Shown in pieces: positions 1 to 64,000 of a stretch of DNA of 64,000 nucleotides. The stretch comes from Lachnospiraceae bacterium. Lineage in GTDB: Bacteria; Bacillota; Clostridia; Lachnospirales; Lachnospiraceae. Below the pieces are notes generated by a model. The model saw nothing but the letters and a program-made list of their open reading frames with translations, was not told the origin of the DNA and did not search any database. Positions within the stretch are counted from its first letter, which is position 1. Each line of letters starts with the position of its first letter. Both the position numbers and the translations under genes were made by a program. The stretch is from assembly GCA_021770245.1 (NCBI GenBank), contig JAETRI010000002.1, positions 1-64,000 on the forward strand, given 5' to 3'.

Positions 1-13
1 AGATGAATAAAAT

Positions 14-49
14 GGCGGCAGAATCGTGACTTGGAGATGCGATTCCGCC
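14..49 (+). terminator. possible terminator-like hairpin at window edge
   Basis: GGCG-gca-GAATCG / CGATTCCGCC inverted repeat followed by a T-rich stretch; the upstream gene is outside the window. Confidence 0.3.
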
Positions 50-78
50 GCTGTTTCTGTTTGGGTGGATAAAATAAT

Positions 79-330
79 GTGCTGTTGGTGGCGACCAGAA
101 TTTGCCGTTCAACAACACTGAAGGGCGACAGTGATGAGGGGAAGATTTCTGTCACTGATACATCAACGGATGGAAGTAATGTGGGGAAGACTCCGGATAC
201 TGATATATCGACGAATGACGGAAACGGAGAAATTTACGGTACTGATCTGTCGGGGGATAATGACATTGAAGGACAGAAAGAAAGCAGTACGGAGGAAATG
301 AGTATAGAGGAAGAGGATGGAAACAGATAA
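79..330 (+). CDS. short acidic/Ser-Thr-rich ORF; possible remnant or small secreted/linker protein
   Basis: GTG-start ORF; its TAA stop overlaps the next ATG (TAATG), suggesting translational coupling; low complexity. Confidence 0.3.
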   Translation: MLLVATRICRSTTLKGDSDEGKISVTDTSTDGSNVGKTPDTDISTNDGNGEIYGTDLSGDNDIEGQKESSTEEMSIEEEDGNR

Positions 331-836
331 TGGATAAGAAAACAAAGATTATCATTGCATGTGTCTGTGTAGTGGCTTTCTTGGCAATAGGGGGTGCGGT
401 GATAATGTTTATAATGATGAATAATAATGAGGATGAGCCACAAACAACATACATGATAGATGAAGGGAATTATCAGCAGATCCTGGATGATATGAGTGAA
501 CAGGTTCAGGAGGGATATTTTGAAACCTATATGACCACAGAATGGATATTCCCGGATGGTGGCTCAGAGGCATCGGAAGCCATGCTGGGAAATTCACCGA
601 ACAATACAAAACCGATCCGGTGTGAACTGCTTCTGGACGAGACAGGCGAGATATTGTTTGAAACGGGGGTTCTTCCGGTGGGAACATTGGTATCTCCGAT
701 CAGGCTGGACAGAGATCTTGCGGCAGGAACCTATGATACGACATGTATGATCTACCTGATGAATGAAAAAGAGGATGGAACATTTGAGGATTACAGCAGT
801 GCGGGATTCCGTGTAACCCTTACAGTTCAGAATTGA
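330..836 (+). CDS. membrane-anchored hypothetical protein, one N-terminal TM helix
   Basis: 168 aa ORF; N-terminal KKTKIIIACVCVVAFLAIGGAVIMFIMM. Confidence 0.75.
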   Translation: MDKKTKIIIACVCVVAFLAIGGAVIMFIMMNNNEDEPQTTYMIDEGNYQQILDDMSEQVQEGYFETYMTTEWIFPDGGSEASEAMLGNSPNNTKPIRCELLLDETGEILFETGVLPVGTLVSPIRLDRDLAAGTYDTTCMIYLMNEKEDGTFEDYSSAGFRVTLTVQN

Positions 837-949
837 GAAAGTTCAGGACACAGGATATGGTATAAACTTTCCACAAGCTGGTAACAGGGAAAGTAGGTGG
901 GAAGGGTATATAGAAAACAAAAACATAAAAGCGCAAGGAGGAAGAGAAC

Positions 950-2224
950 ATGCAAAGGAAATGGAAAAAGGCTGCAACGGCAGCAATGGCCGGAGCAATT
1001 ATGGCAGCCCAGGCATTGATGCCGGTATCGGCTGCAGGTGGATCAATTGATGCGGACATGTCCACAAAGACCCCGGTAATCAGGGTAGTAGTTCCTACCC
1101 AGATGGCGGTTGCGGTCAACGAGTTTGAGATGGGAGATACAGGATCCCAGGTCACATCGGAAGAGTTCACGATGAAAAATGTGAGCGAGATTCCTGTAAA
1201 TGTAAAGGTCACCTCAACGGCGACGCTGGGAACGGGCGTAACACTGGTTTCCACAAAGGCAGCAGCAAAGGAATCAACAGATGAAGAAAGTCCGGCAATG
1301 TGGCTGGCGGCAGCAGCAGCGGTGGCCGATAACTCCGGCACACTGGAGTATTTGGGCGGAGATGCAGCGGATAAGACAGCAGGTGCTTTGACCGGGTCTG
1401 AGGCCAATGTGACTGCGTTTGCGACAAAGGACGGCGCGAGTACCGCTGTTCAGGATTTCTATCTCGGGGCTGCAACGTCTGCGACATATAAGGCAATCAT
1501 TGGGACCGATGCGGCTGATATTGGAGAGGGCGCTGATTTCTATAAGATGACATCCGGGACAATTACAGACCAGGATACTCTGGATGCGGCTCTGGAGGCA
1601 CAGGATGTTTATACAGCAGCGGCGGCACCTGTTGCCGGTACCGGTCAGGCGCTTACCAGAATAGCGAAGGGCGCAACAGCTACTCATGCAGCTGGTACAC
1701 AGTATTATACAATGGCAGCTGCACCGGAAACATATGCTACCGTTGCGGCGGATGGTACAGGGGTTTATCTGTATATCGATACTGCGACCACAGCGGCCGG
1801 CGATGCGGCGGCATTCAGATATGCGGGTGCTCTGTCCAGTGCAAAGTCCGGATGGTCTACCACTGATTTGTCGGCTATCACAATTAACTATGATATTACC
1901 GGTGTTACCACTTCCGCTTATGATGAGATCAAGGATGATCTTGTGTATGGTTATAATGGTGAAGCCGATGTGATCACGTTGGAAGATGGGGTACTGACAG
2001 TAAAGATAAACGTGGCTGATTTTAAGGATGGTACTTTGAAGATTGGTGATACCGTTGGCGCACTTAATACCAGTGCCGGAACCTGGGGCGGTGAAGATGG
2101 TGCTGTAACATTTACATTCAATTCGACCTGGGCAAATGCTATAAAGGGTCAGACCTGTGAAGTAACAGTTAACTTAAAAGATGGTACTACATCATATACA
2201 GCCAGTTTTGATGTGGCAGAGTAA
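950..2224 (+). CDS. secreted Ala/Thr-rich surface protein
   Basis: 424 aa; signal peptide MQRKWKKAATAAMAGAIMAAQALMPVSAAG; low-complexity Ala/Thr-rich middle; RBS AAGGAGG. Confidence 0.75.
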   Translation: MQRKWKKAATAAMAGAIMAAQALMPVSAAGGSIDADMSTKTPVIRVVVPTQMAVAVNEFEMGDTGSQVTSEEFTMKNVSEIPVNVKVTSTATLGTGVTLVSTKAAAKESTDEESPAMWLAAAAAVADNSGTLEYLGGDAADKTAGALTGSEANVTAFATKDGASTAVQDFYLGAATSATYKAIIGTDAADIGEGADFYKMTSGTITDQDTLDAALEAQDVYTAAAAPVAGTGQALTRIAKGATATHAAGTQYYTMAAAPETYATVAADGTGVYLYIDTATTAAGDAAAFRYAGALSSAKSGWSTTDLSAITINYDITGVTTSAYDEIKDDLVYGYNGEADVITLEDGVLTVKINVADFKDGTLKIGDTVGALNTSAGTWGGEDGAVTFTFNSTWANAIKGQTCEVTVNLKDGTTSYTASFDVAE

Positions 2225-2240
2225 TTAATTAAACAGGGCG

Positions 2241-2308
2241 ACATAATCCCTCTTTATTCCGGTCGACTTTCTTACAAAGTACATAAAGAAGGTTGGCCGG
2301 AATTATGT
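2241..2308. other. nested inverted repeats between the surface protein gene and the polysaccharide cluster
   Basis: ACATAAT/ATTATGT, TCTTTAT/ATAAAGA and ACTTT/AAAGT nest in a single intergenic gap. Confidence 0.45.
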
Positions 2309-2314
2309 GCTATC

Positions 2315-3439
2315 GTGTTTGAGGATACAGCAATGCAAAGATTTTTATTTACAAATTGTACATTAGTTCATAATGAATTATTTGTAGTGGGAGCATGGGC
2401 CGGATTACCTGCAAGAATGAATCCGTACAATGGTAAGATTGAATATTATGATGACATGAAAGGGCTTATTATTAAACAAAACAGTGTTGTCATAGATTTT
2501 TTGGAAAGTTATCAGGATAAAGTATATGCATTAGACTCTAAGGGAAAAAATTTAGTAGTATTTAATTTAAAAAAAAATAAATGCCAGTATATATCATTAA
2601 ATTTTGACTATCAGAGAGAAATAGATTTTGCAGCCTTTGAAAGATATCAGTCAAATTTTTATATATTTTCAAAATATAGTAATATGATTCAGGTATTTAA
2701 TGCGGAAAAAAATGAGATTATGGAAACAGTAAGGTGTCTGGATAATTCTGGAGGGATACAATGCGCATGCAGGGTGAGAAACAGTGTGTGGATACTTCCG
2801 AAGAATGAGGACATGTTGTATTGTTATGATTTGTTAAAAAGATCGAAGCAAAAATATGAGTTACATAGAGTCCTTCATGACTGTGTTCATGCAGTTTTTC
2901 AGGATGGCTGTATCTATATCCTGAATAGGTTCGGAAAGATTTATATCTGGAACATAAACGAAAGGAAATTAAGCGAGATTACGGTTTCGGAGACAGAGCA
3001 TGATGAAGAATTATCTATGAGCAGAATTATAGCTGCCGGAAATAAACTGATACTTCTTCCGGGGAAGAACAGCACTATAAAGATATTGGACTTAATTGCA
3101 GAAAAGGTAGAAATATATCACGATTATCCGGAGAATTTTTATGACCAGACGGTATGGCTGAGATTTTATGGATATTGCGAAGATGAAAAGTATTATTATT
3201 TTGCCATGTGTGCAAGTAATTATTTATTGAAGATAGAGAAACGATCAGGTGAATTGATATGGATAAAGCCAGAATATTCAAAAAGGAAAGAAATCAGGTT
3301 TCACTATGAAAGAAATAAAGGAATTTTGGGAGAATCATCTTTTTGTGAGCTTCATGATTTGATCAGATATTTACCACAAAATAAAAAGTACCAAGGCAGT
3401 ATGGCAGATATTGGTGGAAAAATTTATATGGAATTATGA
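2315..3439 (+). CDS. hypothetical protein, probable beta-propeller-like repeats
   Basis: 374 aa ORF with recurring short beta-strand-like segments (YCYDLL, IYILNRFGKIYIWN, KLILLPG); overlaps next gene. Confidence 0.55.
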   Translation: MFEDTAMQRFLFTNCTLVHNELFVVGAWAGLPARMNPYNGKIEYYDDMKGLIIKQNSVVIDFLESYQDKVYALDSKGKNLVVFNLKKNKCQYISLNFDYQREIDFAAFERYQSNFYIFSKYSNMIQVFNAEKNEIMETVRCLDNSGGIQCACRVRNSVWILPKNEDMLYCYDLLKRSKQKYELHRVLHDCVHAVFQDGCIYILNRFGKIYIWNINERKLSEITVSETEHDEELSMSRIIAAGNKLILLPGKNSTIKILDLIAEKVEIYHDYPENFYDQTVWLRFYGYCEDEKYYYFAMCASNYLLKIEKRSGELIWIKPEYSKRKEIRFHYERNKGILGESSFCELHDLIRYLPQNKKYQGSMADIGGKIYMEL

Positions 3440-3458
3440 AGAGAAAAGGAGAAGGGTT

Positions 3459-4454
3459 ATGAGGTACCTGTCATTTGCACAGGAGTATGAAGACATTATC
3501 TTATATTCTGCATTGGGAAAATATGTACAGAAAGGGTTTTATGTTGATATAGGGGCTAATGATCCGTGTATTATATCTGTCACAAAATTTTTTTATGACA
3601 GGGGCTGGAGGGGGATGAATATAGAACCACTTGATGATATGTATGAGCTTTTATGTATCGAACGACAGGAGGATCAGAATATAAATGTGGGGGTTTCAGA
3701 CAAAAGTGGCACATTAGAGCTTCAGGTGGATGGAGCAATGTCTTCGTTTTGCAATACGAAGGTTAGTTCCCCCAAAATTGTTAAATCGGTAAAAAGATTT
3801 AAAGATATATGGGAAGAAACAAATAATGGAAATGGGGTAAGTGAGATCCATTTTTGTAAAGTAGATGTGGAGGGGTATGAAAAAAATGTTTTAAAGGGAA
3901 TAGACTTTAAAACATTTCGTCCTTGGATTTTTTGCGTTGAGAGTGTATTGCCGGAAACAAGAACACCTTGTTATGAGGAATGGGAAGATATACTAACATC
4001 AAATGGATATCTTTATGCGTATCAGTATGGAATAAACAGGTATTATGTTGAAAAAAATAAAAAGTTTCTTAAAGCCGGACTGATAAGCTTTACTGAAATG
4101 TTTATAGATAATCAGATATTACGTATTTCCTTTCAAAATAATTATTTCTCTAATAAGAACTGGTTAGATCAATTCGGGAAGTTCATAATATTTGGTGCAG
4201 GAAATTATATGCAAAATTTTATTGCTATGTATGGGGATAAATACAGGCCTATGGAAATTGTAGATAACTCGGAACAAAAACAAGGGATGTCTTTTATGGG
4301 AATAGAAGTAAAAAATCCTTATATCTTGAAAAAATATCATGATGTGGCTGTGTTAATCTGCTGTGCAAATACCAATCAGATAAAAAGTCAGTTAAAAGAA
4401 TTAGGTGTAAAAAGGTGTATCGGTTACATTTACGTACTGGAGAAATACAGATAG
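3459..4454 (+). CDS. FkbM-family methyltransferase with C-terminal Rossmann-like module
   Basis: GFYVDIGANDPCIISVTKFFYDRGWRGMNIEPL is FkbM-like; C-terminus KFIIFGAGNYMQNFIAMYGDKYRPMEIVDNSE; start refined from 3411. Confidence 0.75.
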   Translation: MRYLSFAQEYEDIILYSALGKYVQKGFYVDIGANDPCIISVTKFFYDRGWRGMNIEPLDDMYELLCIERQEDQNINVGVSDKSGTLELQVDGAMSSFCNTKVSSPKIVKSVKRFKDIWEETNNGNGVSEIHFCKVDVEGYEKNVLKGIDFKTFRPWIFCVESVLPETRTPCYEEWEDILTSNGYLYAYQYGINRYYVEKNKKFLKAGLISFTEMFIDNQILRISFQNNYFSNKNWLDQFGKFIIFGAGNYMQNFIAMYGDKYRPMEIVDNSEQKQGMSFMGIEVKNPYILKKYHDVAVLICCANTNQIKSQLKELGVKRCIGYIYVLEKYR

Positions 4455-4501
4455 GTTTGATTTGCTATGAAATCTGGAAAGGGATTGAGTGGGAGAAGAC
4501 T

Positions 4502-6568
4502 GTGATATATACAAAAAGAGATCAGCTAACGATTGTTGAACTGGAAAATCTTGGAGAAAGTGTTCCAATAAAAAAATTAAAGGCGATATTGGAGAAATAT
4601 CCTTCTAATATCCTCTATTGCGAAACAGATAGAAAGCTTGTCGGAATCATCAGCACAGGCGATATTTCACGTGCATGTGAAAAAAAACAGAATGTTGTTT
4701 TGGTAAATAAACAATTTATTAGCCTAAGTTACGGTAAATATATAGAAGCTAAAAAAATTTTCGCTGAAAAAAGTAATATTCATGCGATTCCTGTTGTTAC
4801 GAAAGACCGAACCTTATTGGGGGATTATACTAGATGGGATGACCTGTCCATTTTGGAATATGCAATTGGAACAGCAGAGATAGAAGAAGATTGGAAACAG
4901 GAATATAGTATTGCACTTGTGAAACCGAATCCCACTTTTAGGGATAGAGAGAGTGGGTTTAAAAAAGTAAAAGCATATTTGGAGTCACAAAGGGTAAACG
5001 TTAAATGTATTACCTATATGGAGATCGCGGATTATCTGAAAATTGCAGATGTGGTTTTAGCTGTTGATGAAAATGAAATTCGGGCATACCGCACTGCTCT
5101 TAGAATAATATTTGGTGATAATTATGAAGGTAAGGATAAGTTAAAGACATATAAGACTTTTTTTTCAAAAGAGATAAATTTCAGTGACAATCAGTGTGCT
5201 TTGTATCTAAGAAAACTTCAAAAAAAGGGAATTAAAATTATTGGACTGACTTTCAAAGATAGTGCTTTTTATAGACAGCTTATAAGGAAAATAGAAAATA
5301 GATTTGTAACAGCTGGAAAAAACTTTTGTAATAGGTTGCCGGAGTCTATGTATCAGGAATTTTTCGGAGAATTATATAGCGAAGAATATGCAGATGGAAT
5401 TATGAATATGCCGATAGAATGTGAAAATAGTGATGGAGTATTGTATTTACGGGAGTGTAAGAGTCGATATTATAATGTTGTAAACGGGGAAAGATGTACT
5501 TTAAATCAGTTGGATAGCGATACAGGAAGTATATATTTCTTTGGCCCATGCTATATTTATGGGCATTATGTAGAAGATAAATATACAATAGAAAGTCTGT
5601 TGAGTAAACGCATTTCACAAGAAGGTGGAAGAAAAAGAATAGTAAACTGCGGAAACTTGGGAGCAGACAGTAAAAACAGATACTTATTCCGTATTATGAC
5701 TACACAATTTAACAGAGGAGATATTCTTGTTATTGATCGACCACCTGAAAATATTTCGGGGGTATACTATCTTGATTTGAATAGAGTTTTGGAAGAAAAG
5801 AATCCAGCTTCGGGATGGTTTGTGGATGCAGTATGGCATTGCAATCATAAGGTAAATCAATTGTATGCAGATGCTATTTACGATGTACTTTTTCCTGAAT
5901 TGTGTAAAGATGAGAGTGGATGGAAAGAACCGTTAGACAAAGATGACAGCTTCATCGAGCAGTTATATCTCAGTCGTTATTTTAATGACTTTGATACATC
6001 AGAATATGAACAAATTGGAGCAATTGTAATGAATTGCAATCCGTTTACGTATGGTCATCGCTATTTAATAGAGCAGGCATTAAAAATGGTCGATTTTTTA
6101 ATTATATTTGTGGTAGAGGAAGACAGATCGACTTTTTCATTTGCAGAACGTTTTGCAATGGTGAAAATGGGGGTTACTGATCTGACTAATGTGCTGATTG
6201 TTCCGAGCGGGCCGTTTATTTTATCCCAAATGAGTTTCCCTGAGTATTTTATAAAAGAAACAAGCGAGAATATTAGAGAACATATGGAGCAGGATATCAA
6301 AACTTTTGCAGAAAAGATAGCGCCTTACCTTGGTATAAAATATCGTTTGGCAGGAGAAGAACCGGAAGATGAAGTGACAAATCAGTATAATATGACAATG
6401 AAAGAAATATTACCGGAATATGGGATAAAGTTTGTAGAGGTCCCAAGAAAGACTATTGGGGAAGAATATATCAGCGCATCTTTTGCGCGGAGGTATATAG
6501 AGAAAGAGGATATGGACAAGTTGGCCGGATTTCTGCCAGTAACAACAAGGGAGGTGCTGGGATTATGA
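4502..6568 (+). CDS. multidomain protein: N-terminal CBS-like, central SGNH-like, C-terminal CitC-like nucleotidyltransferase
   Basis: C-terminal IGAIVMNCNPFTYGHRYLIEQAL...FVVEEDRSTFSFAERFAMVKMGVTDLTNVLIVPSG resembles the citrate lyase ligase nucleotidyltransferase region; N-term VGIISTGDISRACEK; GTG start inferred (ORF track 4415). Confidence 0.65.
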   Translation: MIYTKRDQLTIVELENLGESVPIKKLKAILEKYPSNILYCETDRKLVGIISTGDISRACEKKQNVVLVNKQFISLSYGKYIEAKKIFAEKSNIHAIPVVTKDRTLLGDYTRWDDLSILEYAIGTAEIEEDWKQEYSIALVKPNPTFRDRESGFKKVKAYLESQRVNVKCITYMEIADYLKIADVVLAVDENEIRAYRTALRIIFGDNYEGKDKLKTYKTFFSKEINFSDNQCALYLRKLQKKGIKIIGLTFKDSAFYRQLIRKIENRFVTAGKNFCNRLPESMYQEFFGELYSEEYADGIMNMPIECENSDGVLYLRECKSRYYNVVNGERCTLNQLDSDTGSIYFFGPCYIYGHYVEDKYTIESLLSKRISQEGGRKRIVNCGNLGADSKNRYLFRIMTTQFNRGDILVIDRPPENISGVYYLDLNRVLEEKNPASGWFVDAVWHCNHKVNQLYADAIYDVLFPELCKDESGWKEPLDKDDSFIEQLYLSRYFNDFDTSEYEQIGAIVMNCNPFTYGHRYLIEQALKMVDFLIIFVVEEDRSTFSFAERFAMVKMGVTDLTNVLIVPSGPFILSQMSFPEYFIKETSENIREHMEQDIKTFAEKIAPYLGIKYRLAGEEPEDEVTNQYNMTMKEILPEYGIKFVEVPRKTIGEEYISASFARRYIEKEDMDKLAGFLPVTTREVLGL

Positions 6569-7614
6569 ATAAATTATTAATATGGGGAACTGGAAATCTG
6601 GCCCAAAAGTTTATAAACAATAAATATAATGGTGAAATTATAGGATTTATTGAGACAAATAAATCTAAAGACTCATATATGGGCAAACCTGTTTATGGAA
6701 GTAAAGAGATACCTGGAGAATTTGATTATATAGTTGTTGCTAATTCATATACGGCAGAAATATATAATCTTTGTAAAAAGCTTGATATTGATATTTCAAA
6801 ACTTATATTTTTGTATGGAATTAAACAAAGAGAGGGCTGCACGGACGAAACAGTTTTAAAAAGAATTTTATTAGATGTGAATTATACTATATATTGTGCA
6901 GAATTCGGGTTGACAGATAAAACCTTTATAAGTACGGATGCAGAAACATATATGAAACTTAATAAAAGACAGAGGTTTGCTATACAAAATCAGTACATGT
7001 GGCCAATTCTGACAGACAAATATGCTCCCGCAGGGGTAATGGGAAATTATTTTTGGCAGGATTTATGGGCGGCAAAACTAGTTGTGAAATCTGGTATAAG
7101 GAAACATTTTGATATCGGGTCAAGAATTGATGGTTTTATAGGACATCTTTTATTGGCAGGAATTGATGTAACAATGATAGATATTCGCAGGTTCCCTGGC
7201 GAAATAGAACACCTCCAGACGATTGTGGACGATGCGACAGACTTATGTCAGATACCGGATGAAAGTATAGAGAGTATGTCAGCTTTATGTTCATTGGAAC
7301 ATTTTGGATTAGGCAGATATGGGGATGCGGTCGATCCAGAAGCATGTTTCAGATGCTTTGATAATATTCAAATGAAATTAAAAAAGGGTGGCAGATTATA
7401 TCTTTCCTTACCGATTGGAATCGAACGGGTAGAATTCAATGCACATAGGATATTTTATGCCAGTACAATACTGGACTGTTTTACGAAATTACATTTGGAA
7501 GAATTTTCATGTGTCGCGGAAGGAAAGATAGAATACAACGTGGATGTGCACAAATATGATAATGATTTACATAATGGAAACTGGCGATATGGATTGTTTG
7601 CATTTGTAAAGTAA
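6565..7614 (+). CDS. N-terminal Rossmann-like module fused to DUF268-like protein
   Basis: KLLIWGTGNLAQKFINNKYNGEIIGFIETNKSKDSYMGKPVYG then HFDIGSRIDGFIGHLLL...TMIDIRRF...ALCSLEHFGLGRYGD. Confidence 0.65.
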   Translation: MNKLLIWGTGNLAQKFINNKYNGEIIGFIETNKSKDSYMGKPVYGSKEIPGEFDYIVVANSYTAEIYNLCKKLDIDISKLIFLYGIKQREGCTDETVLKRILLDVNYTIYCAEFGLTDKTFISTDAETYMKLNKRQRFAIQNQYMWPILTDKYAPAGVMGNYFWQDLWAAKLVVKSGIRKHFDIGSRIDGFIGHLLLAGIDVTMIDIRRFPGEIEHLQTIVDDATDLCQIPDESIESMSALCSLEHFGLGRYGDAVDPEACFRCFDNIQMKLKKGGRLYLSLPIGIERVEFNAHRIFYASTILDCFTKLHLEEFSCVAEGKIEYNVDVHKYDNDLHNGNWRYGLFAFVK

Positions 7615-7686
7615 AGAAATTAAGAGAAAAGTTTAAAGTATGAGCTTAAGTGGATTTCAAAGAAATATACATACAAAGGGATAGAG

Positions 7687-8781
7687 ATGAAGATTACACT
7701 TATAACAGTATGTTTTAACAGTTCGGAAACGATCGAAAAAACAATTCAGAGTGTTGTATCTCAGAATTATAAGGAGCTTGAATATATTATTATAGACGGG
7801 GGATCTACAGATGATACTTTAAAAATTATAGATAAATACAAAGATGATATCTCAGTATGCATTAGTGAGCCAGATAATGGGATTTACGATGCAATGAACA
7901 AAGGACTTAGATATGCTTCCGGTGATATAATAGCTTTTTTAAACAGTGATGATTGGTATGTTCCAGATATACAGGTATTTAAAAAGGTAGCAGAGTATTT
8001 TAATAATAAAAAAGCAGATATTGTCAGTGGAAATATGTATAGATATAAAGACGGGATACGAATAAAGATACCGAGGAGAGAACTGACGGAGAAAACAGTA
8101 TTTTTAGGTGCAATCTGTCCTCATCCGACTATGTTTGCCAGGCGGGAGTTATATTCCACTTTGGGAGGATATGATACATCTTATCAGATAGCAGCAGATA
8201 CAAAGTGGATTTTGGAAGCATATTTGAATGGCGCAGACTTTCTGTTTGTAGAAGACTATTTTACATATTTTCGGGAAGGGGGCATAAGTACAACAGAAAT
8301 ATATGCAACCGTACAAGAAGAGTATAAAGTAATGCTCAGCTGTGCACGCAAGTATCATCGAAGCAATATAGAGGATGATATAGTTACCCATTATAGTAAG
8401 AAATTAAAGAGACTGGAATATGAGAAATTTTTTAAAATTGCATTAGCAGACAAGAAGAATGAAATAAGAAGGTTGTTCGATCGAGAAAAGGGATTTTATA
8501 TATGGGGAGCCGGAGTAAGAGGGAAACAATGTCTGGAAATGCTTGAAAGACTGGGAATTTTAGTGATAGGATTTATTGATATAGATTTAAAAAAAGAAAT
8601 AGTGCAGGGCTATAAGGTAATGAGTCCAAAGGACATTGATGAAAAAAGTTATATATGTATTACACCGGAACTTCACGAGGAAGAAATAAAAACAGAACTG
8701 GAATCTATGGGGATTGAAAAAAACAGTTTTTTTACATATACGCAATTGATGGATAAAATTGTGAAGATAGGTTCCTTGTGA
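7687..8781 (+). CDS. GT2 glycosyltransferase with C-terminal Rossmann-like module
   Basis: ITLITVCFNSSETIEKTIQSVVSQ...IIIDGGSTDDT; C-terminal GFYIWGAGVRGKQCLEMLERLGILVIGFIDID. Confidence 0.85.
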   Translation: MKITLITVCFNSSETIEKTIQSVVSQNYKELEYIIIDGGSTDDTLKIIDKYKDDISVCISEPDNGIYDAMNKGLRYASGDIIAFLNSDDWYVPDIQVFKKVAEYFNNKKADIVSGNMYRYKDGIRIKIPRRELTEKTVFLGAICPHPTMFARRELYSTLGGYDTSYQIAADTKWILEAYLNGADFLFVEDYFTYFREGGISTTEIYATVQEEYKVMLSCARKYHRSNIEDDIVTHYSKKLKRLEYEKFFKIALADKKNEIRRLFDREKGFYIWGAGVRGKQCLEMLERLGILVIGFIDIDLKKEIVQGYKVMSPKDIDEKSYICITPELHEEEIKTELESMGIEKNSFFTYTQLMDKIVKIGSL

Positions 8782-8812
8782 GAAATAGTAAGATTGGATT
8801 GGATGGTATAAA

Positions 8813-9904
8813 ATGGAGATATTGATATATGGTGCTGGAGAAAAAGGGAAGTTGGCTTTGACGACAATTAAATGTGACTATGAAGGTAATTATAGTATTG
8901 TTGGATTTATTGATAAAAGTAAGCATGGAGAGTGTCTGGGGTATCCTATATTTAAGTTAGAAGAGGTTGAAGACTTTAATGGTGTGATTTTAATTGCTCT
9001 TTTGGATTTTCAGGAGGCACAGGCAGTATGGAAAGTGCTTAAAAAAAGAGGATATACGGATATTTTTTGGTTCCAGGATAAAAAGACAGTGTTAAAGTAT
9101 GAAGATTTTTTTGTAGAGCAATGCCGAAATTGTATGGATTGGGGAGATAGCATATTGCCTCAGGTTGAGATGCATATTATTGATTCCTGTAATTTAAATT
9201 GCAGAGGATGCAGCCATTTTTCACCTATTTTTTCTGATACTCTGCCGGATTTAAAAGCCAGGATATCTGATGTAAAAAAGCTGAAAGAAAAAATTACCAC
9301 TGTTTTGAAATTTTATATTTTGGGAGGAGAACCCTTTTTAAATCCGGAGATTAATGACTATATCTGTAATATCCGAAGTGTTTTCCCATATACGCAGTTA
9401 TATATTGTTACAAATGGATTACTGATTGAAAATTTGCCGAAAGAAGTATTGCAATGTGTTAAAGATAATCAGGTATGCATAAGCATCTCGGAATATAAGC
9501 CTACCCGAAAAAAAATTGGCAAAATTCGTCTTATTTTAGATGAATTTCAGATTTTATATGAAATAAGAGGTTTCTCACAAAAAGAAAAGTTCTATTTGCC
9601 ATTAACGATCAATGAACAAAGCAAATATCCAAAAACATGTATTAGCAATAAATGTGTGACTATATGGAATGGGAAAATTGCCCGTTGTCCACAATTAATG
9701 TATATATCACATTTTAATACCTATTTTAATACAAACTTACCGGAAGATGGTGTTATGGATCTGGATAATTGTGCAGAAGGACAGAAACTATTGCATAATC
9801 TACAGAAAGAAGTTCCTTTGTGCAACTATTGTATCGAGAATGAAATTGAATGGAGTACATGTGGTAAGACGGCAAAATTAGAAGACTTTGCTGTCATGGA
9901 TTAG
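8813..9904 (+). CDS. Rossmann-like module fused to radical SAM protein
   Basis: MEILIYGAGEKGKLALTTIKC...IVGFIDKSKHGECLGYPIF followed by CNLNCRGC (CX3CX2C) and FYILGGEPFLNPEI. Confidence 0.8.
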   Translation: MEILIYGAGEKGKLALTTIKCDYEGNYSIVGFIDKSKHGECLGYPIFKLEEVEDFNGVILIALLDFQEAQAVWKVLKKRGYTDIFWFQDKKTVLKYEDFFVEQCRNCMDWGDSILPQVEMHIIDSCNLNCRGCSHFSPIFSDTLPDLKARISDVKKLKEKITTVLKFYILGGEPFLNPEINDYICNIRSVFPYTQLYIVTNGLLIENLPKEVLQCVKDNQVCISISEYKPTRKKIGKIRLILDEFQILYEIRGFSQKEKFYLPLTINEQSKYPKTCISNKCVTIWNGKIARCPQLMYISHFNTYFNTNLPEDGVMDLDNCAEGQKLLHNLQKEVPLCNYCIENEIEWSTCGKTAKLEDFAVMD

Positions 9905-9986
9905 ATTTTTGATAGTACTTAATAAGAGTGTAGCAATAAAACAGATAGAGAAAAAAGATTAAAAATGTAACGAGGATTATGGAAAC

Positions 9987-10988
9987 GTGACACTTTCTGA
10001 AAAAAATGGGAAGAATAGAAATATAAGTTTATCAGTAATTGTGCCAATGTATAACGCGGAAAGCTGGATCAGAAGATGCATTGAATCTATACTTGATCAG
10101 ACATTTCATGAATTGGAAATTATTGTAATAAATGACGGATCAATTGATAATTCCCTGAATATTGTAAAAGACTGCTGCAGAATGGATGATCGGGTACAAT
10201 GTATTTCTACTGAAAATCAGGGAAGTGCAGCAGCTAAAAATGTGGGTCTTAAGCACATATCCGGAAATATTGTTACATTCGTAGACGCTGATGATTTTAT
10301 TGAAGCTGAGATGTATGAAACTATGATAACAACTATGAATGATACGGATGCTGACATTGTTGAGTGTGCCTGTCGTAAGATTAATAGATATGGAAGAATA
10401 CTCAATAATATTGAACTGGTGGATGAAGAAATAGAAGGGAATGAAAAGTGTATTCTTCACTTTATCAGGCAGAAAAATGCTCAAAATTATATGTGTAATA
10501 AAATTTACAGAAGTAAGCTGTTTGAAGGAACTTGTTTTCCTCCTTTGTATTTTAGTGAAGATTACTATATGAATGTAATCCTGCATTCAAGGATCAGTAA
10601 AAAAATCGTAATATCGCAGACTTTTTATAATTATATGCTTCATCCGGGACAGAGTACGGATAAAGGGAATATGAATATAAAGAAAATAGATGGGATTAAA
10701 GCTGGTAATATGGTTGCGGATTTTTTCTCTTACAATAAAAAATTAAAAAACTATGCTGGTCTTTATGCGTGTAATTATGCGTTAGATATGGCAGATATTA
10801 TGGTCGGACTTGATAACAGGATGGTGAAAAAAATTATAAAAAAAATGAAGCCAGAATTATTCAGGGCATTATCTCATATATCATTTGATATGCTTCAAAA
10901 TAAAAACGAAAAGAGAGTTATTTATCAGTGCCTGTTGATGCTAATTGCTAATAGCAATTTCTATGCTTTCAGGTGGTTGCTTAAATAA
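9987..10988 (+). CDS. GT2 glycosyltransferase
   Basis: SLSVIVPMYNAESWIRRCIESILDQTFHELEIIVINDGSIDNS...VDADD. Confidence 0.85.
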   Translation: MTLSEKNGKNRNISLSVIVPMYNAESWIRRCIESILDQTFHELEIIVINDGSIDNSLNIVKDCCRMDDRVQCISTENQGSAAAKNVGLKHISGNIVTFVDADDFIEAEMYETMITTMNDTDADIVECACRKINRYGRILNNIELVDEEIEGNEKCILHFIRQKNAQNYMCNKIYRSKLFEGTCFPPLYFSEDYYMNVILHSRISKKIVISQTFYNYMLHPGQSTDKGNMNIKKIDGIKAGNMVADFFSYNKKLKNYAGLYACNYALDMADIMVGLDNRMVKKIIKKMKPELFRALSHISFDMLQNKNEKRVIYQCLLMLIANSNFYAFRWLLK

Positions 10989-11025
10989 TAGAAAATATAA
11001 AACAGTTATTTGTAAGGAATAAAAA

Positions 11026-11952
11026 ATGTTTTTAGTTCACTATATTACCAGACTACGATATGAGTTTAAATATCGTCTTAAACTGGACATTTGTGATGAA
11101 ACCTTTGAACATATTATAAGATTCTATTATAGAATTCCGTGTTTCAGAAAAGGAAATACTTCAAAAAAACGAGATAGAAGAGTGGTGGTTTCTCTTACAA
11201 CAATTCCTGCCCGACTGGATAAAGTATGGCTTACGACAGAAAGTCTTTTAAGACAGCAGAAAAGACCGGATAAAGTGATTTTATGGTTGGCAGAAGATGA
11301 GTTTCGGGGAATCGAAATTCCCTTGGCGCTGAAGCGGCAGCAGAAAAGAGGGCTGGAAATTCGATACTGTAAAAATCTGAAATCTTATAAAAAATTTTAT
11401 TATACTATGTCAGAGCATCCGGACGCTTATGTATTAGTGGTGGATGATGATTCAATTTATTCGGAAAGAATGGTAGCAGAAATGTTAAACGTCAGTATCC
11501 GCTATCCTGACAATATCATATGCAATCGAGCACATAAGATTCGCATGGATAAAAACGGAGTGTTTCCTTATCTTAAATGGATTTGGTACGAAAACAGAAG
11601 ATCTAAAGTAGAGAATCCCTCTTTTCATAATTTTTTCACGGGATGTGGAGGCGTTTTATTTCCCGTCTGGCTTTTAGATAAAGAAATTTATAGAGAAGAC
11701 ATTTTTATGAAAATTGCGCCTACAGCGGATGATGTCTGGCTTAATTTCATAGCGTGGAAGTCAAAGATACAAGTCGTGATGACAAAGGGAATATTGGGAT
11801 ATATGATACCTGTTCATAGCAGTGCTGATATAGGTCTGTCTTTAAAAAATACAGTCAGGAAAACAGAATATGATGAATGCGAAAATGATTATCAGATCAG
11901 GAATGTTCTTGAATATTTGAACTTAAATGTTAATGAATATATAGAAGAATAA
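11026..11952 (+). CDS. putative glycosyltransferase
   Basis: VVVSLTTIPARLDKVWLTTESLLRQQKRPDKVILWLAEDE...YVLVVDDDSIY. Confidence 0.65.
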   Translation: MFLVHYITRLRYEFKYRLKLDICDETFEHIIRFYYRIPCFRKGNTSKKRDRRVVVSLTTIPARLDKVWLTTESLLRQQKRPDKVILWLAEDEFRGIEIPLALKRQQKRGLEIRYCKNLKSYKKFYYTMSEHPDAYVLVVDDDSIYSERMVAEMLNVSIRYPDNIICNRAHKIRMDKNGVFPYLKWIWYENRRSKVENPSFHNFFTGCGGVLFPVWLLDKEIYREDIFMKIAPTADDVWLNFIAWKSKIQVVMTKGILGYMIPVHSSADIGLSLKNTVRKTEYDECENDYQIRNVLEYLNLNVNEYIEE

Positions 11953-11962
11953 AGGAAGGATG

Positions 11963-11998
11963 GTATGATAAACAAACCTGCTGGCCTGTTTATCATAC
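11963..11998 (+). repeat. hairpin module A (copy A5)
   Basis: GTATGATAAACA / TGTTTATCATAC 12-bp stem, inner AACC-TGCT-GGCC. Confidence 0.7.
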
Positions 11999-12037
11999 GC
12001 AGACTGGTGTCGTAAATGCCCTGAATTCGAATTGCAT

Positions 12038-12066
12038 ATGCGAAGTTGTCTGCGTAAATTTCGCAT
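12038..12066 (+). repeat. hairpin module C-like
   Basis: ATGCGAA ... TTCGCAT inverted repeat. Confidence 0.45.
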
Positions 12067-12090
12067 GTCAGAGCCGCAGAGGAGGTTAGG

Positions 12091-12122
12091 TTGAAAAATA
12101 AGCCCGATGGCTTATTTTTCAA
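12091..12122 (+). repeat. hairpin module A (copy A1)
   Basis: TTGAAAAATAAGCC-CGAT-GGCTTATTTTTCAA, perfect 14-bp stem. Confidence 0.9.
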
Positions 12123-12125
12123 TCT

Positions 12126-12153
12126 CAATTTGTGCCGCAGGCGGCCCAAATTG
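12126..12153 (+). repeat. hairpin module B (copy B1)
   Basis: CAATTTGTGCCGCAGGCGGCCCAAATTG; same 28-mer at 17229-17256. Confidence 0.9.
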
Positions 12154-12161
12154 AATCGCAG

Positions 12162-12189
12162 ATGAGAAATCGCATCCGCGATTTCTCAT
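12162..12189 (+). repeat. hairpin module C (copy C1)
   Basis: ATGAGAAATCGC-ATCC-GCGATTTCTCAT, perfect 12-bp stem. Confidence 0.9.
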
Positions 12190-12225
12190 TGCGGTGCCGC
12201 AAAAGACGCGGTATGGAGGATTAGC

Positions 12226-12244
12226 GTGAAATCTTCGATTTCAC
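12226..12244 (+). repeat. hairpin module E (copy E1)
   Basis: GTGAAATC-TTC-GATTTCAC. Confidence 0.85.
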
Positions 12245-12257
12245 GATCCTGATTTGT

Positions 12258-12277
12258 CTGCCCGCCGAGGCGGGCAG
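12258..12277 (+). repeat. hairpin module F (copy F1)
   Basis: CTGCCCGC-CGAG-GCGGGCAG followed by ATGG. Confidence 0.85.
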
Positions 12278-12289
12278 ATGGAAGTTAGT

Positions 12290-12308
12290 GTAAAATTTAC
12301 GATTTTAC
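12290..12308 (+). repeat. hairpin module E variant (E5)
   Basis: GTAAAATT-TAC-GATTTTAC; stem changed on both arms relative to E1. Confidence 0.75.
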
Positions 12309-12340
12309 GGGAAACGAAAGTTCCCTTAGTCCGAATTAAA

Positions 12341-12358
12341 TGCCTGTTAAAGCGGGCA
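12341..12358 (+). repeat. hairpin module F variant (F4) with SD tail
   Basis: TGCCTGTTAAAGCGGGCA then GATGGGAGTTGAC before GTG 12372; pairing via G-U. Confidence 0.7.
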
Positions 12359-12371
12359 GATGGGAGTTGAC

Positions 12372-12851
12372 GTGAAAAGGATAGGAAAGTACTTATGTTT
12401 TAGTTTATACTCTGTAGTTCTTTTTTCTGTAGGTATATTCTGGATGGCAAAAAAAGCGGGCTCTGTTATGATTGAAAAACAGATGAATGTAGAAAAATTT
12501 CATAAACTGTTTTTAGTATTAGATGCCTGGATCAAGAAAAAGCAGCAGGGAAAAAGCATGGCGGATTTCCTAAAAAGAAATGCTTATCATTCTGTTGCTA
12601 TTTATGGGCTAAGCAATGTAGGAAGATTATTGGAAGAGGACTTAAAAGACTTGGCAGAGATTCGTTATGGCATCGATCGAAGAGAGATTTCTGCTGGATT
12701 TCCTGTTTTCAGGCCGGAAGAGGATTTGCCGAAGGTTGATGCAGTGATTGTAACAGCTGCATATGAATTTGATGAAATTGAAGAAATGCTTAAGAAGAAA
12801 CTGAGTTGTCCCATTTATTCTATTGAGGATATTATTTATTTTATGAATTGA
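12372..12851 (+). CDS. stand-alone Rossmann-like module protein with N-terminal TM segment
   Basis: YLCFSLYSVVLFSVGIFWMA; then HSVAIYGLSNVGRLLEEDLKDLAEIRYGIDRREISAGFPVFRPEE...DAVIVTAAYEFDEI; GTG start inferred because the ORF-track ATG (12360) lies in the repeat. Confidence 0.65.
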   Translation: MKRIGKYLCFSLYSVVLFSVGIFWMAKKAGSVMIEKQMNVEKFHKLFLVLDAWIKKKQQGKSMADFLKRNAYHSVAIYGLSNVGRLLEEDLKDLAEIRYGIDRREISAGFPVFRPEEDLPKVDAVIVTAAYEFDEIEEMLKKKLSCPIYSIEDIIYFMN

Positions 12852-12920
12852 GAAGATAAGCATAAGTATGAAGATGCAGACGGAGATGTTAACGAAAAGA
12901 TAGGAAAGGATTAGAGAAGA

Positions 12921-14120
12921 GTGGAGTATCCATTGGTTACAGTGATAATACCCGTCTTTAACAGGGAAGATACAATCTCAAGGGCCGTTAACAGCGTTTT
13001 ACAACAAAAATATAAAAATATTGAAGTAATCATTGTAGATGACTGTTCAAATGATTCTACTGTCAATGTGGTAAAAGATTTTAGAGATCCCAGAGTTAAA
13101 CTCATATGCCTGCCACAGAATCACGGAGCTAATTATGCAAGAAACAGGGGGATTGAAAATGCAAAGGGTACATACATTGCATTTCAGGACAGCGATGACG
13201 AATGGCTGAAAGGCAAACTGGATAAACAGATAAAATATATGACGAATAATAATCTTGCCGCATCGTTCTGCCCATATATTCTGTGCGATGGGGAACAAAG
13301 GCAGATTATACCTCTTGATTTTGAAAACCGGGATTTATATACAAAGCAGCTAAAAGAAAAATTAAAAAGGGGAAATGTGGTAGGAACGCCGACTCTGGTT
13401 GTAAAAAAGGATGTATTTTCTCAAATCGGGATGTTTGATGAAAAAATGACCAGACTGCAGGACTATGAATTTGTGCTTCGCTTTATAAAGAAATACAGTT
13501 TGGGGTATATAGCCGAACCTCTTGTAAAAGCGTACAGGGTGGAGGGAAGTATCAGCAACAGTGAGGGCGCCTTTTTAGATGCATATAAGAGATTGGCCGA
13601 GAAGCACTCTGATTTTATTGATTTGGATTGTATGATAGACAGTATTTTTAAGTATTCGGCTGTCTTTCAAAACGGGGAAATAAATTGGGAGAAATTTGAT
13701 GGATTAATAAAGATTATAAGAGAAAGAACGTCTTGCGGAGCGCACAAGGATTTTTATAAGCTAATTATAGAATATATTTACAAAAGATATTTTCCAGTCA
13801 AAAAAATGATAGAGGATTGGTATGCTTTTTTGACCGAATCTATCAAGACAGAGGCGTTCGCAATTTATGGAGCTGGGGTGTACGGACGAAGAGCCTGCAA
13901 TGATTTAAAAAGGCAGGGGTGTATTCCTAAATGCTTTCTGGTAACGAAACAAAGAGAACAATTAGAGATAGAGGGAGTGCCGGTGGTGGAATTGTCGGTA
14001 GATTTTAATAGAAATATGCCGGTTATAGTTGCTGTCTCATGGGAAAAACAGAAGGACATAATACAAAATTTGCAGATCGCAGGCATTTGTAGATTTTGTA
14101 TCTATCCATTCTGCCAGTAA
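12921..14120 (+). CDS. GT2 glycosyltransferase with C-terminal Rossmann-like module
   Basis: LVTVIIPVFNREDTISRAVNSVLQQKYKNIEVIIVDDCSNDS; C-term FAIYGAGVYGRRACNDLKRQGCIPKCFLVTK. Confidence 0.85.
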   Translation: MEYPLVTVIIPVFNREDTISRAVNSVLQQKYKNIEVIIVDDCSNDSTVNVVKDFRDPRVKLICLPQNHGANYARNRGIENAKGTYIAFQDSDDEWLKGKLDKQIKYMTNNNLAASFCPYILCDGEQRQIIPLDFENRDLYTKQLKEKLKRGNVVGTPTLVVKKDVFSQIGMFDEKMTRLQDYEFVLRFIKKYSLGYIAEPLVKAYRVEGSISNSEGAFLDAYKRLAEKHSDFIDLDCMIDSIFKYSAVFQNGEINWEKFDGLIKIIRERTSCGAHKDFYKLIIEYIYKRYFPVKKMIEDWYAFLTESIKTEAFAIYGAGVYGRRACNDLKRQGCIPKCFLVTKQREQLEIEGVPVVELSVDFNRNMPVIVAVSWEKQKDIIQNLQIAGICRFCIYPFCQ

Positions 14121-14168
14121 TTCGATGCGTCTTGCAGATATGAATCAACTTGGAACAGGAAGGAACCT

Positions 14169-15407
14169 ATGGAGAACGTATATGATATCAGAAAGGATAA
14201 ACAACTGCAGTTTATATTATCCACAGAACATTCGTCATCCGATATAAACAATGAGAAGCTATGCACTGTAGCAATTGTTGTGAATTTGTATTATACGGAA
14301 AAAGTAAAGTATTATAGTACGTATTTAAATAAGTTACCGGAAGGCATCCCTTTATATGTTTTTTCATCAAGAGAAGATACTCTGCTGGAAATAAAAAAAT
14401 ATTTGCTTCATAAAAATACAATCTATTTAGAAAAGGAAAACCGGGGAAGAGATTTAAGTGCCTTTTTGGTTGCCTTTCATCCATATCTAAATCAATATAA
14501 CACGATATGTTTTATACATGATAAAAAGGAACATACACCTTGGGTAAAGCAAGACGTAGACAAATGGAATGAAAACTTGTGGGGGAACATGCTCGCTTCG
14601 GCCCCATATATCTATAATGTTTTAAATTTGTTTGAAAGTCAGCCTACATTAGGTATACTCTTTCCGCCGGAACCCATAGGGAAGTATAGGTCTGCATGGT
14701 TCCGGGCCTCATGGATGGAAAATTTTGATAATTGCATGAAGCTGGCGCAAAGAATGGAATTATCAGCAGACATAAGCATGGATAAACCGCCGATCGCGTT
14801 GGGAAGCGTTTTTTGGTCAAGGAAAGAGGTGTTGGAAAAACTGTTTCATCTGAATTGGAGATACGAAGATTTTCCAGACGAACCGATGCCCGATGATTCT
14901 ACAATCAGCCATGCGGTGGAACGTATTTTCGGCTATATTGCTCAGGATGCCGGGTATGAAGCGGGTACGGTTATGACAGAACAATATGCTTCCTGGTTAT
15001 TACTTTTTATCCAGGACTATTTCAGGCAGATGTTTTCCGAACTATCAAATCGGATGGGGATAGATAACCTGAGGCAGTTTGATGTGCTGAGTGTTCAAAA
15101 GAAGAGAATCATAAAGTACATCAAAGCGCATGATACGGTTTTCCTGTATGGAACGGGCAAATTTGGGAAAGTCCTTTTAAGGCTGCTGCGAGAGGAAAAA
15201 TTGGAACCGGCAGGCTTTCTGGTAACAAAAAGAATGGAAGGTCAGGATGTTATAGATGATTTGAAGGTATATGAAATCACGGCTCCTGATCTTAAAAAAA
15301 ACGGGACCGGAATTATCCTGACAGTTTTTTACCCGTTGCAGAAAGAAATGATTCGGGAATTAAAAAGGCAGGATATCTGCGACTATATGATTTTATTTCA
15401 CCAGTGA
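14169..15407 (+). CDS. RgpF-like (rhamnan synthesis F) protein with C-terminal Rossmann-like module
   Basis: YNTICFIHDKKEHTP...WGNMLASAPYIYNVLNLFESQPTLGILFPPEP; C-term TVFLYGTGKFGKVLLRLLREEKLEPAGFLVTK. Confidence 0.75.
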   Translation: MENVYDIRKDKQLQFILSTEHSSSDINNEKLCTVAIVVNLYYTEKVKYYSTYLNKLPEGIPLYVFSSREDTLLEIKKYLLHKNTIYLEKENRGRDLSAFLVAFHPYLNQYNTICFIHDKKEHTPWVKQDVDKWNENLWGNMLASAPYIYNVLNLFESQPTLGILFPPEPIGKYRSAWFRASWMENFDNCMKLAQRMELSADISMDKPPIALGSVFWSRKEVLEKLFHLNWRYEDFPDEPMPDDSTISHAVERIFGYIAQDAGYEAGTVMTEQYASWLLLFIQDYFRQMFSELSNRMGIDNLRQFDVLSVQKKRIIKYIKAHDTVFLYGTGKFGKVLLRLLREEKLEPAGFLVTKRMEGQDVIDDLKVYEITAPDLKKNGTGIILTVFYPLQKEMIRELKRQDICDYMILFHQ

Positions 15408-16150
15408 GTTTTTATTCAGAAAAGGAGCCCCCATTGAACATAGCCATCATTTTCGCCGGCGGAGCCGGAAAGCGGATGCACGCCAAGGACAGGCCCAAGC
15501 AGTTCCTGCTGGTCCACGGGAAACCGATTATCGTACATACCATAGAGGTATTTCAATACCATGAGGAAATCGACGGGATCGTGGTGGCCTGCCTGGAGGA
15601 CTGGATTCCCTACATGGAGGAAATGAAATACCGGTATCGTCTGGATAAAATCGGAAGGATCGTTCCCGGAGGGGCCACAGGGCAGCTGTCCATCTACAAC
15701 GGCGTGAAGGCTGCGGCGGAGCTCTACGGGACGGAGGACAACATTGTATTGATCCACGACGGCGTCCGTCCCTTAATTGACGAAGAAATCATCCATGAGA
15801 ATATCATGGGGGTAAAACAATACGGTTCGGCGGTCACCTGCGCCCGTGCCCAGGAAACCTTTGTGATGATTGACGATCAGGGCGAGATCACGGAGGTGGA
15901 GGAGCGGAAGTATTCCCGGCTGGCCAAGGCGCCGGAGAGCTTTTGGTTAAAGGAGCTGCTCACCGTGGAGGAGCAGGCGGTCCGGGACGGGCGTACGGAG
16001 ATGATCGATTCCTGTACCCTCATGAGGGCATACGGAAAGAAAATGCATGTGGTGGAGTGTTCCTATGAAAATATCAAGGTGACTACGCCGAATGATTTCT
16101 ATACCTTCCGGGCTCTCTATGATGCAAAGGAGAATCAGCAGCTGATGTGA
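15404..16150 (+). CDS. IspD/TarI-like cytidylyltransferase
   Basis: NIAIIFAGGAGKRMHAKDRPKQFLLVHGKPIIVHTIEVF...VLIHDGVRPL; true start may be ~15434. Confidence 0.8.
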   Translation: MSFYSEKEPPLNIAIIFAGGAGKRMHAKDRPKQFLLVHGKPIIVHTIEVFQYHEEIDGIVVACLEDWIPYMEEMKYRYRLDKIGRIVPGGATGQLSIYNGVKAAAELYGTEDNIVLIHDGVRPLIDEEIIHENIMGVKQYGSAVTCARAQETFVMIDDQGEITEVEERKYSRLAKAPESFWLKELLTVEEQAVRDGRTEMIDSCTLMRAYGKKMHVVECSYENIKVTTPNDFYTFRALYDAKENQQLM

Positions 16151-16192
16151 GGAAATGGCAATGATGGCAGAGAAGGACAGGGGGAGCGTGCA

Positions 16193-17257
16193 GTGAACAA
16201 GGTGGTCCTGGAGGATATGGAATATATTGACAGGCAGGCGGAACATGACAGGCTGGACGGAAGCAGAGTGCTGATTTCCGGCGCCACAGGCCTGATCGGG
16301 AAATACCTGGTCCGGTTTCTGGCGCAGTATTGTCACTGCACGGTTTTCGCCGTGGTCCGCGACGGGAAGAAGGCCCGGGCCCTCTGGGAGGATCTGGGGG
16401 ACCTGGTACAGACTGTCTGCACCGATATCACGGAACTGGAGGCGGATGACAGAGACATAGACTACATGATCCATGCCGCCTGCATCACCTCCAGCAGAAG
16501 CTTTTCCACAGAGCCGGTGGAGACTATCCGGACTTCCGTGGAGGGAACCGGGAGGATGCTGGAATTTGCCAGGAAAAATCCGGTCAAGGGCTTTGTCTTC
16601 CTCTCCACTATGGAGGTATACGGCACGCCGTCCACGGACGAGAAGATCGGAGAGCTTCATGGGACGGACCTGGACACCATGTCGTCCCGGAGCTCCTATC
16701 CGGAGAGCAAGAGGTTATGCGAGAGTATGTGCAGGGCCTATTTTTCGGAATACGGAGTGCCGGCCCGGGTACTGCGCTTAACCCAGACCTTTGGTCCGGG
16801 GGCGGCCTATGATGATACCCGGGTATTTGCGGAATTTGCCCGGTGCGCCATAGAGGGAAGGGACATTATCCTTCATACCAGGGGAGAGACAAAGAGGAAT
16901 TATCTCTATCTTGCGGATGCCTGCACGGCCATTCTGGCGGTATTGACGAAAGGAGCGAGCGGGGAGGCGTATAACGCGGCCAATGAGGATACCTACTGCA
17001 GTATCAGGGAAATGGCGGAACTGGTCGTATCTCAGTGTGGAGAACAGGGGCTCAGAGTGCGGGTGGAGCAGGAAGAGTCGGCAGCGGAGAAATATGGCTA
17101 TGCGCCTATGCTGCGGATGAACCTGGATACATCCAAGCTGCAGAAGCTTGGGTGGAAGCCTGGTACCGGGCTTGCGGATATGTATCGGAGGACGATCCGG
17201 TCTATGACAGAGGACAGGGAAGGGAGCACAATTTGTGCCGCAGGCGGCCCAAATTGA
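16193..17257 (+). CDS. NAD-dependent epimerase/dehydratase (SDR)
   Basis: VLISGATGLIGKYLVRFL...SRSSYPESKRLCE; last residues are encoded by repeat B2. Confidence 0.85.
   Translation: MNKVVLEDMEYIDRQAEHDRLDGSRVLISGATGLIGKYLVRFLAQYCHCTVFAVVRDGKKARALWEDLGDLVQTVCTDITELEADDRDIDYMIHAACITSSRSFSTEPVETIRTSVEGTGRMLEFARKNPVKGFVFLSTMEVYGTPSTDEKIGELHGTDLDTMSSRSSYPESKRLCESMCRAYFSEYGVPARVLRLTQTFGPGAAYDDTRVFAEFARCAIEGRDIILHTRGETKRNYLYLADACTAILAVLTKGASGEAYNAANEDTYCSIREMAELVVSQCGEQGLRVRVEQEESAAEKYGYAPMLRMNLDTSKLQKLGWKPGTGLADMYRRTIRSMTEDREGSTICAAGGPN
17229..17256 (+). repeat. hairpin module B (copy B2)
   Basis: identical 28-mer to 12126-12153; overlaps 3' end of the epimerase CDS. Confidence 0.9.
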
Positions 17258-17264
17258 ATCACAG

Positions 17265-17291
17265 ATGGGAAACGCATTCGCGGTTTCCCAT
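17265..17291 (+). repeat. hairpin module C (copy C2)
   Basis: ATGGGAAACGC-ATTC-GCGGTTTCCCAT; both arms changed relative to C1 with pairing kept. Confidence 0.85.
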
Positions 17292-17327
17292 TGCGCTGCC
17301 GCGCAGGATGCGGCAAGGAGGATTGGG

Positions 17328-18761
17328 ATGGAATCAAAGTATTTAGCAGCCTTGTCTGCACGGCTGAAGGAATATCAGTCTGTATTGATTTACGGGGCCG
17401 GAGGGGTCGCCAAAAACATGCTGATATTTTTAAATCCCTGTCTGGACAGAAAACATACCCATATCGTGGTATCCCAAAAGGAGGAAAATGAAAGGGAACT
17501 GGCAGGGTATCCCGTGAGGCAGATTGATGAGTTGATAGAGATCCGGAATCAGGCGTTTGTGATTGTGGCCACGATGCCGGAGCAGGCGGCGGTGTTGAAG
17601 AGGAATCTTGACAAATTAGGGTTCCGCAATTATATGACGGCAGAGGAACTTTCGGAGCAGCTGTACCGGGAGATCTGGCAGGAGGAAATTCATGAAAATA
17701 AAATCGTATTCTCTAATTTCATAGGAGCAGGCTTTGGAGGAAATGAGAAATACCTGGCACTGGATTTGCTGGAGCGTTCCCAAGCTCTGGATCTGGTATG
17801 GATCGTAAAGAAAGAGGGAATGAGATTTCCGGCGGGGATCCGGCAGGTGCGGTATGGAACCTATGAGCATTACCGGGAGCTGGGGACGGCCCGAATCTGG
17901 ATAGACAATCAGCATAAGAATTTTTTTACAAGGAAGAGAGAGGGCCAGTGCTATATACAGACCTGGCATGGAGGAGGTCCCCTGAAAAAAATCGAGTTTG
18001 ACGGAAAGAACGTATCCGGTTCATCCCTGGCCTTATGTGAGATGGATTCCAAGCTGGTGGATATTATGGTATCGCCGAGCAGGTTTAACAGCGAAGTGTA
18101 CCGGAGGGCCTTTCACTATGAGGGAGAAATCATGGAATGCGGTTATCCGCGGAACGATATTTTCTGGAAGGATAGCGGGATCAGAAAAGAGATCGAGCAA
18201 CTGTTTGGTGCGGAGCCGGGGGAAATGATTGCGCTTTATGCGCCCACATTCCGGAATTTTGCAAGAAGGGAAAAGGACGTGCTGGATCTGGAAGGGGCCC
18301 GAAATGCCCTGGAAAAAAGATTCGGGAAGAAATGCAGGATTTTTGTCCGGTTTCATCCCCGCGTTGCGGAAACCGAGAAAGATTATCCGGGGATAGGGGG
18401 CTGCGCGGACGTGACAGCTTATGAGGATATTCAGGAGCTCATGGTGGCAGCGGACGTTCTGATCACGGATTATTCCTCGGTGATGTGGGACTTTTCCCTG
18501 AGCGGGAAGCCGGTATTTCTGTTTCATCCGGATGTGGATCTCTATGAAGAAGACAGGGGATACTATCTGCCGTTTCGAAAGATGCCATATGTGGAGAGCT
18601 TTGACAACGAAGACCTGTGCAGAAAGATCGAAAGCTTTAACGAAAGGGGATACAGGGAGCGGGTCAAAGCCTTTGTGGAGGAGTATGGTTCCTTTGACAA
18701 AGGAACCGCGACAAAGGCTGTGGGAGACCGTATCATGAGTTTTTTGAAGCAGGAAAGCTGA
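17328..18761 (+). CDS. N-terminal Rossmann-like module fused to CDP-glycerol glycerophosphotransferase-like protein
   Basis: SVLIYGAGGVAKNMLIFL; IQTWHGGGPLKKIEFD; ALYAPTFRN; VLITDYSSVMWDFSLSGKPVFLFHPD; start refined from 17235. Confidence 0.85.
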   Translation: MESKYLAALSARLKEYQSVLIYGAGGVAKNMLIFLNPCLDRKHTHIVVSQKEENERELAGYPVRQIDELIEIRNQAFVIVATMPEQAAVLKRNLDKLGFRNYMTAEELSEQLYREIWQEEIHENKIVFSNFIGAGFGGNEKYLALDLLERSQALDLVWIVKKEGMRFPAGIRQVRYGTYEHYRELGTARIWIDNQHKNFFTRKREGQCYIQTWHGGGPLKKIEFDGKNVSGSSLALCEMDSKLVDIMVSPSRFNSEVYRRAFHYEGEIMECGYPRNDIFWKDSGIRKEIEQLFGAEPGEMIALYAPTFRNFARREKDVLDLEGARNALEKRFGKKCRIFVRFHPRVAETEKDYPGIGGCADVTAYEDIQELMVAADVLITDYSSVMWDFSLSGKPVFLFHPDVDLYEEDRGYYLPFRKMPYVESFDNEDLCRKIESFNERGYRERVKAFVEEYGSFDKGTATKAVGDRIMSFLKQES

Positions 18762-18864
18762 GCTTAAGACAATCATGGAGGGAAGGGGCAGCGGGCAGAT
18801 GATCGGATTTATACTGCTTTGATCGGGATTTTATTTTATAAATCGAAAAGGTGAGGCGTACAGG

Positions 18865-19794
18865 ATGGGGATGGAAACAGAGGGAGTCCCGGAGCTCTTT
18901 CAGAGATTTTTAAGGAAGAATTATAATTATTATTGGCTGAAAACCAGGCTGGAGAGAGGAAAAAGGATTCCGGACAGCGCCAATGCCACATTGATTACCG
19001 GCTCCTCCCATGCGCTGAACGGGATTTGGGAGAATGCATGGACATGCGCCCTGAACTGTTCCATGCATTCCCAGGATCTCTATTATGATTTCAGGTGCGC
19101 AAAGGAGGTAATCCGGGGGAATGCTGGATTTCAGAGATGCTTTATCCTGTTTGGATACTATATTGCCTGCCAGGATCTATCCCTGAGCAAGGGTATGCGT
19201 GACTATATGGTTTCCCCCGTATACTATCCGATCTTTGGAGACGCGCACCACTGGGAGAAGCCCGAAGCGCGGGATCAGTGGAAGGATTTTGAGGGAGTAT
19301 CTGAAAAGATAAGGCGCCGGTGTGAGGCATGGTCACAGCAGACCGTATCTGAGGAGCCCACCTATTATTCCCGGTTCAGGAGGAGAAAGCCTTTCTTTGA
19401 CTTTGGCGGACGCGCCTGGTGGGAGCTGACAGAGGAAGAGCAGGAGAATTATGGACGGCAGAGAGCAGAAGGGCATAACAGCATTTTGAAGTATGAGGAA
19501 AGCTTATATGAGAACCGGCAGATCCTGAAGGATTATGTCCACTTTTTATATTTGAATCATGTGAGGCCGGTTGTGGTGATACCGCCTTTTACGGCTGCGT
19601 ATAACCGTCACATAGATGGACGGCTGCGGGAGGCTGTAACCAAGCTGGTAGAAGGCCCGGAAGAAGAACTGAGCTTTGTGGATTTCAATATGGAACCGGT
19701 ATTTGACAATTATGACTTTGTAGACATGGATCATCTGAACGAGCAGGGGGCCGTAAAGATGAGCAGGATTCTGGCCGAAAGATTTGGAAAGTAA
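18865..19794 (+). CDS. hypothetical protein, possible SGNH-like
   Basis: LITGSSHALNGIWENAW near N-term; VDMDHLNEQGAVKMSRIL near C-term. Confidence 0.5.
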   Translation: MGMETEGVPELFQRFLRKNYNYYWLKTRLERGKRIPDSANATLITGSSHALNGIWENAWTCALNCSMHSQDLYYDFRCAKEVIRGNAGFQRCFILFGYYIACQDLSLSKGMRDYMVSPVYYPIFGDAHHWEKPEARDQWKDFEGVSEKIRRRCEAWSQQTVSEEPTYYSRFRRRKPFFDFGGRAWWELTEEEQENYGRQRAEGHNSILKYEESLYENRQILKDYVHFLYLNHVRPVVVIPPFTAAYNRHIDGRLREAVTKLVEGPEEELSFVDFNMEPVFDNYDFVDMDHLNEQGAVKMSRILAERFGK

Positions 19795-19796
19795 CA

Positions 19797-19936
19797 TTTG
19801 TAACTGCGTTTCAAACTCTTTATTGGAGGTAGTATTGTGAGCTCCGCTTACGATATGCAGGGTATAAGAAACCGCCTTTCAGACTTTTTATTGGCGACAA
19901 TATCGCAGGCTCTGCTTGCGATATGCAAGGGTATAG
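19797..19936 (+). repeat. hairpin module H, tandem degenerate pair
   Basis: TTTGTAACTGCGTTTCAAACTCTTTATTGGAGG...GATATGCAGGGTATA then TTTTTATTGGCGACAATATCGCAGGC-TCT-GCTTGCGATATGCAAGGGTATA; matches 62755-62824. Confidence 0.85.
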
Positions 19937-19942
19937 GAATGG

Positions 19943-21193
19943 ATGATTATGGAACGGCAGGAAGGAAAACAGTTAGAAGAACAGGGAGCTCCGATTGTTG
20001 TGAGCGTGATTGTTCCCGTATTTAATACGGCGCAATATTTACGGCAATGTCTGGACAGCCTGGTGAATCAGACGCTGCGGCAGATAGAGATTATCTGTAT
20101 AGACGACGGCTCCACCGACGGCAGTGATGAGATTTTGGATGAATATGCCGCAAAGTATTCGAGCGTAAAGGTGATTCATAAGGAAAACGGCGGGGTGGTT
20201 TCGGCAAGAAGGTGTGGGGAAGCCGCCTCGAACGGGGAGTACATAGGCTACGTGGACGGCGACGACTGGACGGACCCGGAGATGTTTTGGCAGTTATATC
20301 ACTGTGCCATAAAGAACAGGGCGGAGATGGTTGCAAGCGGTTACTATTTGGAGGGAAATTACACCTCCGAACTTTACGACGGAGTAGAGGGCGGTTTTTA
20401 CGGAGAAGAGAAGATACGGAATCTGAGGGAAAACGCAATCTATTGTATGCCCAAAAAGGAGGCAGGATTGAGAGGCTCCCTGTGCTGCAAGCTGTTCTTA
20501 AAAAAGCTTTTGGAACGGATCCGGTTTCAGGTTCCGGCAGATATGCAGATGTCGGAGGATAAAATGCAGATGCTGGCTTGTATTCTGGAATGCCGCTCTG
20601 CATATGTCCTGAAAAAAGCCTATTACCATTACCGCATCAATCCCGCATCATCGACACACAGCGAGAATCCGTCTTATCTATTGTGTATGGACAAAGTATA
20701 TCAGTATATAAGAAAGCTGTATTCCCATCCCAACTTTACAGCTGTCATGCGCCGACAGGCGGAATTGTATATGATAGAGATCCTGCTGGCCGGCATCAAT
20801 ACCAGGCTGGGTTTTGGGATACGCAACCTGTTGTGGTTTGATCCATACTGGCTGGAATCCATTCCGGCAGGTTCCCGGATTGTTCTGTACGGCTCCGGGG
20901 AGGCGGGGCGAAAATGCAGGACGCAGCTTTTGGAAAAGGGATGTCATGTATATGTGGGATGTATCGATTTTGGGTATGCCAGGCTTCGGGATGACATCCT
21001 GCAGATTCGGTCGCCGGAAATCCTTTCTTTCACAGAATATGATTACATTGTAATCACGGTAAAGAATCCGGCGAAGGCGGAGCAGATCCGGAAGGGCCTG
21101 GAGGAGTTGGGGGTGGAGCCGGAAAGAATCCTGTGGTTTGAACAACGGGAGCTGTTCTGGCGTTATGCGCAGGCCGAGGGGCTTTTGAAATAG
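19943..21193 (+). CDS. GT2 glycosyltransferase with C-terminal Rossmann-like module
   Basis: VVSVIVPVFNTAQYLRQCLDSLVNQTLRQIEIICIDDGSTDGS; C-term SRIVLYGSGEAGRKCRTQLLEKGCHVYVGCIDFG. Confidence 0.85.
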   Translation: MIMERQEGKQLEEQGAPIVVSVIVPVFNTAQYLRQCLDSLVNQTLRQIEIICIDDGSTDGSDEILDEYAAKYSSVKVIHKENGGVVSARRCGEAASNGEYIGYVDGDDWTDPEMFWQLYHCAIKNRAEMVASGYYLEGNYTSELYDGVEGGFYGEEKIRNLRENAIYCMPKKEAGLRGSLCCKLFLKKLLERIRFQVPADMQMSEDKMQMLACILECRSAYVLKKAYYHYRINPASSTHSENPSYLLCMDKVYQYIRKLYSHPNFTAVMRRQAELYMIEILLAGINTRLGFGIRNLLWFDPYWLESIPAGSRIVLYGSGEAGRKCRTQLLEKGCHVYVGCIDFGYARLRDDILQIRSPEILSFTEYDYIVITVKNPAKAEQIRKGLEELGVEPERILWFEQRELFWRYAQAEGLLK

Positions 21194-21203
21194 TGGGCGC
21201 GCT

Positions 21204-21283
21204 GCCGCGCAGGATGCGGCATGTCGGTTAGTGTGAAATCTTCGATTTCACGATCTTGATTTGAATGCCCGCCAAGGCGGGCA
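21204..21283 (+). repeat. hairpin array D-E-F
   Basis: GCCGC-GCAGGAT-GCGGC, GTGAAATC-TTC-GATTTCAC, TGCCCGCC-AA-GGCGGGCA, then GATGGGGGTTAGC-ATG. Confidence 0.9.
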
Positions 21284-21296
21284 GATGGGGGTTAGC

Positions 21297-22841
21297 ATGA
21301 GACTAAAGAAGCTGACAGAAGAGGATATGAAGAATGCGGCTTCCCAAAAGATATACTGTTATGAAAAGTCTCTGCCGCATCTGTCGGAGTTATGCGATAC
21401 CTATAAAACAGAGAACCGAATATGCCGGATCATTGACGACAGTACCAGGCGGCAGAAAACATTCTGCCTGAAGGGAAAAGAGATCCCGATGCTCGATTCG
21501 GGAGAACTGGAGCAGGAAGATTTTTCAGACAGCCTGGTTATTATAACCAGCGATTACCATAGGGAAGCCTATGAAAAGCTGCGCCGGATTCCATCCCTTT
21601 GCAGGGCTCTGGATACGATTTATTATTTTGCCGATCGGGAGACAGAAACAGAGATCGGTTACCGAAGAAAATATGAGCAGACGCCGCTGGAGGAACTTAT
21701 TCTTTTCCGCAGCGGCCCGCACGCGGCTTCTTATGTAAAAGGAATGGATTATGCAGATAATGCCCGTGCCTTGTTTGAGTATATGCTTCGGGAGGGATAC
21801 AACCAAAGATACAGACTGGTCTGGCTGGTGAAGGAAGCGGAGGAGTTTTCCGGGATTGCAGGCAGGCATGAGAATGTTTCTTTTGTTTCTTATGACTGGT
21901 CCGTATCGGAAGAGCAGGAGGAAAGGGATGCCTATTACCGTGCGCTATGCCTGGCAAAATACATCTTTATGACGGATGCGTACGGTTTTGCCAGAAATGC
22001 CAGAAAAGACCAGATCCGGGTGCAGCTGTGGCACGGATGCGGTTTCAAGACGAGAGTCAATTTTGTGCGTTGCGAGAAAAGATATGAGTATACGACGGTG
22101 ATCAGTGACTTATATGCGAAGATCCATCAGGAAATCTACGGCCTCCGTGCAGATCAGGTCCTGGTAACGGGTTATGCGAAGGAGGACTGGCTGTTTCACC
22201 CTGCGGCGGATGCGCTGGAAAGACTGCATATTCCCAAAGCGTCCCATTACATTTTCTGGCTGCCTACCTTTCGGATGGCTCAAAGTAAGCTGGCAGGGCT
22301 GAACGAATATGAGACGGGAGGGCAGACCGGCCTTCCCCTTGTCGATAGCTATGAGAAGCTGAAAGAGCTGGATGAGATGTTGGACGGCCTGGATACGATC
22401 CTTCTCATAAAGCTCCACCCCTTTCAGGACCGGGACCGGATCGGACAGATCCAAACCGGGCATATCCGATGTCTGGATCAGGATCTGCTTGTGGAAACGG
22501 ATATTCAGATCAATCAGCTCCTGGGTTATGCGGACGGATTGATCAGCGACTATTCCTCCGCTGCCGTGGACTATATGCTGCTGGACCGCCCGATCGGTTT
22601 TACTCTTGACGATGTGGAAGAATATAAAAAAAGCCGGGGATTCGTATTTGACGATATCCGGGAATGGCTTCCGGGCGCCGAATTATTTTTCTTTGAGCAG
22701 TTTTGTGCATTTATAAAGGACATTGTCGCAGGACATGATCCGGACAGAGAGAAGAGGAAGCGCCTGTTGGGCGTTATGCATCGATACAGGGATGATCGAA
22801 GCTGCCAAAGAATTATGGAAGCGCTGCGCATCAAACGTTAA
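21297..22841 (+). CDS. CDP-glycerol glycerophosphotransferase-like protein with divergent N-terminal module
   Basis: VQLWHGCGFKTRVNF; FWLPTFRMAQ; LIKLHPFQD; DGLISDYSSAAVDYMLLDRPIGF; start refined from 21261. Confidence 0.8.
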   Translation: MRLKKLTEEDMKNAASQKIYCYEKSLPHLSELCDTYKTENRICRIIDDSTRRQKTFCLKGKEIPMLDSGELEQEDFSDSLVIITSDYHREAYEKLRRIPSLCRALDTIYYFADRETETEIGYRRKYEQTPLEELILFRSGPHAASYVKGMDYADNARALFEYMLREGYNQRYRLVWLVKEAEEFSGIAGRHENVSFVSYDWSVSEEQEERDAYYRALCLAKYIFMTDAYGFARNARKDQIRVQLWHGCGFKTRVNFVRCEKRYEYTTVISDLYAKIHQEIYGLRADQVLVTGYAKEDWLFHPAADALERLHIPKASHYIFWLPTFRMAQSKLAGLNEYETGGQTGLPLVDSYEKLKELDEMLDGLDTILLIKLHPFQDRDRIGQIQTGHIRCLDQDLLVETDIQINQLLGYADGLISDYSSAAVDYMLLDRPIGFTLDDVEEYKKSRGFVFDDIREWLPGAELFFFEQFCAFIKDIVAGHDPDREKRKRLLGVMHRYRDDRSCQRIMEALRIKR

Positions 22842-22892
22842 AGCACGCCGTCCAGGAGCTGGCGGCCTGACTGGAAAAAGGAGAGGAAACCC

Positions 22893-23555
22893 ATGCAGTT
22901 TGACTTAATGGCCTCTATGATGTGTGCCAACTACGGCAATCTGGAAAAGGAAGTGAAGCAGCTGGAAGAAGGCGGCATAGACTCTTTTCATATCGACATT
23001 ATGGACGGACGGTATGTCCCTAATTTTGCCATGTCTTTAAATGATATGCGATACATAGCGGGAGCGACGGAAAAACCGCTGGATGTGCATCTGATGATCG
23101 AGCACCCTAACAACCGGATCGAGCTGTTTTTAAGGCATATGCGCAAGGGGGATACCGTGTATATTCATCCGGAGGCGGAATATCATCCTTCCACCACGCT
23201 TCTTGGCATCATCCAGGCGGGAATGGTACCAGGGATCGCCATTAACCCGGGTACGTCCGTAGAGACGGTGATGGAGATGCTTCGCATCGTTAAAAAAGTG
23301 CTGGTCATGTCAGTGAATCCGGGAAATGCGGGGCAGATGTATCTGCCCTATGTGGGAAAAAAGATTACAAAACTGCTGGCTTTAAAGGAGGACATGGATT
23401 TTGAAATCTACTGGGACGGCGCCTGCAGTGCGGATAAGATCCTGGAATATGCGCCCAAGGGCGTTAAAGGATTCGTATTGGGAACGACGCTTCTGTTCGG
23501 AAAAACAAGATCTTACAAAGATGTGCTGCAGGATATCCGGCAGCTGAAATTCTGA
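22893..23555 (+). CDS. rpe: ribulose-phosphate 3-epimerase-like
   Basis: MMCANYGNLEKEVKQLEEGGIDSFHIDIMDGRYVPNFAM...DVHLMIEHP...MSVNPGNAGQMY. Confidence 0.85.
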   Translation: MQFDLMASMMCANYGNLEKEVKQLEEGGIDSFHIDIMDGRYVPNFAMSLNDMRYIAGATEKPLDVHLMIEHPNNRIELFLRHMRKGDTVYIHPEAEYHPSTTLLGIIQAGMVPGIAINPGTSVETVMEMLRIVKKVLVMSVNPGNAGQMYLPYVGKKITKLLALKEDMDFEIYWDGACSADKILEYAPKGVKGFVLGTTLLFGKTRSYKDVLQDIRQLKF

Positions 23556-23595
23556 ATGGCAGGATGCGCGGAAGAGAAAAACGGGGGAGTAGTCG

Positions 23596-24639
23596 ATGAA
23601 GGCGTACCTGTTACGAAAGATCGGAGATTTTACATACACGGATACGGTTAAGCCCGCCTGCGGCGGCAATGAGGTCATCGTGAAGGTCAAAGCTGCCGGC
23701 ATCTGCGGTTCCGATATACCGAGAATCTATGAAACCGGCGCGTATTCTTATCCGCTGATACCGGGGCATGAGTTCTCGGGAATCGTTTCGGAAACCGGCG
23801 TAAACGTGGAGAAATCATGGCTGGGAAAACGCGTGGGAGTTTTTCCGCTGCTGCCCTGCGGAGAATGCGAATTTTGCCGGAACGGACGTTACGAGCTTTG
23901 CCGCAGTTACGGCTATCTCGGTTCCCGGACGGCGGGCGGCTTTGCGGAGTATGTGTCGGTGCCCGCGTGGAATCTGATAGAGCTGCCGGAAAACGTATCC
24001 TTTGAACAGGCCGCCATGCTGGAACCCATGGCAGTGGCAATGCACGTTATGAGAAGTACGAAAGTGATGCGGGAGCAGACCGCGGCCATATGCGGTTTGG
24101 GGACAATCGGCCAGCTGCTCTGCCTTCTTTTAAGGGAAAAAGGCGTGGAAAGGATTTATCTGATCGGAAATAAGGAATTCCAGAAGAACATCGCCGCCGG
24201 CTTGGGAACGGATGAGCGCTGTTTCTGCAACAGCCGCATGGAGAACGCGGACGACTGGCTGGACGGGGCGGTATCGTCGGGAGCGGATGTGTTTTTTGAC
24301 TGCGCCGGTACGGCCGAGTCGGTCGGCCTTGCCATAAGGCATACCGCACCGGACGGAACGGTGGCTTTGGTGGGAAATCCGGCCTCCGACATGAATTTTG
24401 ACAGACAGACCTACTGGAAGATCCTCCGGAACCAATTGACGGTGAAAGGAACCTGGAACTCCACTTTTACCCATGAGGATACGGACGACTGGCATGCCTG
24501 CCTTGCCCTGCTTAAGGAAAAGAGAGTGATGCCGGAAGGACTGATCTCTCACCGCTTTCCGTTCAACAGGCTGGCCGAGGGGACGGAAATGATGCGGGAC
24601 AAGAGGGAAGACCATATAAAGGTCATGACGGTGCTGTGA
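23596..24639 (+). CDS. zinc-type MDR alcohol/polyol dehydrogenase (TarJ/GatD-like)
   Basis: AAGICGSDIPRIY...IPGHEFSGIVSETG...FPLLPCGECEFCRNGRYELC. Confidence 0.85.
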   Translation: MKAYLLRKIGDFTYTDTVKPACGGNEVIVKVKAAGICGSDIPRIYETGAYSYPLIPGHEFSGIVSETGVNVEKSWLGKRVGVFPLLPCGECEFCRNGRYELCRSYGYLGSRTAGGFAEYVSVPAWNLIELPENVSFEQAAMLEPMAVAMHVMRSTKVMREQTAAICGLGTIGQLLCLLLREKGVERIYLIGNKEFQKNIAAGLGTDERCFCNSRMENADDWLDGAVSSGADVFFDCAGTAESVGLAIRHTAPDGTVALVGNPASDMNFDRQTYWKILRNQLTVKGTWNSTFTHEDTDDWHACLALLKEKRVMPEGLISHRFPFNRLAEGTEMMRDKREDHIKVMTVL

Positions 24640-24722
24640 CAATCGGGGAAATGATTTGTCTGCCGCGGAATCTTAGAAATAAAAAAGAAGAGAAGGTATT
24701 TGCTCATCACGGAATTTGGAAA

Positions 24723-25445
24723 ATGAAAGATGAGGAGAAGGTCTTTGTGAATATAGCGGTTATTTTATCGGGAGGAACGGGGAGCCGTGCGGGTTCCTGT
24801 ATCCCCAAGCAGTATGTTGAGGTGAAGGGCAGGCCCATGATCTGTTTCTGCATGGAAACCCTTTTCGCCCATAAGAAGATAGACGCGGTACAGATCGTGG
24901 CTGATGAAGCATGGCGGGCATATATTCTGCCGTATGTTTACCGAATCGGAAAGCGGCTCGGAGCGCAGGGGAAATTCCGGGGCTTTTCGGCCCCCGGGGA
25001 AAACAGGCAGTTGTCCATCTATCATGCGTTGACGGATATCAGGAAATATGCAGGAGGGGACGATGCGGTACTGGTTCATGACGCAGCCCGGCCCTTCGTA
25101 AAGTCACGTCAGATCGACCGCTGTTTTATAGATCTGAAAGGGCATGACGGAGTGCTCCCGGTGTTGCCCATGAAAGACACCGTGTACATGGCCGACGGGG
25201 AAAGAATATGTTCGCTGCTGGACAGAAAGCGTATTTATATCGGACAGGCGCCGGAACTGTTCCTGCTGGAAAAGTATTACGAGGCCAACAGGGCACTCCT
25301 CCCGGATCGGATCCTGGCTGTGAACGGTTCAACGGAGCCTGCGGTGATGGCACATATGGATATATGCCTCTCGGAAGGGGACGAGGAGAACTATAAAGTG
25401 ACGACGGCGGGGGATTTGGAACGCTTCAAAAGGGCGATAGGATGA
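24723..25445 (+). CDS. second IspD/TarI-like cytidylyltransferase
   Basis: NIAVILSGGTGSRAGSCIPKQYVEVKGRPMICFCMETLF...VLVHDAARPFV; start inferred. Confidence 0.8.
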   Translation: MKDEEKVFVNIAVILSGGTGSRAGSCIPKQYVEVKGRPMICFCMETLFAHKKIDAVQIVADEAWRAYILPYVYRIGKRLGAQGKFRGFSAPGENRQLSIYHALTDIRKYAGGDDAVLVHDAARPFVKSRQIDRCFIDLKGHDGVLPVLPMKDTVYMADGERICSLLDRKRIYIGQAPELFLLEKYYEANRALLPDRILAVNGSTEPAVMAHMDICLSEGDEENYKVTTAGDLERFKRAIG

Positions 25446-25690
25446 TCGGACTTCCCGTGATTTCCTGCGTCCCAGTGTCTGGAGCCTGTGGGGGTGAACT
25501 GATACCCTACCGGAACAAAACAAACATCGCCCGGATATGGAAACAGAAAGAAAAGTGTGGTATAATAGATCATATGGTTAGAAGAAGCTAATCAAAACGA
25601 TTGAAAGAATGAAGACCCGGCTGCCGGATTTATGACTCCTGATGAGAAAAGCCAAAGGATGCGTGTTCCTAGAAAGGAGAAGCGGACAGG

Positions 25691-26353
25691 ATGTTTGAAA
25701 ATATTTATGCGGCAATTTTCCCTTTCTGGGAGAAAATATCAGATGCAGACAGGGACTATATCTGCCGGAATTCTCATCTGATCTCTTATCCGAAAGGAAA
25801 GAATATCCACAACGGTGAAGAATGTTCCGGAGTAATTCTCGTCCGCTCGGGGAGCCTGCGGCTTTATATGATGTCGGATGAGGGAAAGGATATCACGCTT
25901 TACCGGCTGCATAAAGGCAGCCTGTGTATGCTGTCTGCTTCCTGCGTGCTGGATGCCGTTACGTTTGACGTGTTCGTGGATGCGGAGGAAGACAGCGAGT
26001 GCTGTGTGATCAGCGGGCCTGCTTTTGCGGCGGTGTCTGAACGGAATCCGGATATCCGGATTTTTGCACTGGAAACTGCGGTCAGCCGCTTTTCGGATGT
26101 GATGTGGGTGATGCAGCAGATTTTGTTTATGAGTATGGATAAGAGGCTGGCGATCTTTCTTTCCGATGAATCGGCGAGGACCGGTTCGGATACGGTCGCC
26201 CTGACGCACGGGCAGATAGCCCGGTATATGGGTTCTGCCCGTGAGGTGGTATCCAGGATGCTGAAATATTTTGCCGACGAAGGGATTGTGGAGGTATTAA
26301 GGGGCGGCGTTACAATCCTTGACAAGAAACGCCTCCGGGAATTAACCTTTTAG
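25691..26353 (+). CDS. Crp/Fnr-family transcriptional regulator
   Basis: cNMP-binding-like N-term; ALTHGQIARYMGSAREVVSRMLKYFADEGIVEVLRGGVTILDKKRL HTH. Confidence 0.85.
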   Translation: MFENIYAAIFPFWEKISDADRDYICRNSHLISYPKGKNIHNGEECSGVILVRSGSLRLYMMSDEGKDITLYRLHKGSLCMLSASCVLDAVTFDVFVDAEEDSECCVISGPAFAAVSERNPDIRIFALETAVSRFSDVMWVMQQILFMSMDKRLAIFLSDESARTGSDTVALTHGQIARYMGSAREVVSRMLKYFADEGIVEVLRGGVTILDKKRLRELTF

Positions 26354-26656
26354 CATGGCAAGGATCTCTGCCTTCGGCCTTGCGCCTGCCGACTGGCTTA
26401 CGACATTGCCGTTTTTGATGACGACCAGCGTCGGGATGCTCATAACGCGGAATTTCTGTGCCAGTTCCGGTTCCTTGTCTACGTTGATCTTACCGATCAG
26501 ATACTGCGGGTTTTCCTCTGCAATCTGCTCCACCAGGGGGGATACCATGCGGCAGGGGCCGCACCAGTCGGCATAGAAATCCAGAAGTACGGTTTTTTCG
26601 CTGGCTTTGACGGTGTCGAAGTTGTCTTTGTTTACATTAAGTACGGACATAATCAA
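26342..26656 (-). CDS. trxA: thioredoxin
   Basis: LLDFYADWCGPCRMVSPLVEQIAEE...KFRVMSIPTLVVIKNG. Confidence 0.95.
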   Translation of the reverse strand: MIMSVLNVNKDNFDTVKASEKTVLLDFYADWCGPCRMVSPLVEQIAEENPQYLIGKINVDKEPELAQKFRVMSIPTLVVIKNGNVVSQSAGARPKAEILAMLKG

Positions 26657-26883
26657 TACCTTCCTTTCTTTTTATCTGATGGTAGTATATCATATTCTGT
26701 TCACTGTTTCTGTGATGAGGTCACATTCTTTGCTCTGCATATAAGCTGTGCCATTGTTTCCAAGGGCAGTATGCGCACCGGAAGAGGGGCCTGAATAAAG
26801 CGTAGGGAATTTCCGCCTGTATTTTGAAACTTTTCGGACTACAGAAAAGTCTATATAATAAATTTGAGGTAAGAGGAAATCTG

Positions 26884-26916
26884 GTTGAAAATAAGTCTGA
26901 GGGCTCATTTTTCGAC
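26884..26916 (+). repeat. degenerate hairpin module A (A6)
   Basis: GTTGAAAATAAGTC-TGAG-GGCTCATTTTTCGAC, imperfect stem. Confidence 0.5.
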
Positions 26917-26969
26917 TATGGATTTATGCCTGCTTAAGCATCGGGCGACGGAAAAGAAAGGGGTTTATA

Positions 26970-27521
26970 ATGAGAAAAGAAATAAGAAGTGCAGCTGTTA
27001 TGGTTTTGGGATTGGTTCTGACAGGGGCGATTTTAGCGGGATGCGGCGAAAGCCGGCAATCCTCGCAGGAAACACTGGAGGACACCTCCAAGAGCGCGGC
27101 ACAGGAAACACAACAGGAAACCGCTGCAGATGAAGCGAAAACGGAAGCTGCGGAAAAAAACGTTCAGACAACAGCCGGATATGAAGATAATTTTGCAGTG
27201 GACAGTGAGGCAGCAAAGGAATTTGCCGAAAAAGTCAAGGCCGCGGCCGCAGATAAGGACTTGGAAGCGCTTGCGGATTTGACCGCATTCCCGGTTTATA
27301 TAGGCCTGCCGGATATTGGCGTGGTAGAAACTAAAGACGATTTTTTGAAACTCGGTGCAAAAGCAGTGTTTACGGAGGAATTGGTGAAGTCCATAGAAAT
27401 GGCTGATATTGAAGATTTGCAGCCCAGTATGGCTGGGTTTTCTATTTCGGATGGAGGAACCTGCAATATTAATTTTGGCGTTGCAGATGGCATTTTAGCG
27501 ATAAATGGAATTAATTATTGA
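26970..27521 (+). CDS. lipoprotein, hypothetical
   Basis: VLTGAILAGCGES lipobox. Confidence 0.75.
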   Translation: MRKEIRSAAVMVLGLVLTGAILAGCGESRQSSQETLEDTSKSAAQETQQETAADEAKTEAAEKNVQTTAGYEDNFAVDSEAAKEFAEKVKAAAADKDLEALADLTAFPVYIGLPDIGVVETKDDFLKLGAKAVFTEELVKSIEMADIEDLQPSMAGFSISDGGTCNINFGVADGILAINGINY

Positions 27522-27558
27522 TAGGGACAGAGACGATAGTTTCCTTTGTGAGCTTTAG

Positions 27559-27714
27559 CAGTACAGGTTTCAAAGAGTTCATTCCAAAGCGGTAGGAGGA
27601 ACAGGGCTTGGCCTTTCTATCGTAAATCATACAGCAAAGATCCATAATGCGAAAATACAAGTGAAAAGTATTATGGAGAAAGGCACCACGGTTACAATCT
27701 GCTTCCCGAAATGA
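27559..27714 (+). pseudogene. sensor histidine kinase C-terminal remnant
   Basis: QYRFQRVHSKAVGGTGLGLSIVNHTAKIHNAKIQVKSIMEKGTTVTICFPK*: G2 box and kinase C-terminus, in-frame TAG upstream, no start. Confidence 0.75.
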
Positions 27715-27765
27715 GAACCGATGCGGCATGAAACGAGAAGGAAGGGCGGAGGGGCATAATCCGTC

Positions 27766-27817
27766 AAAAAGCGTTCCCTGTCTGCATGAAAATCAGACTG
27801 CAGAGGGGGAACGCTTT
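27766..27817. terminator. hairpin terminator-like
   Basis: AAAGCGTTCCC ... GGGAACGCTTT flanked by A/T. Confidence 0.6.
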
Positions 27818-27848
27818 CTGCTTGATTTATATTGGATACGAATAAAAT

Positions 27849-28289
27849 TCAGTGAGAGGTATCAATAACCGCAATACTCGAATCCCCTTTCCTGGCCTGT
27901 TCCAATACCGCAGCGGCCAGTTTCTGGAAAGACTGACAGGAGGAAGAGGCGCCGGATAAAGCGTCAATCCCGTCCCCTCTCTGGGTCTCTAATAACTGGT
28001 TCGCATAATAACGGGTATATTCATTGGGATAGGTACCGTTGGAGTGAAACATAGTCTGCATGTAGGAGTTATCCCAGCTTTTGATAAAACCGCTGGGATT
28101 TTCGGCGTTGTATTCCACGGAGACGATGGTGCCGCCTTTGACCATAATTGTGATATATTCCTTCCAGCCGTGACTGAATTGGGAAGCCTGAGCTGTATAA
28201 TAGCCGTCCTGAAGGGCGGTTTGATTGCCGCAGGCTGCCAATGGGGCCAACAGCAGCAGCGTCAGAATCAGACTCAGTATTCGTTTCAT
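27849..28289 (-). CDS. FMN-binding-domain lipoprotein
   Basis: LAPLAACGN lipobox; [21 protein letters not shown] resembles the FMN_bind flavinylation motif. Confidence 0.7.
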
Positions 28290-30364
28290 TTGTTAAGCTC
28301 CTCCTTTAAAACAAAATTTTGCACCTGAGACTGGAGAGATTCCGCTTCCTTTGCCAACAGGCCGCTGGACTGCTCCGTCCCGCCCGCGTTTTGCAGATTG
28401 CGGTCGGCAATGGCAGAAATGGCTTCTATCCGTTCTTCCATGATGGCAAGCGCGCTTTCCTGTCCCTGTACTGCGATCACCAACTGATCCGAAATAGAGC
28501 TGATCTGATCGGACACAGAAGATATGGCCTTTAGGGATCCGGCAGTATCTGCGGTCAGTTCCACACCGGTCCGGATAATGGATCTGGTGTTGCCAACCAT
28601 ATTTGTGGCGCTTTGGGCAGCTTCAGCGCTTTTGGAAGCGAGCTGCCGGACTTCGTCTGCCACGACAGCGAATCCCTTTCCGGCGTTTCCGGCGCGTGCA
28701 GCTTCCACAGAGGCATTGATGGCCAGGATGCTGGTCTGGAAGGAAATATCTTCTATGGCTTTGGCAATCTTGGTGATTTCCTGGGCATTGGAGCTGATAT
28801 TGTCCATTGCGTCGGAAAGGGAGGCCATCCGTAAGTTCGCTTCCTGAATGCGCTGTGCAATTTCTTCTGTTTTGGCACGGGTCTGGCCGCTGCTTTCTGT
28901 GACATTGGACAGTCGCTCTTTCACATTAGCTACCTCATGAACCAACGCTTCGGTGGACTGATTCTGCTCCAGAGAGGCCTGATGAAGCTGTACAGACTGG
29001 CCGTTAAGCTCTTCGGACATATTGGCAAGGCGTTCGGAGGCAGAGCGGAAGCCCAGGATGGTTTTATTCATGGATCGAATAATGGTACGCAGACTCGTTT
29101 GGATCAGGGAAAAATCCCCTTTATATTCCACCTGGGATTCGGCGCACAGATTTCCTGCCGCAACCTGAGTTAATACCTGCTGAATGTCTGATATGTACCG
29201 GCTGACACTTCTGGCCGTGTCGTTTAGCGTCTGGGTGAGAATTTCCAATTCATCTCCGGAATGGACAAGAGGAACCTCCGTATGCAGGTCGCCGTCTGAG
29301 AGGGCAATCATTCTGTTGGTTACGCTTTTTACGGGAAGGGAAATGGAACGGGACAAGCGCAGGACCAGCAGAATGGAAATTGCCAGTACGGCCAGGGTGG
29401 ACAATACCGCCGCGAACATCGCCGCATTAATCAAATTATTATAATCAGACTTGGGAACCTGGATCACCAAAGACCATTGGGTGCCTCGTATGGGAGAAAA
29501 GGCCACCAGCATATTTTTGCCGTCAATGGAGAACTGTGCGGCGCCGGTTTCTCCGGTGGTCACACGGTCCAAGGAATCTGTGTTTTCAACGCCGAGCTGA
29601 CTCAGAGTGCTTCCGGACCGGATCAGGGACTGATCCGGATGGCCGATAATATTGCCTTCCCGGTTTACGATATAAGCCAAGCCGTGTTTTCCCAGGTTAA
29701 TGCTGCTGAGCACATCGTTAAGGGTATCATATTTATATACTCCGACTACATATAGAACGGTTTCTCCATTTTCTTTTACCGGCATTCCTATGGTGATACC
29801 CAGTTTATCCTGGAATGTGGTGGAGGAATCGGTGGTCAGGTTATCCGTATCCCGAAGAAGGGAAAAAAAATCTGCATCAAGGCTTTCGGGCGCCCCGGCG
29901 ATACCTTGGACAAGGCGGCCATCCAAGCCATAGAGGGCGATGGTGTGCAGTTCATAGGTTTCGGCAGCTTCTGTTAAAATCGCTTCCCGGTTTGCCGAAA
30001 CGGCGGTACTGCCGTCCGTTCCTTCTTCATCAGAGGAGGATAGGACCATACGGGGGTCGGAAGCAATAGCCATCATTCGATCTGCCAGCATGTGGATATT
30101 AGCCTCCACGGTTTTGGCGGACTGCCGGGCCATGGGCTGCAGGCTGTCTAATAAGATGCTGTTAGCAAGCGACTGCATAGAGAAAGCCATAATTAGGCAG
30201 CATATGATGACTATTGCCAGGATATTGCGGGTAGTGTTTTTTAAGATCCTTCCATTTAGGCTCCTTTTCATTTTTGGACTGTGGGGGTTCTCTTTTTTTT
30301 CGGTCACGTTCTGATCACTCCTTTTCTGAATCCATATGTTAAAATACAAGAAAAGCCCGCTCAC
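28286..30364 (-). CDS. methyl-accepting chemotaxis protein (Cache-HAMP-MCP)
   Basis: [45 protein letters not shown]-terminal TM and Cache-like sensor; start possibly 30271. Confidence 0.9.
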
Positions 30365-30592
30365 CCAGCCTGTTGGATTTGGGAAACATCTGCCGACAGA
30401 TGGGTGGAAGACTACGCGCCCTAGTATACCATAGAGCGTATGGAAAAGGAAGCCTTTTATTGTCCTATCACAGGACTATCACTGGACATGGATATTCATG
30501 CGTTTGTTGCGCTGTCCTGTCAGCGGAATTGACTTTCGAATGATTTTGACATATCATGGATTCCAGTATGATATAATGAGCGTTAGCGAAGC

Positions 30593-30651
30593 GGGCATGC
30601 CCGCATGTTCGCCGAGCGGCGAATGATGATCATGAATCTCTGATTCATGAT
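30593..30651 (+). repeat. three perfect palindromes/hairpins upstream of the AviRa-like gene
   Basis: GCGGGCATGCCCGC; TTCGCC-GAGC-GGCGAA; ATCATGAATC-TCT-GATTCATGAT; TATAATGAGCG occurs on both sides. Confidence 0.8.
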
Positions 30652-30769
30652 ATAATGAGCGTCAGCGGGGCGGGCATGTTTGGCGGACGGAGGGGCTGCC
30701 ACCCTGAGTTTCGCGAAAGTTCCGAAGGGTACGACAGGATCAGTGGCTGGCGTTTACGGGGGATATGCG

Positions 30770-31489
30770 GTGGAATATCGATACATCGAAAAAGGCAATT
30801 ATGAAGACCTTTCCAGCGGCAGGGTGCTCTATGCGCATGCAGGGATTCCTAATTTCCCTGTCCGGCTGCTCTACGAGATATTCCTCCGCAGCCTGGAATA
30901 TGGGGGAAAGGACCGGGATTTGACGGTATACGACCCATGCTGCGGAGGAGGTTATCTGCTCACCGTTCTGGGGTTTGGCTTCCAGGATCGGATTTCCCTC
31001 CTGGCGGGCAGCGATATCGATGAGAAGATGGTAGCTTTCGCACGGAGGAATACTGCGCTTCTGACCCGTCAAGGGCTGGAGGGGAGGATCCGCGAGTTGG
31101 AGGATCTGTGGGACCGGTACCGGAAACCCTCCCATGCGGGGGCGCTGGAGAGCGCTTCCAGGCTTCTAGAGGGGCTGGAGCGGGACATGCCCTCCGTATT
31201 GTTTGCGGCCGACTGTACCGAAACGCTTCCGGATTGCCCTGCAGCCGACATGATCATAACAGATCTTCCCTATGGTCAGCTCACTTCTTTCCGGAGCGGA
31301 TCGGAGGAACCTGCAGGGGCGATGTCGGATACGCTGACCGCGGCAGCGCGGGAGGGGACGGTACTGGCAATCTGTATGGATAAGGGGCAGCGTTTTTCCG
31401 GCAGAATGTGGGAACGGATGGAGAAGCGGAATGTCGGAAAAAGAAGATTCGAAATTCATCGGTTTACCGGCAGAGGGCCTGCCGGATGA
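30770..31489 (+). CDS. AviRa-like 23S rRNA (guanine) methyltransferase
   Basis: AGIPNFPVRLLYEIFLRSL, DPCCGGGYLLTVLGFG, KPSHAGALESASRLL, DMIITDLPYGQLT resemble AviRa as recalled; GTG start inferred (ORF track 30680). Confidence 0.7.
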   Translation: MEYRYIEKGNYEDLSSGRVLYAHAGIPNFPVRLLYEIFLRSLEYGGKDRDLTVYDPCCGGGYLLTVLGFGFQDRISLLAGSDIDEKMVAFARRNTALLTRQGLEGRIRELEDLWDRYRKPSHAGALESASRLLEGLERDMPSVLFAADCTETLPDCPAADMIITDLPYGQLTSFRSGSEEPAGAMSDTLTAAAREGTVLAICMDKGQRFSGRMWERMEKRNVGKRRFEIHRFTGRGPAG

Positions 31490-31600
31490 AATATAGAAAA
31501 ATTTCAATCCTGGATTGTGCCAGGTAACACGGAAGTGTAACCTTATGTACAAAATCTTTTGAAGCGAGGGCCGCTTTGCTGCGGCAGAATGAGAGGAAAG

Positions 31601-32104
31601 ATGCATAATCAATTAACGCAGAAAGATATTCAAAGAATGCAGGAGGAGATCGACCATCGGAAGCTGGTGGTCCGCAGGGAAGCGTTGGAGGCGGTGAAGG
31701 AAGCCAGGGCGCAGGGGGATCTGAGCGAAAATTTTGAATACTATGCGGCAAAGCGGGAAAAGAACCGGAACGAAAGCCGGATCCGTTTCCTGGAACGCAT
31801 GATCCGGACGGCCGAAGTGATTTCCGACGAGTCCGCCGAGGATGAAATCGGGGTGAATAATACCGTGGAGCTGTTTTTCGAGGAGGAGGGCGTTACGGAG
31901 CGGATGAAGATCGTCACCACCATGCGGGGGAATTCCCTGGAGGGGCTGGTGAGTACGGAATCCCCCATCGGGAAAGCGCTTCTGGGACATAAGGAGGGCG
32001 ACCGGGTGGAGGTGGCGGTAAACAACGGCTACAGCTACCATGTGGTGGTGCGAAAGATTGAAAAGACCGGGGACGACGGGACGGACAGGATCAGGAGCTT
32101 TTAG
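31601..32104 (+). CDS. greA: GreA/GreB-family transcription elongation factor
   Basis: EAVKEARAQGDLSENFEYYAAKREKNRNESRIRFLERMI...ESPIGKALLGHKEGDRVEV. Confidence 0.9.
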   Translation: MHNQLTQKDIQRMQEEIDHRKLVVRREALEAVKEARAQGDLSENFEYYAAKREKNRNESRIRFLERMIRTAEVISDESAEDEIGVNNTVELFFEEEGVTERMKIVTTMRGNSLEGLVSTESPIGKALLGHKEGDRVEVAVNNGYSYHVVVRKIEKTGDDGTDRIRSF

Positions 32105-32106
32105 CG

Positions 32107-33777
32107 ATGGAATGGATGATAATGGGAATTCTGGCCGCAGGAGTGGCTGTCTTTTTTCTGTGGGGGGCCTGGGAGGAGCGAAGAAAGAATAGGAAGCTTC
32201 GCAGGGAAATCCATGCTTCCTACGGGAAGAAACCGAAACGCAGGTACAGCGGAGAAGAACTGGCCGGGATACCTGGTTTCTATGAGGCCCACAGAAAGGA
32301 AAACCAGATCGACGAAATTACCTGGGATGATCTGGGCATGGATGAAATCTTTTTTTCCATGAACCATACCTATTCTTCCGCCGGCCAGGAATATCTTTAT
32401 TATGCGCTCCATACGCCTGCCCTTACGCCGGAGGAGGCGGACGGGGAATGGGCCGCATGGTTTGGAACGCATGAAAAGGAACGGGAGGAACTGCAGCTTC
32501 TCTTCCACAGGCTGGGGCGCAGCGGGAAATATTCCATCTATGACTACCTCATGTATCTGGACGGTGTAAAAGAGCAGGGGATCGCGATGACCGTCTTTTT
32601 GGATCTTGCGTTGGTTTCCTTTCTCTGCCTGATCCCGTTTTCCCCTTCCGTGGGGATGACGGGCCTGTTTGTCCTCCTTACGGTCAATATGTATTCCTAT
32701 ATGAGGCAAAAAGGGGAGGTGGAGCCCTATCTGGTCAGTTTTGCCTATGTGAAGCGGCTTCTTGATTTTTCCGACCGGCTCCGAAAAGTGGAGATTCCGA
32801 TCCTTCGAAAGGAATGGGAAGAACTGAGGCAGCTGGGGAAGCGGTTCGGGAATTTCCGTTCCGGTGCGTTCCTGGGTATGCGGGGGAGCAGTATGGCGGG
32901 CGACCCGCTCTCCGTTCTCATGGATTATATCAATATGATCCTGCATCTGGATATCATCGCTTTCCGCGTCATGCTGCGGGAGGTGAAGAAGCATTTGCAG
33001 GATATCGACCGGATGGTGGAGCTGATCGGCAGGACGGAGGCGGCCATTGCGGTGGCTTCCTGGCGGGAATCCCTAAAGGACGGCTGGTGCTGTCCCGAAT
33101 TTATCCGCGGAGGGGATTTCACACTGCGGGAAATGTACCATCCCCTGCTGTCCGATCCCGTAAAAAACAGCATCCATACCAAAGAAGGCGTGCTGGTAAC
33201 AGGTTCCAATGCGTCAGGGAAATCCACCTTCCTGCGGGGGATGGCGCTGAATGCCCTTCTGGCGCAGACCGTCCATACCTGTACGGCGGACGAATACCTT
33301 GCGCCGATGTACCGCATTTTTACCTCCATGTCCCTGCGGGACGACCTGGAGGGCGGTGAGAGCTACTATATGGCGGAGATCCGGGCGTTGAAGCGGATCC
33401 TGGATGCGGCGGCCCGGGACGGGGCTTTGGTCTTATGCTGCGTGGACGAGGTGCTGCGCGGGACCAATACGGTGGAGCGGATCGCCGCTTCCGCACAGAT
33501 CCTGAAGAGTCTGCGGATGCCGAAGGTGCTCTGTGTGGCGGCAACCCATGATATAGAACTGGCGGAACTGCTGAAGGATTTATACGGGAACTATCATTTT
33601 GAGGAAAAGATAGAGGGCGAGGATCTCCTCTTCCCCTACCGCCTCCTTCCCGGAAAGGCACAGACGCGGAATGCCATCCGCCTGTTGGGAATCATGGGAT
33701 ATGAAGAGGAGATTATCCGGGCCGCGGAGGAGATGGCGGCCCGGTTCGAGGAAAGCGGGGAATGGAGGCTGCAGTGA
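32107..33777 (+). CDS. MutS-family ATPase with N-terminal TM segment
   Basis: [21 protein letters not shown]; Walker [45 protein letters not shown]. Confidence 0.85.
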
Positions 33778-34250
33778 AGGTAACGATTTATACGGACGGA
33801 GCGGCCCGGGGAAACCCCAACGGCCCGGGAGGATACGGCACCATCCTTCAATATGTGGATAAAAACGGGACCCTTCATGAGCGGGAATTGTCCGGGGGAT
33901 ATGAGAAAACCACCAACAACCGAATGGAACTGATGGCGGTGATCGCGGGCCTGGAAGCGCTGAAACGGCCCTGCCGGGTGGAGGTGATCTCCGATTCCAG
34001 ATATGTGACGGATGCCTTTAACAGGCATTGGATCGAGGGCTGGGTGAAAAAGGGCTGGAAGGGCTCCGCGGGTCCGGTGAAAAACGTGGATCTGTGGAAG
34101 CGCCTGCTGGCGGCGGCCGCTCCCCATGAGCTGAAAATGACCTGGGTGAAGGGGCATGACGGCCATCCGGAAAACGAACGCTGCGACGGTCTGGCCACCG
34201 GCGCAGCGGACGGGAAAGAGCTGCACAAGGACATCGGGCTGGAAGAATGA
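33774..34250 (+). CDS. rnhA: ribonuclease HI
   Basis: [23 protein letters not shown]...[23 protein letters not shown]...[15 protein letters not shown]. Confidence 0.95.
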
Positions 34251-34310
34251 AGATAAATGTCCAATCGGTCAGCTTCAGGCCAGGGCCGCCCATGGGTCTG
34301 CCGTGGCTTT

Positions 34311-34345
34311 CGCCAGGACAAACGCATGAATGGCCCTGCGCTTTC
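34311..34345 (+). repeat. interspersed element I (copy I1)
   Basis: CGCCAGGACAAACGCATGAATGGCCCTGCGCT. Confidence 0.85.
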
Positions 34346-34459
34346 GCCCTGCCTGCTGGATTTTCTGCCCATGATGTGTTACACTGACGGGGCCGGCAGA
34401 AAATGCGGCAGTCAGGCAGGGACGTCCGGCCGCGCCGTCAGGAAAAGGGAGGTTTTTCC

Positions 34460-35023
34460 ATGCAGAGGATAAAAAAAGGGGAATACGGATACATCAAAAG
34501 CCAGAAAAAATGGGCTGCGGCAAAGACCGCCCTGCTTTTCCTGGTTTCCCTGTCGCTGTATCTGTCGGGATATATCACCACGGGGAGCAATAAAAACCTG
34601 CTCACCATCGTGGCGGTGCTCGGCTGCCTTCCGGCCAGCAAATCCGCGGTGAATCTGATCATGTACCTGCGGGCAAAGGGCTGCGGGGAAGAGCTGCGGG
34701 AGAAGGTGGCCGCCCATGCGGGGACGCTTCCCGCGCTGTATGACTGCGTGCTGACCACCTATGAAGCGTCCTATGAAATTCCGCACATGGTTTTTCGGGG
34801 AAATAACCTGATCGGGATCGCCCTGGATCCGAAGTGCCGGACGGCATCCGTGGAAAAGCATCTTTCGGAAATGTGCGGCCGAAACGGGATAAAGGACGTG
34901 AACGTGAAAATTTTCACGGACGTCACCAAGTATCTGAACCGGCTGGTACAGCTTCAGGAGCTGGAGTGCGAGGATACGCAGACGGAAGCGGTGCTGGCGC
35001 TGGTGAAGGCGCTGTCTATCTGA
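34460..35023 (+). CDS. membrane hypothetical protein
   Basis: TM-like TALLFLVSLSLYLSGYI; no recognised catalytic motif. Confidence 0.65.
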   Translation: MQRIKKGEYGYIKSQKKWAAAKTALLFLVSLSLYLSGYITTGSNKNLLTIVAVLGCLPASKSAVNLIMYLRAKGCGEELREKVAAHAGTLPALYDCVLTTYEASYEIPHMVFRGNNLIGIALDPKCRTASVEKHLSEMCGRNGIKDVNVKIFTDVTKYLNRLVQLQELECEDTQTEAVLALVKALSI

Positions 35024-35036
35024 CGGAGGAGCCAGG

Positions 35037-36029
35037 ATGCGGGAAGTGAGGATCGGCGCAAATGAAGCCGGACAGAGGCTGGATAAATTCCTGAAAAAAT
35101 ATCTGCGGGAGGCCGGAAGCGGCTTTCTTTATAAAATGCTCCGGAAGAAGAACATCACGCGCAACGGCCGCCGGGCAGAAGGCAGCGAGATCCTGGCGGA
35201 AGGGGATGTGGTGAAATTTTTCCTGGCGGAGGAGACTCTGGAGCGATTCCGCGGACAGGAGATGCCAGGGAGCACCGGGACTTATCGGAGCGGGTATGAG
35301 CCGGCGGTCCTTTACGAGGATGCCAATATCCTCCTGGTGGATAAACCGACGGGGATGCTGACCCAGAAGGCTTCCCCGGGAGACTATTCGCTGAACGAAT
35401 GGCTTCTGGATTATCTGACCGGCCCTGGAAAGGTGTCCAAGGAGGAGCTGCGCGCCTTCCGCCCCTCCGTCTGCAACCGCCTCGACCGGAATACCAGCGG
35501 CCTTGTGATCTGCGGGAAATCGCTGGCCGGAAGCAGGAAGATGAGCGAACTGTTAAGAGAACACGGCCTGAGGAAATACTACCGCGCTCTGGCAGCGGGG
35601 GAAATGGCGGAAGACGGGATCGTGGAAAGCTGGCTCACAAAAGACCGAAAGACGAACCGGGTAAGGATTACCGCATCCGATCCGGACAGGCCGGATGCGG
35701 CCAGGATCCGGACGGGCTATCGGGTGCTGGATACGGCCGGAGGCTGCTGCTATCTGGAGGTAGAACTTTTCACCGGAAAGACGCACCAGATCCGGGCGCA
35801 GATGGCGGCCTTGGGCCATCCGCTTCTGGGAGACGGCAAATACGGGGACGAGGGAGTGAACGACCGCCTGCGCCGGGAGGGGGTGCGCTCCCAGATGCTC
35901 CATGCCTTCCGCCTGGAATTCCCTCCGCTCTCCGGCGCCTTCCGGGAGTTGTCGGGCAGGTGCTTCACCGCGCCGGAGCCGGAAGACTTCGGCCGGGTGA
36001 AACGGCTCCTGGGGATGCGGTCCGTCTGA
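35037..36029 (+). CDS. RluA-family pseudouridine synthase
   Basis: S4-like N-term; VCNRLDRNTSGLVICGKS; FTGKTHQIRAQMAALGHPLLGDGKYG. Confidence 0.9.
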   Translation: MREVRIGANEAGQRLDKFLKKYLREAGSGFLYKMLRKKNITRNGRRAEGSEILAEGDVVKFFLAEETLERFRGQEMPGSTGTYRSGYEPAVLYEDANILLVDKPTGMLTQKASPGDYSLNEWLLDYLTGPGKVSKEELRAFRPSVCNRLDRNTSGLVICGKSLAGSRKMSELLREHGLRKYYRALAAGEMAEDGIVESWLTKDRKTNRVRITASDPDRPDAARIRTGYRVLDTAGGCCYLEVELFTGKTHQIRAQMAALGHPLLGDGKYGDEGVNDRLRREGVRSQMLHAFRLEFPPLSGAFRELSGRCFTAPEPEDFGRVKRLLGMRSV

Positions 36030-36167
36030 TCCGTATGCGGTGCTGCGCGTACGTGGCCTGCGCCTCCCGATCATTTGAGCGGTATCCTGTGTGCGGCGGG
36101 ATGAAGTCTTGAAAGCGGGCGGCCTGACATTGAATAAAAATCCGTTTTGCGGTGAAGCGAGGGAAGT

Positions 36168-36704
36168 ATGGCGACCTGGAATTCCAGAGGGCTCCGCGGT
36201 TCCACGTTGGAGGAGCTGATCAATCGAACCAATGAAAAATATCGGGAGAACGGCCTTGCGCTGATCCAGAAGATCCCAACTCCCATCACGCCGATTAAGA
36301 TCGATAAGGATGAACGGCATATCACCCTGGCCTATTTTGACCAGAAGAGTACGGTGGACTATATCGGGGCCGTACAGGGGCTCCCGGTATGCTTCGACGC
36401 CAAGGAATGCGCCGTGGATACCTTTTCCCTGGCCAATATCCACGATCACCAGGTGAGTTTCATGGATGCCTTTGAAAAACAGGGCGGGATTGCCTTCTTC
36501 CTCATTTTTTATTCCCATAGGAATGCTTTTTATTACCTGCCTCTGGCCCATCTGAAATATTTCTGGGATCGGGCAAAGGAGGGCGGCCGGAAGAGCTTTC
36601 GCTATGAAGAATTGAACCCGGAATATTTTCTGCCCAGGAAGAACGGAATCCTGGTCCCTTATCTGGATATGCTCCAGAAGGATCTGGACGACCGGGCGGA
36701 CTGA
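36168..36704 (+). CDS. recU: Holliday junction resolvase RecU
   Basis: LEELINRTNEKYRENGLALIQKIPTPI...TVDYIGAVQGLPVCFDAKE. Confidence 0.9.
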   Translation: MATWNSRGLRGSTLEELINRTNEKYRENGLALIQKIPTPITPIKIDKDERHITLAYFDQKSTVDYIGAVQGLPVCFDAKECAVDTFSLANIHDHQVSFMDAFEKQGGIAFFLIFYSHRNAFYYLPLAHLKYFWDRAKEGGRKSFRYEELNPEYFLPRKNGILVPYLDMLQKDLDDRAD

Positions 36705-36707
36705 CGC

Positions 36708-36745
36708 GCCAGGACAAACGCATGAACGGCCCTGCGCTACCCCTG
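36708..36745 (+). repeat. interspersed element I (copy I2)
   Basis: GCCAGGACAAACGCATGAACGGCCCTGCGCT; CAGGAC also pairs with GTCCTG downstream. Confidence 0.85.
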
Positions 36746-36802
36746 TCCTGCGGACGCGCGGCCATAGCCGGTCAGGGTATGGAATGGCATGACCAAACCG
36801 CA

Positions 36803-36831
36803 ATGCGAAACCACCGGTGCGAATTTCGCAT
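36803..36831 (+). repeat. hairpin module C-like
   Basis: ATGCGAAA ... TTTCGCAT, followed by AAGAATGCGGCATGAAAGG (module D). Confidence 0.7.
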
Positions 36832-36868
36832 CGCACAGCTGCAAAGAATGCGGCATGAAAGGATTGAT

Positions 36869-37399
36869 ATGGAAAAACCGGTCACTACACTTTGTTATAT
36901 CGAACAAAACGGCTGCTATCTGATGCTGCACCGTATAAAAAAGAAAAATGACTTAAACGAGCATAAGTGGGTGGGGATCGGAGGCCATGCGGAGGAGGGG
37001 GAAAGTCCGGAGGACTGCCTCATGCGGGAAGCCCTGGAAGAAACGGGCCTGCGGCTGACTTCCTACCGGTTCCGCGGCCTGGTCACCTTCGTATCCGACA
37101 GGTGGGGGACGGAATACATGTGTCTCTATACGGCCGACGGATTTGAAGGCAGCATGACGGAGTGCGAGGAAGGTGTGCTGGAGTGGGTTTCCATGGACCG
37201 GATCGGGGAGCTGAATCTCTGGACGGGGGATTTGATCTTCTTCCGGCTCCTTCGGGAAGGGGCTCCCTTCTTTTCCCTGAAGCTTTGTTACGAAGGGGAC
37301 AGACTGGTATCGTGGCAGCTGAACGGACAGGAGTTCGGGGACGGGCTGCCCTCCGAGGAAAAGTGGAAGGAGATACTTGACAGCCTCGGCACCGTCTAG
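36869..37399 (+). CDS. NUDIX hydrolase (8-oxo-dGTP diphosphatase-like)
   Basis: GIGGHAEEGESPEDCLMREALEETGLRL; start refined from 36722. Confidence 0.9.
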   Translation: MEKPVTTLCYIEQNGCYLMLHRIKKKNDLNEHKWVGIGGHAEEGESPEDCLMREALEETGLRLTSYRFRGLVTFVSDRWGTEYMCLYTADGFEGSMTECEEGVLEWVSMDRIGELNLWTGDLIFFRLLREGAPFFSLKLCYEGDRLVSWQLNGQEFGDGLPSEEKWKEILDSLGTV

Positions 37400-37468
37400 T
37401 ATAGTATGGATAGTTTGCTTTTATAAAGTAGCACTGCATTGTGGTACAGCACAGAAGTGAGGAGGATT

Positions 37469-38716
37469 ATGGGAAAGGCATTGGTGCATACGCCGGAGGG
37501 CGTCAGGGACATATACGGGGAGGAATACAGGAGAAAACTGGCGGCGGAGGAGGGCATGCGCCGGGTACTGTCCTCCTACGGTTATCAGGATATCCAGACT
37601 CCCACCTTTGAATTCTTCGATGTTTTCAGCCGCGAGATCGGCACCACGCCCTCCCGGGAGCTGTATAAATTTTTCGATAAGGAAGGGAATACCCTGGTCC
37701 TGCGGCCGGATTTCACGCCGTCCATGGCCAGGTGCGCGGCCAAATATTTTATGGGAGAGAAGCTGCCCATCCGTTTTTCCTATCTGGGAAATACCTTTAC
37801 CAATACTTCCAGCCTGCAGGGCCGGCTGAAGGAGTCCACACAGCTGGGGGCGGAACTGATCCAGGAACCCTCGGTGGAGGCGGACGGGGAGATGATCGCC
37901 CTGATGGCGGAAGCTCTGATGGCGGCCGGTCTGGAAGAGTTCCAGATCAGCGTGGGCCATGTGGAGTATTTCAAGGGGATCTGCGCCCAGGCCGGTCTGG
38001 AAGAGGAGACGGAATGGGAGCTGCGTGAACTGATCTCCACCAAGAACTTTTTCGGGGCCCAGGAGCTTCTGGAAAGGAAGGCGGTGCGCAGGGATTATCA
38101 GGATGTTTTGCTGAAAATGTACGACCTGTTCGGATCAAGTCCCATCCTGGAGATGGCCAGAGGGCTTGTCAACAACGAGCGCTCCATCCAGGCAGTGGAA
38201 AGGCTGGAGGCCCTCTACCGGGTGCTGTGCGCCTACGGAGTGGAAAAGTATGTGTCCTTTGATTTAGGGCTTCTGAGCAAGTACCGTTATTACACGGGGA
38301 TCGTGTTCAAGGCCTATACCTATGGGGTGGGGGACGCGGTGGCGAAGGGAGGGCGGTACGATACCCTTTTAGGGTATTTCGGAAAACAAGCTCCGGCCGT
38401 CGGTTTTGTGGTGGTGGCGGACGACCTGCTGGAGGCCCTTTCCAGGCAGGGAAAAAGCCCCCGGATCCCTTCCTCCGGCGCGCTGATCGTCTATGAAAAG
38501 GGCCGGTTTGCGGATGCGTTGAGGGAAGCGCAGAGGATGCGCACAAGAGGGGAGTGTGTGGAACTGATTCCGGCTGCCGCGGACAAGGCTTCTCCCGACG
38601 CCTACAGGGAACGGGCCAGGGCATCCATGCGGAGCGAAATCCGTTATCTGAGAGCGGACGGGACGGACAGCGGCGAAACGGAGCGGGAAGCGGAAAGGAT
38701 AGAGGGAAATGGATGA
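37469..38716 (+). CDS. hisZ: ATP phosphoribosyltransferase regulatory subunit
   Basis: HisRS-like: TPEGVRDIYGEEYRRKL; LRPDFTPSMARC; YYTGIVFKAYTYGVGDAVAKGGRYDTLL; followed by hisG. Confidence 0.9.
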   Translation: MGKALVHTPEGVRDIYGEEYRRKLAAEEGMRRVLSSYGYQDIQTPTFEFFDVFSREIGTTPSRELYKFFDKEGNTLVLRPDFTPSMARCAAKYFMGEKLPIRFSYLGNTFTNTSSLQGRLKESTQLGAELIQEPSVEADGEMIALMAEALMAAGLEEFQISVGHVEYFKGICAQAGLEEETEWELRELISTKNFFGAQELLERKAVRRDYQDVLLKMYDLFGSSPILEMARGLVNNERSIQAVERLEALYRVLCAYGVEKYVSFDLGLLSKYRYYTGIVFKAYTYGVGDAVAKGGRYDTLLGYFGKQAPAVGFVVVADDLLEALSRQGKSPRIPSSGALIVYEKGRFADALREAQRMRTRGECVELIPAAADKASPDAYRERARASMRSEIRYLRADGTDSGETEREAERIEGNG

Positions 38717-39368
38717 AAAAAGATATTTGACCTTTGCCCTGGCCAAGGGGAGATTAGCCCAGAAGACCCTTTCCCTTTTGGAAACGGTGGGTATCACCTG
38801 TGAGGAAATGAAGGAAAAGGGCTCCAGAAAGCTCATCTTTGTCAACGAGGAACTGGGGGTGCGTTTTTTCCTCTCCAAGGGGCCCGACGTCCCCACCTAT
38901 GTGGAATACGGGGCGGCCGACATCGGCGTGGTGGGCAAGGATACCCTGCTGGAGGAGGGCAGACGCGTCTATGAGGTGCTGGATCTGGGCTTCGGGAAAT
39001 GCCGGATGTGCGTCTGCGGCCCGGCCCGGGCAAAGGAGCTTTTAAGGCATCACGAGATGATCCGGGTGGCCAGCAAATACCCGAATATCGCAAAGGACTA
39101 TTTTTATAATAAAAAGCATCAGACCGTGGATATCATCAAGCTGAACGGTTCGGTGGAGCTGGGACCGATCGTGGGGCTGGCCGACGTGATCGTGGACATC
39201 GTGGAGACGGGCGGCACCCTGAAGGAAAACGGTCTGGAGGTGCTGGAAGAGGTGTGCCCCCTGTCCGCCCGGATGATCGTCAACCAGGTGAGCATGCAGA
39301 TGCAGCCGGAACGGATTAAAACGCTGATCGGGGCGCTGCGGGAGGGCGTGGACAAGGCCTGCCTGTAA
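38709..39368 (+). CDS. hisG: ATP phosphoribosyltransferase
   Basis: FALAKGRLAQKTLSLLE...EYGAADIGVVGKDTLLE...GLADVIVDIVETGGTLKENGLEVLEEV. Confidence 0.95.
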   Translation: MDEKRYLTFALAKGRLAQKTLSLLETVGITCEEMKEKGSRKLIFVNEELGVRFFLSKGPDVPTYVEYGAADIGVVGKDTLLEEGRRVYEVLDLGFGKCRMCVCGPARAKELLRHHEMIRVASKYPNIAKDYFYNKKHQTVDIIKLNGSVELGPIVGLADVIVDIVETGGTLKENGLEVLEEVCPLSARMIVNQVSMQMQPERIKTLIGALREGVDKACL

Positions 39369-39421
39369 AAGGGACGGCCGGTACGCACGCCGAGGTGCAC
39401 AGGACGCGGCATGAAGGGACA

Positions 39422-39457
39422 GTGTGAGAAACAGGCCTGATGGCCTGTTTCTCACAC
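39422..39457 (+). repeat. hairpin module A (copy A4)
   Basis: GTGTGAGAAACAGGCC-TGAT-GGCCTGTTTCTCACAC, perfect 16-bp stem. Confidence 0.95.
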
Positions 39458-39458
39458 G

Positions 39459-39535
39459 GCTATTTGCGCCGGAGCGTCGCAAATAGCTTTGATGGCAGAC
39501 CGCCCCGTCGCGTAAACGCTCCGGAATGGAGATTA
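39459..39535 (+). promoter_or_regulatory. module G (copy G1): candidate H-type pseudoknot / mutually exclusive structure overlapping hisD RBS
   Basis: Stem GCTATTTGCG/CGCAAATAGC (39459-39468/39478-39487); loop CCGGAGCGT (39469-39477) is the exact reverse complement of ACGCTCCGG (39516-39524), next to AATGGAG. Confidence 0.75.
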
Positions 39536-39537
39536 AT

Positions 39538-40830
39538 ATGAGGATATTGAAATTAACGCAGGAGACGAAGCGGGATCTGCTGGGCAGCCTGCTGAAGCGG
39601 AGCCCGAACAATTACGGGGAATACGAATCCGCGGTGGCGGATATCATCGCCGCCGTGCGGGAACGGGGAGACGAGGCTCTTTTCGACTATACGAAGCGGT
39701 TCGACCACTGCGACATGGATGCGGAGCGGATCCGCGTTACAAAAGAGGAGATCGAAGAGGCCTGCTCCGAGGTAGGGGACGAATTCCTAAAGGTGATGGA
39801 GAGATCCGCGGAGAATATCCGCGCATTCCACGCAAAGCAGCTTCGCACCAGTTGGTTTGATCCGAAACCGGACGGGACAATCCTGGGCATGCGCCTCACA
39901 CCGATCGCCACCTCCGGGGTATATGTGCCCGGCGGCAAGGCGGCTTATCCCTCCAGCGTGCTGATGAACGTGCTTCCTGCCAGAGTAGCGGGGGTGGGGC
40001 GGATCGTGATGGCCACGCCGCCCGGCCCGGACGGACGGGTGAATGCGGGTACGCTGGCGGCGGCGCATATTGCCGGCGTGGACGAAATCTATAAGGCGGG
40101 CGGCGCCCAGGCGATCGCGGCCATGGCCTTCGGCACGGAGAGCGTTCCCCGGGTGGACAAGATCACCGGCCCGGGAAATATCTTCGTGGCCCTGGCCAAG
40201 AAGGCCTGTTTCGGTTACGTGAGCATCGATTCCATCGCCGGGCCCAGCGAGATCCTGGTCCTGGCGGACGAAACGGCCAATCCCCGCTACGTGGCGGCGG
40301 ACCTGCTCAGCCAGGCGGAGCACGACGAGCTGGCCAGCGCCATTCTGGTGACCACCAGCGAGGAACTGGGGGAGAGGGTGGCCCGGGAGGTGGAAGGATT
40401 CCTGGCCATGCTCAGCCGCCGGGATATCATCAGGAAATCCCTGGAGAATTACGGCTATATCCTCATTGCGCAAAATCTGGAGGAGGCGGTGGAGGCGGCT
40501 AACGAGATCGCGTCGGAGCACTTGGAGATCCTGACGAAGGATCCCTTCTCGGTGATGACCCGGATCCGCAACGCGGGGGCCATTTTCCTGGGGGAATATT
40601 CCAGCGAACCCCTGGGGGACTATTATGCGGGCCCCAACCACATCTTACCCACCAACGGGACGGCGCGTTTCTTCTCCCCCTTGAATGTGGAGGATTTCAT
40701 GAAGAAGACGAGTATCGTATCCTACTCCCGAAACGCGCTGGAAGAGGCCCATGCGGACATCGAGTTTTTTGCCGAAAGGGAGGGGCTGACGGCCCATGCC
40801 AACTCCGTCAGAGTGAGGTTTGAGGACTGA
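39538..40830 (+). CDS. hisD: histidinol dehydrogenase
   Basis: RLTPIATSGVYVPGGKAAYPSSVLMNVLPARVAGV...GPSEILVLADETANPRYVAADLLSQAEHD; start refined from 39526. Confidence 0.95.
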   Translation: MRILKLTQETKRDLLGSLLKRSPNNYGEYESAVADIIAAVRERGDEALFDYTKRFDHCDMDAERIRVTKEEIEEACSEVGDEFLKVMERSAENIRAFHAKQLRTSWFDPKPDGTILGMRLTPIATSGVYVPGGKAAYPSSVLMNVLPARVAGVGRIVMATPPGPDGRVNAGTLAAAHIAGVDEIYKAGGAQAIAAMAFGTESVPRVDKITGPGNIFVALAKKACFGYVSIDSIAGPSEILVLADETANPRYVAADLLSQAEHDELASAILVTTSEELGERVAREVEGFLAMLSRRDIIRKSLENYGYILIAQNLEEAVEAANEIASEHLEILTKDPFSVMTRIRNAGAIFLGEYSSEPLGDYYAGPNHILPTNGTARFFSPLNVEDFMKKTSIVSYSRNALEEAHADIEFFAEREGLTAHANSVRVRFED

Positions 40831-40861
40831 AAAGCCCGGATCAGGGAAGGAGGAGCGCGTT

Positions 40862-41452
40862 ATGGAACATAGGACGGCATCCGTGGAACGGGTTACGAAG
40901 GAAACGGATATCCGCATGATCCTGGATCTGGACGGGAGCGGAAAAAGCGACATAAGCACCGGGATCGGGTTTTTTGACCATATGCTGGAGGGCTTTGCCA
41001 AACACGGTTTTTTTGATTTGACCCTACAGGTCAAGGGAGACCTGCAGGTGGACGGGCACCATACGGTGGAGGATACAGGGATCGTCCTGGGGGAAGCGAT
41101 TGCCCGGGCGGTCGGAGATAAGAGCGGCATCCGCAGATACGGCCATTTTATCCTGCCCATGGACGATGCGCTCTCCCTGTGCGCCGTGGATCTGTGCGGC
41201 AGGCCCTATTTCGTGTATGACTGCGCCTTTCCCGTCCCCATGATCGGACAGCTGGACGCCCAGCTGATCCGGGAATTCTTCTATGCCGTATCCTACAAAG
41301 CGGCCATGAACCTGCATCTGAAGATGCTGGAGGGACAAAACGGCCATCATATGGCGGAGGCCATGTTCAAATCCTTTGCCAAGGCGCTGGACATGGCGGC
41401 AGCGCCGGATCCGAGGGTTGACGGGGTACTCAGTACGAAGGGAAGCCTGTAA
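40862..41452 (+). CDS. hisB: imidazoleglycerol-phosphate dehydratase
   Basis: TGIGFFDHMLEGFAKHGFFDL...DGHHTVEDTGIVLGEA. Confidence 0.95.
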   Translation: MEHRTASVERVTKETDIRMILDLDGSGKSDISTGIGFFDHMLEGFAKHGFFDLTLQVKGDLQVDGHHTVEDTGIVLGEAIARAVGDKSGIRRYGHFILPMDDALSLCAVDLCGRPYFVYDCAFPVPMIGQLDAQLIREFFYAVSYKAAMNLHLKMLEGQNGHHMAEAMFKSFAKALDMAAAPDPRVDGVLSTKGSL

Positions 41453-41486
41453 GTTGAGAAATAAGCCCGATGGCTTATTTCTCAAC
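41453..41486 (+). repeat. hairpin module A (copy A2)
   Basis: GTTGAGAAATAAGCC-CGAT-GGCTTATTTCTCAAC, perfect 15-bp stem, abutting the hisB stop. Confidence 0.95.
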
Positions 41487-41530
41487 CGCAATTTTTGCCG
41501 CCTGCGCGAGACAGGAAGGAAGCGATACAT

Positions 41531-42817
41531 ATGAGCGTAAAAAAGTTTATTCCATGCATTTATCTTTATCAGAAGCGTGCCGTGAAAAGCTTAACGGACC
41601 GGACCGAGGTGAGCCTCGACCCGGTGGCTCTGGCCAGGGAATACGGGAGCTTTCCATGCGACGCCCTCCTGGTGTTCGACCTGTCCGTCCAGGACCGGGA
41701 GCATGAAGAAGTTTTTGACGTGCTGAAGGAAATCTGTACCGCGTCGGCGGTCCCCGTGATCGGGGCCGGACATATCCGGCGTGCGGAGGATGTGAAGAAG
41801 CTTCTGTACGCGGGCTGCCGCATGGCAGTGTTGGATTTGTCCAGGCAGGACAACCGGGAAATCCTTCGGGAAGTCTCCCTGAGATTCGGTTCCGACAGGC
41901 TGCTGGCGCAAGCGGACGGCAGGGAGGAGACGGAAGAGTACGCCGGCCTTTTGGAGCAGTATGTGTCCGCCCTCTTTCTGACGGAGACCGCTTCCTTCCG
42001 CGCCACGGCCGAAATCAGCCCGGTGCCCGTGATTCCCATGCTGCCCGAGATCGCTCTGGACAAGCTCATAGAAATCCTGAAAATCGAAAGGATTGGCGGG
42101 ATCGCAGGAAAGCTGGTGAACAAAAACATCAGGGAGCTCGGCGCGCTAAAGAAGCTCTGCCGGGAAAACGGCATTGAAACCGCGGCATTTTCTGCGGCGT
42201 TTTCCTGGACGGATTTTAAACTGAATTCCGACGGGATGGTCCCCGTGATCGTACAGGACTATAAGACGGATGAGGTACTGATGCAGGCCTACATGAATCA
42301 GGAGGCCTATGAAACCACCCTGCGCACGGGCCGGATGACCTATTACAGCAGGAGCCGGAAGGAACTTTGGATCAAAGGGGAAACCAGCGGGCACTACCAG
42401 TATGTGAAGTCCCTCTACGCGGACTGTGACATGGACACGATCCTGGCCAGGGTGGCGCAGGTCGGCGCGGCCTGCCACACCGGCGCCCACAGCTGTTTTT
42501 TTCATGAGATTTCCAACACACAGGAGGAGGACGGATACAACCCGGCGAAGGTGTTTGAGGACGTGTTCTCCGTGATTCTGGACCGGAAGGAGCATCCCAA
42601 GGAAGGCTCCTATACCAATTATTTGTTCGATAAGGGGATCGACAAGATCTTAAAGAAGCTGGGCGAGGAGGCCACGGAGATCGTCATAGCCGCCAAGAAC
42701 CCCAATCCCAATGAGATCAAATACGAGATCTGTGATTTCCTGTATCATATGATGGTGCTCATGGCGGAAAAGGGAGTAACCTGGGAAGAGATCACGGAAG
42801 AGCTGGCAAAGAGGTAG
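41531..42817 (+). CDS. hisIE: HisA/HisF-like N-terminal domain fused to HisI and HisE
   Basis: His[43 protein letters not shown]; His[18 protein letters not shown]-term barrel-like [30 protein letters not shown]. Confidence 0.85.
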
Positions 42818-43081
42818 GAGCCGTTCCCATCGGCTTAAGAAGCAGCGCCAAAGCGGCAGACGGCTTCCAGCAGGATCCTTCCCTGTGCGTCCCGGCGTCC
42901 TGGAGCCTGCGGGGTGTCTGAACTGTCACAGCCTGAAAAATAGTATGGAAAAAACAAAGGACGGTCGATTGCATTCCTGTCCGCAATCCCTTATACTGGA
43001 ATTATATTTGCAGACGGACGAAAGAAGGAAATGGGTAAGGACGCGTTCTGCCCGAATACCGGAAAAAGGGGGATTGCATTT

Positions 43082-44464
43082 ATGAGACAAAAACAAGATC
43101 AGGCGCAGGGAGCGGATCTGGGAAACGGGAAGGTGGGGAGCCTTCTGTTCAAGCTCGCCCTTCCGGCGATCCTGGCACAGATCATCAATGTGATGTACAA
43201 CATGGTGGACCGGATGTATATCGGCCATATACCGGATGTGGGACCAAGCGCCTTAACGGGGGTGGGCGTAACCATGCCGCTGATTATGGCGATCTCCGCC
43301 TTTGCGGCGCTGGTGAGTATGGGAGGCGCCCCCCGGGCCTCGATTCTGATGGGAAAGCAGGACAAGGAGGGGGCGGAACGGATCCTGGGGAACTGTACCA
43401 CCATGCTGGTGTGCACGGCGGCGGTTCTCACCGCGTTTATCCTGCTGGCGGGCCGTTCTATCCTTATGTTGTTCGGGGCCAGCGAGAATACCATCGGCTA
43501 TGCCTGGAGTTACATGCAGATCTACGCGGTGGGAACTTTGTTTGTCCAGACGGCCCTGGGGCTGAATGCTTTCATCAATGCCCAGGGCTTTGCGAAGATC
43601 GGGATGTTCACCGTGGCGATCGGAGCGGTCTGCAATATCATATTGGATCCCATCTTCATCTTCGGCCTGGGGATGGGCGTGCGGGGAGCGGCCCTGGCCA
43701 CCATCTTTTCCCAGGCGGTTTCTTCCGTCTGGGTGGTCGGTTTCCTGATGTCGGAGCGGAGCACCCTGCGGATCAAGGCCAAGAACCTGAAGCTTTCCGC
43801 CCAGGTGATCCTGCCCTGCATGGGACTGGGTGTCTCCCCCTTTATCATGCAGTTCACGGAAAGCATCCTTTCCATCTGCTTCAATACCTCCCTTTTAAAA
43901 TACGGCGGAGATATGGCAGTGGGCGCCATGACCATCATGGCCAGCGTGATGCAGTTCTCCATGCTCCCCCTGCAGGGGCTTACCCAGGGGGCGCAGCCCA
44001 TTATCAGCTTCAATTACGGCGCCGGGAAGATCGACCGGGTGAAGAAGGCGTTCCGCCTCCTGCTCGTGAGCGCCCTCACCTTCAGCACGCTGCTGTGGCT
44101 GCTCGCCATGTTGACACCGCAGGTTTTCATTGCGATTTTCACCGGCGATGCGGATCTGGCGGCGTATACGGCCTGGGCGATCCGGATTTATATGGCCGCT
44201 TCCCTGTTATTCGGCATCCAGCTTTCCTGCCAGCAGACCTTTATCGCGCTGGGCAATGCGGTGACCAGCGTGTTCCTGGCGCTTCTGCGGAAGGTAATCC
44301 TTCTGATCCCGCTGATCTTCATCCTTCCGATCTTCTTTACGGATAAGGTATTTGCGGTCTATCTGGCGGAACCTGTGGCGGATATCGTCGCGGTGAGCGT
44401 GACGTCGATCCTGTTTATTCGGCAGTACCGCAGGCTTTCGGCCGGCCCGGCCGCAGAGGCCTGA
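43082..44464 (+). CDS. MATE-family efflux transporter
   Basis: LFKLALPAILAQIINVMYNMVDRMYIGHIPDVGPSALTGVGVTMPL; multiple TMs. Confidence 0.9.
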   Translation: MRQKQDQAQGADLGNGKVGSLLFKLALPAILAQIINVMYNMVDRMYIGHIPDVGPSALTGVGVTMPLIMAISAFAALVSMGGAPRASILMGKQDKEGAERILGNCTTMLVCTAAVLTAFILLAGRSILMLFGASENTIGYAWSYMQIYAVGTLFVQTALGLNAFINAQGFAKIGMFTVAIGAVCNIILDPIFIFGLGMGVRGAALATIFSQAVSSVWVVGFLMSERSTLRIKAKNLKLSAQVILPCMGLGVSPFIMQFTESILSICFNTSLLKYGGDMAVGAMTIMASVMQFSMLPLQGLTQGAQPIISFNYGAGKIDRVKKAFRLLLVSALTFSTLLWLLAMLTPQVFIAIFTGDADLAAYTAWAIRIYMAASLLFGIQLSCQQTFIALGNAVTSVFLALLRKVILLIPLIFILPIFFTDKVFAVYLAEPVADIVAVSVTSILFIRQYRRLSAGPAAEA

Positions 44465-44490
44465 GGGGCTTTGGGCGGCATAAATGGTTT

Positions 44491-44994
44491 ATGCCAGGAA
44501 TGATTCCGGCTTTTCGCTCATATTTTGTACAAAAAGAAGTGCAGCCAAGTCTGCGCGTTTCCGCGCAGGCCTGTGGATACGCGGCGGCAATGAGAGGCGG
44601 AATGGATCAGGACAGCAGAACCAGACGCAGGATGGAATTAACCCGGCTGATCCGGGAAGAGAATCATATAAACCGGAGACAGATCCGTGCCAGGGAGGAT
44701 ATTTTGTACGGGCCCGGAAGGGCACACAGAGAGTATGAGGAATACGGCGGATACGGGGATTACGACGAATACGACTATCCTCTGTCCGCCGCGGAATATT
44801 CGGGGGGCGGCAGGGAAACCAGTCTGGGGCTGCGTTTTTTCCTTGCGGCCGTTTTGTTCGGCGTCTATTTTTTCTGCAAAACCCAGGACGCTTCCGTGGC
44901 CGGTATTACGGCGGAGCGGATGGAGGCGGCGGTGGAGGGGCAGGAGGATGAGATCGCCGATATGATCGGCCGTCTGCCTTTTGTGAAGGACTGA
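44491..44994 (+). CDS. membrane hypothetical protein
   Basis: LGLRFFLAAVLFGVYFFCKT TM; Tyr/Glu/Asp-rich stretch. Confidence 0.5.
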   Translation: MPGMIPAFRSYFVQKEVQPSLRVSAQACGYAAAMRGGMDQDSRTRRRMELTRLIREENHINRRQIRAREDILYGPGRAHREYEEYGGYGDYDEYDYPLSAAEYSGGGRETSLGLRFFLAAVLFGVYFFCKTQDASVAGITAERMEAAVEGQEDEIADMIGRLPFVKD

Positions 44995-45008
44995 CGGGAA
45001 GGGCAGGA

Positions 45009-45752
45009 GTGCATATGGTACCGGCAAAACTGTTGAAAAAATATACGAAGAAATCGGATTATACCTATACCCTGGGGGCTTTTCCCACCTTTGAACTCCT
45101 GCAGAACCGTCCGGAATATCTGGAGGAGGTGCTCGTGGGCTCCCAGGTGAAGGAGGAGATCCGGGAAAGATTGGACGGTCTGTGCGGGGAAAGGGGAATT
45201 CCGATTCTGGAAAACGACCGCGCCCTGGAGAGGATCCGGGATAAGGAAGCCTGTATCGTGGCCGGAGTCCTGCGGAAATATGAGGACTGCCTCGAGGAGA
45301 AAAGCAGCCATGTGGTCCTGGTAAATCCCGGGGATATGGGAAATCTGGGAACGATCCTGCGTACCTGTGCGGGCTTCGGCGTTCGGAACGTGGCGGTCAT
45401 AGAACCGGCGGCGGACCTGTTCCATCCAAAGACGCTGCGCTCTTCCATGGGAGCCCTGTTTGCCGTCCGTTGGGAACGGTTTGCCTCGTATGAAAATTAC
45501 AGGGACAAATACGGGGAAGGCCGGGATCAGTACCCGTTCATGCTGAAGGGCGCCACGCCGCTGCACTGCCTGCAAAGGCCGAAAGGACGTCCCTGGTCGC
45601 TGATTTTCGGGAATGAGGCTTCCGGGCTGCCGGACAGCTTCCTCGATGTGGGACAAACCGTGCTGATCCGGCATACCGGTCTCATTGATTCCTTAAATCT
45701 GTCCATGGCGGCAGGTATTGCCTTGTATGAATTCACGAAAGGGGAAGTTTGA
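45009..45752 (+). CDS. TrmH/SpoU-family RNA methyltransferase
   Basis: VVLVNPGDMGNLGTILRTCAGFGVRNVAVI...LIFGNEASGLPDSFL...SLNLSMAAGIALYEF. Confidence 0.9.
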   Translation: MHMVPAKLLKKYTKKSDYTYTLGAFPTFELLQNRPEYLEEVLVGSQVKEEIRERLDGLCGERGIPILENDRALERIRDKEACIVAGVLRKYEDCLEEKSSHVVLVNPGDMGNLGTILRTCAGFGVRNVAVIEPAADLFHPKTLRSSMGALFAVRWERFASYENYRDKYGEGRDQYPFMLKGATPLHCLQRPKGRPWSLIFGNEASGLPDSFLDVGQTVLIRHTGLIDSLNLSMAAGIALYEFTKGEV

Positions 45753-45757
45753 TATAA

Positions 45758-47677
45758 ATGCGTAAATTGGCGTTGCGTGATGAAATACTCATGCAGGTGG
45801 AGAAGCCCGCCCGCTATATCGGGGGAGAAGTGAACGCGGTGATGAAGGATCCCGGGAAGGTGGATGTGCGGTTTGCGTTCTGCTTCCCGGATGTTTATGA
45901 GATCGGGATGTCCCATTTGGGGATCCAGATTTTATATGACATGTTAAACGGCTGGGAGGATGTTTGGTGTGAGAGGGTGTATTCCCCGTGGGTGGATCTG
46001 GACGGGATCATGCGCAGGGAAGGGATCCCCCTGTTCGCCCTGGAGAGCCAGGATGCGGTCAAGGACTTCGACTTTCTGGGGATCACGATCCAGTACGAAA
46101 TGTGCTATACCAACATCCTCCAGGTGCTGGATCTGTCCGGTATCCCGCTGCCTTCTGAAGAGCGGGGGGAAGAGGATCCCATCGTCATCGGAGGAGGGCC
46201 CTGTACCTATAATCCGGAGCCCATCGCGGAATTCTTTGATATCTTCTATATCGGGGAGGGAGAGACGGTTTACAGACAGCTCCTGGATCTGTACAAGGCA
46301 TACAGACGGGAGGGCTGGACGCGCCGGACCTTTCTGCGCCGGGCTGCGGATATCCCGGGAATGTATGTGCCGTCCCTGTATGAAGCGACCTATAAGGAGG
46401 ACGGCACGATCGCTTCCTTTGAGCCGAAGGAGGAAGGGGTTCCCCGCAGGATCGTCAAACAGATACAGATGGACTTAACCCATACCTATTATCCGACTAA
46501 GCCCGTCGTCCCCTTCATGAAGGTGACCCAGGACCGGGTGGTGCTGGAGATCCAGCGGGGATGTATCCGGGGATGCCGCTTCTGCCAGGCGGGCCAGCTC
46601 TATCGCCCCGTGCGTGAACGGGACGTGGAAATGTTGAAAAAAACCGCCATAGAAATGCTGAATAACACGGGCCATGAGGAAATTTCGTTAAATTCCCTAA
46701 GCTCCAGCGATTATTCCCATTTGGAGGAACTGGTTTCCTTTCTGATGGATACCTGCAGGGAACGTATGGTGAACGTTTCCCTTCCCTCCCTGCGCATCGA
46801 TTCCTTTTCCCTGGACGTGATGGGAAAGGTACAGGATGTGAAGAAAAGCAGCCTAACCTTTGCGCCGGAGGCGGGGAGCCAGCGGCTCCGGGACGTGATC
46901 AATAAGGGACTCACCGAGGAAGCGATCCTGCAGGGCGCGGCCCTGGCCTTCGCAGGAGGGTGGAGCCGGGTGAAACTGTATTTCATGCTGGGGCTTCCCA
47001 CGGAAACCGAGGAGGATATCCGGGGGATCGCGGAGCTTTCCAATAAGGTGGCGGCGGTCTTTTTTGAAACGGTGCCGAAGGAAAAGCGGACGAGCCAGGT
47101 TCAGATCGTGGCCAGTACTTCCTTTTTCATCCCCAAACCCTTTACGCCCTTCCAGTGGGCAAGGATGTGTACGGCCGAAGAATTCCTGGAAAAGGCCCGC
47201 CTGACCAAACAGGCCGTGCGGGAGCAGCTGAATCAAAAACGGATCAAATACAACTGGCACGAGGCGGATGTGAGCGTGCTGGAGGGCGTGTTCGCCAGAG
47301 GAGACCGGCGGGTCGCACAGGTCATCCGGAGGGCCTATGAAAAGGGCTGCATCTACGATTCCTGGGGGGAATATTTCAAAAATGACGTGTGGATGGAAAG
47401 CTTCACAGAATGCGGCGTTGACATCGGCTTTTATACCACCAGAGAACGGAAGCTGGATGAAATTTTCCCCTGGGATTTCCTGGACTGCGGCGTAACCAAG
47501 CAGTTTTTGGAAAGGGAGTGGCTGCGCGCCGGGGAGGGAATCGTGACGCCCAATTGCAGGCAAAGCTGCCAGGGATGCGGTGCGGCCCGCTTCGGCGGCG
47601 GGATCTGCTTTGAGAAAAGGGAAGAGGACGAGGCTGGCGCCGCATATCCCGAAGAGGAAGGAGGCGCAGGGGCATGA
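45758..47677 (+). CDS. B12-binding-type radical SAM protein (TIGR03960-like)
   Basis: IQRGCIRGCRFCQAG (CX3CX2C); FCFPDVYEIGMSHLGIQILYDMLN; SCQGCGAARFGGGICFE. Confidence 0.85.
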   Translation: MRKLALRDEILMQVEKPARYIGGEVNAVMKDPGKVDVRFAFCFPDVYEIGMSHLGIQILYDMLNGWEDVWCERVYSPWVDLDGIMRREGIPLFALESQDAVKDFDFLGITIQYEMCYTNILQVLDLSGIPLPSEERGEEDPIVIGGGPCTYNPEPIAEFFDIFYIGEGETVYRQLLDLYKAYRREGWTRRTFLRRAADIPGMYVPSLYEATYKEDGTIASFEPKEEGVPRRIVKQIQMDLTHTYYPTKPVVPFMKVTQDRVVLEIQRGCIRGCRFCQAGQLYRPVRERDVEMLKKTAIEMLNNTGHEEISLNSLSSSDYSHLEELVSFLMDTCRERMVNVSLPSLRIDSFSLDVMGKVQDVKKSSLTFAPEAGSQRLRDVINKGLTEEAILQGAALAFAGGWSRVKLYFMLGLPTETEEDIRGIAELSNKVAAVFFETVPKEKRTSQVQIVASTSFFIPKPFTPFQWARMCTAEEFLEKARLTKQAVREQLNQKRIKYNWHEADVSVLEGVFARGDRRVAQVIRRAYEKGCIYDSWGEYFKNDVWMESFTECGVDIGFYTTRERKLDEIFPWDFLDCGVTKQFLEREWLRAGEGIVTPNCRQSCQGCGAARFGGGICFEKREEDEAGAAYPEEEGGAGA

Positions 47678-48384
47678 AAGTGCGTGTGAAATTTGCCAAA
47701 TACGGTACGCTGCGTTTCATAGGCCATTTGGATGTGATGCGTTTCTTTCAAAAGGCCTTGAGACGCGCAGGAGTGGACGTGGCCTATACCGCCGGTTTTT
47801 CACCCCACCAGATTATGAGCTTTGCTTCCCCCCTGGGGCTGGGGATTGACAGCAGGGGAGAATATATGGATATCGAAGTGAACTCCCATCAGGGGGCGGC
47901 GGATATGGTCAGGCGGATCAACGGGGCCTGTGTGCCGGGCATCGAGGTGTTAAATGTACGCGCCCTTCCGGATACGGCGGGGAATGCCATGGCCAGCGTG
48001 GCAGCGGCCAGATATACGGTTCGATACAAAGAGGGAGAGGCGGATTTTCGCTGGCTGGAAGGCCGGATTCCTTCTTTTCTGGCGCAGGAGCATATTACGG
48101 TGGTAAAGGAGACGAAGAAGGGAAGCGCGCAGACGGACATCCGGCCGGGAATCCACGAACTGTTTGTGACGAAGGACGGCGGTCTGGAATTCCTGGCGGA
48201 CGCCAGCAGCGCAGGAAACGTCAAACCGTCCCTGCTTCTTGCCGCCCTGTGGCGTTTCGCGGGAAAAGAGGAGGAGGCTCCCCAGATGAAGTGGCAGCTG
48301 ACCAGGGAGGAGTTATATACCGACAGGGGCACGCCGGAACGGGCGGATTTCGTGCCGCTGGACGAAGTGGGGGAAGAATTTTGA
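47674..48384 (+). CDS. radical SAM-associated protein (TIGR03936-like)
   Basis: KVRVKFAKYGTLRFIGHLDVMRFFQKALRRAGVDVAYTAGFSPHQIMSFASPLGLG; overlaps preceding gene. Confidence 0.85.
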   Translation: MKVRVKFAKYGTLRFIGHLDVMRFFQKALRRAGVDVAYTAGFSPHQIMSFASPLGLGIDSRGEYMDIEVNSHQGAADMVRRINGACVPGIEVLNVRALPDTAGNAMASVAAARYTVRYKEGEADFRWLEGRIPSFLAQEHITVVKETKKGSAQTDIRPGIHELFVTKDGGLEFLADASSAGNVKPSLLLAALWRFAGKEEEAPQMKWQLTREELYTDRGTPERADFVPLDEVGEEF

Positions 48385-49625
48385 AGGATTCCAGGCTGAT
48401 CATATTACGGGAGGAAGGGAAAATCCTTTCTCTGCTGTTAACGGAGGGCAGGCTCATAGAAGCGTCTTCCTGCGCGGAGCAGGAGACGGGAGGCGAGGAC
48501 TGCTCCCTCGGCAGCATCTATGTGGGAAAGGTGATGAATGTGGCGGCGAACATAGACGCTGCCTTTGTGGAGCTGATAAAGGGGGTAAGAGGCTTCCTTC
48601 CTCTGAGCCGGGGAAGGGTTATAGAGCCCTTGAACCGCCCCGGAGACGGACGGCTCCTGGCAGGCGACGAGATCCTGGTGCAGGTGGAGCGGGAAGCGGT
48701 AAAGACCAAGGACCCCGTATTGACCACGGAGATCTCCCTTTCCGGCCGCTATGCGGTGGTCATCCCGGAGAGAGGGAAGGGCACGCTGCGCTTTTCCGGC
48801 AAGCTGCCTTCCGGCAGGAGGAAAAGTATAGGGACCATGCTGGAGGAACGGGGGATCTGCGATGCCGTCCTGTCCTCCTGCTCCGTGATCGTGCGCACCA
48901 ATGCGGGAGAGTTGGAGGATGCCGCCCCCCTTGCCGAGGAAATAACCGCCCTTGCAAAGACGGCGGAACACCTGATTCTGGCATCCGGCAGCCGAACCTG
49001 CCACAGCTGTCTCTACCGTCCGGAAAGCGTCTGGCTTCGGGAGATCAGGGATACCTATTTCAGCCAGTACGATGAAATCGTCACGGATGACAAGGAGATT
49101 TACCGGATGCTGAAGGACTACCTGGAGGCCGGATATCCGGAGAGGCCGGGAGGGCTGCGCCTCTATGAGGATGACAGGGTATCCCTCCGCCATCTGTACG
49201 GCATAGACGCCAAGCTGCAGGAGGCCCTGGGAAAGCGGGTCTGGCTCCGGTCCGGCGGATACCTCGTCATCGAGCCCACGGAGGCGCTGACGGTGATCGA
49301 CGTCAACTCCGGGAAATACTCCCGAGGCAAAAAGGCCGGGGATACCTTCCGGCTGATCAACCGGGAGGCGGCCAGGGAAATCGCCAGACAGCTCAGGCTG
49401 CGGAATCTCTCCGGCATCATCCTGGTGGACTTCATCAATATGGAGACAAGAGAAGAGGAAAAGGAACTGCTTGCCCTTCTGGCAGCGGAACTGAAAAAGG
49501 ATCCGGTGAAGGCATCCGTGGTGGACATGACGCCTCTGGGGCTGGTGGAGATTACGCGTAAGAAGATCAGGAAGAGCCTGCGGGAGCAATTCTATGGGGG
49601 GCCGGATCTCGTCGATAAATCGTAG
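48381..49625 (+). CDS. rng: RNase G/E family ribonuclease
   Basis: GSIYVGKVMNVAANIDAAFVEL...VIEPTEALTVIDVNSGKYSRGKKAGDTFRLINREAAREIARQLRLRNLSGIILVDFINM; TTG start inferred. Confidence 0.9.
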   Translation: MKDSRLIILREEGKILSLLLTEGRLIEASSCAEQETGGEDCSLGSIYVGKVMNVAANIDAAFVELIKGVRGFLPLSRGRVIEPLNRPGDGRLLAGDEILVQVEREAVKTKDPVLTTEISLSGRYAVVIPERGKGTLRFSGKLPSGRRKSIGTMLEERGICDAVLSSCSVIVRTNAGELEDAAPLAEEITALAKTAEHLILASGSRTCHSCLYRPESVWLREIRDTYFSQYDEIVTDDKEIYRMLKDYLEAGYPERPGGLRLYEDDRVSLRHLYGIDAKLQEALGKRVWLRSGGYLVIEPTEALTVIDVNSGKYSRGKKAGDTFRLINREAAREIARQLRLRNLSGIILVDFINMETREEEKELLALLAAELKKDPVKASVVDMTPLGLVEITRKKIRKSLREQFYGGPDLVDKS

Positions 49626-49716
49626 CGGCTTAGGACGGCCGGGTGCAGGATCGTACATGCGTTTGCCCTGAGCTTGGCCTTACGATACATTCCTTTAAAG
49701 AAAATAGAAAAAGGTC

Positions 49717-49745
49717 TTGACAATATGTCAACGTTGACATATGAT
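49717..49745 (+). promoter_or_regulatory. sigma70-type promoter with operator in the spacer
   Basis: TTGACA - 17 nt - TATGAT, overlapping palindrome ATATGTCAACGTTGACATAT (49723-49742). Confidence 0.75.
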
Positions 49746-49756
49746 CAGAGTTAGAA

Positions 49757-49772
49757 GTGTCAACGTTGACAC
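49757..49772. promoter_or_regulatory. second LacI-type operator
   Basis: GTGTCAACGTTGACAC, perfect 16-bp palindrome with central CG; centre 32 bp from the first operator. Confidence 0.8.
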
Positions 49773-49792
49773 ATGGAAGAAGGAGGAAGGCC

Positions 49793-50830
49793 ATGTATGC
49801 CACCATTATTGATGTAGCCAAAGCGGCGGGAGTTTCCACCGCCACTGTGGGCCGGGTACTGCATGGAAAGGGATATGTTTCCCAGGAAGCGAGGGAGAGA
49901 ATCGAGAACGCGATAGCACAGCTGGGTTATGTACCCAATCAGAGTGCCCGGAGCCTGAAGGGCGGCCGGAGCGGAATGATCGGCAGCCTGGTCCTGCAGA
50001 ATCCCAACGGCCTGTACTACCGAATCAACGAATGCATCCGGGAAGCGGCGGAGGCCGGCGGGTATGAGCTGGTGACCATGGAGGCTTTCCCTCAGGGAGG
50101 CGAAGAACGCCTGATCCGCAGCTTTATCGGCCTGAGGATAGACGGACTGGTGATCACCTCAGACGGTAGAGTGTCCCGCGAATCCCTGTCGGCATTGGGG
50201 CAGGCGAGGATCCCGGTGGTGGCCGTGGAGCGGGGATATTTGGATTACGGGGTGGACAGTCTGTTGGTTAAGGATCTGGAAGCCGTTCGGGATGCGGTGG
50301 GCAGAATGATCGAAAAGGGCCACCGGCGGATCGCATTCCTGGGAGTTCGGGGTGCAGGGAAGTCGAAGAAGGCAGACGGGGCTATGGGGCCCGGCGTGGA
50401 GCTGCAGCGGTATTCCGGGTATGTCTGCGCATTGGAGGAAGCCGGGCTGCCCCTAAAGGAGGAACTGGTGTGTCTGCTGCCGGATTACCGCACGGAGACC
50501 GGCAGAGAGGCGGCGGCAGAGCTGCTATGCCTGAAAGAACCTCCCACGGCCGTTTTCTGCGGCGCCGATACGCTGGCGGCGGGGGTCCTGCAGGCGGCCT
50601 ATGCCAGGGGACTGTGGGTGCCGCAGGATCTGTCCCTGGTGGGATATGACGACGTTTTGTCCCGGTCCCTGGCGCCGGCGGTGGACTCCGTGGCGCTGAA
50701 GCTGGACGGAGTGGGAACACAGCTGATGGGACTGCTGGAACGCCGACGGGCGAACCCGAAGGCCGATGTCCAATGCCGTTGGATCGAGACGGAGTATCAG
50801 GACCGGGGAACGGTCCGCAAGCTCAAATGA
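49793..50830 (+). CDS. LacI-family transcriptional regulator
   Basis: ATIIDVAKAAGVSTATVGRVLHGKGYVSQEARERIENAIAQLGYVPNQSARSLKGGRS; start refined from 49757. Confidence 0.9.
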   Translation: MYATIIDVAKAAGVSTATVGRVLHGKGYVSQEARERIENAIAQLGYVPNQSARSLKGGRSGMIGSLVLQNPNGLYYRINECIREAAEAGGYELVTMEAFPQGGEERLIRSFIGLRIDGLVITSDGRVSRESLSALGQARIPVVAVERGYLDYGVDSLLVKDLEAVRDAVGRMIEKGHRRIAFLGVRGAGKSKKADGAMGPGVELQRYSGYVCALEEAGLPLKEELVCLLPDYRTETGREAAAELLCLKEPPTAVFCGADTLAAGVLQAAYARGLWVPQDLSLVGYDDVLSRSLAPAVDSVALKLDGVGTQLMGLLERRRANPKADVQCRWIETEYQDRGTVRKLK

Positions 50831-50845
50831 CAGGAGGAAGACGGG

Positions 50846-51850
50846 ATGTTGTTGAAGGAACCCATTGAGATCGGGAAAATACGCATAGCCAATCGGCTGG
50901 TGATGCCTCCGATGCATACAGGGAAATCCCCGGACGGAAAGGTTACGCCGGAACAGATCGCGTATTATGTACGGCGCAGCGGAGGCGGAGCCGTAGGACT
51001 GATGATCACGGAGTTTGCTGCGGTTTCCCGGCAGGGCAGGGCTACCCCGGTACAGGTGTCCATGGCGGAGGATTCCGTGATCGAGGGACACCGGGCACTG
51101 GTGGAGGCCGTCCATCAGGAGGGCAGCAGGGTGATCTGCCAGATTAACCATGCGGGAAGCGCTGCCCAGGAGAAGGTTACCGGTATGAAAGCGGTGGCCC
51201 CCAGCGCTGTTTTAAGTCCCAGAGCGGGGAAGGAAGACGAACTCCCCCGGCCCCTTTCTGTAGACGAAATCCGGAAAATAGAAGAGGATTTTGTCGCCGC
51301 AGCCCAGCGGGTGAAGGCGGCGGGATATGACGGCGTGGAGATCCACGGAGCCCACGGATACCTCTACAATCAATTTTTCTCGCCTCTGCTGAACCGTCGC
51401 CGGGATGCCTATGGCTGTGACAGCGTGGAGAACCGCGCCCGGATTTTCACGGAAACCATCCGTCTGATGCGGGAGAGCCTGGGGACGGAGTTCCTGATTG
51501 CCGTGCGCTTCGGCGGGTGTGACTATACGCCGGGCGGCAGCACCCTGGAGGATTGTGTTTCCGGAGCCAGGCTGCTGGCAGAGGCCGGAACGGACCTGCT
51601 GGATATTTCCGGCGGCATATGCGGGCCGAACCTGAAGGATGTAACCCGTCCGGGCACCTTTTGGGAGGCCGGCAGGGCCGTAAAGCAGGCGGTGGATATT
51701 CCGGTGATCGTCACCGGAGGCGTGACAACTGCGGACCAGGCGGAGGCTATTTTGCGGGCGGAAGAGGCGGATCTGGTCGGGGTGGGACGAGCGCTGCTGA
51801 AGGATCCGGATTGGGCCAAGAAGGCTATGAACGCTTCCGCCAAAAGATAA
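50846..51850 (+). CDS. Old Yellow Enzyme-family NADH:flavin oxidoreductase
   Basis: IANRLVMPPMHTGKSPDGKVTPEQIAYY...QINHAGSAA...AAGYDGVEIHGAHGYLYNQFFSPLLNRR. Confidence 0.9.
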   Translation: MLLKEPIEIGKIRIANRLVMPPMHTGKSPDGKVTPEQIAYYVRRSGGGAVGLMITEFAAVSRQGRATPVQVSMAEDSVIEGHRALVEAVHQEGSRVICQINHAGSAAQEKVTGMKAVAPSAVLSPRAGKEDELPRPLSVDEIRKIEEDFVAAAQRVKAAGYDGVEIHGAHGYLYNQFFSPLLNRRRDAYGCDSVENRARIFTETIRLMRESLGTEFLIAVRFGGCDYTPGGSTLEDCVSGARLLAEAGTDLLDISGGICGPNLKDVTRPGTFWEAGRAVKQAVDIPVIVTGGVTTADQAEAILRAEEADLVGVGRALLKDPDWAKKAMNASAKR

Positions 51851-51958
51851 CCTATGGGCGGTTGCAAAATCCGTAAAGGTGAAGGCTTGGCCCCACATTT
51901 TGAATGTTCACTTTGGTGCGGCAGTTCGGCGCCGAATCAGGATAGGATGGAGGTATAG

Positions 51959-52010
51959 GTTGAACAATAAGCCCGATGGCTTATTGTTTCACAGGCGAAC
52001 CATGTTCGCC
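51959..52010 (+). repeat. hairpin module A (copy A3) plus adjacent hairpin
   Basis: GTTGAACAATAAGCC-CGAT-GGCTTATTGTTTCAC, then GGCGAAC-CAT-GTTCGCC. Confidence 0.85.
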
Positions 52011-52012
52011 CG

Positions 52013-52084
52013 GCTATTTGCGCCGGAGCGTCGCAAACAGCTTTGATGGCATGACCCGTTGCGTAGACGCTCCGGAATGGAGGA
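52013..52084 (+). promoter_or_regulatory. module G (copy G2): candidate pseudoknot overlapping RBS
   Basis: Stem GCTATTTGCG/CGCAAACAGC; loop CCGGAGCGT (52023-52031) exactly complementary to ACGCTCCGG (52067-52075), next to AATGGAGG. Confidence 0.75.
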
Positions 52085-52088
52085 TTTT

Positions 52089-53720
52089 ATGGAATTCGCG
52101 GTACAAATTTTTTCTGCCCTGGGCGGAATGCGTGGGAATGTGTTTGAAAAGCTCCGGGCTATGGCGGCGGCCGGTATCACCGAGGTGGAGCCCTGTGTGT
52201 CTGCGAACCCGATTCCGGGGGCGGAGGAGATCGTATGGACTCTGGACTGGATGACGGAGCATGCGGAAGAGATCAAGGCCTGCGGGGTTTGGATACCCTC
52301 TGCCCATGTGTTCGGAGAGGTGGCGGGCCAGGCGGAACGCCTGAAAGCGGCCGCACGGGCTGTCGGGCTGAAGGCCTATGTGGTGAAAACGCCGACGGAC
52401 ATCAATGCGCTCTCTCTTCAGCAGGCGTCTTTGACATACAGGAAGCTGGCCGGCGATCTGGAGGAGGAGGGAGTGGAGCTCTGGCTTCATAACGAGGCGG
52501 GCGACATCGCCACGAAGGTACAGGGCAAGAGCGCTTATGAACGCTTATTGGATTTATGCGGAGGAAAGGTATCTGCCCAGGTGGATGTGGGCTGGGTGCT
52601 TTATGCCGGGGAGGATCCTCTAACCCTGCTGGAGCGCAATGCGGACCGGGTCCGCGCCGTGCACTATAAGGATTTTGCCGCCGGAAGTAAGGAGGCCGTG
52701 GACGTTGCGCTCGGAACCGGCGCCCTAGACGTAAAGGGATGCTTCCGCTTTGCCAGGAGCAGGAACCTTCCCCAGTATGTGGATCAGGAGCATTTCGGTA
52801 TGGACGTGCCGGGAGAGCTGGCGGCCGCCGTACGGAAACTGAACGACTGCTCCGACGATCGGGAAAACACGGTGAGCTATCTGAACACCTATGATATCGA
52901 AACCGGCGGGATCCGGGTGCTGGCCCGGTTTGAAAAGGTGATAGAAGCGCCTAACTGGCTGAAGAAGAGCGATACCATCCTTTTCAATGCCGGGGGCCGG
53001 ATGTATGCCTATGATCTGGCATCCGGAACGGAAACCCTGCTGGATACCGGAGACTGTGACCAATGCAATAACGACCATGTGGTTTCCCCGGATGGGGAAG
53101 AGATCGCCGTGAGCCATATGACCTTTGACGATACGGGTTTTTCTTCCCGGGTTTATGTCGTGCCTCTGGCCGGCGGGACTCCCAGGCTGGTAACGCCTAA
53201 CTCTCCCAGCTTCCTTCACGGCTGGTCCCCGGACGGGGTAGAGATGGCTTACTGCGCTTTTCGAAACGTGAACGGGGTGCATACGGTGAACGTGTATACC
53301 ATTCCGGCAGCGGGAGGGGAGGAACGCTGTTTGACAGACGGGGATTTTAACGACGGCCCGGAATACTCGCCGGATGGGGAATGGATCTGGTACAACTCCA
53401 CGAAATCCGGCCTGATGCAGATCTGGAAAATGCGCCGGGACGGCTCCGGACAGACGCAGGTTACCCGAAATACCAGAAACAACTGGTTTGCCCACGTATC
53501 CCCCGACGGAAAAAAGGTGGCGTATCTGTCCTATGCGAAACGGCAGCTGGAGCCCTCCGAGCATTTGCCCAACATGCCCGTGGAGCTGTGGCTCATGAAT
53601 GCGGACGGTTCGGATCAGCACCGGATCCTGTCCCTCTTCGGCGGGCAAGGGAGCATGAACGTGAACTCCTGGGCAGGAGACAGCCGGCGGTTTGCCTTTG
53701 TCAGCTATGAAACGGTGTGA
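52089..53720 (+). CDS. sugar phosphate isomerase/epimerase-like domain fused to TolB/PD40-like beta-propeller
   Basis: N-term EFAVQIFSALGGMRGNVFEKLRAMAAAGITEVEP...VSAQVDVGWVLYAGEDPLTLLE; C-term repeats VVSPDGEEIAVSHM, GWSPDGVEMAYCAF, EYSPDGEWIWYNS, HVSPDGKKVAYLS. Confidence 0.8.
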   Translation: MEFAVQIFSALGGMRGNVFEKLRAMAAAGITEVEPCVSANPIPGAEEIVWTLDWMTEHAEEIKACGVWIPSAHVFGEVAGQAERLKAAARAVGLKAYVVKTPTDINALSLQQASLTYRKLAGDLEEEGVELWLHNEAGDIATKVQGKSAYERLLDLCGGKVSAQVDVGWVLYAGEDPLTLLERNADRVRAVHYKDFAAGSKEAVDVALGTGALDVKGCFRFARSRNLPQYVDQEHFGMDVPGELAAAVRKLNDCSDDRENTVSYLNTYDIETGGIRVLARFEKVIEAPNWLKKSDTILFNAGGRMYAYDLASGTETLLDTGDCDQCNNDHVVSPDGEEIAVSHMTFDDTGFSSRVYVVPLAGGTPRLVTPNSPSFLHGWSPDGVEMAYCAFRNVNGVHTVNVYTIPAAGGEERCLTDGDFNDGPEYSPDGEWIWYNSTKSGLMQIWKMRRDGSGQTQVTRNTRNNWFAHVSPDGKKVAYLSYAKRQLEPSEHLPNMPVELWLMNADGSDQHRILSLFGGQGSMNVNSWAGDSRRFAFVSYETV

Positions 53721-53768
53721 AATCTTTAGATTTTATGTTCCGGTTTTGAATGCTTTAAAGCGGTTAAC

Positions 53769-53866
53769 ATGAAATCTTCGATTTCACGATCTTGATTTGA
53801 ATGCCCGCCAGGGCGGGGCAGATGGGAGTTAACGGAGAAATAGTAGGAATGTCCGTCCAGACGGGC
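53769..53866 (+). repeat. hairpin array E-F-F
   Basis: ATGAAATC-TTC-GATTTCAC; TGCCCGCC-AG-GGCGGGGCA; GTCCGTC-CA-GACGGGC. Confidence 0.85.
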
Positions 53867-53968
53867 AGATAAGATATGGATTGGGGTTTTCGTATGATAT
53901 TTTGATGCGGATATGTGCCATTGCGTACGTGGCGTGAGCAGGGAAAGAGATAGGAAGGAGTATAGAAG

Positions 53969-55147
53969 ATGAGCGAACTTAGAAAGGTAAAAACGGCTGT
54001 TGTGGGCTGCGGAATGATCAGCAATATTTATATCCGCAATCTGAAAAATCTGTTCAGCATTATCGACCTTGCAGCCATATGTGATATCAACCGGACGGCG
54101 GCGGAAGAGAAAGCAAAAATCTACGGAATCGACAGGATCATGTCCGTCGATGAGGTGGCCGAGTCCGCCGAGATCGAGTTGGTGGTTAACCTGACAGGGC
54201 CGGCAGCGCATTACGATGTGATTAAAAGGATGCTGCTTGCAGGAAAGCATGTATTTACGGAAAAAATGATGACTACAGATCTGGAAAAGGGAAGAGAATT
54301 GGTGGCCCTGGCGGAGGAAAAGGGGCTGTATTTGGGCGTGGCGCCTGACACGATTCTCGGAGCAGGGCTTCAGACGGCCAGAAAGGTGATGGACGCAGGG
54401 ATGATCGGAGAGGTGACTTCCTGTGTGGTCAGCATCAACAGGAACCAGTCGATGAATTCGGAAATGTTCCGCTTCCTGAGAAGCGAAGGGGGCAGTCTGC
54501 CTTACGACGTGGGGATCTATTATGTCGCGGCTCTGTTAAGCCTTCTGGGGCCGGTGGAATCCATCTGCGCCTTTGGGGAACAGGCTCCGGTACATAAGCA
54601 TCAGCTCCTCTTCCAGGAGGAGACGCAGGATTCCTGGCAGATTCCTGGTTATAATTTGATGACGGGTACGTTGAAATTCCGAAACGGGGTACTCTGCAGC
54701 GTCCATTTCAACGGAAATACCATAAGCAGTGAACAGAGTATGATCATTCTTTTCGGGACGGAAGGAATCCTGAAGGTGGGGGATCCCAACCAGTTTAACG
54801 GCTTTGTGAAGCTGATCAAGCCGGAAGGAGGGGAATGTCTGATTCCCCACAGCCATGGGTATAACGGGGCATCGGTGCTGCCGGAACCCTCACCCTTTGA
54901 CGGATACGGTCACAGAGGCGTGGGTGCCGCCGAAATGGCTTGGGCGATCCGGAAAGGACGAAAGAACCGCTGCAGCAAGGAGTACGGGCTCCACTGCATG
55001 GAAATCCTCTGTGGTATGGAGTCCTCCGCGGATACCGGAAAGGTATATCGGGTGCAGTCAGATTTTGAAATAAAGCCTTTGAGATCCGGCTACTATTCGA
55101 CCATGGAAGGAAGCAGAGGAGACGCGGAATTATCCCTTGTGGAGTGA
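53969..55147 (+). CDS. Gfo/Idh/MocA-family oxidoreductase
   Basis: KTAVVGCGMISNIYIRNLKN...DLAAICDINRTAAEEKAKIYGI...GKHVFTEKMMTTDLEKGRELVALAEEKGL. Confidence 0.85.
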   Translation: MSELRKVKTAVVGCGMISNIYIRNLKNLFSIIDLAAICDINRTAAEEKAKIYGIDRIMSVDEVAESAEIELVVNLTGPAAHYDVIKRMLLAGKHVFTEKMMTTDLEKGRELVALAEEKGLYLGVAPDTILGAGLQTARKVMDAGMIGEVTSCVVSINRNQSMNSEMFRFLRSEGGSLPYDVGIYYVAALLSLLGPVESICAFGEQAPVHKHQLLFQEETQDSWQIPGYNLMTGTLKFRNGVLCSVHFNGNTISSEQSMIILFGTEGILKVGDPNQFNGFVKLIKPEGGECLIPHSHGYNGASVLPEPSPFDGYGHRGVGAAEMAWAIRKGRKNRCSKEYGLHCMEILCGMESSADTGKVYRVQSDFEIKPLRSGYYSTMEGSRGDAELSLVE

Positions 55148-55297
55148 GAATTCAACCGACATCGGAATGATATGATGCCTGATAGGGAGCGGGGAGGGGC
55201 GGCGTGCCGTTGGAACAGCAAGGAACGATTTCGTTTCCCTCCGCCTGGCCTATGATTCCCTCCATCCCCGTCAGCGCTCAGGGCCCGTCCTCCACGA

Positions 55298-56032
55298 TCA
55301 TTCCGGACTTTCCGATTTATACTCTACATTAAAGTGATGATGCATTGCGATGGAAAATGCGTCGAAGTCATGCATTTTTAATGCGGATACAATGCGGCGG
55401 TGTTTGTTGACAGTGCTTTCCATATATTTGGAACGGATCGCCTTTTTGTGGGATCGGTCACAGTACCAGATCGCATTGATGATCGAGCATAGAACCGTAT
55501 TATTGGTATTCTGATACAGGATATTGTGAAAACAGGCATCCGCCTGATAAAAATCAGGGCCGAAAGTAAACTCATTCGCCGAACCGAGTTTTTCTCTGCA
55601 GATTTTATCCATGATATTTACCTGTGATTCAAGCTGGTCAATATTCGCTTCTTTCAGAGAATCAAACGATTCGCGTAAAAAGCCCAACTCTAATATACGT
55701 CGTACCGCTAAAGTCTGTTCCAGAAAAGATTCGCTGTCGCTCGTAAGATTGTAAAACAGGGTTTGAAACAGAAAATCAGGATTAAATTCCTGTATTACGA
55801 TCCCGACACCGGGTTTGGAAGAAACGATCCCGGCGATCTCAAGAGCCTTGATCGCTTCCCGTAGGACATTTCTGCTGACGCCCAGAGTTGCGCACATTTC
55901 TATCTCCGTAGGCAGCTTATCCCCCGGGGAAAGCCGCTGCTGCAAAATATAATCCCGGATCTCATCGTAAACCTGCATATAAAGCTTGCGGCTCTTTAAA
56001 TTTCTCATTCCTATGGTTTGTTTATAAGACAT
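55298..56032 (-). CDS. GntR/FadR-family transcriptional regulator
   Basis: LYMQVYDEIRDYILQQRLSPGDKLPTEIEMCATLGVSRNVLREAIKALEIAGIVSSKPGVGIVI; start refined from 56134. Confidence 0.9.
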   Translation of the reverse strand: MSYKQTIGMRNLKSRKLYMQVYDEIRDYILQQRLSPGDKLPTEIEMCATLGVSRNVLREAIKALEIAGIVSSKPGVGIVIQEFNPDFLFQTLFYNLTSDSESFLEQTLAVRRILELGFLRESFDSLKEANIDQLESQVNIMDKICREKLGSANEFTFGPDFYQADACFHNILYQNTNNTVLCSIINAIWYCDRSHKKAIRSKYMESTVNKHRRIVSALKMHDFDAFSIAMHHHFNVEYKSESPE

Positions 56033-56287
56033 AATATCCCCTCTTCTGCCGCCGATGGGCGGCCTGCAAAACAGGCTGTTTCCGGCCGGCCTTTTTATAA
56101 ATGGAAATGATCTGCGAGTATGACTATGAAGCAAATTTTGTAGTACATATTAATTATAACTTTTCGAAAGAGTAAAAGCAAGGATATAAAGTATTTGTTT
56201 GGAAATTCTTCCTTATATTTTGCCGAAAATCCTTGAAAATCGGCAAAATTTACAAGGATTCTATTGAGTTATTGTCTGATTTGACGG

Positions 56288-56331
56288 TTGACTGTAGAAA
56301 AATGAGATGATATAGTAGTTTGTAGTACAAA
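56288..56331 (+). promoter_or_regulatory. promoter of ABC operon overlapped by a palindromic operator
   Basis: TTGACT - 17 nt - TATAGT (56311-56316) then TTTGTAGTACAAA (56319-56331); related sites at 56137-56149 and 56396-56408. Confidence 0.7.
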
Positions 56332-56522
56332 TGGGACACAGAGCCCGGATGGGCGAACGTAAATTTGGGGGAAGGGAGAAGATATGATATCACAATTTGT
56401 AGTATGAAGTATGAATAACGGAGATTTGGAACATGAGGATAGGAAAACATCTTATGCGGCATTCTGTAATTGTATAGGGCTGTATAAAAACAAACACATA
56501 GGAAAAAGGAGGAATTTCAATT

Positions 56523-57953
56523 ATGAAACGTATGATCTTACTCGTCATGACGGCAGTGCTGGCAATGATGATGCTCACTGCCTGCGGGAATGCTTCGTCG
56601 CCCGACGCTTCCCAGGCCTCGTCCGAGGACGCTTCCCAACCACCGTCCGAGGACAATGATAAGGAAACGTCCGAAGCCGATCCCGGGACGGCCTCATCCG
56701 GGGAAACGGTGGTCTTTGAGGTTTGGAGCGAGTATCCCGGCGATACGGCTATTCTGGAACGGATGGTTGATAAATTCAACGACGCATATCAGGGAAAGGG
56801 ATATGAGGCGAAGCTAAACCTATATACGGGAGCGGAACGGTCAACCCTGGTCGCTGCCGCTGTGGAAACCGATACGCTGCCCGCATTGATGTTCACCGGC
56901 TGGTTCACATCCACGGATTATATCCATCAGGGACTGGTCGCGGATGTTTCCGATATTGTGGAACCGGTTCGGGACGATCTGTATCCGTTCGCCTTTGAGG
57001 AGACGCAGATCAACGGGAAATCATATATGCTGCCATTATACCAGGCATATTTTGGACTGATGTATAATGCGGATATTTTCAAAGAGGCCGGTCTGGGGGA
57101 ATATGTTCCCGAGGAAAAGGACGGTGTTACGGAATGGACGTTGGACGCGTACGAAGAGGAGATTCTGCCAAAGCTTGCGGAATACTTCGAAGGGACCGAA
57201 AAATATCCGATGTCTGTTTTTGCGGCCGATAACCAGGCGGATACATGGACGTTGAACTGGCTGACAATGCTCGGCGGCAGGATGTGGGACGACGGATATA
57301 GTGTGGCGGGAGAAGATGCCAACACGGTAGCGGCCTTGGAAAAGCTTGTGGACTGGAGCAGGAAGGGCTATACGAATTCCAATGTGGTAACTAAAAGCGG
57401 CACCGAGGTGAACGGTGAATTTGAAAACCAGATGTCTGCGGTTACGTTCTGCCAGTACACCACATATACCAGCGACATGGATAAGATGGAGAAGGGGGAG
57501 ATCCAGCCTTTTGACCTGCGGTTCGGAACGATTCCGCAGAAAGCGGACGGAAAAGATTCTTCGGTGATGGCATCCTATGTCTGCGGAGCCCTTCTTATGA
57601 ACAACGGCAAAGAGGACCAGATGGAGGGCGGCAGGGAATTCTTAAGATGGCTGCTGGAAGAGAAAGAATCCCTGAATGAATATAGCGCCTATTCCCAGCC
57701 TGTATTTACCTCTGTGGAACAGGCCACGTCGGCAGATCATCCCATGTATGCCGCTCTGAAGGAGATAGAACCCGCGTTGTGGTCGTTTACCGGCAATGTT
57801 CCCGGATACGTCTCAACCAGAGGGCTGCTGTTTCCCGAGCTGCAGGCGGCATTCTCCGGGGAAAAGACGGCTGCGGAGGCCCTGATGGATTATCAGACGG
57901 GAGCGAACGAAGTCATCCGGGAATACAGGGAGAATTCCCTTGTATTGAACTGA
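56523..57953 (+). CDS. ABC sugar transporter extracellular solute-binding lipoprotein
   Basis: LAMMMLTACGNASS lipobox; TVVFEVWSEYPGDTAILERMVDKFND. Confidence 0.9.
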   Translation: MKRMILLVMTAVLAMMMLTACGNASSPDASQASSEDASQPPSEDNDKETSEADPGTASSGETVVFEVWSEYPGDTAILERMVDKFNDAYQGKGYEAKLNLYTGAERSTLVAAAVETDTLPALMFTGWFTSTDYIHQGLVADVSDIVEPVRDDLYPFAFEETQINGKSYMLPLYQAYFGLMYNADIFKEAGLGEYVPEEKDGVTEWTLDAYEEEILPKLAEYFEGTEKYPMSVFAADNQADTWTLNWLTMLGGRMWDDGYSVAGEDANTVAALEKLVDWSRKGYTNSNVVTKSGTEVNGEFENQMSAVTFCQYTTYTSDMDKMEKGEIQPFDLRFGTIPQKADGKDSSVMASYVCGALLMNNGKEDQMEGGREFLRWLLEEKESLNEYSAYSQPVFTSVEQATSADHPMYAALKEIEPALWSFTGNVPGYVSTRGLLFPELQAAFSGEKTAAEALMDYQTGANEVIREYRENSLVLN

Positions 57954-57977
57954 GAAATATAGGATAGCCTTCCTCTC

Positions 57978-58922
57978 GTGGAAATGTATGAAAAGCGGGG
58001 ATGGATCCGGAATGGACGGATCCGTCTCCGCTTCGGAAAGGGATGGGTGGAGTATGTGAAGAAATTGAAAAGCAGCCTGCAGGCATATCTGTTTATAGGT
58101 CCCTTTGTGATCCTTTCGGCCGTATTTATGGTGTGGCCGATCCTCAACGGGTTTATTACGAGCTTGTATAATACGAAATGGGCCGCCAGTATTTTTGTCG
58201 GTCTGGAAAACTACAGAAAGGTTTTTTCGGATAACCTGTACCTTCTTTCCATCAAAAACAGCCTGCTTCTGGTCGCGATTGTGGTTCCTCTGATCATTCT
58301 GCTTGGCATATGGATCAGCGGAAGCATTTTCGACAAGGCACGGTTTTATGTTTCTTCCGTACGGGTGTGCCTCTATGTCCCCGTGATTGCTTCCATGGTC
58401 GTGATGTCCCTTATCTGGCGGTTTTTACTGGATTCACAGTCGGGCCTTGTAAAATATTTTAGCATGAAAACGGGTATGGGAGCGGTGGACCTGCTGTCGG
58501 ATAAAACATGGGCGATGGCCCTGGTGGTCCTCATCATGCTGACTATGAGTATCGGACAGGCCGTGCTTCTGTATGTGGCCGATATGCTGGCCATCCCGGG
58601 AGAACTGCTGGAAGCCTGCCGGATCGATGGCGGAACGAGATGGGACCTGTTTCGCAGGATCCTGATTCCGCTGACGCTGCCCACCACAATTTTTATTTTT
58701 ATTACGCAGACCTCGGAAGCGCTAAAGGTTTTTGTCGTTATCCAGCTGGTCACAAAGGGAGGCCCTAATCACTCGACCACCACCATGATGTATCTGCTCT
58801 ATGAGGAAGCGTTTGAAAAATCCAACAACGGCATGGCATGTGCCCTGGGAGTCGTAATGTTTCTGATCTCCCTGATACTGGTAACACTGCGCTTCGTGGC
58901 GGAGCGGAGAATGGAGGAATAA
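57978..58922 (+). CDS. ABC sugar transporter permease (MalF-type)
   Basis: multiple TMs; EACRIDGGTRWDLFRRILIPLTLPTTIFIFI EAA-like motif. Confidence 0.9.
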   Translation: MEMYEKRGWIRNGRIRLRFGKGWVEYVKKLKSSLQAYLFIGPFVILSAVFMVWPILNGFITSLYNTKWAASIFVGLENYRKVFSDNLYLLSIKNSLLLVAIVVPLIILLGIWISGSIFDKARFYVSSVRVCLYVPVIASMVVMSLIWRFLLDSQSGLVKYFSMKTGMGAVDLLSDKTWAMALVVLIMLTMSIGQAVLLYVADMLAIPGELLEACRIDGGTRWDLFRRILIPLTLPTTIFIFITQTSEALKVFVVIQLVTKGGPNHSTTTMMYLLYEEAFEKSNNGMACALGVVMFLISLILVTLRFVAERRMEE

Positions 58923-58930
58923 GATTTGAG

Positions 58931-58948
58931 TGCGCGCTTTAGCGCGCA
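58931..58948 (+). repeat. hairpin module F-like with SD tail
   Basis: TGCGCGC-TTTA-GCGCGCA followed by GATGGGGATACGA-ATG. Confidence 0.75.
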
Positions 58949-58961
58949 GATGGGGATACGA

Positions 58962-59819
58962 ATGAAAAAGACCAATTTTTTTAGGAAGCTGCGGCGGGCC
59001 TCTGCCTTCGATGTGTTTTCCAATATTTTAATCATTATCCTGTGTGTGATATCGGTTTTCCCAATCTATTGGATGTGCGTCAGTTCTGTCAAATATTCCA
59101 GTGATGTGGTAAAGATTCCTCCGGATTGGATTCCGACCAGAATCACCCTTCGCAACTATGCGGATATGTTCCGGAATAATCCCATGCTGACCTGGATCGT
59201 TAACAGTGTTGCGGTTACGGCCTTGACCATTGCAGGAGTGGCAGTGGTATCATCGGCAGCAGGTTTCGCACTATCCAAACTGGATTTTTACGGAAAAAAG
59301 CTGGTGAATGCGTTTGTCCTGTCCGCACTGTTGATTCCTATGGAAATCTATATCATTCCGTTATATAAGCAGATCGTTGAGCTTGGATGGAAAGGGTCTT
59401 ATTGGGCTTATGTTTTACCTAATATTGCGATGCCCTTCGGCGTATATCTGATCCGCAACGTTTATGATTCCATCCCGAATGAGATCATGGAAGCGGCCGG
59501 CGTGGACGGATGCAGTAAGATCCGTTTTTTCTTCAGCTTTGGGATTCCGCTGTCCCGGTCCGGCATTGCGGCATTGGCGATTCTGACAGGGGTTCGGACA
59601 TGGAATAATTATATCTGGCAGTTGCTGGCGGCATCTAACAGTCCAAACTCTTATACGCTTCCGGTGGGAATCGCGAAGCTGTTTACCGACCCTTTGAATT
59701 TGGATTATGGAGTCAGATTTGCTGCCGCTACGGTCTCCGCACTGCCGCTGTTTCTCGTTTTTTTTGCCTTCCAGAGATTCTTTACGGAGGGCGTTTCGGC
59801 AGGAGCCGTAAAAGGGTGA
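58962..59819 (+). CDS. ABC sugar transporter permease (MalG-type)
   Basis: EAAGVDGCSKIRFFFSFGIPLSRSGIAALAIL; multiple TMs; start refined from 58926. Confidence 0.9.
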   Translation: MKKTNFFRKLRRASAFDVFSNILIIILCVISVFPIYWMCVSSVKYSSDVVKIPPDWIPTRITLRNYADMFRNNPMLTWIVNSVAVTALTIAGVAVVSSAAGFALSKLDFYGKKLVNAFVLSALLIPMEIYIIPLYKQIVELGWKGSYWAYVLPNIAMPFGVYLIRNVYDSIPNEIMEAAGVDGCSKIRFFFSFGIPLSRSGIAALAILTGVRTWNNYIWQLLAASNSPNSYTLPVGIAKLFTDPLNLDYGVRFAAATVSALPLFLVFFAFQRFFTEGVSAGAVKG

Positions 59820-59832
59820 ATAGGGGGCGTGT

Positions 59833-60483
59833 ATGAAAAGAATATTGTGCTTCGGGGATTCCAATACCTGGGGACAGATCCCGCCTGACCGCGGCAGATA
59901 CTCCTATGAGGAGCGATGGACGGGGGTTATGGCACGGATCCTGGGAGAAGGATTTCAGGTTATTGAAAACGGTATCTGTGGAAGGACATCGGTATGGGAG
60001 GACCCCTTGCTGCCCTCGCGCAACGGACTGGTTGGCCTTGGGGAAGCGCTTTTATCCCAGGGGCCCCTTACTCTGCTCATCCTCAGCCTGGGAACGAACG
60101 ACCTCAAGTACGGAAGTCCGGTTCAGGCTGCGGAGGGCGTACGGAGGCTTGTGGAATTGGCCCGGAACGCGGATAATCTGCTGAAACCCGTCGGTTCCAT
60201 ATTTCCGCAGGGATGCAGGATTCTGATCCTCTCGCCGGTTTCGCTGCATAGAGAGATTGCACGGGTTTCGCCTGACTCATCCCTCAGCGGACAGTATGAT
60301 TCTTCCGTAAGACTGACGGCATGTCTGAGGCGGACGGCGGAAGAGACAGGGTCATCCTTTATGGATGCAGGCGGATTTGCCAAAGCATCGGATACAGACG
60401 GGATCCATATGGACGGACAGGATCATCTACGATTGGGATATGCCGTGGCGGATAAGGTACGGCATATCCTATGCGCGGAATAG
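59833..60483 (+). CDS. SGNH/GDSL hydrolase
   Basis: ILCFGDSNTWGQIPPDRGRYSYEERWTGVMARIL...LSLGTNDLK...DGIHMDGQDHLRLG. Confidence 0.85.
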   Translation: MKRILCFGDSNTWGQIPPDRGRYSYEERWTGVMARILGEGFQVIENGICGRTSVWEDPLLPSRNGLVGLGEALLSQGPLTLLILSLGTNDLKYGSPVQAAEGVRRLVELARNADNLLKPVGSIFPQGCRILILSPVSLHREIARVSPDSSLSGQYDSSVRLTACLRRTAEETGSSFMDAGGFAKASDTDGIHMDGQDHLRLGYAVADKVRHILCAE

Positions 60484-60502
60484 AAAGAATAGGAGAAGCC
60501 TT

Positions 60503-61435
60503 ATGTGCAGATTTGAAATGCAGGCAATGACCGGAGTGATCGCGGCGATGATCACTTCGTATGACGAAAAGGAAAATATCGATGTGGGGCGGACGGAAGC
60601 GCTGGTTGACTTTCTTCTGGACCGGGGGATCGACGGATTCTATTTGACAGGCAGTACGGGAGAAGGTTTTCTGATGACCCAGGAAGAACGGAAGCTGGTG
60701 GTGGAAACGGTGATAAAACGTGTATCCGGGCGCAGGCCTGTGATCGTACATGTGGGTGACATCGGGACCCGTAAATCGATAGAGCTGGCACGCCATGCCT
60801 ACGTGGCAGGGGCGGATGCGGTCTCCTCCGTCCCGCCCTTTTACTGGCGTTTTAGTGAAAAGGATATTTATCATTATTATAAAGACATTTCCGAAGCGAC
60901 CCCGCTGCCCATGATCATATATAATGTACCTCTTGCGGGACTGCTGGGGACGGACCTCTTATTACGGCTTGCAGATCTCCCCAATATAAAGGGCCTTAAG
61001 TTTACCGGAAAGGACCATGACCAGATGGGACATCTGAAGGCGGAGCTGGGGAAGGACTTCCTCGTCTATTCCGGCTGTGATGAAATGGCATTTTCCGGAC
61101 TTTCCGTGGGAACGGACGGCCTTATCGGTTCTTTTTATAATGTGATGCCGGAAACCTTTAAACAGATCTATGCCTGCGTACGGGACGGGCGGATGGAGCA
61201 GGGAAGACGACTGCAGAGCATTGCCACGGAGATCATCTTGGAATGCACCAAATATGATTATCTTGCGCTGCTGCACAATATGATCGGGTGGCAGGGGGTA
61301 GACGCGGGATGGTCGCGCCGGCCTTTTCACAACTATGGAGAGGAAGAACTTTCGGACTTGAAGAAGAAGCTGCGTGCCATCCGTGACAGATTTCGGGTCT
61401 CTAAGGAGGAGGTCGGCTTTCTGGCCGCATTATAG
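60503..61435 (+). CDS. dihydrodipicolinate synthase / N-acetylneuraminate lyase family protein
   Basis: GVIAAMITSYDEKENIDVGRTEALVDFLLDRGIDGFYLTGSTGEGFLMTQEERKLVVE...PMIIYNVPLAGLLG; start refined from 60365. Confidence 0.85.
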   Translation: MCRFEMQAMTGVIAAMITSYDEKENIDVGRTEALVDFLLDRGIDGFYLTGSTGEGFLMTQEERKLVVETVIKRVSGRRPVIVHVGDIGTRKSIELARHAYVAGADAVSSVPPFYWRFSEKDIYHYYKDISEATPLPMIIYNVPLAGLLGTDLLLRLADLPNIKGLKFTGKDHDQMGHLKAELGKDFLVYSGCDEMAFSGLSVGTDGLIGSFYNVMPETFKQIYACVRDGRMEQGRRLQSIATEIILECTKYDYLALLHNMIGWQGVDAGWSRRPFHNYGEEELSDLKKKLRAIRDRFRVSKEEVGFLAAL

Positions 61436-61465
61436 GAGGGCACATTTTCCCTTTGTTTCGCTTCC

Positions 61466-61490
61466 CGGGACAAACGCATGAACGCTCCAG
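61466..61490 (+). repeat. interspersed element I (copy I3)
   Basis: CCCGGGACAAACGCATGAACG. Confidence 0.75.
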
Positions 61491-61638
61491 TGCCCGTCTG
61501 CCGCCCCTGACCTGCCCGCTTTCAAATTTTCCTTGCTTTTCCGCCGCCGATATGCTATAGTATATGCGTTGCGATAACGGGATGGTCCTCTGTTACGGGA
61601 ACATGTATTAAGAACATCCATGACGGTCAGGAGGAAAA

Positions 61639-61989
61639 ATGATGAACGATATCATCAGGGAAATCGAAGCGGGACAGTTAAAGCAGGAAGTTCCTGAATT
61701 CCGCGTAGGGGATACCGTAAAGGTATACGGCAAGATTAAGGAAGGAAACCGGGAAAGGATCCAGGTTTTTGAAGGAATCGTTATGAAGGCCCAGGGCGGC
61801 GGAAACAGGGCGACCTTCACCGTTCGGAAGACATCCAACGGCGTAGGCGTTGAGAAGACGTGGCCTCTGCATTCTCCCAACGTTGAGAAAGTGGAAGTTG
61901 TGAGAAAGGGTAAAGTAAGAAGGGCGAAGCTGAACTATCTGAGAGACAGAGTGGGTAAGAAAGCCAAAGTCAAAGAGCTGGTAAAATAA
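61639..61989 (+). CDS. rplS: 50S ribosomal protein L19
   Basis: [97 protein letters not shown]. Confidence 0.98.
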
Positions 61990-62006
61990 TCAGATAAGGC
62001 ATGAGG

Positions 62007-62035
62007 GGGCAACTGTGGCTGCAGTTGCCCTTTTT
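62007..62035 (+). terminator. intrinsic terminator of rplS
   Basis: GGGCAACTG-TGGCTG-CAGTTGCCC-TTTTT. Confidence 0.9.
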
Positions 62036-62160
62036 CGCCAACATTTTCGTTCCCGTTCGGGGATTACAAAAAAGCGGCATCCGTCCGGCCCCGTCGGGTA
62101 TGGAAGGGAGGCTGGGGGATATTCGGACGCCTCTGTGGATATGGGGAATCGGATTTACAA

Positions 62161-62739
62161 ATGAGAAGAAATAAAGGGCTGAGCTTTTACAGAAAAAGAA
62201 AAAAAGTGAACACCGCCGTCCTCTCCGAGGTGATGAAGTATGTGACGGGAATCGCCATCTCCCTGTTTTTGGCTTATGTGATCGTCTACTTTGTGGGGAT
62301 GCGGACCAGCGTGATCGGCGTGTCTATGGAGCCGTCCCTTTATAACGGGCAGGAAGTTTTGATCAACCGGCTGGCCTATGAATTCGCCAAGCCTAAGACG
62401 GGGGACGTGATTGTATTCCTTCCCAACGGGAGCCACAATGCCCATTATTACGTGAAGCGTGTGGTGGCCTGCGGCGGCGATACGGTGTGGATTTCGGAAG
62501 GGATCCTGTATGTGAACGGAGAAGCGGCGGAAAATATCTATGACCTGATTGCGGACGCAGGCATTGCGGAGAACGAAATCCGGCTGGGAGAGGACGAGTA
62601 TTTCGTGCTGGGAGATAACTGCAATATCAGCGAGGACAGCCGTTCCGGGAATATCGGGCCGGTTTCCGGCGAACACATCGTCGGGAAGGCCTGGTTCCGC
62701 CTTCCGGTTTCCGGCAGCAATATGGGCCTGATTAAATAA
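62161..62739 (+). CDS. lepB: signal peptidase I
   Basis: GVSMEPSLYNGQEVLINRL...YYVKRVVACGGDTV...FVLGDNCNISEDSR. Confidence 0.95.
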   Translation: MRRNKGLSFYRKRKKVNTAVLSEVMKYVTGIAISLFLAYVIVYFVGMRTSVIGVSMEPSLYNGQEVLINRLAYEFAKPKTGDVIVFLPNGSHNAHYYVKRVVACGGDTVWISEGILYVNGEAAENIYDLIADAGIAENEIRLGEDEYFVLGDNCNISEDSRSGNIGPVSGEHIVGKAWFRLPVSGSNMGLIK

Positions 62740-62754
62740 GAAGCAGAAGGAACA

Positions 62755-62824
62755 AGTTTGAAACTGCGTTTCAAACTCTTTATTGGTGGCAATATCATAG
62801 GCTATGCCTATGATATGCAAGGGT
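62755..62824 (+). repeat. hairpin module H (copy H2)
   Basis: AGTTTGAAAC-TGC-GTTTCAAACT, CTTTATTGGTGGC, ATATCATAGGC-TAT-GCCTATGATAT, GCAAGGGTAT. Confidence 0.9.
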
Positions 62825-62834
62825 ATATGCATTT

Positions 62835-63707
62835 ATGATCTATCAATGGTATCCCGGTCATATGACCAAAGCCAGGCGCGCCATGCAGGAGGATATCAGG
62901 CTGATCGATCTGATCATCGAACTCGTGGATGCGAGGATGCCTCTGGGCAGCAGAAATCCGGATATAGACGAGATGGGGAAGAATAAGGCCAGATTGGTTC
63001 TGCTAAACAAAGCGGATCTGGCCGATGCGGCATGCAATAAGGCCTGGATCCAATGGTTTTCGCAGAAAGGAATCAAGGCGCTTGAGATCAACGCCCGTTC
63101 CGGGCAGGGAATGAAGGCCATCCAGGGCGCGGTATCGGAGGTATGCAGGGAAAAAACAGAGCGGGATCGGAAAAGAGGGATCCAAAACCGCCCGGTCCGG
63201 GCCATGGTGGCGGGCATCCCCAACGTGGGGAAATCCACCTTCATCAATTCCTTTGCGGGAAAGGCCTGTACAAAGACGGGGAATAAGCCCGGGGTAACTA
63301 AGGGAAAGCAGTGGATCCGTCTGAATAAGGGGCTGGAGCTTTTGGACACACCGGGTATCCTTTGGCCCAAATTTGAGGATCAGACCGTGGGGATGCACCT
63401 GGCCTTTATCGGTTCCATGAATGATGAGATTGTGGTGATGGAGGAACTGGCTCTGGAGCTGATTTCTTATCTGCTCGCCCGTTATCCCGCTTCTTTGCAG
63501 GAGCGGTACGGCTTAGAGCCTGACGGTACGCCCCTCCGGATTCTGGAACAGGCGGCCGAATGCAGGAAATGTTATAAAAAGGGAGGAGAAGCGGATCTCG
63601 GCCGCGTTTCCCGGCTCATCATGGATGATTTCCGCGGCGGCAGGCTGGGAAGGATTTCTCTGGAATGGCCCGAGGCGGAAAATGAAGGAAAGGCTTGCGT
63701 GTTATGA
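62835..63707 (+). CDS. rbgA: ribosome biogenesis GTPase RbgA/YlqF
   Basis: YQWYPGHMTKARRAMQEDIRLIDLIIELVDARMPLGSRNPDID; circularly permuted GTPase motifs LLNKADL then GIPNVGKSTFINSFAGK. Confidence 0.95.
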   Translation: MIYQWYPGHMTKARRAMQEDIRLIDLIIELVDARMPLGSRNPDIDEMGKNKARLVLLNKADLADAACNKAWIQWFSQKGIKALEINARSGQGMKAIQGAVSEVCREKTERDRKRGIQNRPVRAMVAGIPNVGKSTFINSFAGKACTKTGNKPGVTKGKQWIRLNKGLELLDTPGILWPKFEDQTVGMHLAFIGSMNDEIVVMEELALELISYLLARYPASLQERYGLEPDGTPLRILEQAAECRKCYKKGGEADLGRVSRLIMDDFRGGRLGRISLEWPEAENEGKACVL

Positions 63708-64000
63708 AAAATGTGATCAAGGAAATCATAAGTACGATCGTCTACATTCTGGTGGTTCTGTTGGGAACCTGGGTGCTCATCACATTTGTGGGTCAGCGGA
63801 CTTCGGTGAGCGGAAGCTCCATGGAGCCTACGCTGCAGCATAACGACCAGCTGATCCTGGATAAGATATCCTATCGGTTCTCGGAGCCGCAGCGGTATGA
63901 TATTATCGTATTTCCTTTCCTGTATGAAGAGAAAACCTATTATGTGAAGCGGATCATCGGCCTGCCCGGAGAAACGGTGCAGATCGATGGGGAAGGGAAT
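63703..64000 (+). CDS. lepB: second signal peptidase I, truncated by window end
   Basis: Translation from 63703: KNVIKEIISTIVYILVVLLGTWVLITFVGQRTSVSGSSMEPTLQHNDQLILDKISYRFSEPQRYDIIVFPFLYEEKTYYVKRIIGLPGETVQID. Confidence 0.9.

Follow-up and report, generated by a model that had tools for sequence, protein, structure and literature searches.

The hairpins scattered through the intergenic gaps of this window, a 64-kb stretch of the genome of an Eisenbergiella-like Lachnospiraceae bacterium, belong to a genuine, genome-wide family of interspersed repeats that goes beyond chance. These repeats are probably a non-autonomous mobile element that is at the same time a structured mRNA leader and is aimed at translation starts. 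Its main unit of ~140-150 nt consists of the helices P1, P2 and P3 together with a pseudoknot, in which the P2 loop is the partner of a strand just 5' of the Shine-Dalgarno (SD) sequence. The unit occurs in two main subfamilies, type 1 and type 2, and a CUCC strand is absent from type 1 copies. It begins with GTGTGAAAA and ends with CTCCGGAA, without terminal inverted repeats, and carries a start codon (GTG, ATG or TTG, then AAA) inside the 5' arm of P1, at native spacing from the upstream SD. Distinct from this unit are shorter hairpin families, a ~65-nt type 3 and a ~74-nt family, which are placed in the same way relative to genes. The hairpin types described in an earlier note, at least eight, do recur, but most of them are no separate modules and belong as parts (P1, P2, P3 and the 3' hairpin) to the one ~140-150-nt element.

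The arms of these hairpins had also been described as co-varying, which is borne out by 39 copies from other Lachnospiraceae genera. Specifically, 94.9% of cells in their alignment are paired and both-sided changes occur at 38 of 52 base pairs, compared with 19.2 in shuffles, none of which (0/500) reached the observed value. The pseudoknot helix in the same alignment is 94.5% paired, with double changes at 6 of its 9 pairs, and pairing falls to 33-45% when the partner is shifted by 1-3 columns. Pseudoknot pairing is found in 71/78 (46 expected), while an alternative pairing between the strand and the SD shows weaker covariation (56/78, 40 expected). Fold z-scores against dinucleotide shuffles are -6.9 for positions 39419-39540, -7.95 for 12086-12228 and -4.2 for 21228-21299.

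In the window's own genome, a covariance-model search of the kind that the earlier note had proposed scored 150 candidates, of which at least 145 are copies. Other genomes contain at least 140 copies (G182, another genus), 18 (G012) and 15 (G107, the nearest relative, of the same genus). The model used on the window (R1) was built solely from copies of other genera, and because its training copies end at a start codon it is biased toward such copies, a bias that is partly offset by the evidence from the own genome, from G182 and from empty sites. Across the family, 62 of 397 Lachnospiraceae genomes and 56 of 334 genera have matches, and the 4 positive genomes in a class-wide sample of 391 are all Lachnospiraceae. 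Two exact core patterns have no match in viral contigs, which at that stringency gives no phage carrier. The suggested Rfam scan, run at gathering and relaxed thresholds, brought no match at the elements (a TwoAYGGAY match in L129 lies elsewhere), no Lachnospiraceae or SD-targeting repeat like this one was found in the literature searched, and none of the catalogues searched describes the elements.

Within the window, hairpins are present in all eleven gaps named earlier, at the places given there, and the gaps are connected by the exact repeat families D1-D4, D6, D12, D13 and D16. All copies described here lie on the forward strand; those with a bit score are the R1 matches of the window (E 3e-3 to 4e-35). 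The array before the start codon at 12372 opens with a degenerate ~150-nt element at 11963-12078 (28.0 bits, E 1.3e-5), followed at 12086-12228 by a full type 1 element (90.9 bits, E 1e-24) with P1, P2, P3, a 3' hairpin GTGCCGC/GCGGTA and the tail TGGAGGATTA, of which the own genome holds at least 40 near-identical copies. A short type 3 element at 12224-12288 (92% to the type 3 query) combines a GTGAAATC-TTC-GATTTCAC hairpin, a TGCCCGCC/GGCGGGCA hairpin and the tail GATGGAAGTTAG; 17 copies of type 3 were counted in 613 kb of the own genome. Decayed short modules at 12289-12371, recognized from the sequence and repeat families D3 and D18, complete the array with a terminal GGCAGATGGGAGTTGAC ahead of the start codon. 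A type 1 element without P1 (17214-17330, 30.1 bits, tail AGGAGGATT) precedes ATG 17328 of a TarF-like CDS, and two tandem copies of the ~74-nt family (19797-19935, repeat D1) precede ATG 19943. In the next gap, a type 1 element is represented by its 3' hairpin and the tail TGTCGGTTAG, which has no SD (21199-21227, from sequence and repeat D6); after it comes a type 3 element (21233-21295, 98% to the query), whose tail GATGGGGGTTAG adjoins ATG 21297, with the ORF starting directly after.

A degenerate type 1 element at 36764-36871 (20.3 bits, tail TGAAAGGATTGAT) lies before ATG 36869 of a Nudix-like CDS. The hisG-hisD gap holds the highest-scoring copy, a type 2 element at 39419-39540 (125.2 bits, E 3.7e-35) that ends at the hisD start codon and comprises P1, P2 with the pseudoknot loop CCGGAGCG, the 3' strand CGCTCCGG and the tail TGGAGATTAATATG. 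Its left flank, 39384-39418, is by its sequence a leftover of an older type 1 tail (GCACAGGACGCGGCATGAAGGGACA). Further downstream, a hisIE-like CDS with start 41531 is preceded by a type 1 element of which the 5' half is present (41449-41545, 25.7 bits), and a type 2 element with a variant P1 ends at start codon 52089 (51955-52091, 62.7 bits, E 3.7e-16). The gap before 53969 contains a type 3 element at 53770-53831 (97% to the query), the gap before 58962 the 3' half of a type 3-like element (GTGCGCGC/GCGCGCAGATGGGGATA; 58923-58959, from repeat D3 and sequence), and a ~74-nt family copy at 62756-62829 precedes ATG 62835 of ylqF. That the modules end in an SD beside a start codon, as first described, is mostly correct; those before 53969 stop more than 100 nt upstream of the start.

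This placement extends far beyond the window. Unrelated genes carry copies, in sense orientation, between their native SD and their start codon. Mapping the copies onto starts, another step that had been called for, places 34 of 39 relatives' copies (mostly with the ATG exactly at the element end) and 49 of 74 SD-tailed copies of the own genome directly at the 5' end of an ORF; 10 of the latter stand before another module. The same holds for 39 of 53 copies in G182, where several others lead into another element. Of 80 cases, 64 have an SD core in the 14-nt stretch that precedes the element, compared with 10.6% at random places. Insertion register and sense orientation are kept exactly across genera. 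Insertion is to the right of a short motif (TA|G). The family thus shows the 5' bias and the covariation whose absence was to count against it, and it does not coincide with one known transposon family. Twenty downstream proteins, including GatB, a Mur ligase, Hsp33, MatE, a sigma factor and a serpin, have no common theme, and in several of them the domain begins a few residues past the start codon at the element end. A frame is open from the element's own 5' start codon in 34 of the 39 relatives' copies, with varying length and stop and in some cases in frame into the gene; with this variability, selection on the peptide sequence is not established from these 39 copies.

The copies behave as mobile elements, as seen from their presence or absence in close relatives, the range from 15 to at least 145 copies within one genus, tandem and nested copies, and the flank duplication in relatives. 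Specifically, comparison with G107 and Eisenbergiella reveals empty sites at hisG-hisD, hisD-hisB, L008:4603-4948 and elsewhere. Relatives lack the hisG-hisD element, and the half-element at 41449-41545 is missing in the close relative L021. At L008:4603, the native GGAGGAACCTATC directly before ATG has become GGAGAAATATAG before TTGAAAG...GGAGGATCAGT and then ATG. Tandem units occur at L019, and a test for an age order in arrays, with the 3'-most copy youngest, gave 5 vs 4 among adjacent pairs.

In other genera, the element is flanked left and right by a repeat of ~9 nt of SD and spacer, such as TGGAGCTTA or CGGAGGTTA. The similarity of left and right flanks exceeds within-genome permutation (p=0.0002), and flanks identical at 8 or more of 9 positions number 23/77, against 12.5 expected. 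The correlation is confined to columns -8 to -2, with none further upstream than -8, and at column -8 itself 10 of 12 deviations are common to both flanks (2.1 expected). G182 alone gives a match in 13/46 (3.6 expected), which 0 of 5000 permutations reach. This repeat is as expected of a target-site duplication that would regenerate the SD. The window's own genome differs: its copies have one of a few fixed right tails (TGGAGGATTA, TGCGAGGTTA and the SD-less TGTCGGTTA), which are a subfamily feature and are unlike the left flank, so that the duplication is a finding from the relatives and not from the window itself.

These observations fit a model in which the element would enter the short SD-start spacer in sense orientation, and a staggered cut at the target would produce the ~9-nt duplication. 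The duplication would hand the gene a fresh SD, so that insertion would be nearly harmless. The old upstream SD would now face the start codon in P1 and, since this built-in codon lies at native spacing, ribosomes would probably translate a short leader and then restart at the gene. Because every insertion would remake an SD-start junction, later elements could land there or between earlier ones, giving rise to mosaic arrays. The SD tail seems to have been absorbed into the element in the lineage of the window, where a few fixed tails occur. More speculatively, the CUCC of the 3' strand could have two alternative partners, the P2 loop, which gives the pseudoknot and leaves the SD free, and the SD itself, which is then hidden; this would make translation switchable. 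The mobilising enzyme would probably be supplied in trans; neither a mobilising gene nor an autonomous copy turned up, and no ORF-bearing element is among the fetched copies. A tentative extension, to which we give a rather low probability, is a new class of bacterial mobile RNA, pseudoknotted, SINE-like and perhaps RNA-mediated, whose CUCC/CUCA strand would pair with the target SD (GGAG/UGAG) and whose ~9-nt SD duplication, own start codon and leader would preserve host translation. If so, the strand-SD pairing described above would represent a guide-target match.

Of the two readings in the earlier note, a REP/MITE-like element or a set of 5' UTR regulators, the mobile, non-autonomous nature and the structured 5' leader are retained, while REP, the classical MITE and a dedicated regulator are not. 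Alternatively, the copies could be cis-regulatory leader RNAs (riboswitch, attenuator or ribosome-sensing leader) of one fixed family with a large regulon, spread long ago and kept for regulation. This would account for compensatory changes that preserve pseudoknot and helices, for the location exactly at SD and start, for a possible SD-sequestering alternative pairing and for four sites conserved between the sister species G012 and G337, which at ~97% identity are too close to gauge evolutionary rate. It is nevertheless improbable: copy number ranges from none detected to at least 145 between genera and varies strongly within one genus, the nearest relative lacks the element at many sites, and duplicated flanks indicate insertion. 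A dedicated regulator is likewise unlikely, since the downstream genes have no common function. Slightly less credible still is spread without transposition, in which the hairpins would be dragged along when SD-start regions of different genes recombine over short homology or undergo gene conversion. Both flanks do look like an SD-start junction, the own-genome 3' tails are fixed irrespective of the left flank and the units at L019 are in tandem, but the deviating letters common to the two flanks require that both derive from the target, an outcome that reciprocal exchange does not produce, and the exact register and sense orientation hold across genera. Campbell-type integration of a circle was set aside because of the deviating letters common to both flanks, and a group II intron origin, suggested by the GUGUG start, was rejected because the 5' end varies to GTATG and GATTG.

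The least probable reading, at very long odds, is that a REP-associated tyrosine (Y1) transposase of IS200/IS605 type would mobilise the copies as REP/BIME elements: the many intergenic hairpins, composite mosaics, lack of terminal inverted repeats and insertion right of a short motif agree with it, but the Y1 family PF01797 has no match in the own genome (G000), is absent from 18 of 25 element-rich genomes and is present in 9 of 13 element-poor ones. To our knowledge, IS200/IS605 elements make no target duplication, while the relatives show the ~9-nt repeat.

The preferred reading, a mobile element that is also a leader, bears on how such repeats are viewed. Small interspersed repeats are usually regarded as tolerated in gaps, and this family lands in the SD-start spacer, presumably a highly sensitive site. 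The target duplication in many genera appears to rebuild the SD, which suggests how the copy number can exceed 100, with insertions even within operons and ahead of essential genes. Many Lachnospiraceae genes bear a ~150-nt structured leader insert, and their start sites are easily mis-annotated. For a dominant gut family, the repeats provide a natural experiment on leader structure and the initiation of translation, and the covariance model renders them directly searchable.

Among known systems, REP/BIME with RAYT (PMC2817692) shares the high copy number, intergenic location, hairpins and mosaic clusters; unlike these short palindromes with a GT(A/G)G head, the present element is a ~150-nt pseudoknotted unit without a Y1 transposase, with SD-start targeting and a ~9-nt duplication in relatives. 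Pseudoknotted translational riboswitches with SD sequestration are likewise leader RNAs with a pseudoknot strand beside the SD, but the present family is outside Rfam and has more than 100 copies per genome before unrelated genes. Like prokaryotic MITEs such as Correia elements (PMC10969869), it is non-autonomous, under 200 nt, mostly intergenic and often upstream of genes; unlike classical (DDE-type) MITEs, it has no terminal inverted repeats. A fixed-length target-site duplication (~9 nt) appears in other genera and is not visible in the window's genome. The words 'start codon' and 'ribosome' are absent from that review, so no SD-targeting MITE is described there. YPAL/RU-2 of Yersinia (PMC2229807) is another hairpin repeat whose inverted repeats are internal and which nonetheless makes target-site duplications, in its case of 3 to 26 bp at targets near dyads, compared with ~9 nt spanning the SD here. 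BOX of Streptococcus pneumoniae (PMC3049150), built as boxA-boxB-boxC, is likewise a modular short interspersed repeat with more than 100 copies, a strong RNA fold, mosaic modules and target duplication, and some copies supply start codons. Membership in BOX, with its streptococcal module sequences, was rejected: BOX elements carry terminal inverted repeats and are enriched between convergent genes, whereas the present copies occupy SD-start spacers in the sense strand and, with no match outside Lachnospiraceae in the class sample, were found only in that family.

In the genome that holds the window and in related genomes, an element of about 150 nt inserts in sense orientation between the Shine-Dalgarno sequence (SD) and the start codon, its fold conserved and an SD on both sides, and it is gained or lost between close relatives. 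An earlier note had proposed a mosaic of separate hairpin types A-I in eleven intergenic gaps before start codons; hairpins are present in 11/11 gaps, but side-by-side comparison of copies reveals that most types are parts of this one element, while separate shorter families do exist. Specifically, the element comprises P1 (GATTGAAAAATAAGCC-CGAT-GGCTTATTTTTCAATC), P2 (CAATTTGTG...CAAATTG), P3 (GATGAGAAATCGC...GCGATTTCTCATC, in some copies with an extra ACATGAATC-GAA-GATTCATGT hairpin inserted), a 3' hairpin (TGCCGC...GCGGCA) and an SD-containing tail. The shorter families are one of ~65 nt (type 3), with a sister family in G107, one of ~74 nt, and a short GAGCCGCC hairpin; each has 10-19 copies in 613 kb, and these too are frequently followed by starts. 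At L008:13148-13291 (a stretch of the same genome), one short element lies within another.

A single query copy retrieved more than 40 near-complete copies from this genome (40/178 candidates scored), and R1, a covariance model built from eleven distant relatives of the element in other genera, at least 145 (150 candidates scored). The genome is a 4.28-Mb draft in 237 contigs, the window being its contig C233; contigs C93, C178 and C48 terminate within element copies, so these repeats interrupt the assembly and more copies probably exist than were counted. Its HisD shares 93% identity with that of an uncultured Lachnospiraceae MAG, and identity to the HisD of Eisenbergiella species is about 80%; G107, the nearest same-genus genome compared, has ~86% DNA identity in the window region. 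Distant relatives of the element occur across Lachnospiraceae, with R1 matches in 62/397 genomes of the family and in 4/391 of a class-wide sample, all four Lachnospiraceae. Copy number is uneven between genomes (by R1, at least 140 in G182, 18 in G012 and 15 in G107).

The fold was assessed over 52 base pairs in 39 copies, all from other genera. Here, 94.9% of cells are paired, both sides have changed in 38 of the 52 pairs (shuffles 19.2), and the covariation score is 0.340 versus 0.102 in shuffles; sliding by 1-3 columns leaves pairing at only 33-45%. A pseudoknot joins the P2 loop (CCGGAGCGU) to the strand 5' of the SD (ACGCUCCGG), with 94.5% paired and 6/9 pairs double-changed, as in UUCUGAGCG/CGCUCGGAA and AUCAGAGCU/UGCUCUGAC. 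When L191, one of the fetched stretches, is folded without the pseudoknot, CUCC is predicted to pair with the SD GGAG, so that this pairing and the pseudoknot are mutually exclusive. The SD-side pairing covaries as well, less than the pseudoknot, and the alternative pairings may act as a switch.

An SD core lies within 14 nt 5' of 64/80 copies, compared with 10.6% at random places. An ORF starts at the element end in 34/39 relatives' copies, the ATG mostly exactly at the model end (28-37% in a loose random control), and in 39/53 copies of G182, where several others lead directly into another element. In the window's genome, 49/74 SD-tailed copies lie directly 5' of an ORF and 10/74 5' of another module, whereas the 21 SD-less copies (mostly TGTCGGTTA) rarely precede an ORF (Fisher p 0.003). 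Within type 1, which is one of the element's main subfamilies, a subgroup carries this fixed SD-less tail and is mostly not 5' of genes (for example L007:9423-9548, L020:9972-10113 and L003:10495-10608). In several cases Pfam domains begin a few residues after the element-end start codon (GatB at residue 7, Hsp33 and a response regulator at residue 3); the downstream proteins share no common functional theme.

Empty sites are found at hisG-hisD, where most inspected relatives have a short gap without the element. At L008:4603-4948, compared with G107, the native junction of TTTTGGAGGAACCTATC and ATG has become TTTTGGAGAAATATAG, TTGAAAG...GGAGGATCAGT and ATG in the window's genome; at hisD-hisB the situation is reversed, with a copy in G107 and the site empty in the window (GGAAGGAGGAGCGCGTT before ATG). 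Further presence/absence differences are seen against relatives including G107.

In relatives' copies, the 9-nt left flank was compared, by within-genome permutation, with the 9 nt that follow the element's conserved end (..CCGGAA). Agreement exceeds the permutation (p 0.0002), at least 8/9 positions being identical in 23/77 copies versus 12.5 expected, and is confined to columns -8 to -2, being absent farther upstream; at column -8, 12 copies deviate on the right, and in 10 of them the left flank shows that letter too, against 2.1 expected. In G182 alone, 13/46 copies versus 3.6 reach at least 8/9, as 0/5000 permutations do, with identical flanks such as TGGAGCTTA, TGGAGGTTA, TGGGGATTA and ATGGAGATA. 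A ~9-nt target-site duplication spanning the SD predicts such agreement. Unlike these flank-matching tails, the 3' tails in the window's genome are a few fixed sequences: either the SD tail was absorbed into these subfamilies, or they moved differently. In the most probable model, a trans-acting enzyme would make a staggered cut at an SD-like site and repair would duplicate the SD. The element's 5' xTG-AAA would replace the native start and be translated as a short leader (a frame is open from the 5' start in 34/39 relatives), gene translation would begin from the second SD, and arrays would arise by repeated insertion.

Other repeats and RNAs were also seen. A different, ~115-nt repeat directly 3' of a hisIE-like gene (window 42819-42934) has many ~90% alike copies in the same genome, frequently in inverted pairs ~70-80 nt apart (for example, at contig positions C51:23537-/23710+, C201:36874-/37051+ and C123:4887-/5071+), with none ending at a start codon and none seen in the examined G107 stretches. 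The repeat GGACAAACGCATGAA(T/C)GGCCC... (window 34311-34342, 36707-36738 and 61463-61494; a long inverted repeat at L008:8070-8173) is probably a further hairpin family. Upstream of an ORF at 30680, a 32-nt unit, ATGATATAATGAGCGTTAGCG.AGCGGGCATG, occurs twice (30568-30678), and L018 contains a similar stretch, ATATAATGAGCGTCAGC, at around 14.7 kb. A group II intron in L015 (Rfam RF02001/RF01998; positions about 10262-10700) appears to start directly after a type 1 P3 hairpin, and the hairpins may thus double as intron targets. In a relative, a TwoAYGGAY RNA (RF01731, E 1.9e-16; L129:3102-3266, minus strand) and an element are separated by about 1 kb, the position of the RNA being unrelated.

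Membership in REP/RAYT or in BOX is not supported, and no Rfam family matches the element. A limited literature search together with Rfam found no published counterpart, and a 2024 review of prokaryotic MITEs mentions neither start codons nor ribosomes (PMC10969869). Classical MITEs have terminal inverted repeats, whereas the element is without them; YPAL likewise duplicates its target, but its lengths are variable. Taken together, these comparisons lead us to rate the element as a new variant of small interspersed mobile repeat, unusual in both its target and its structure.
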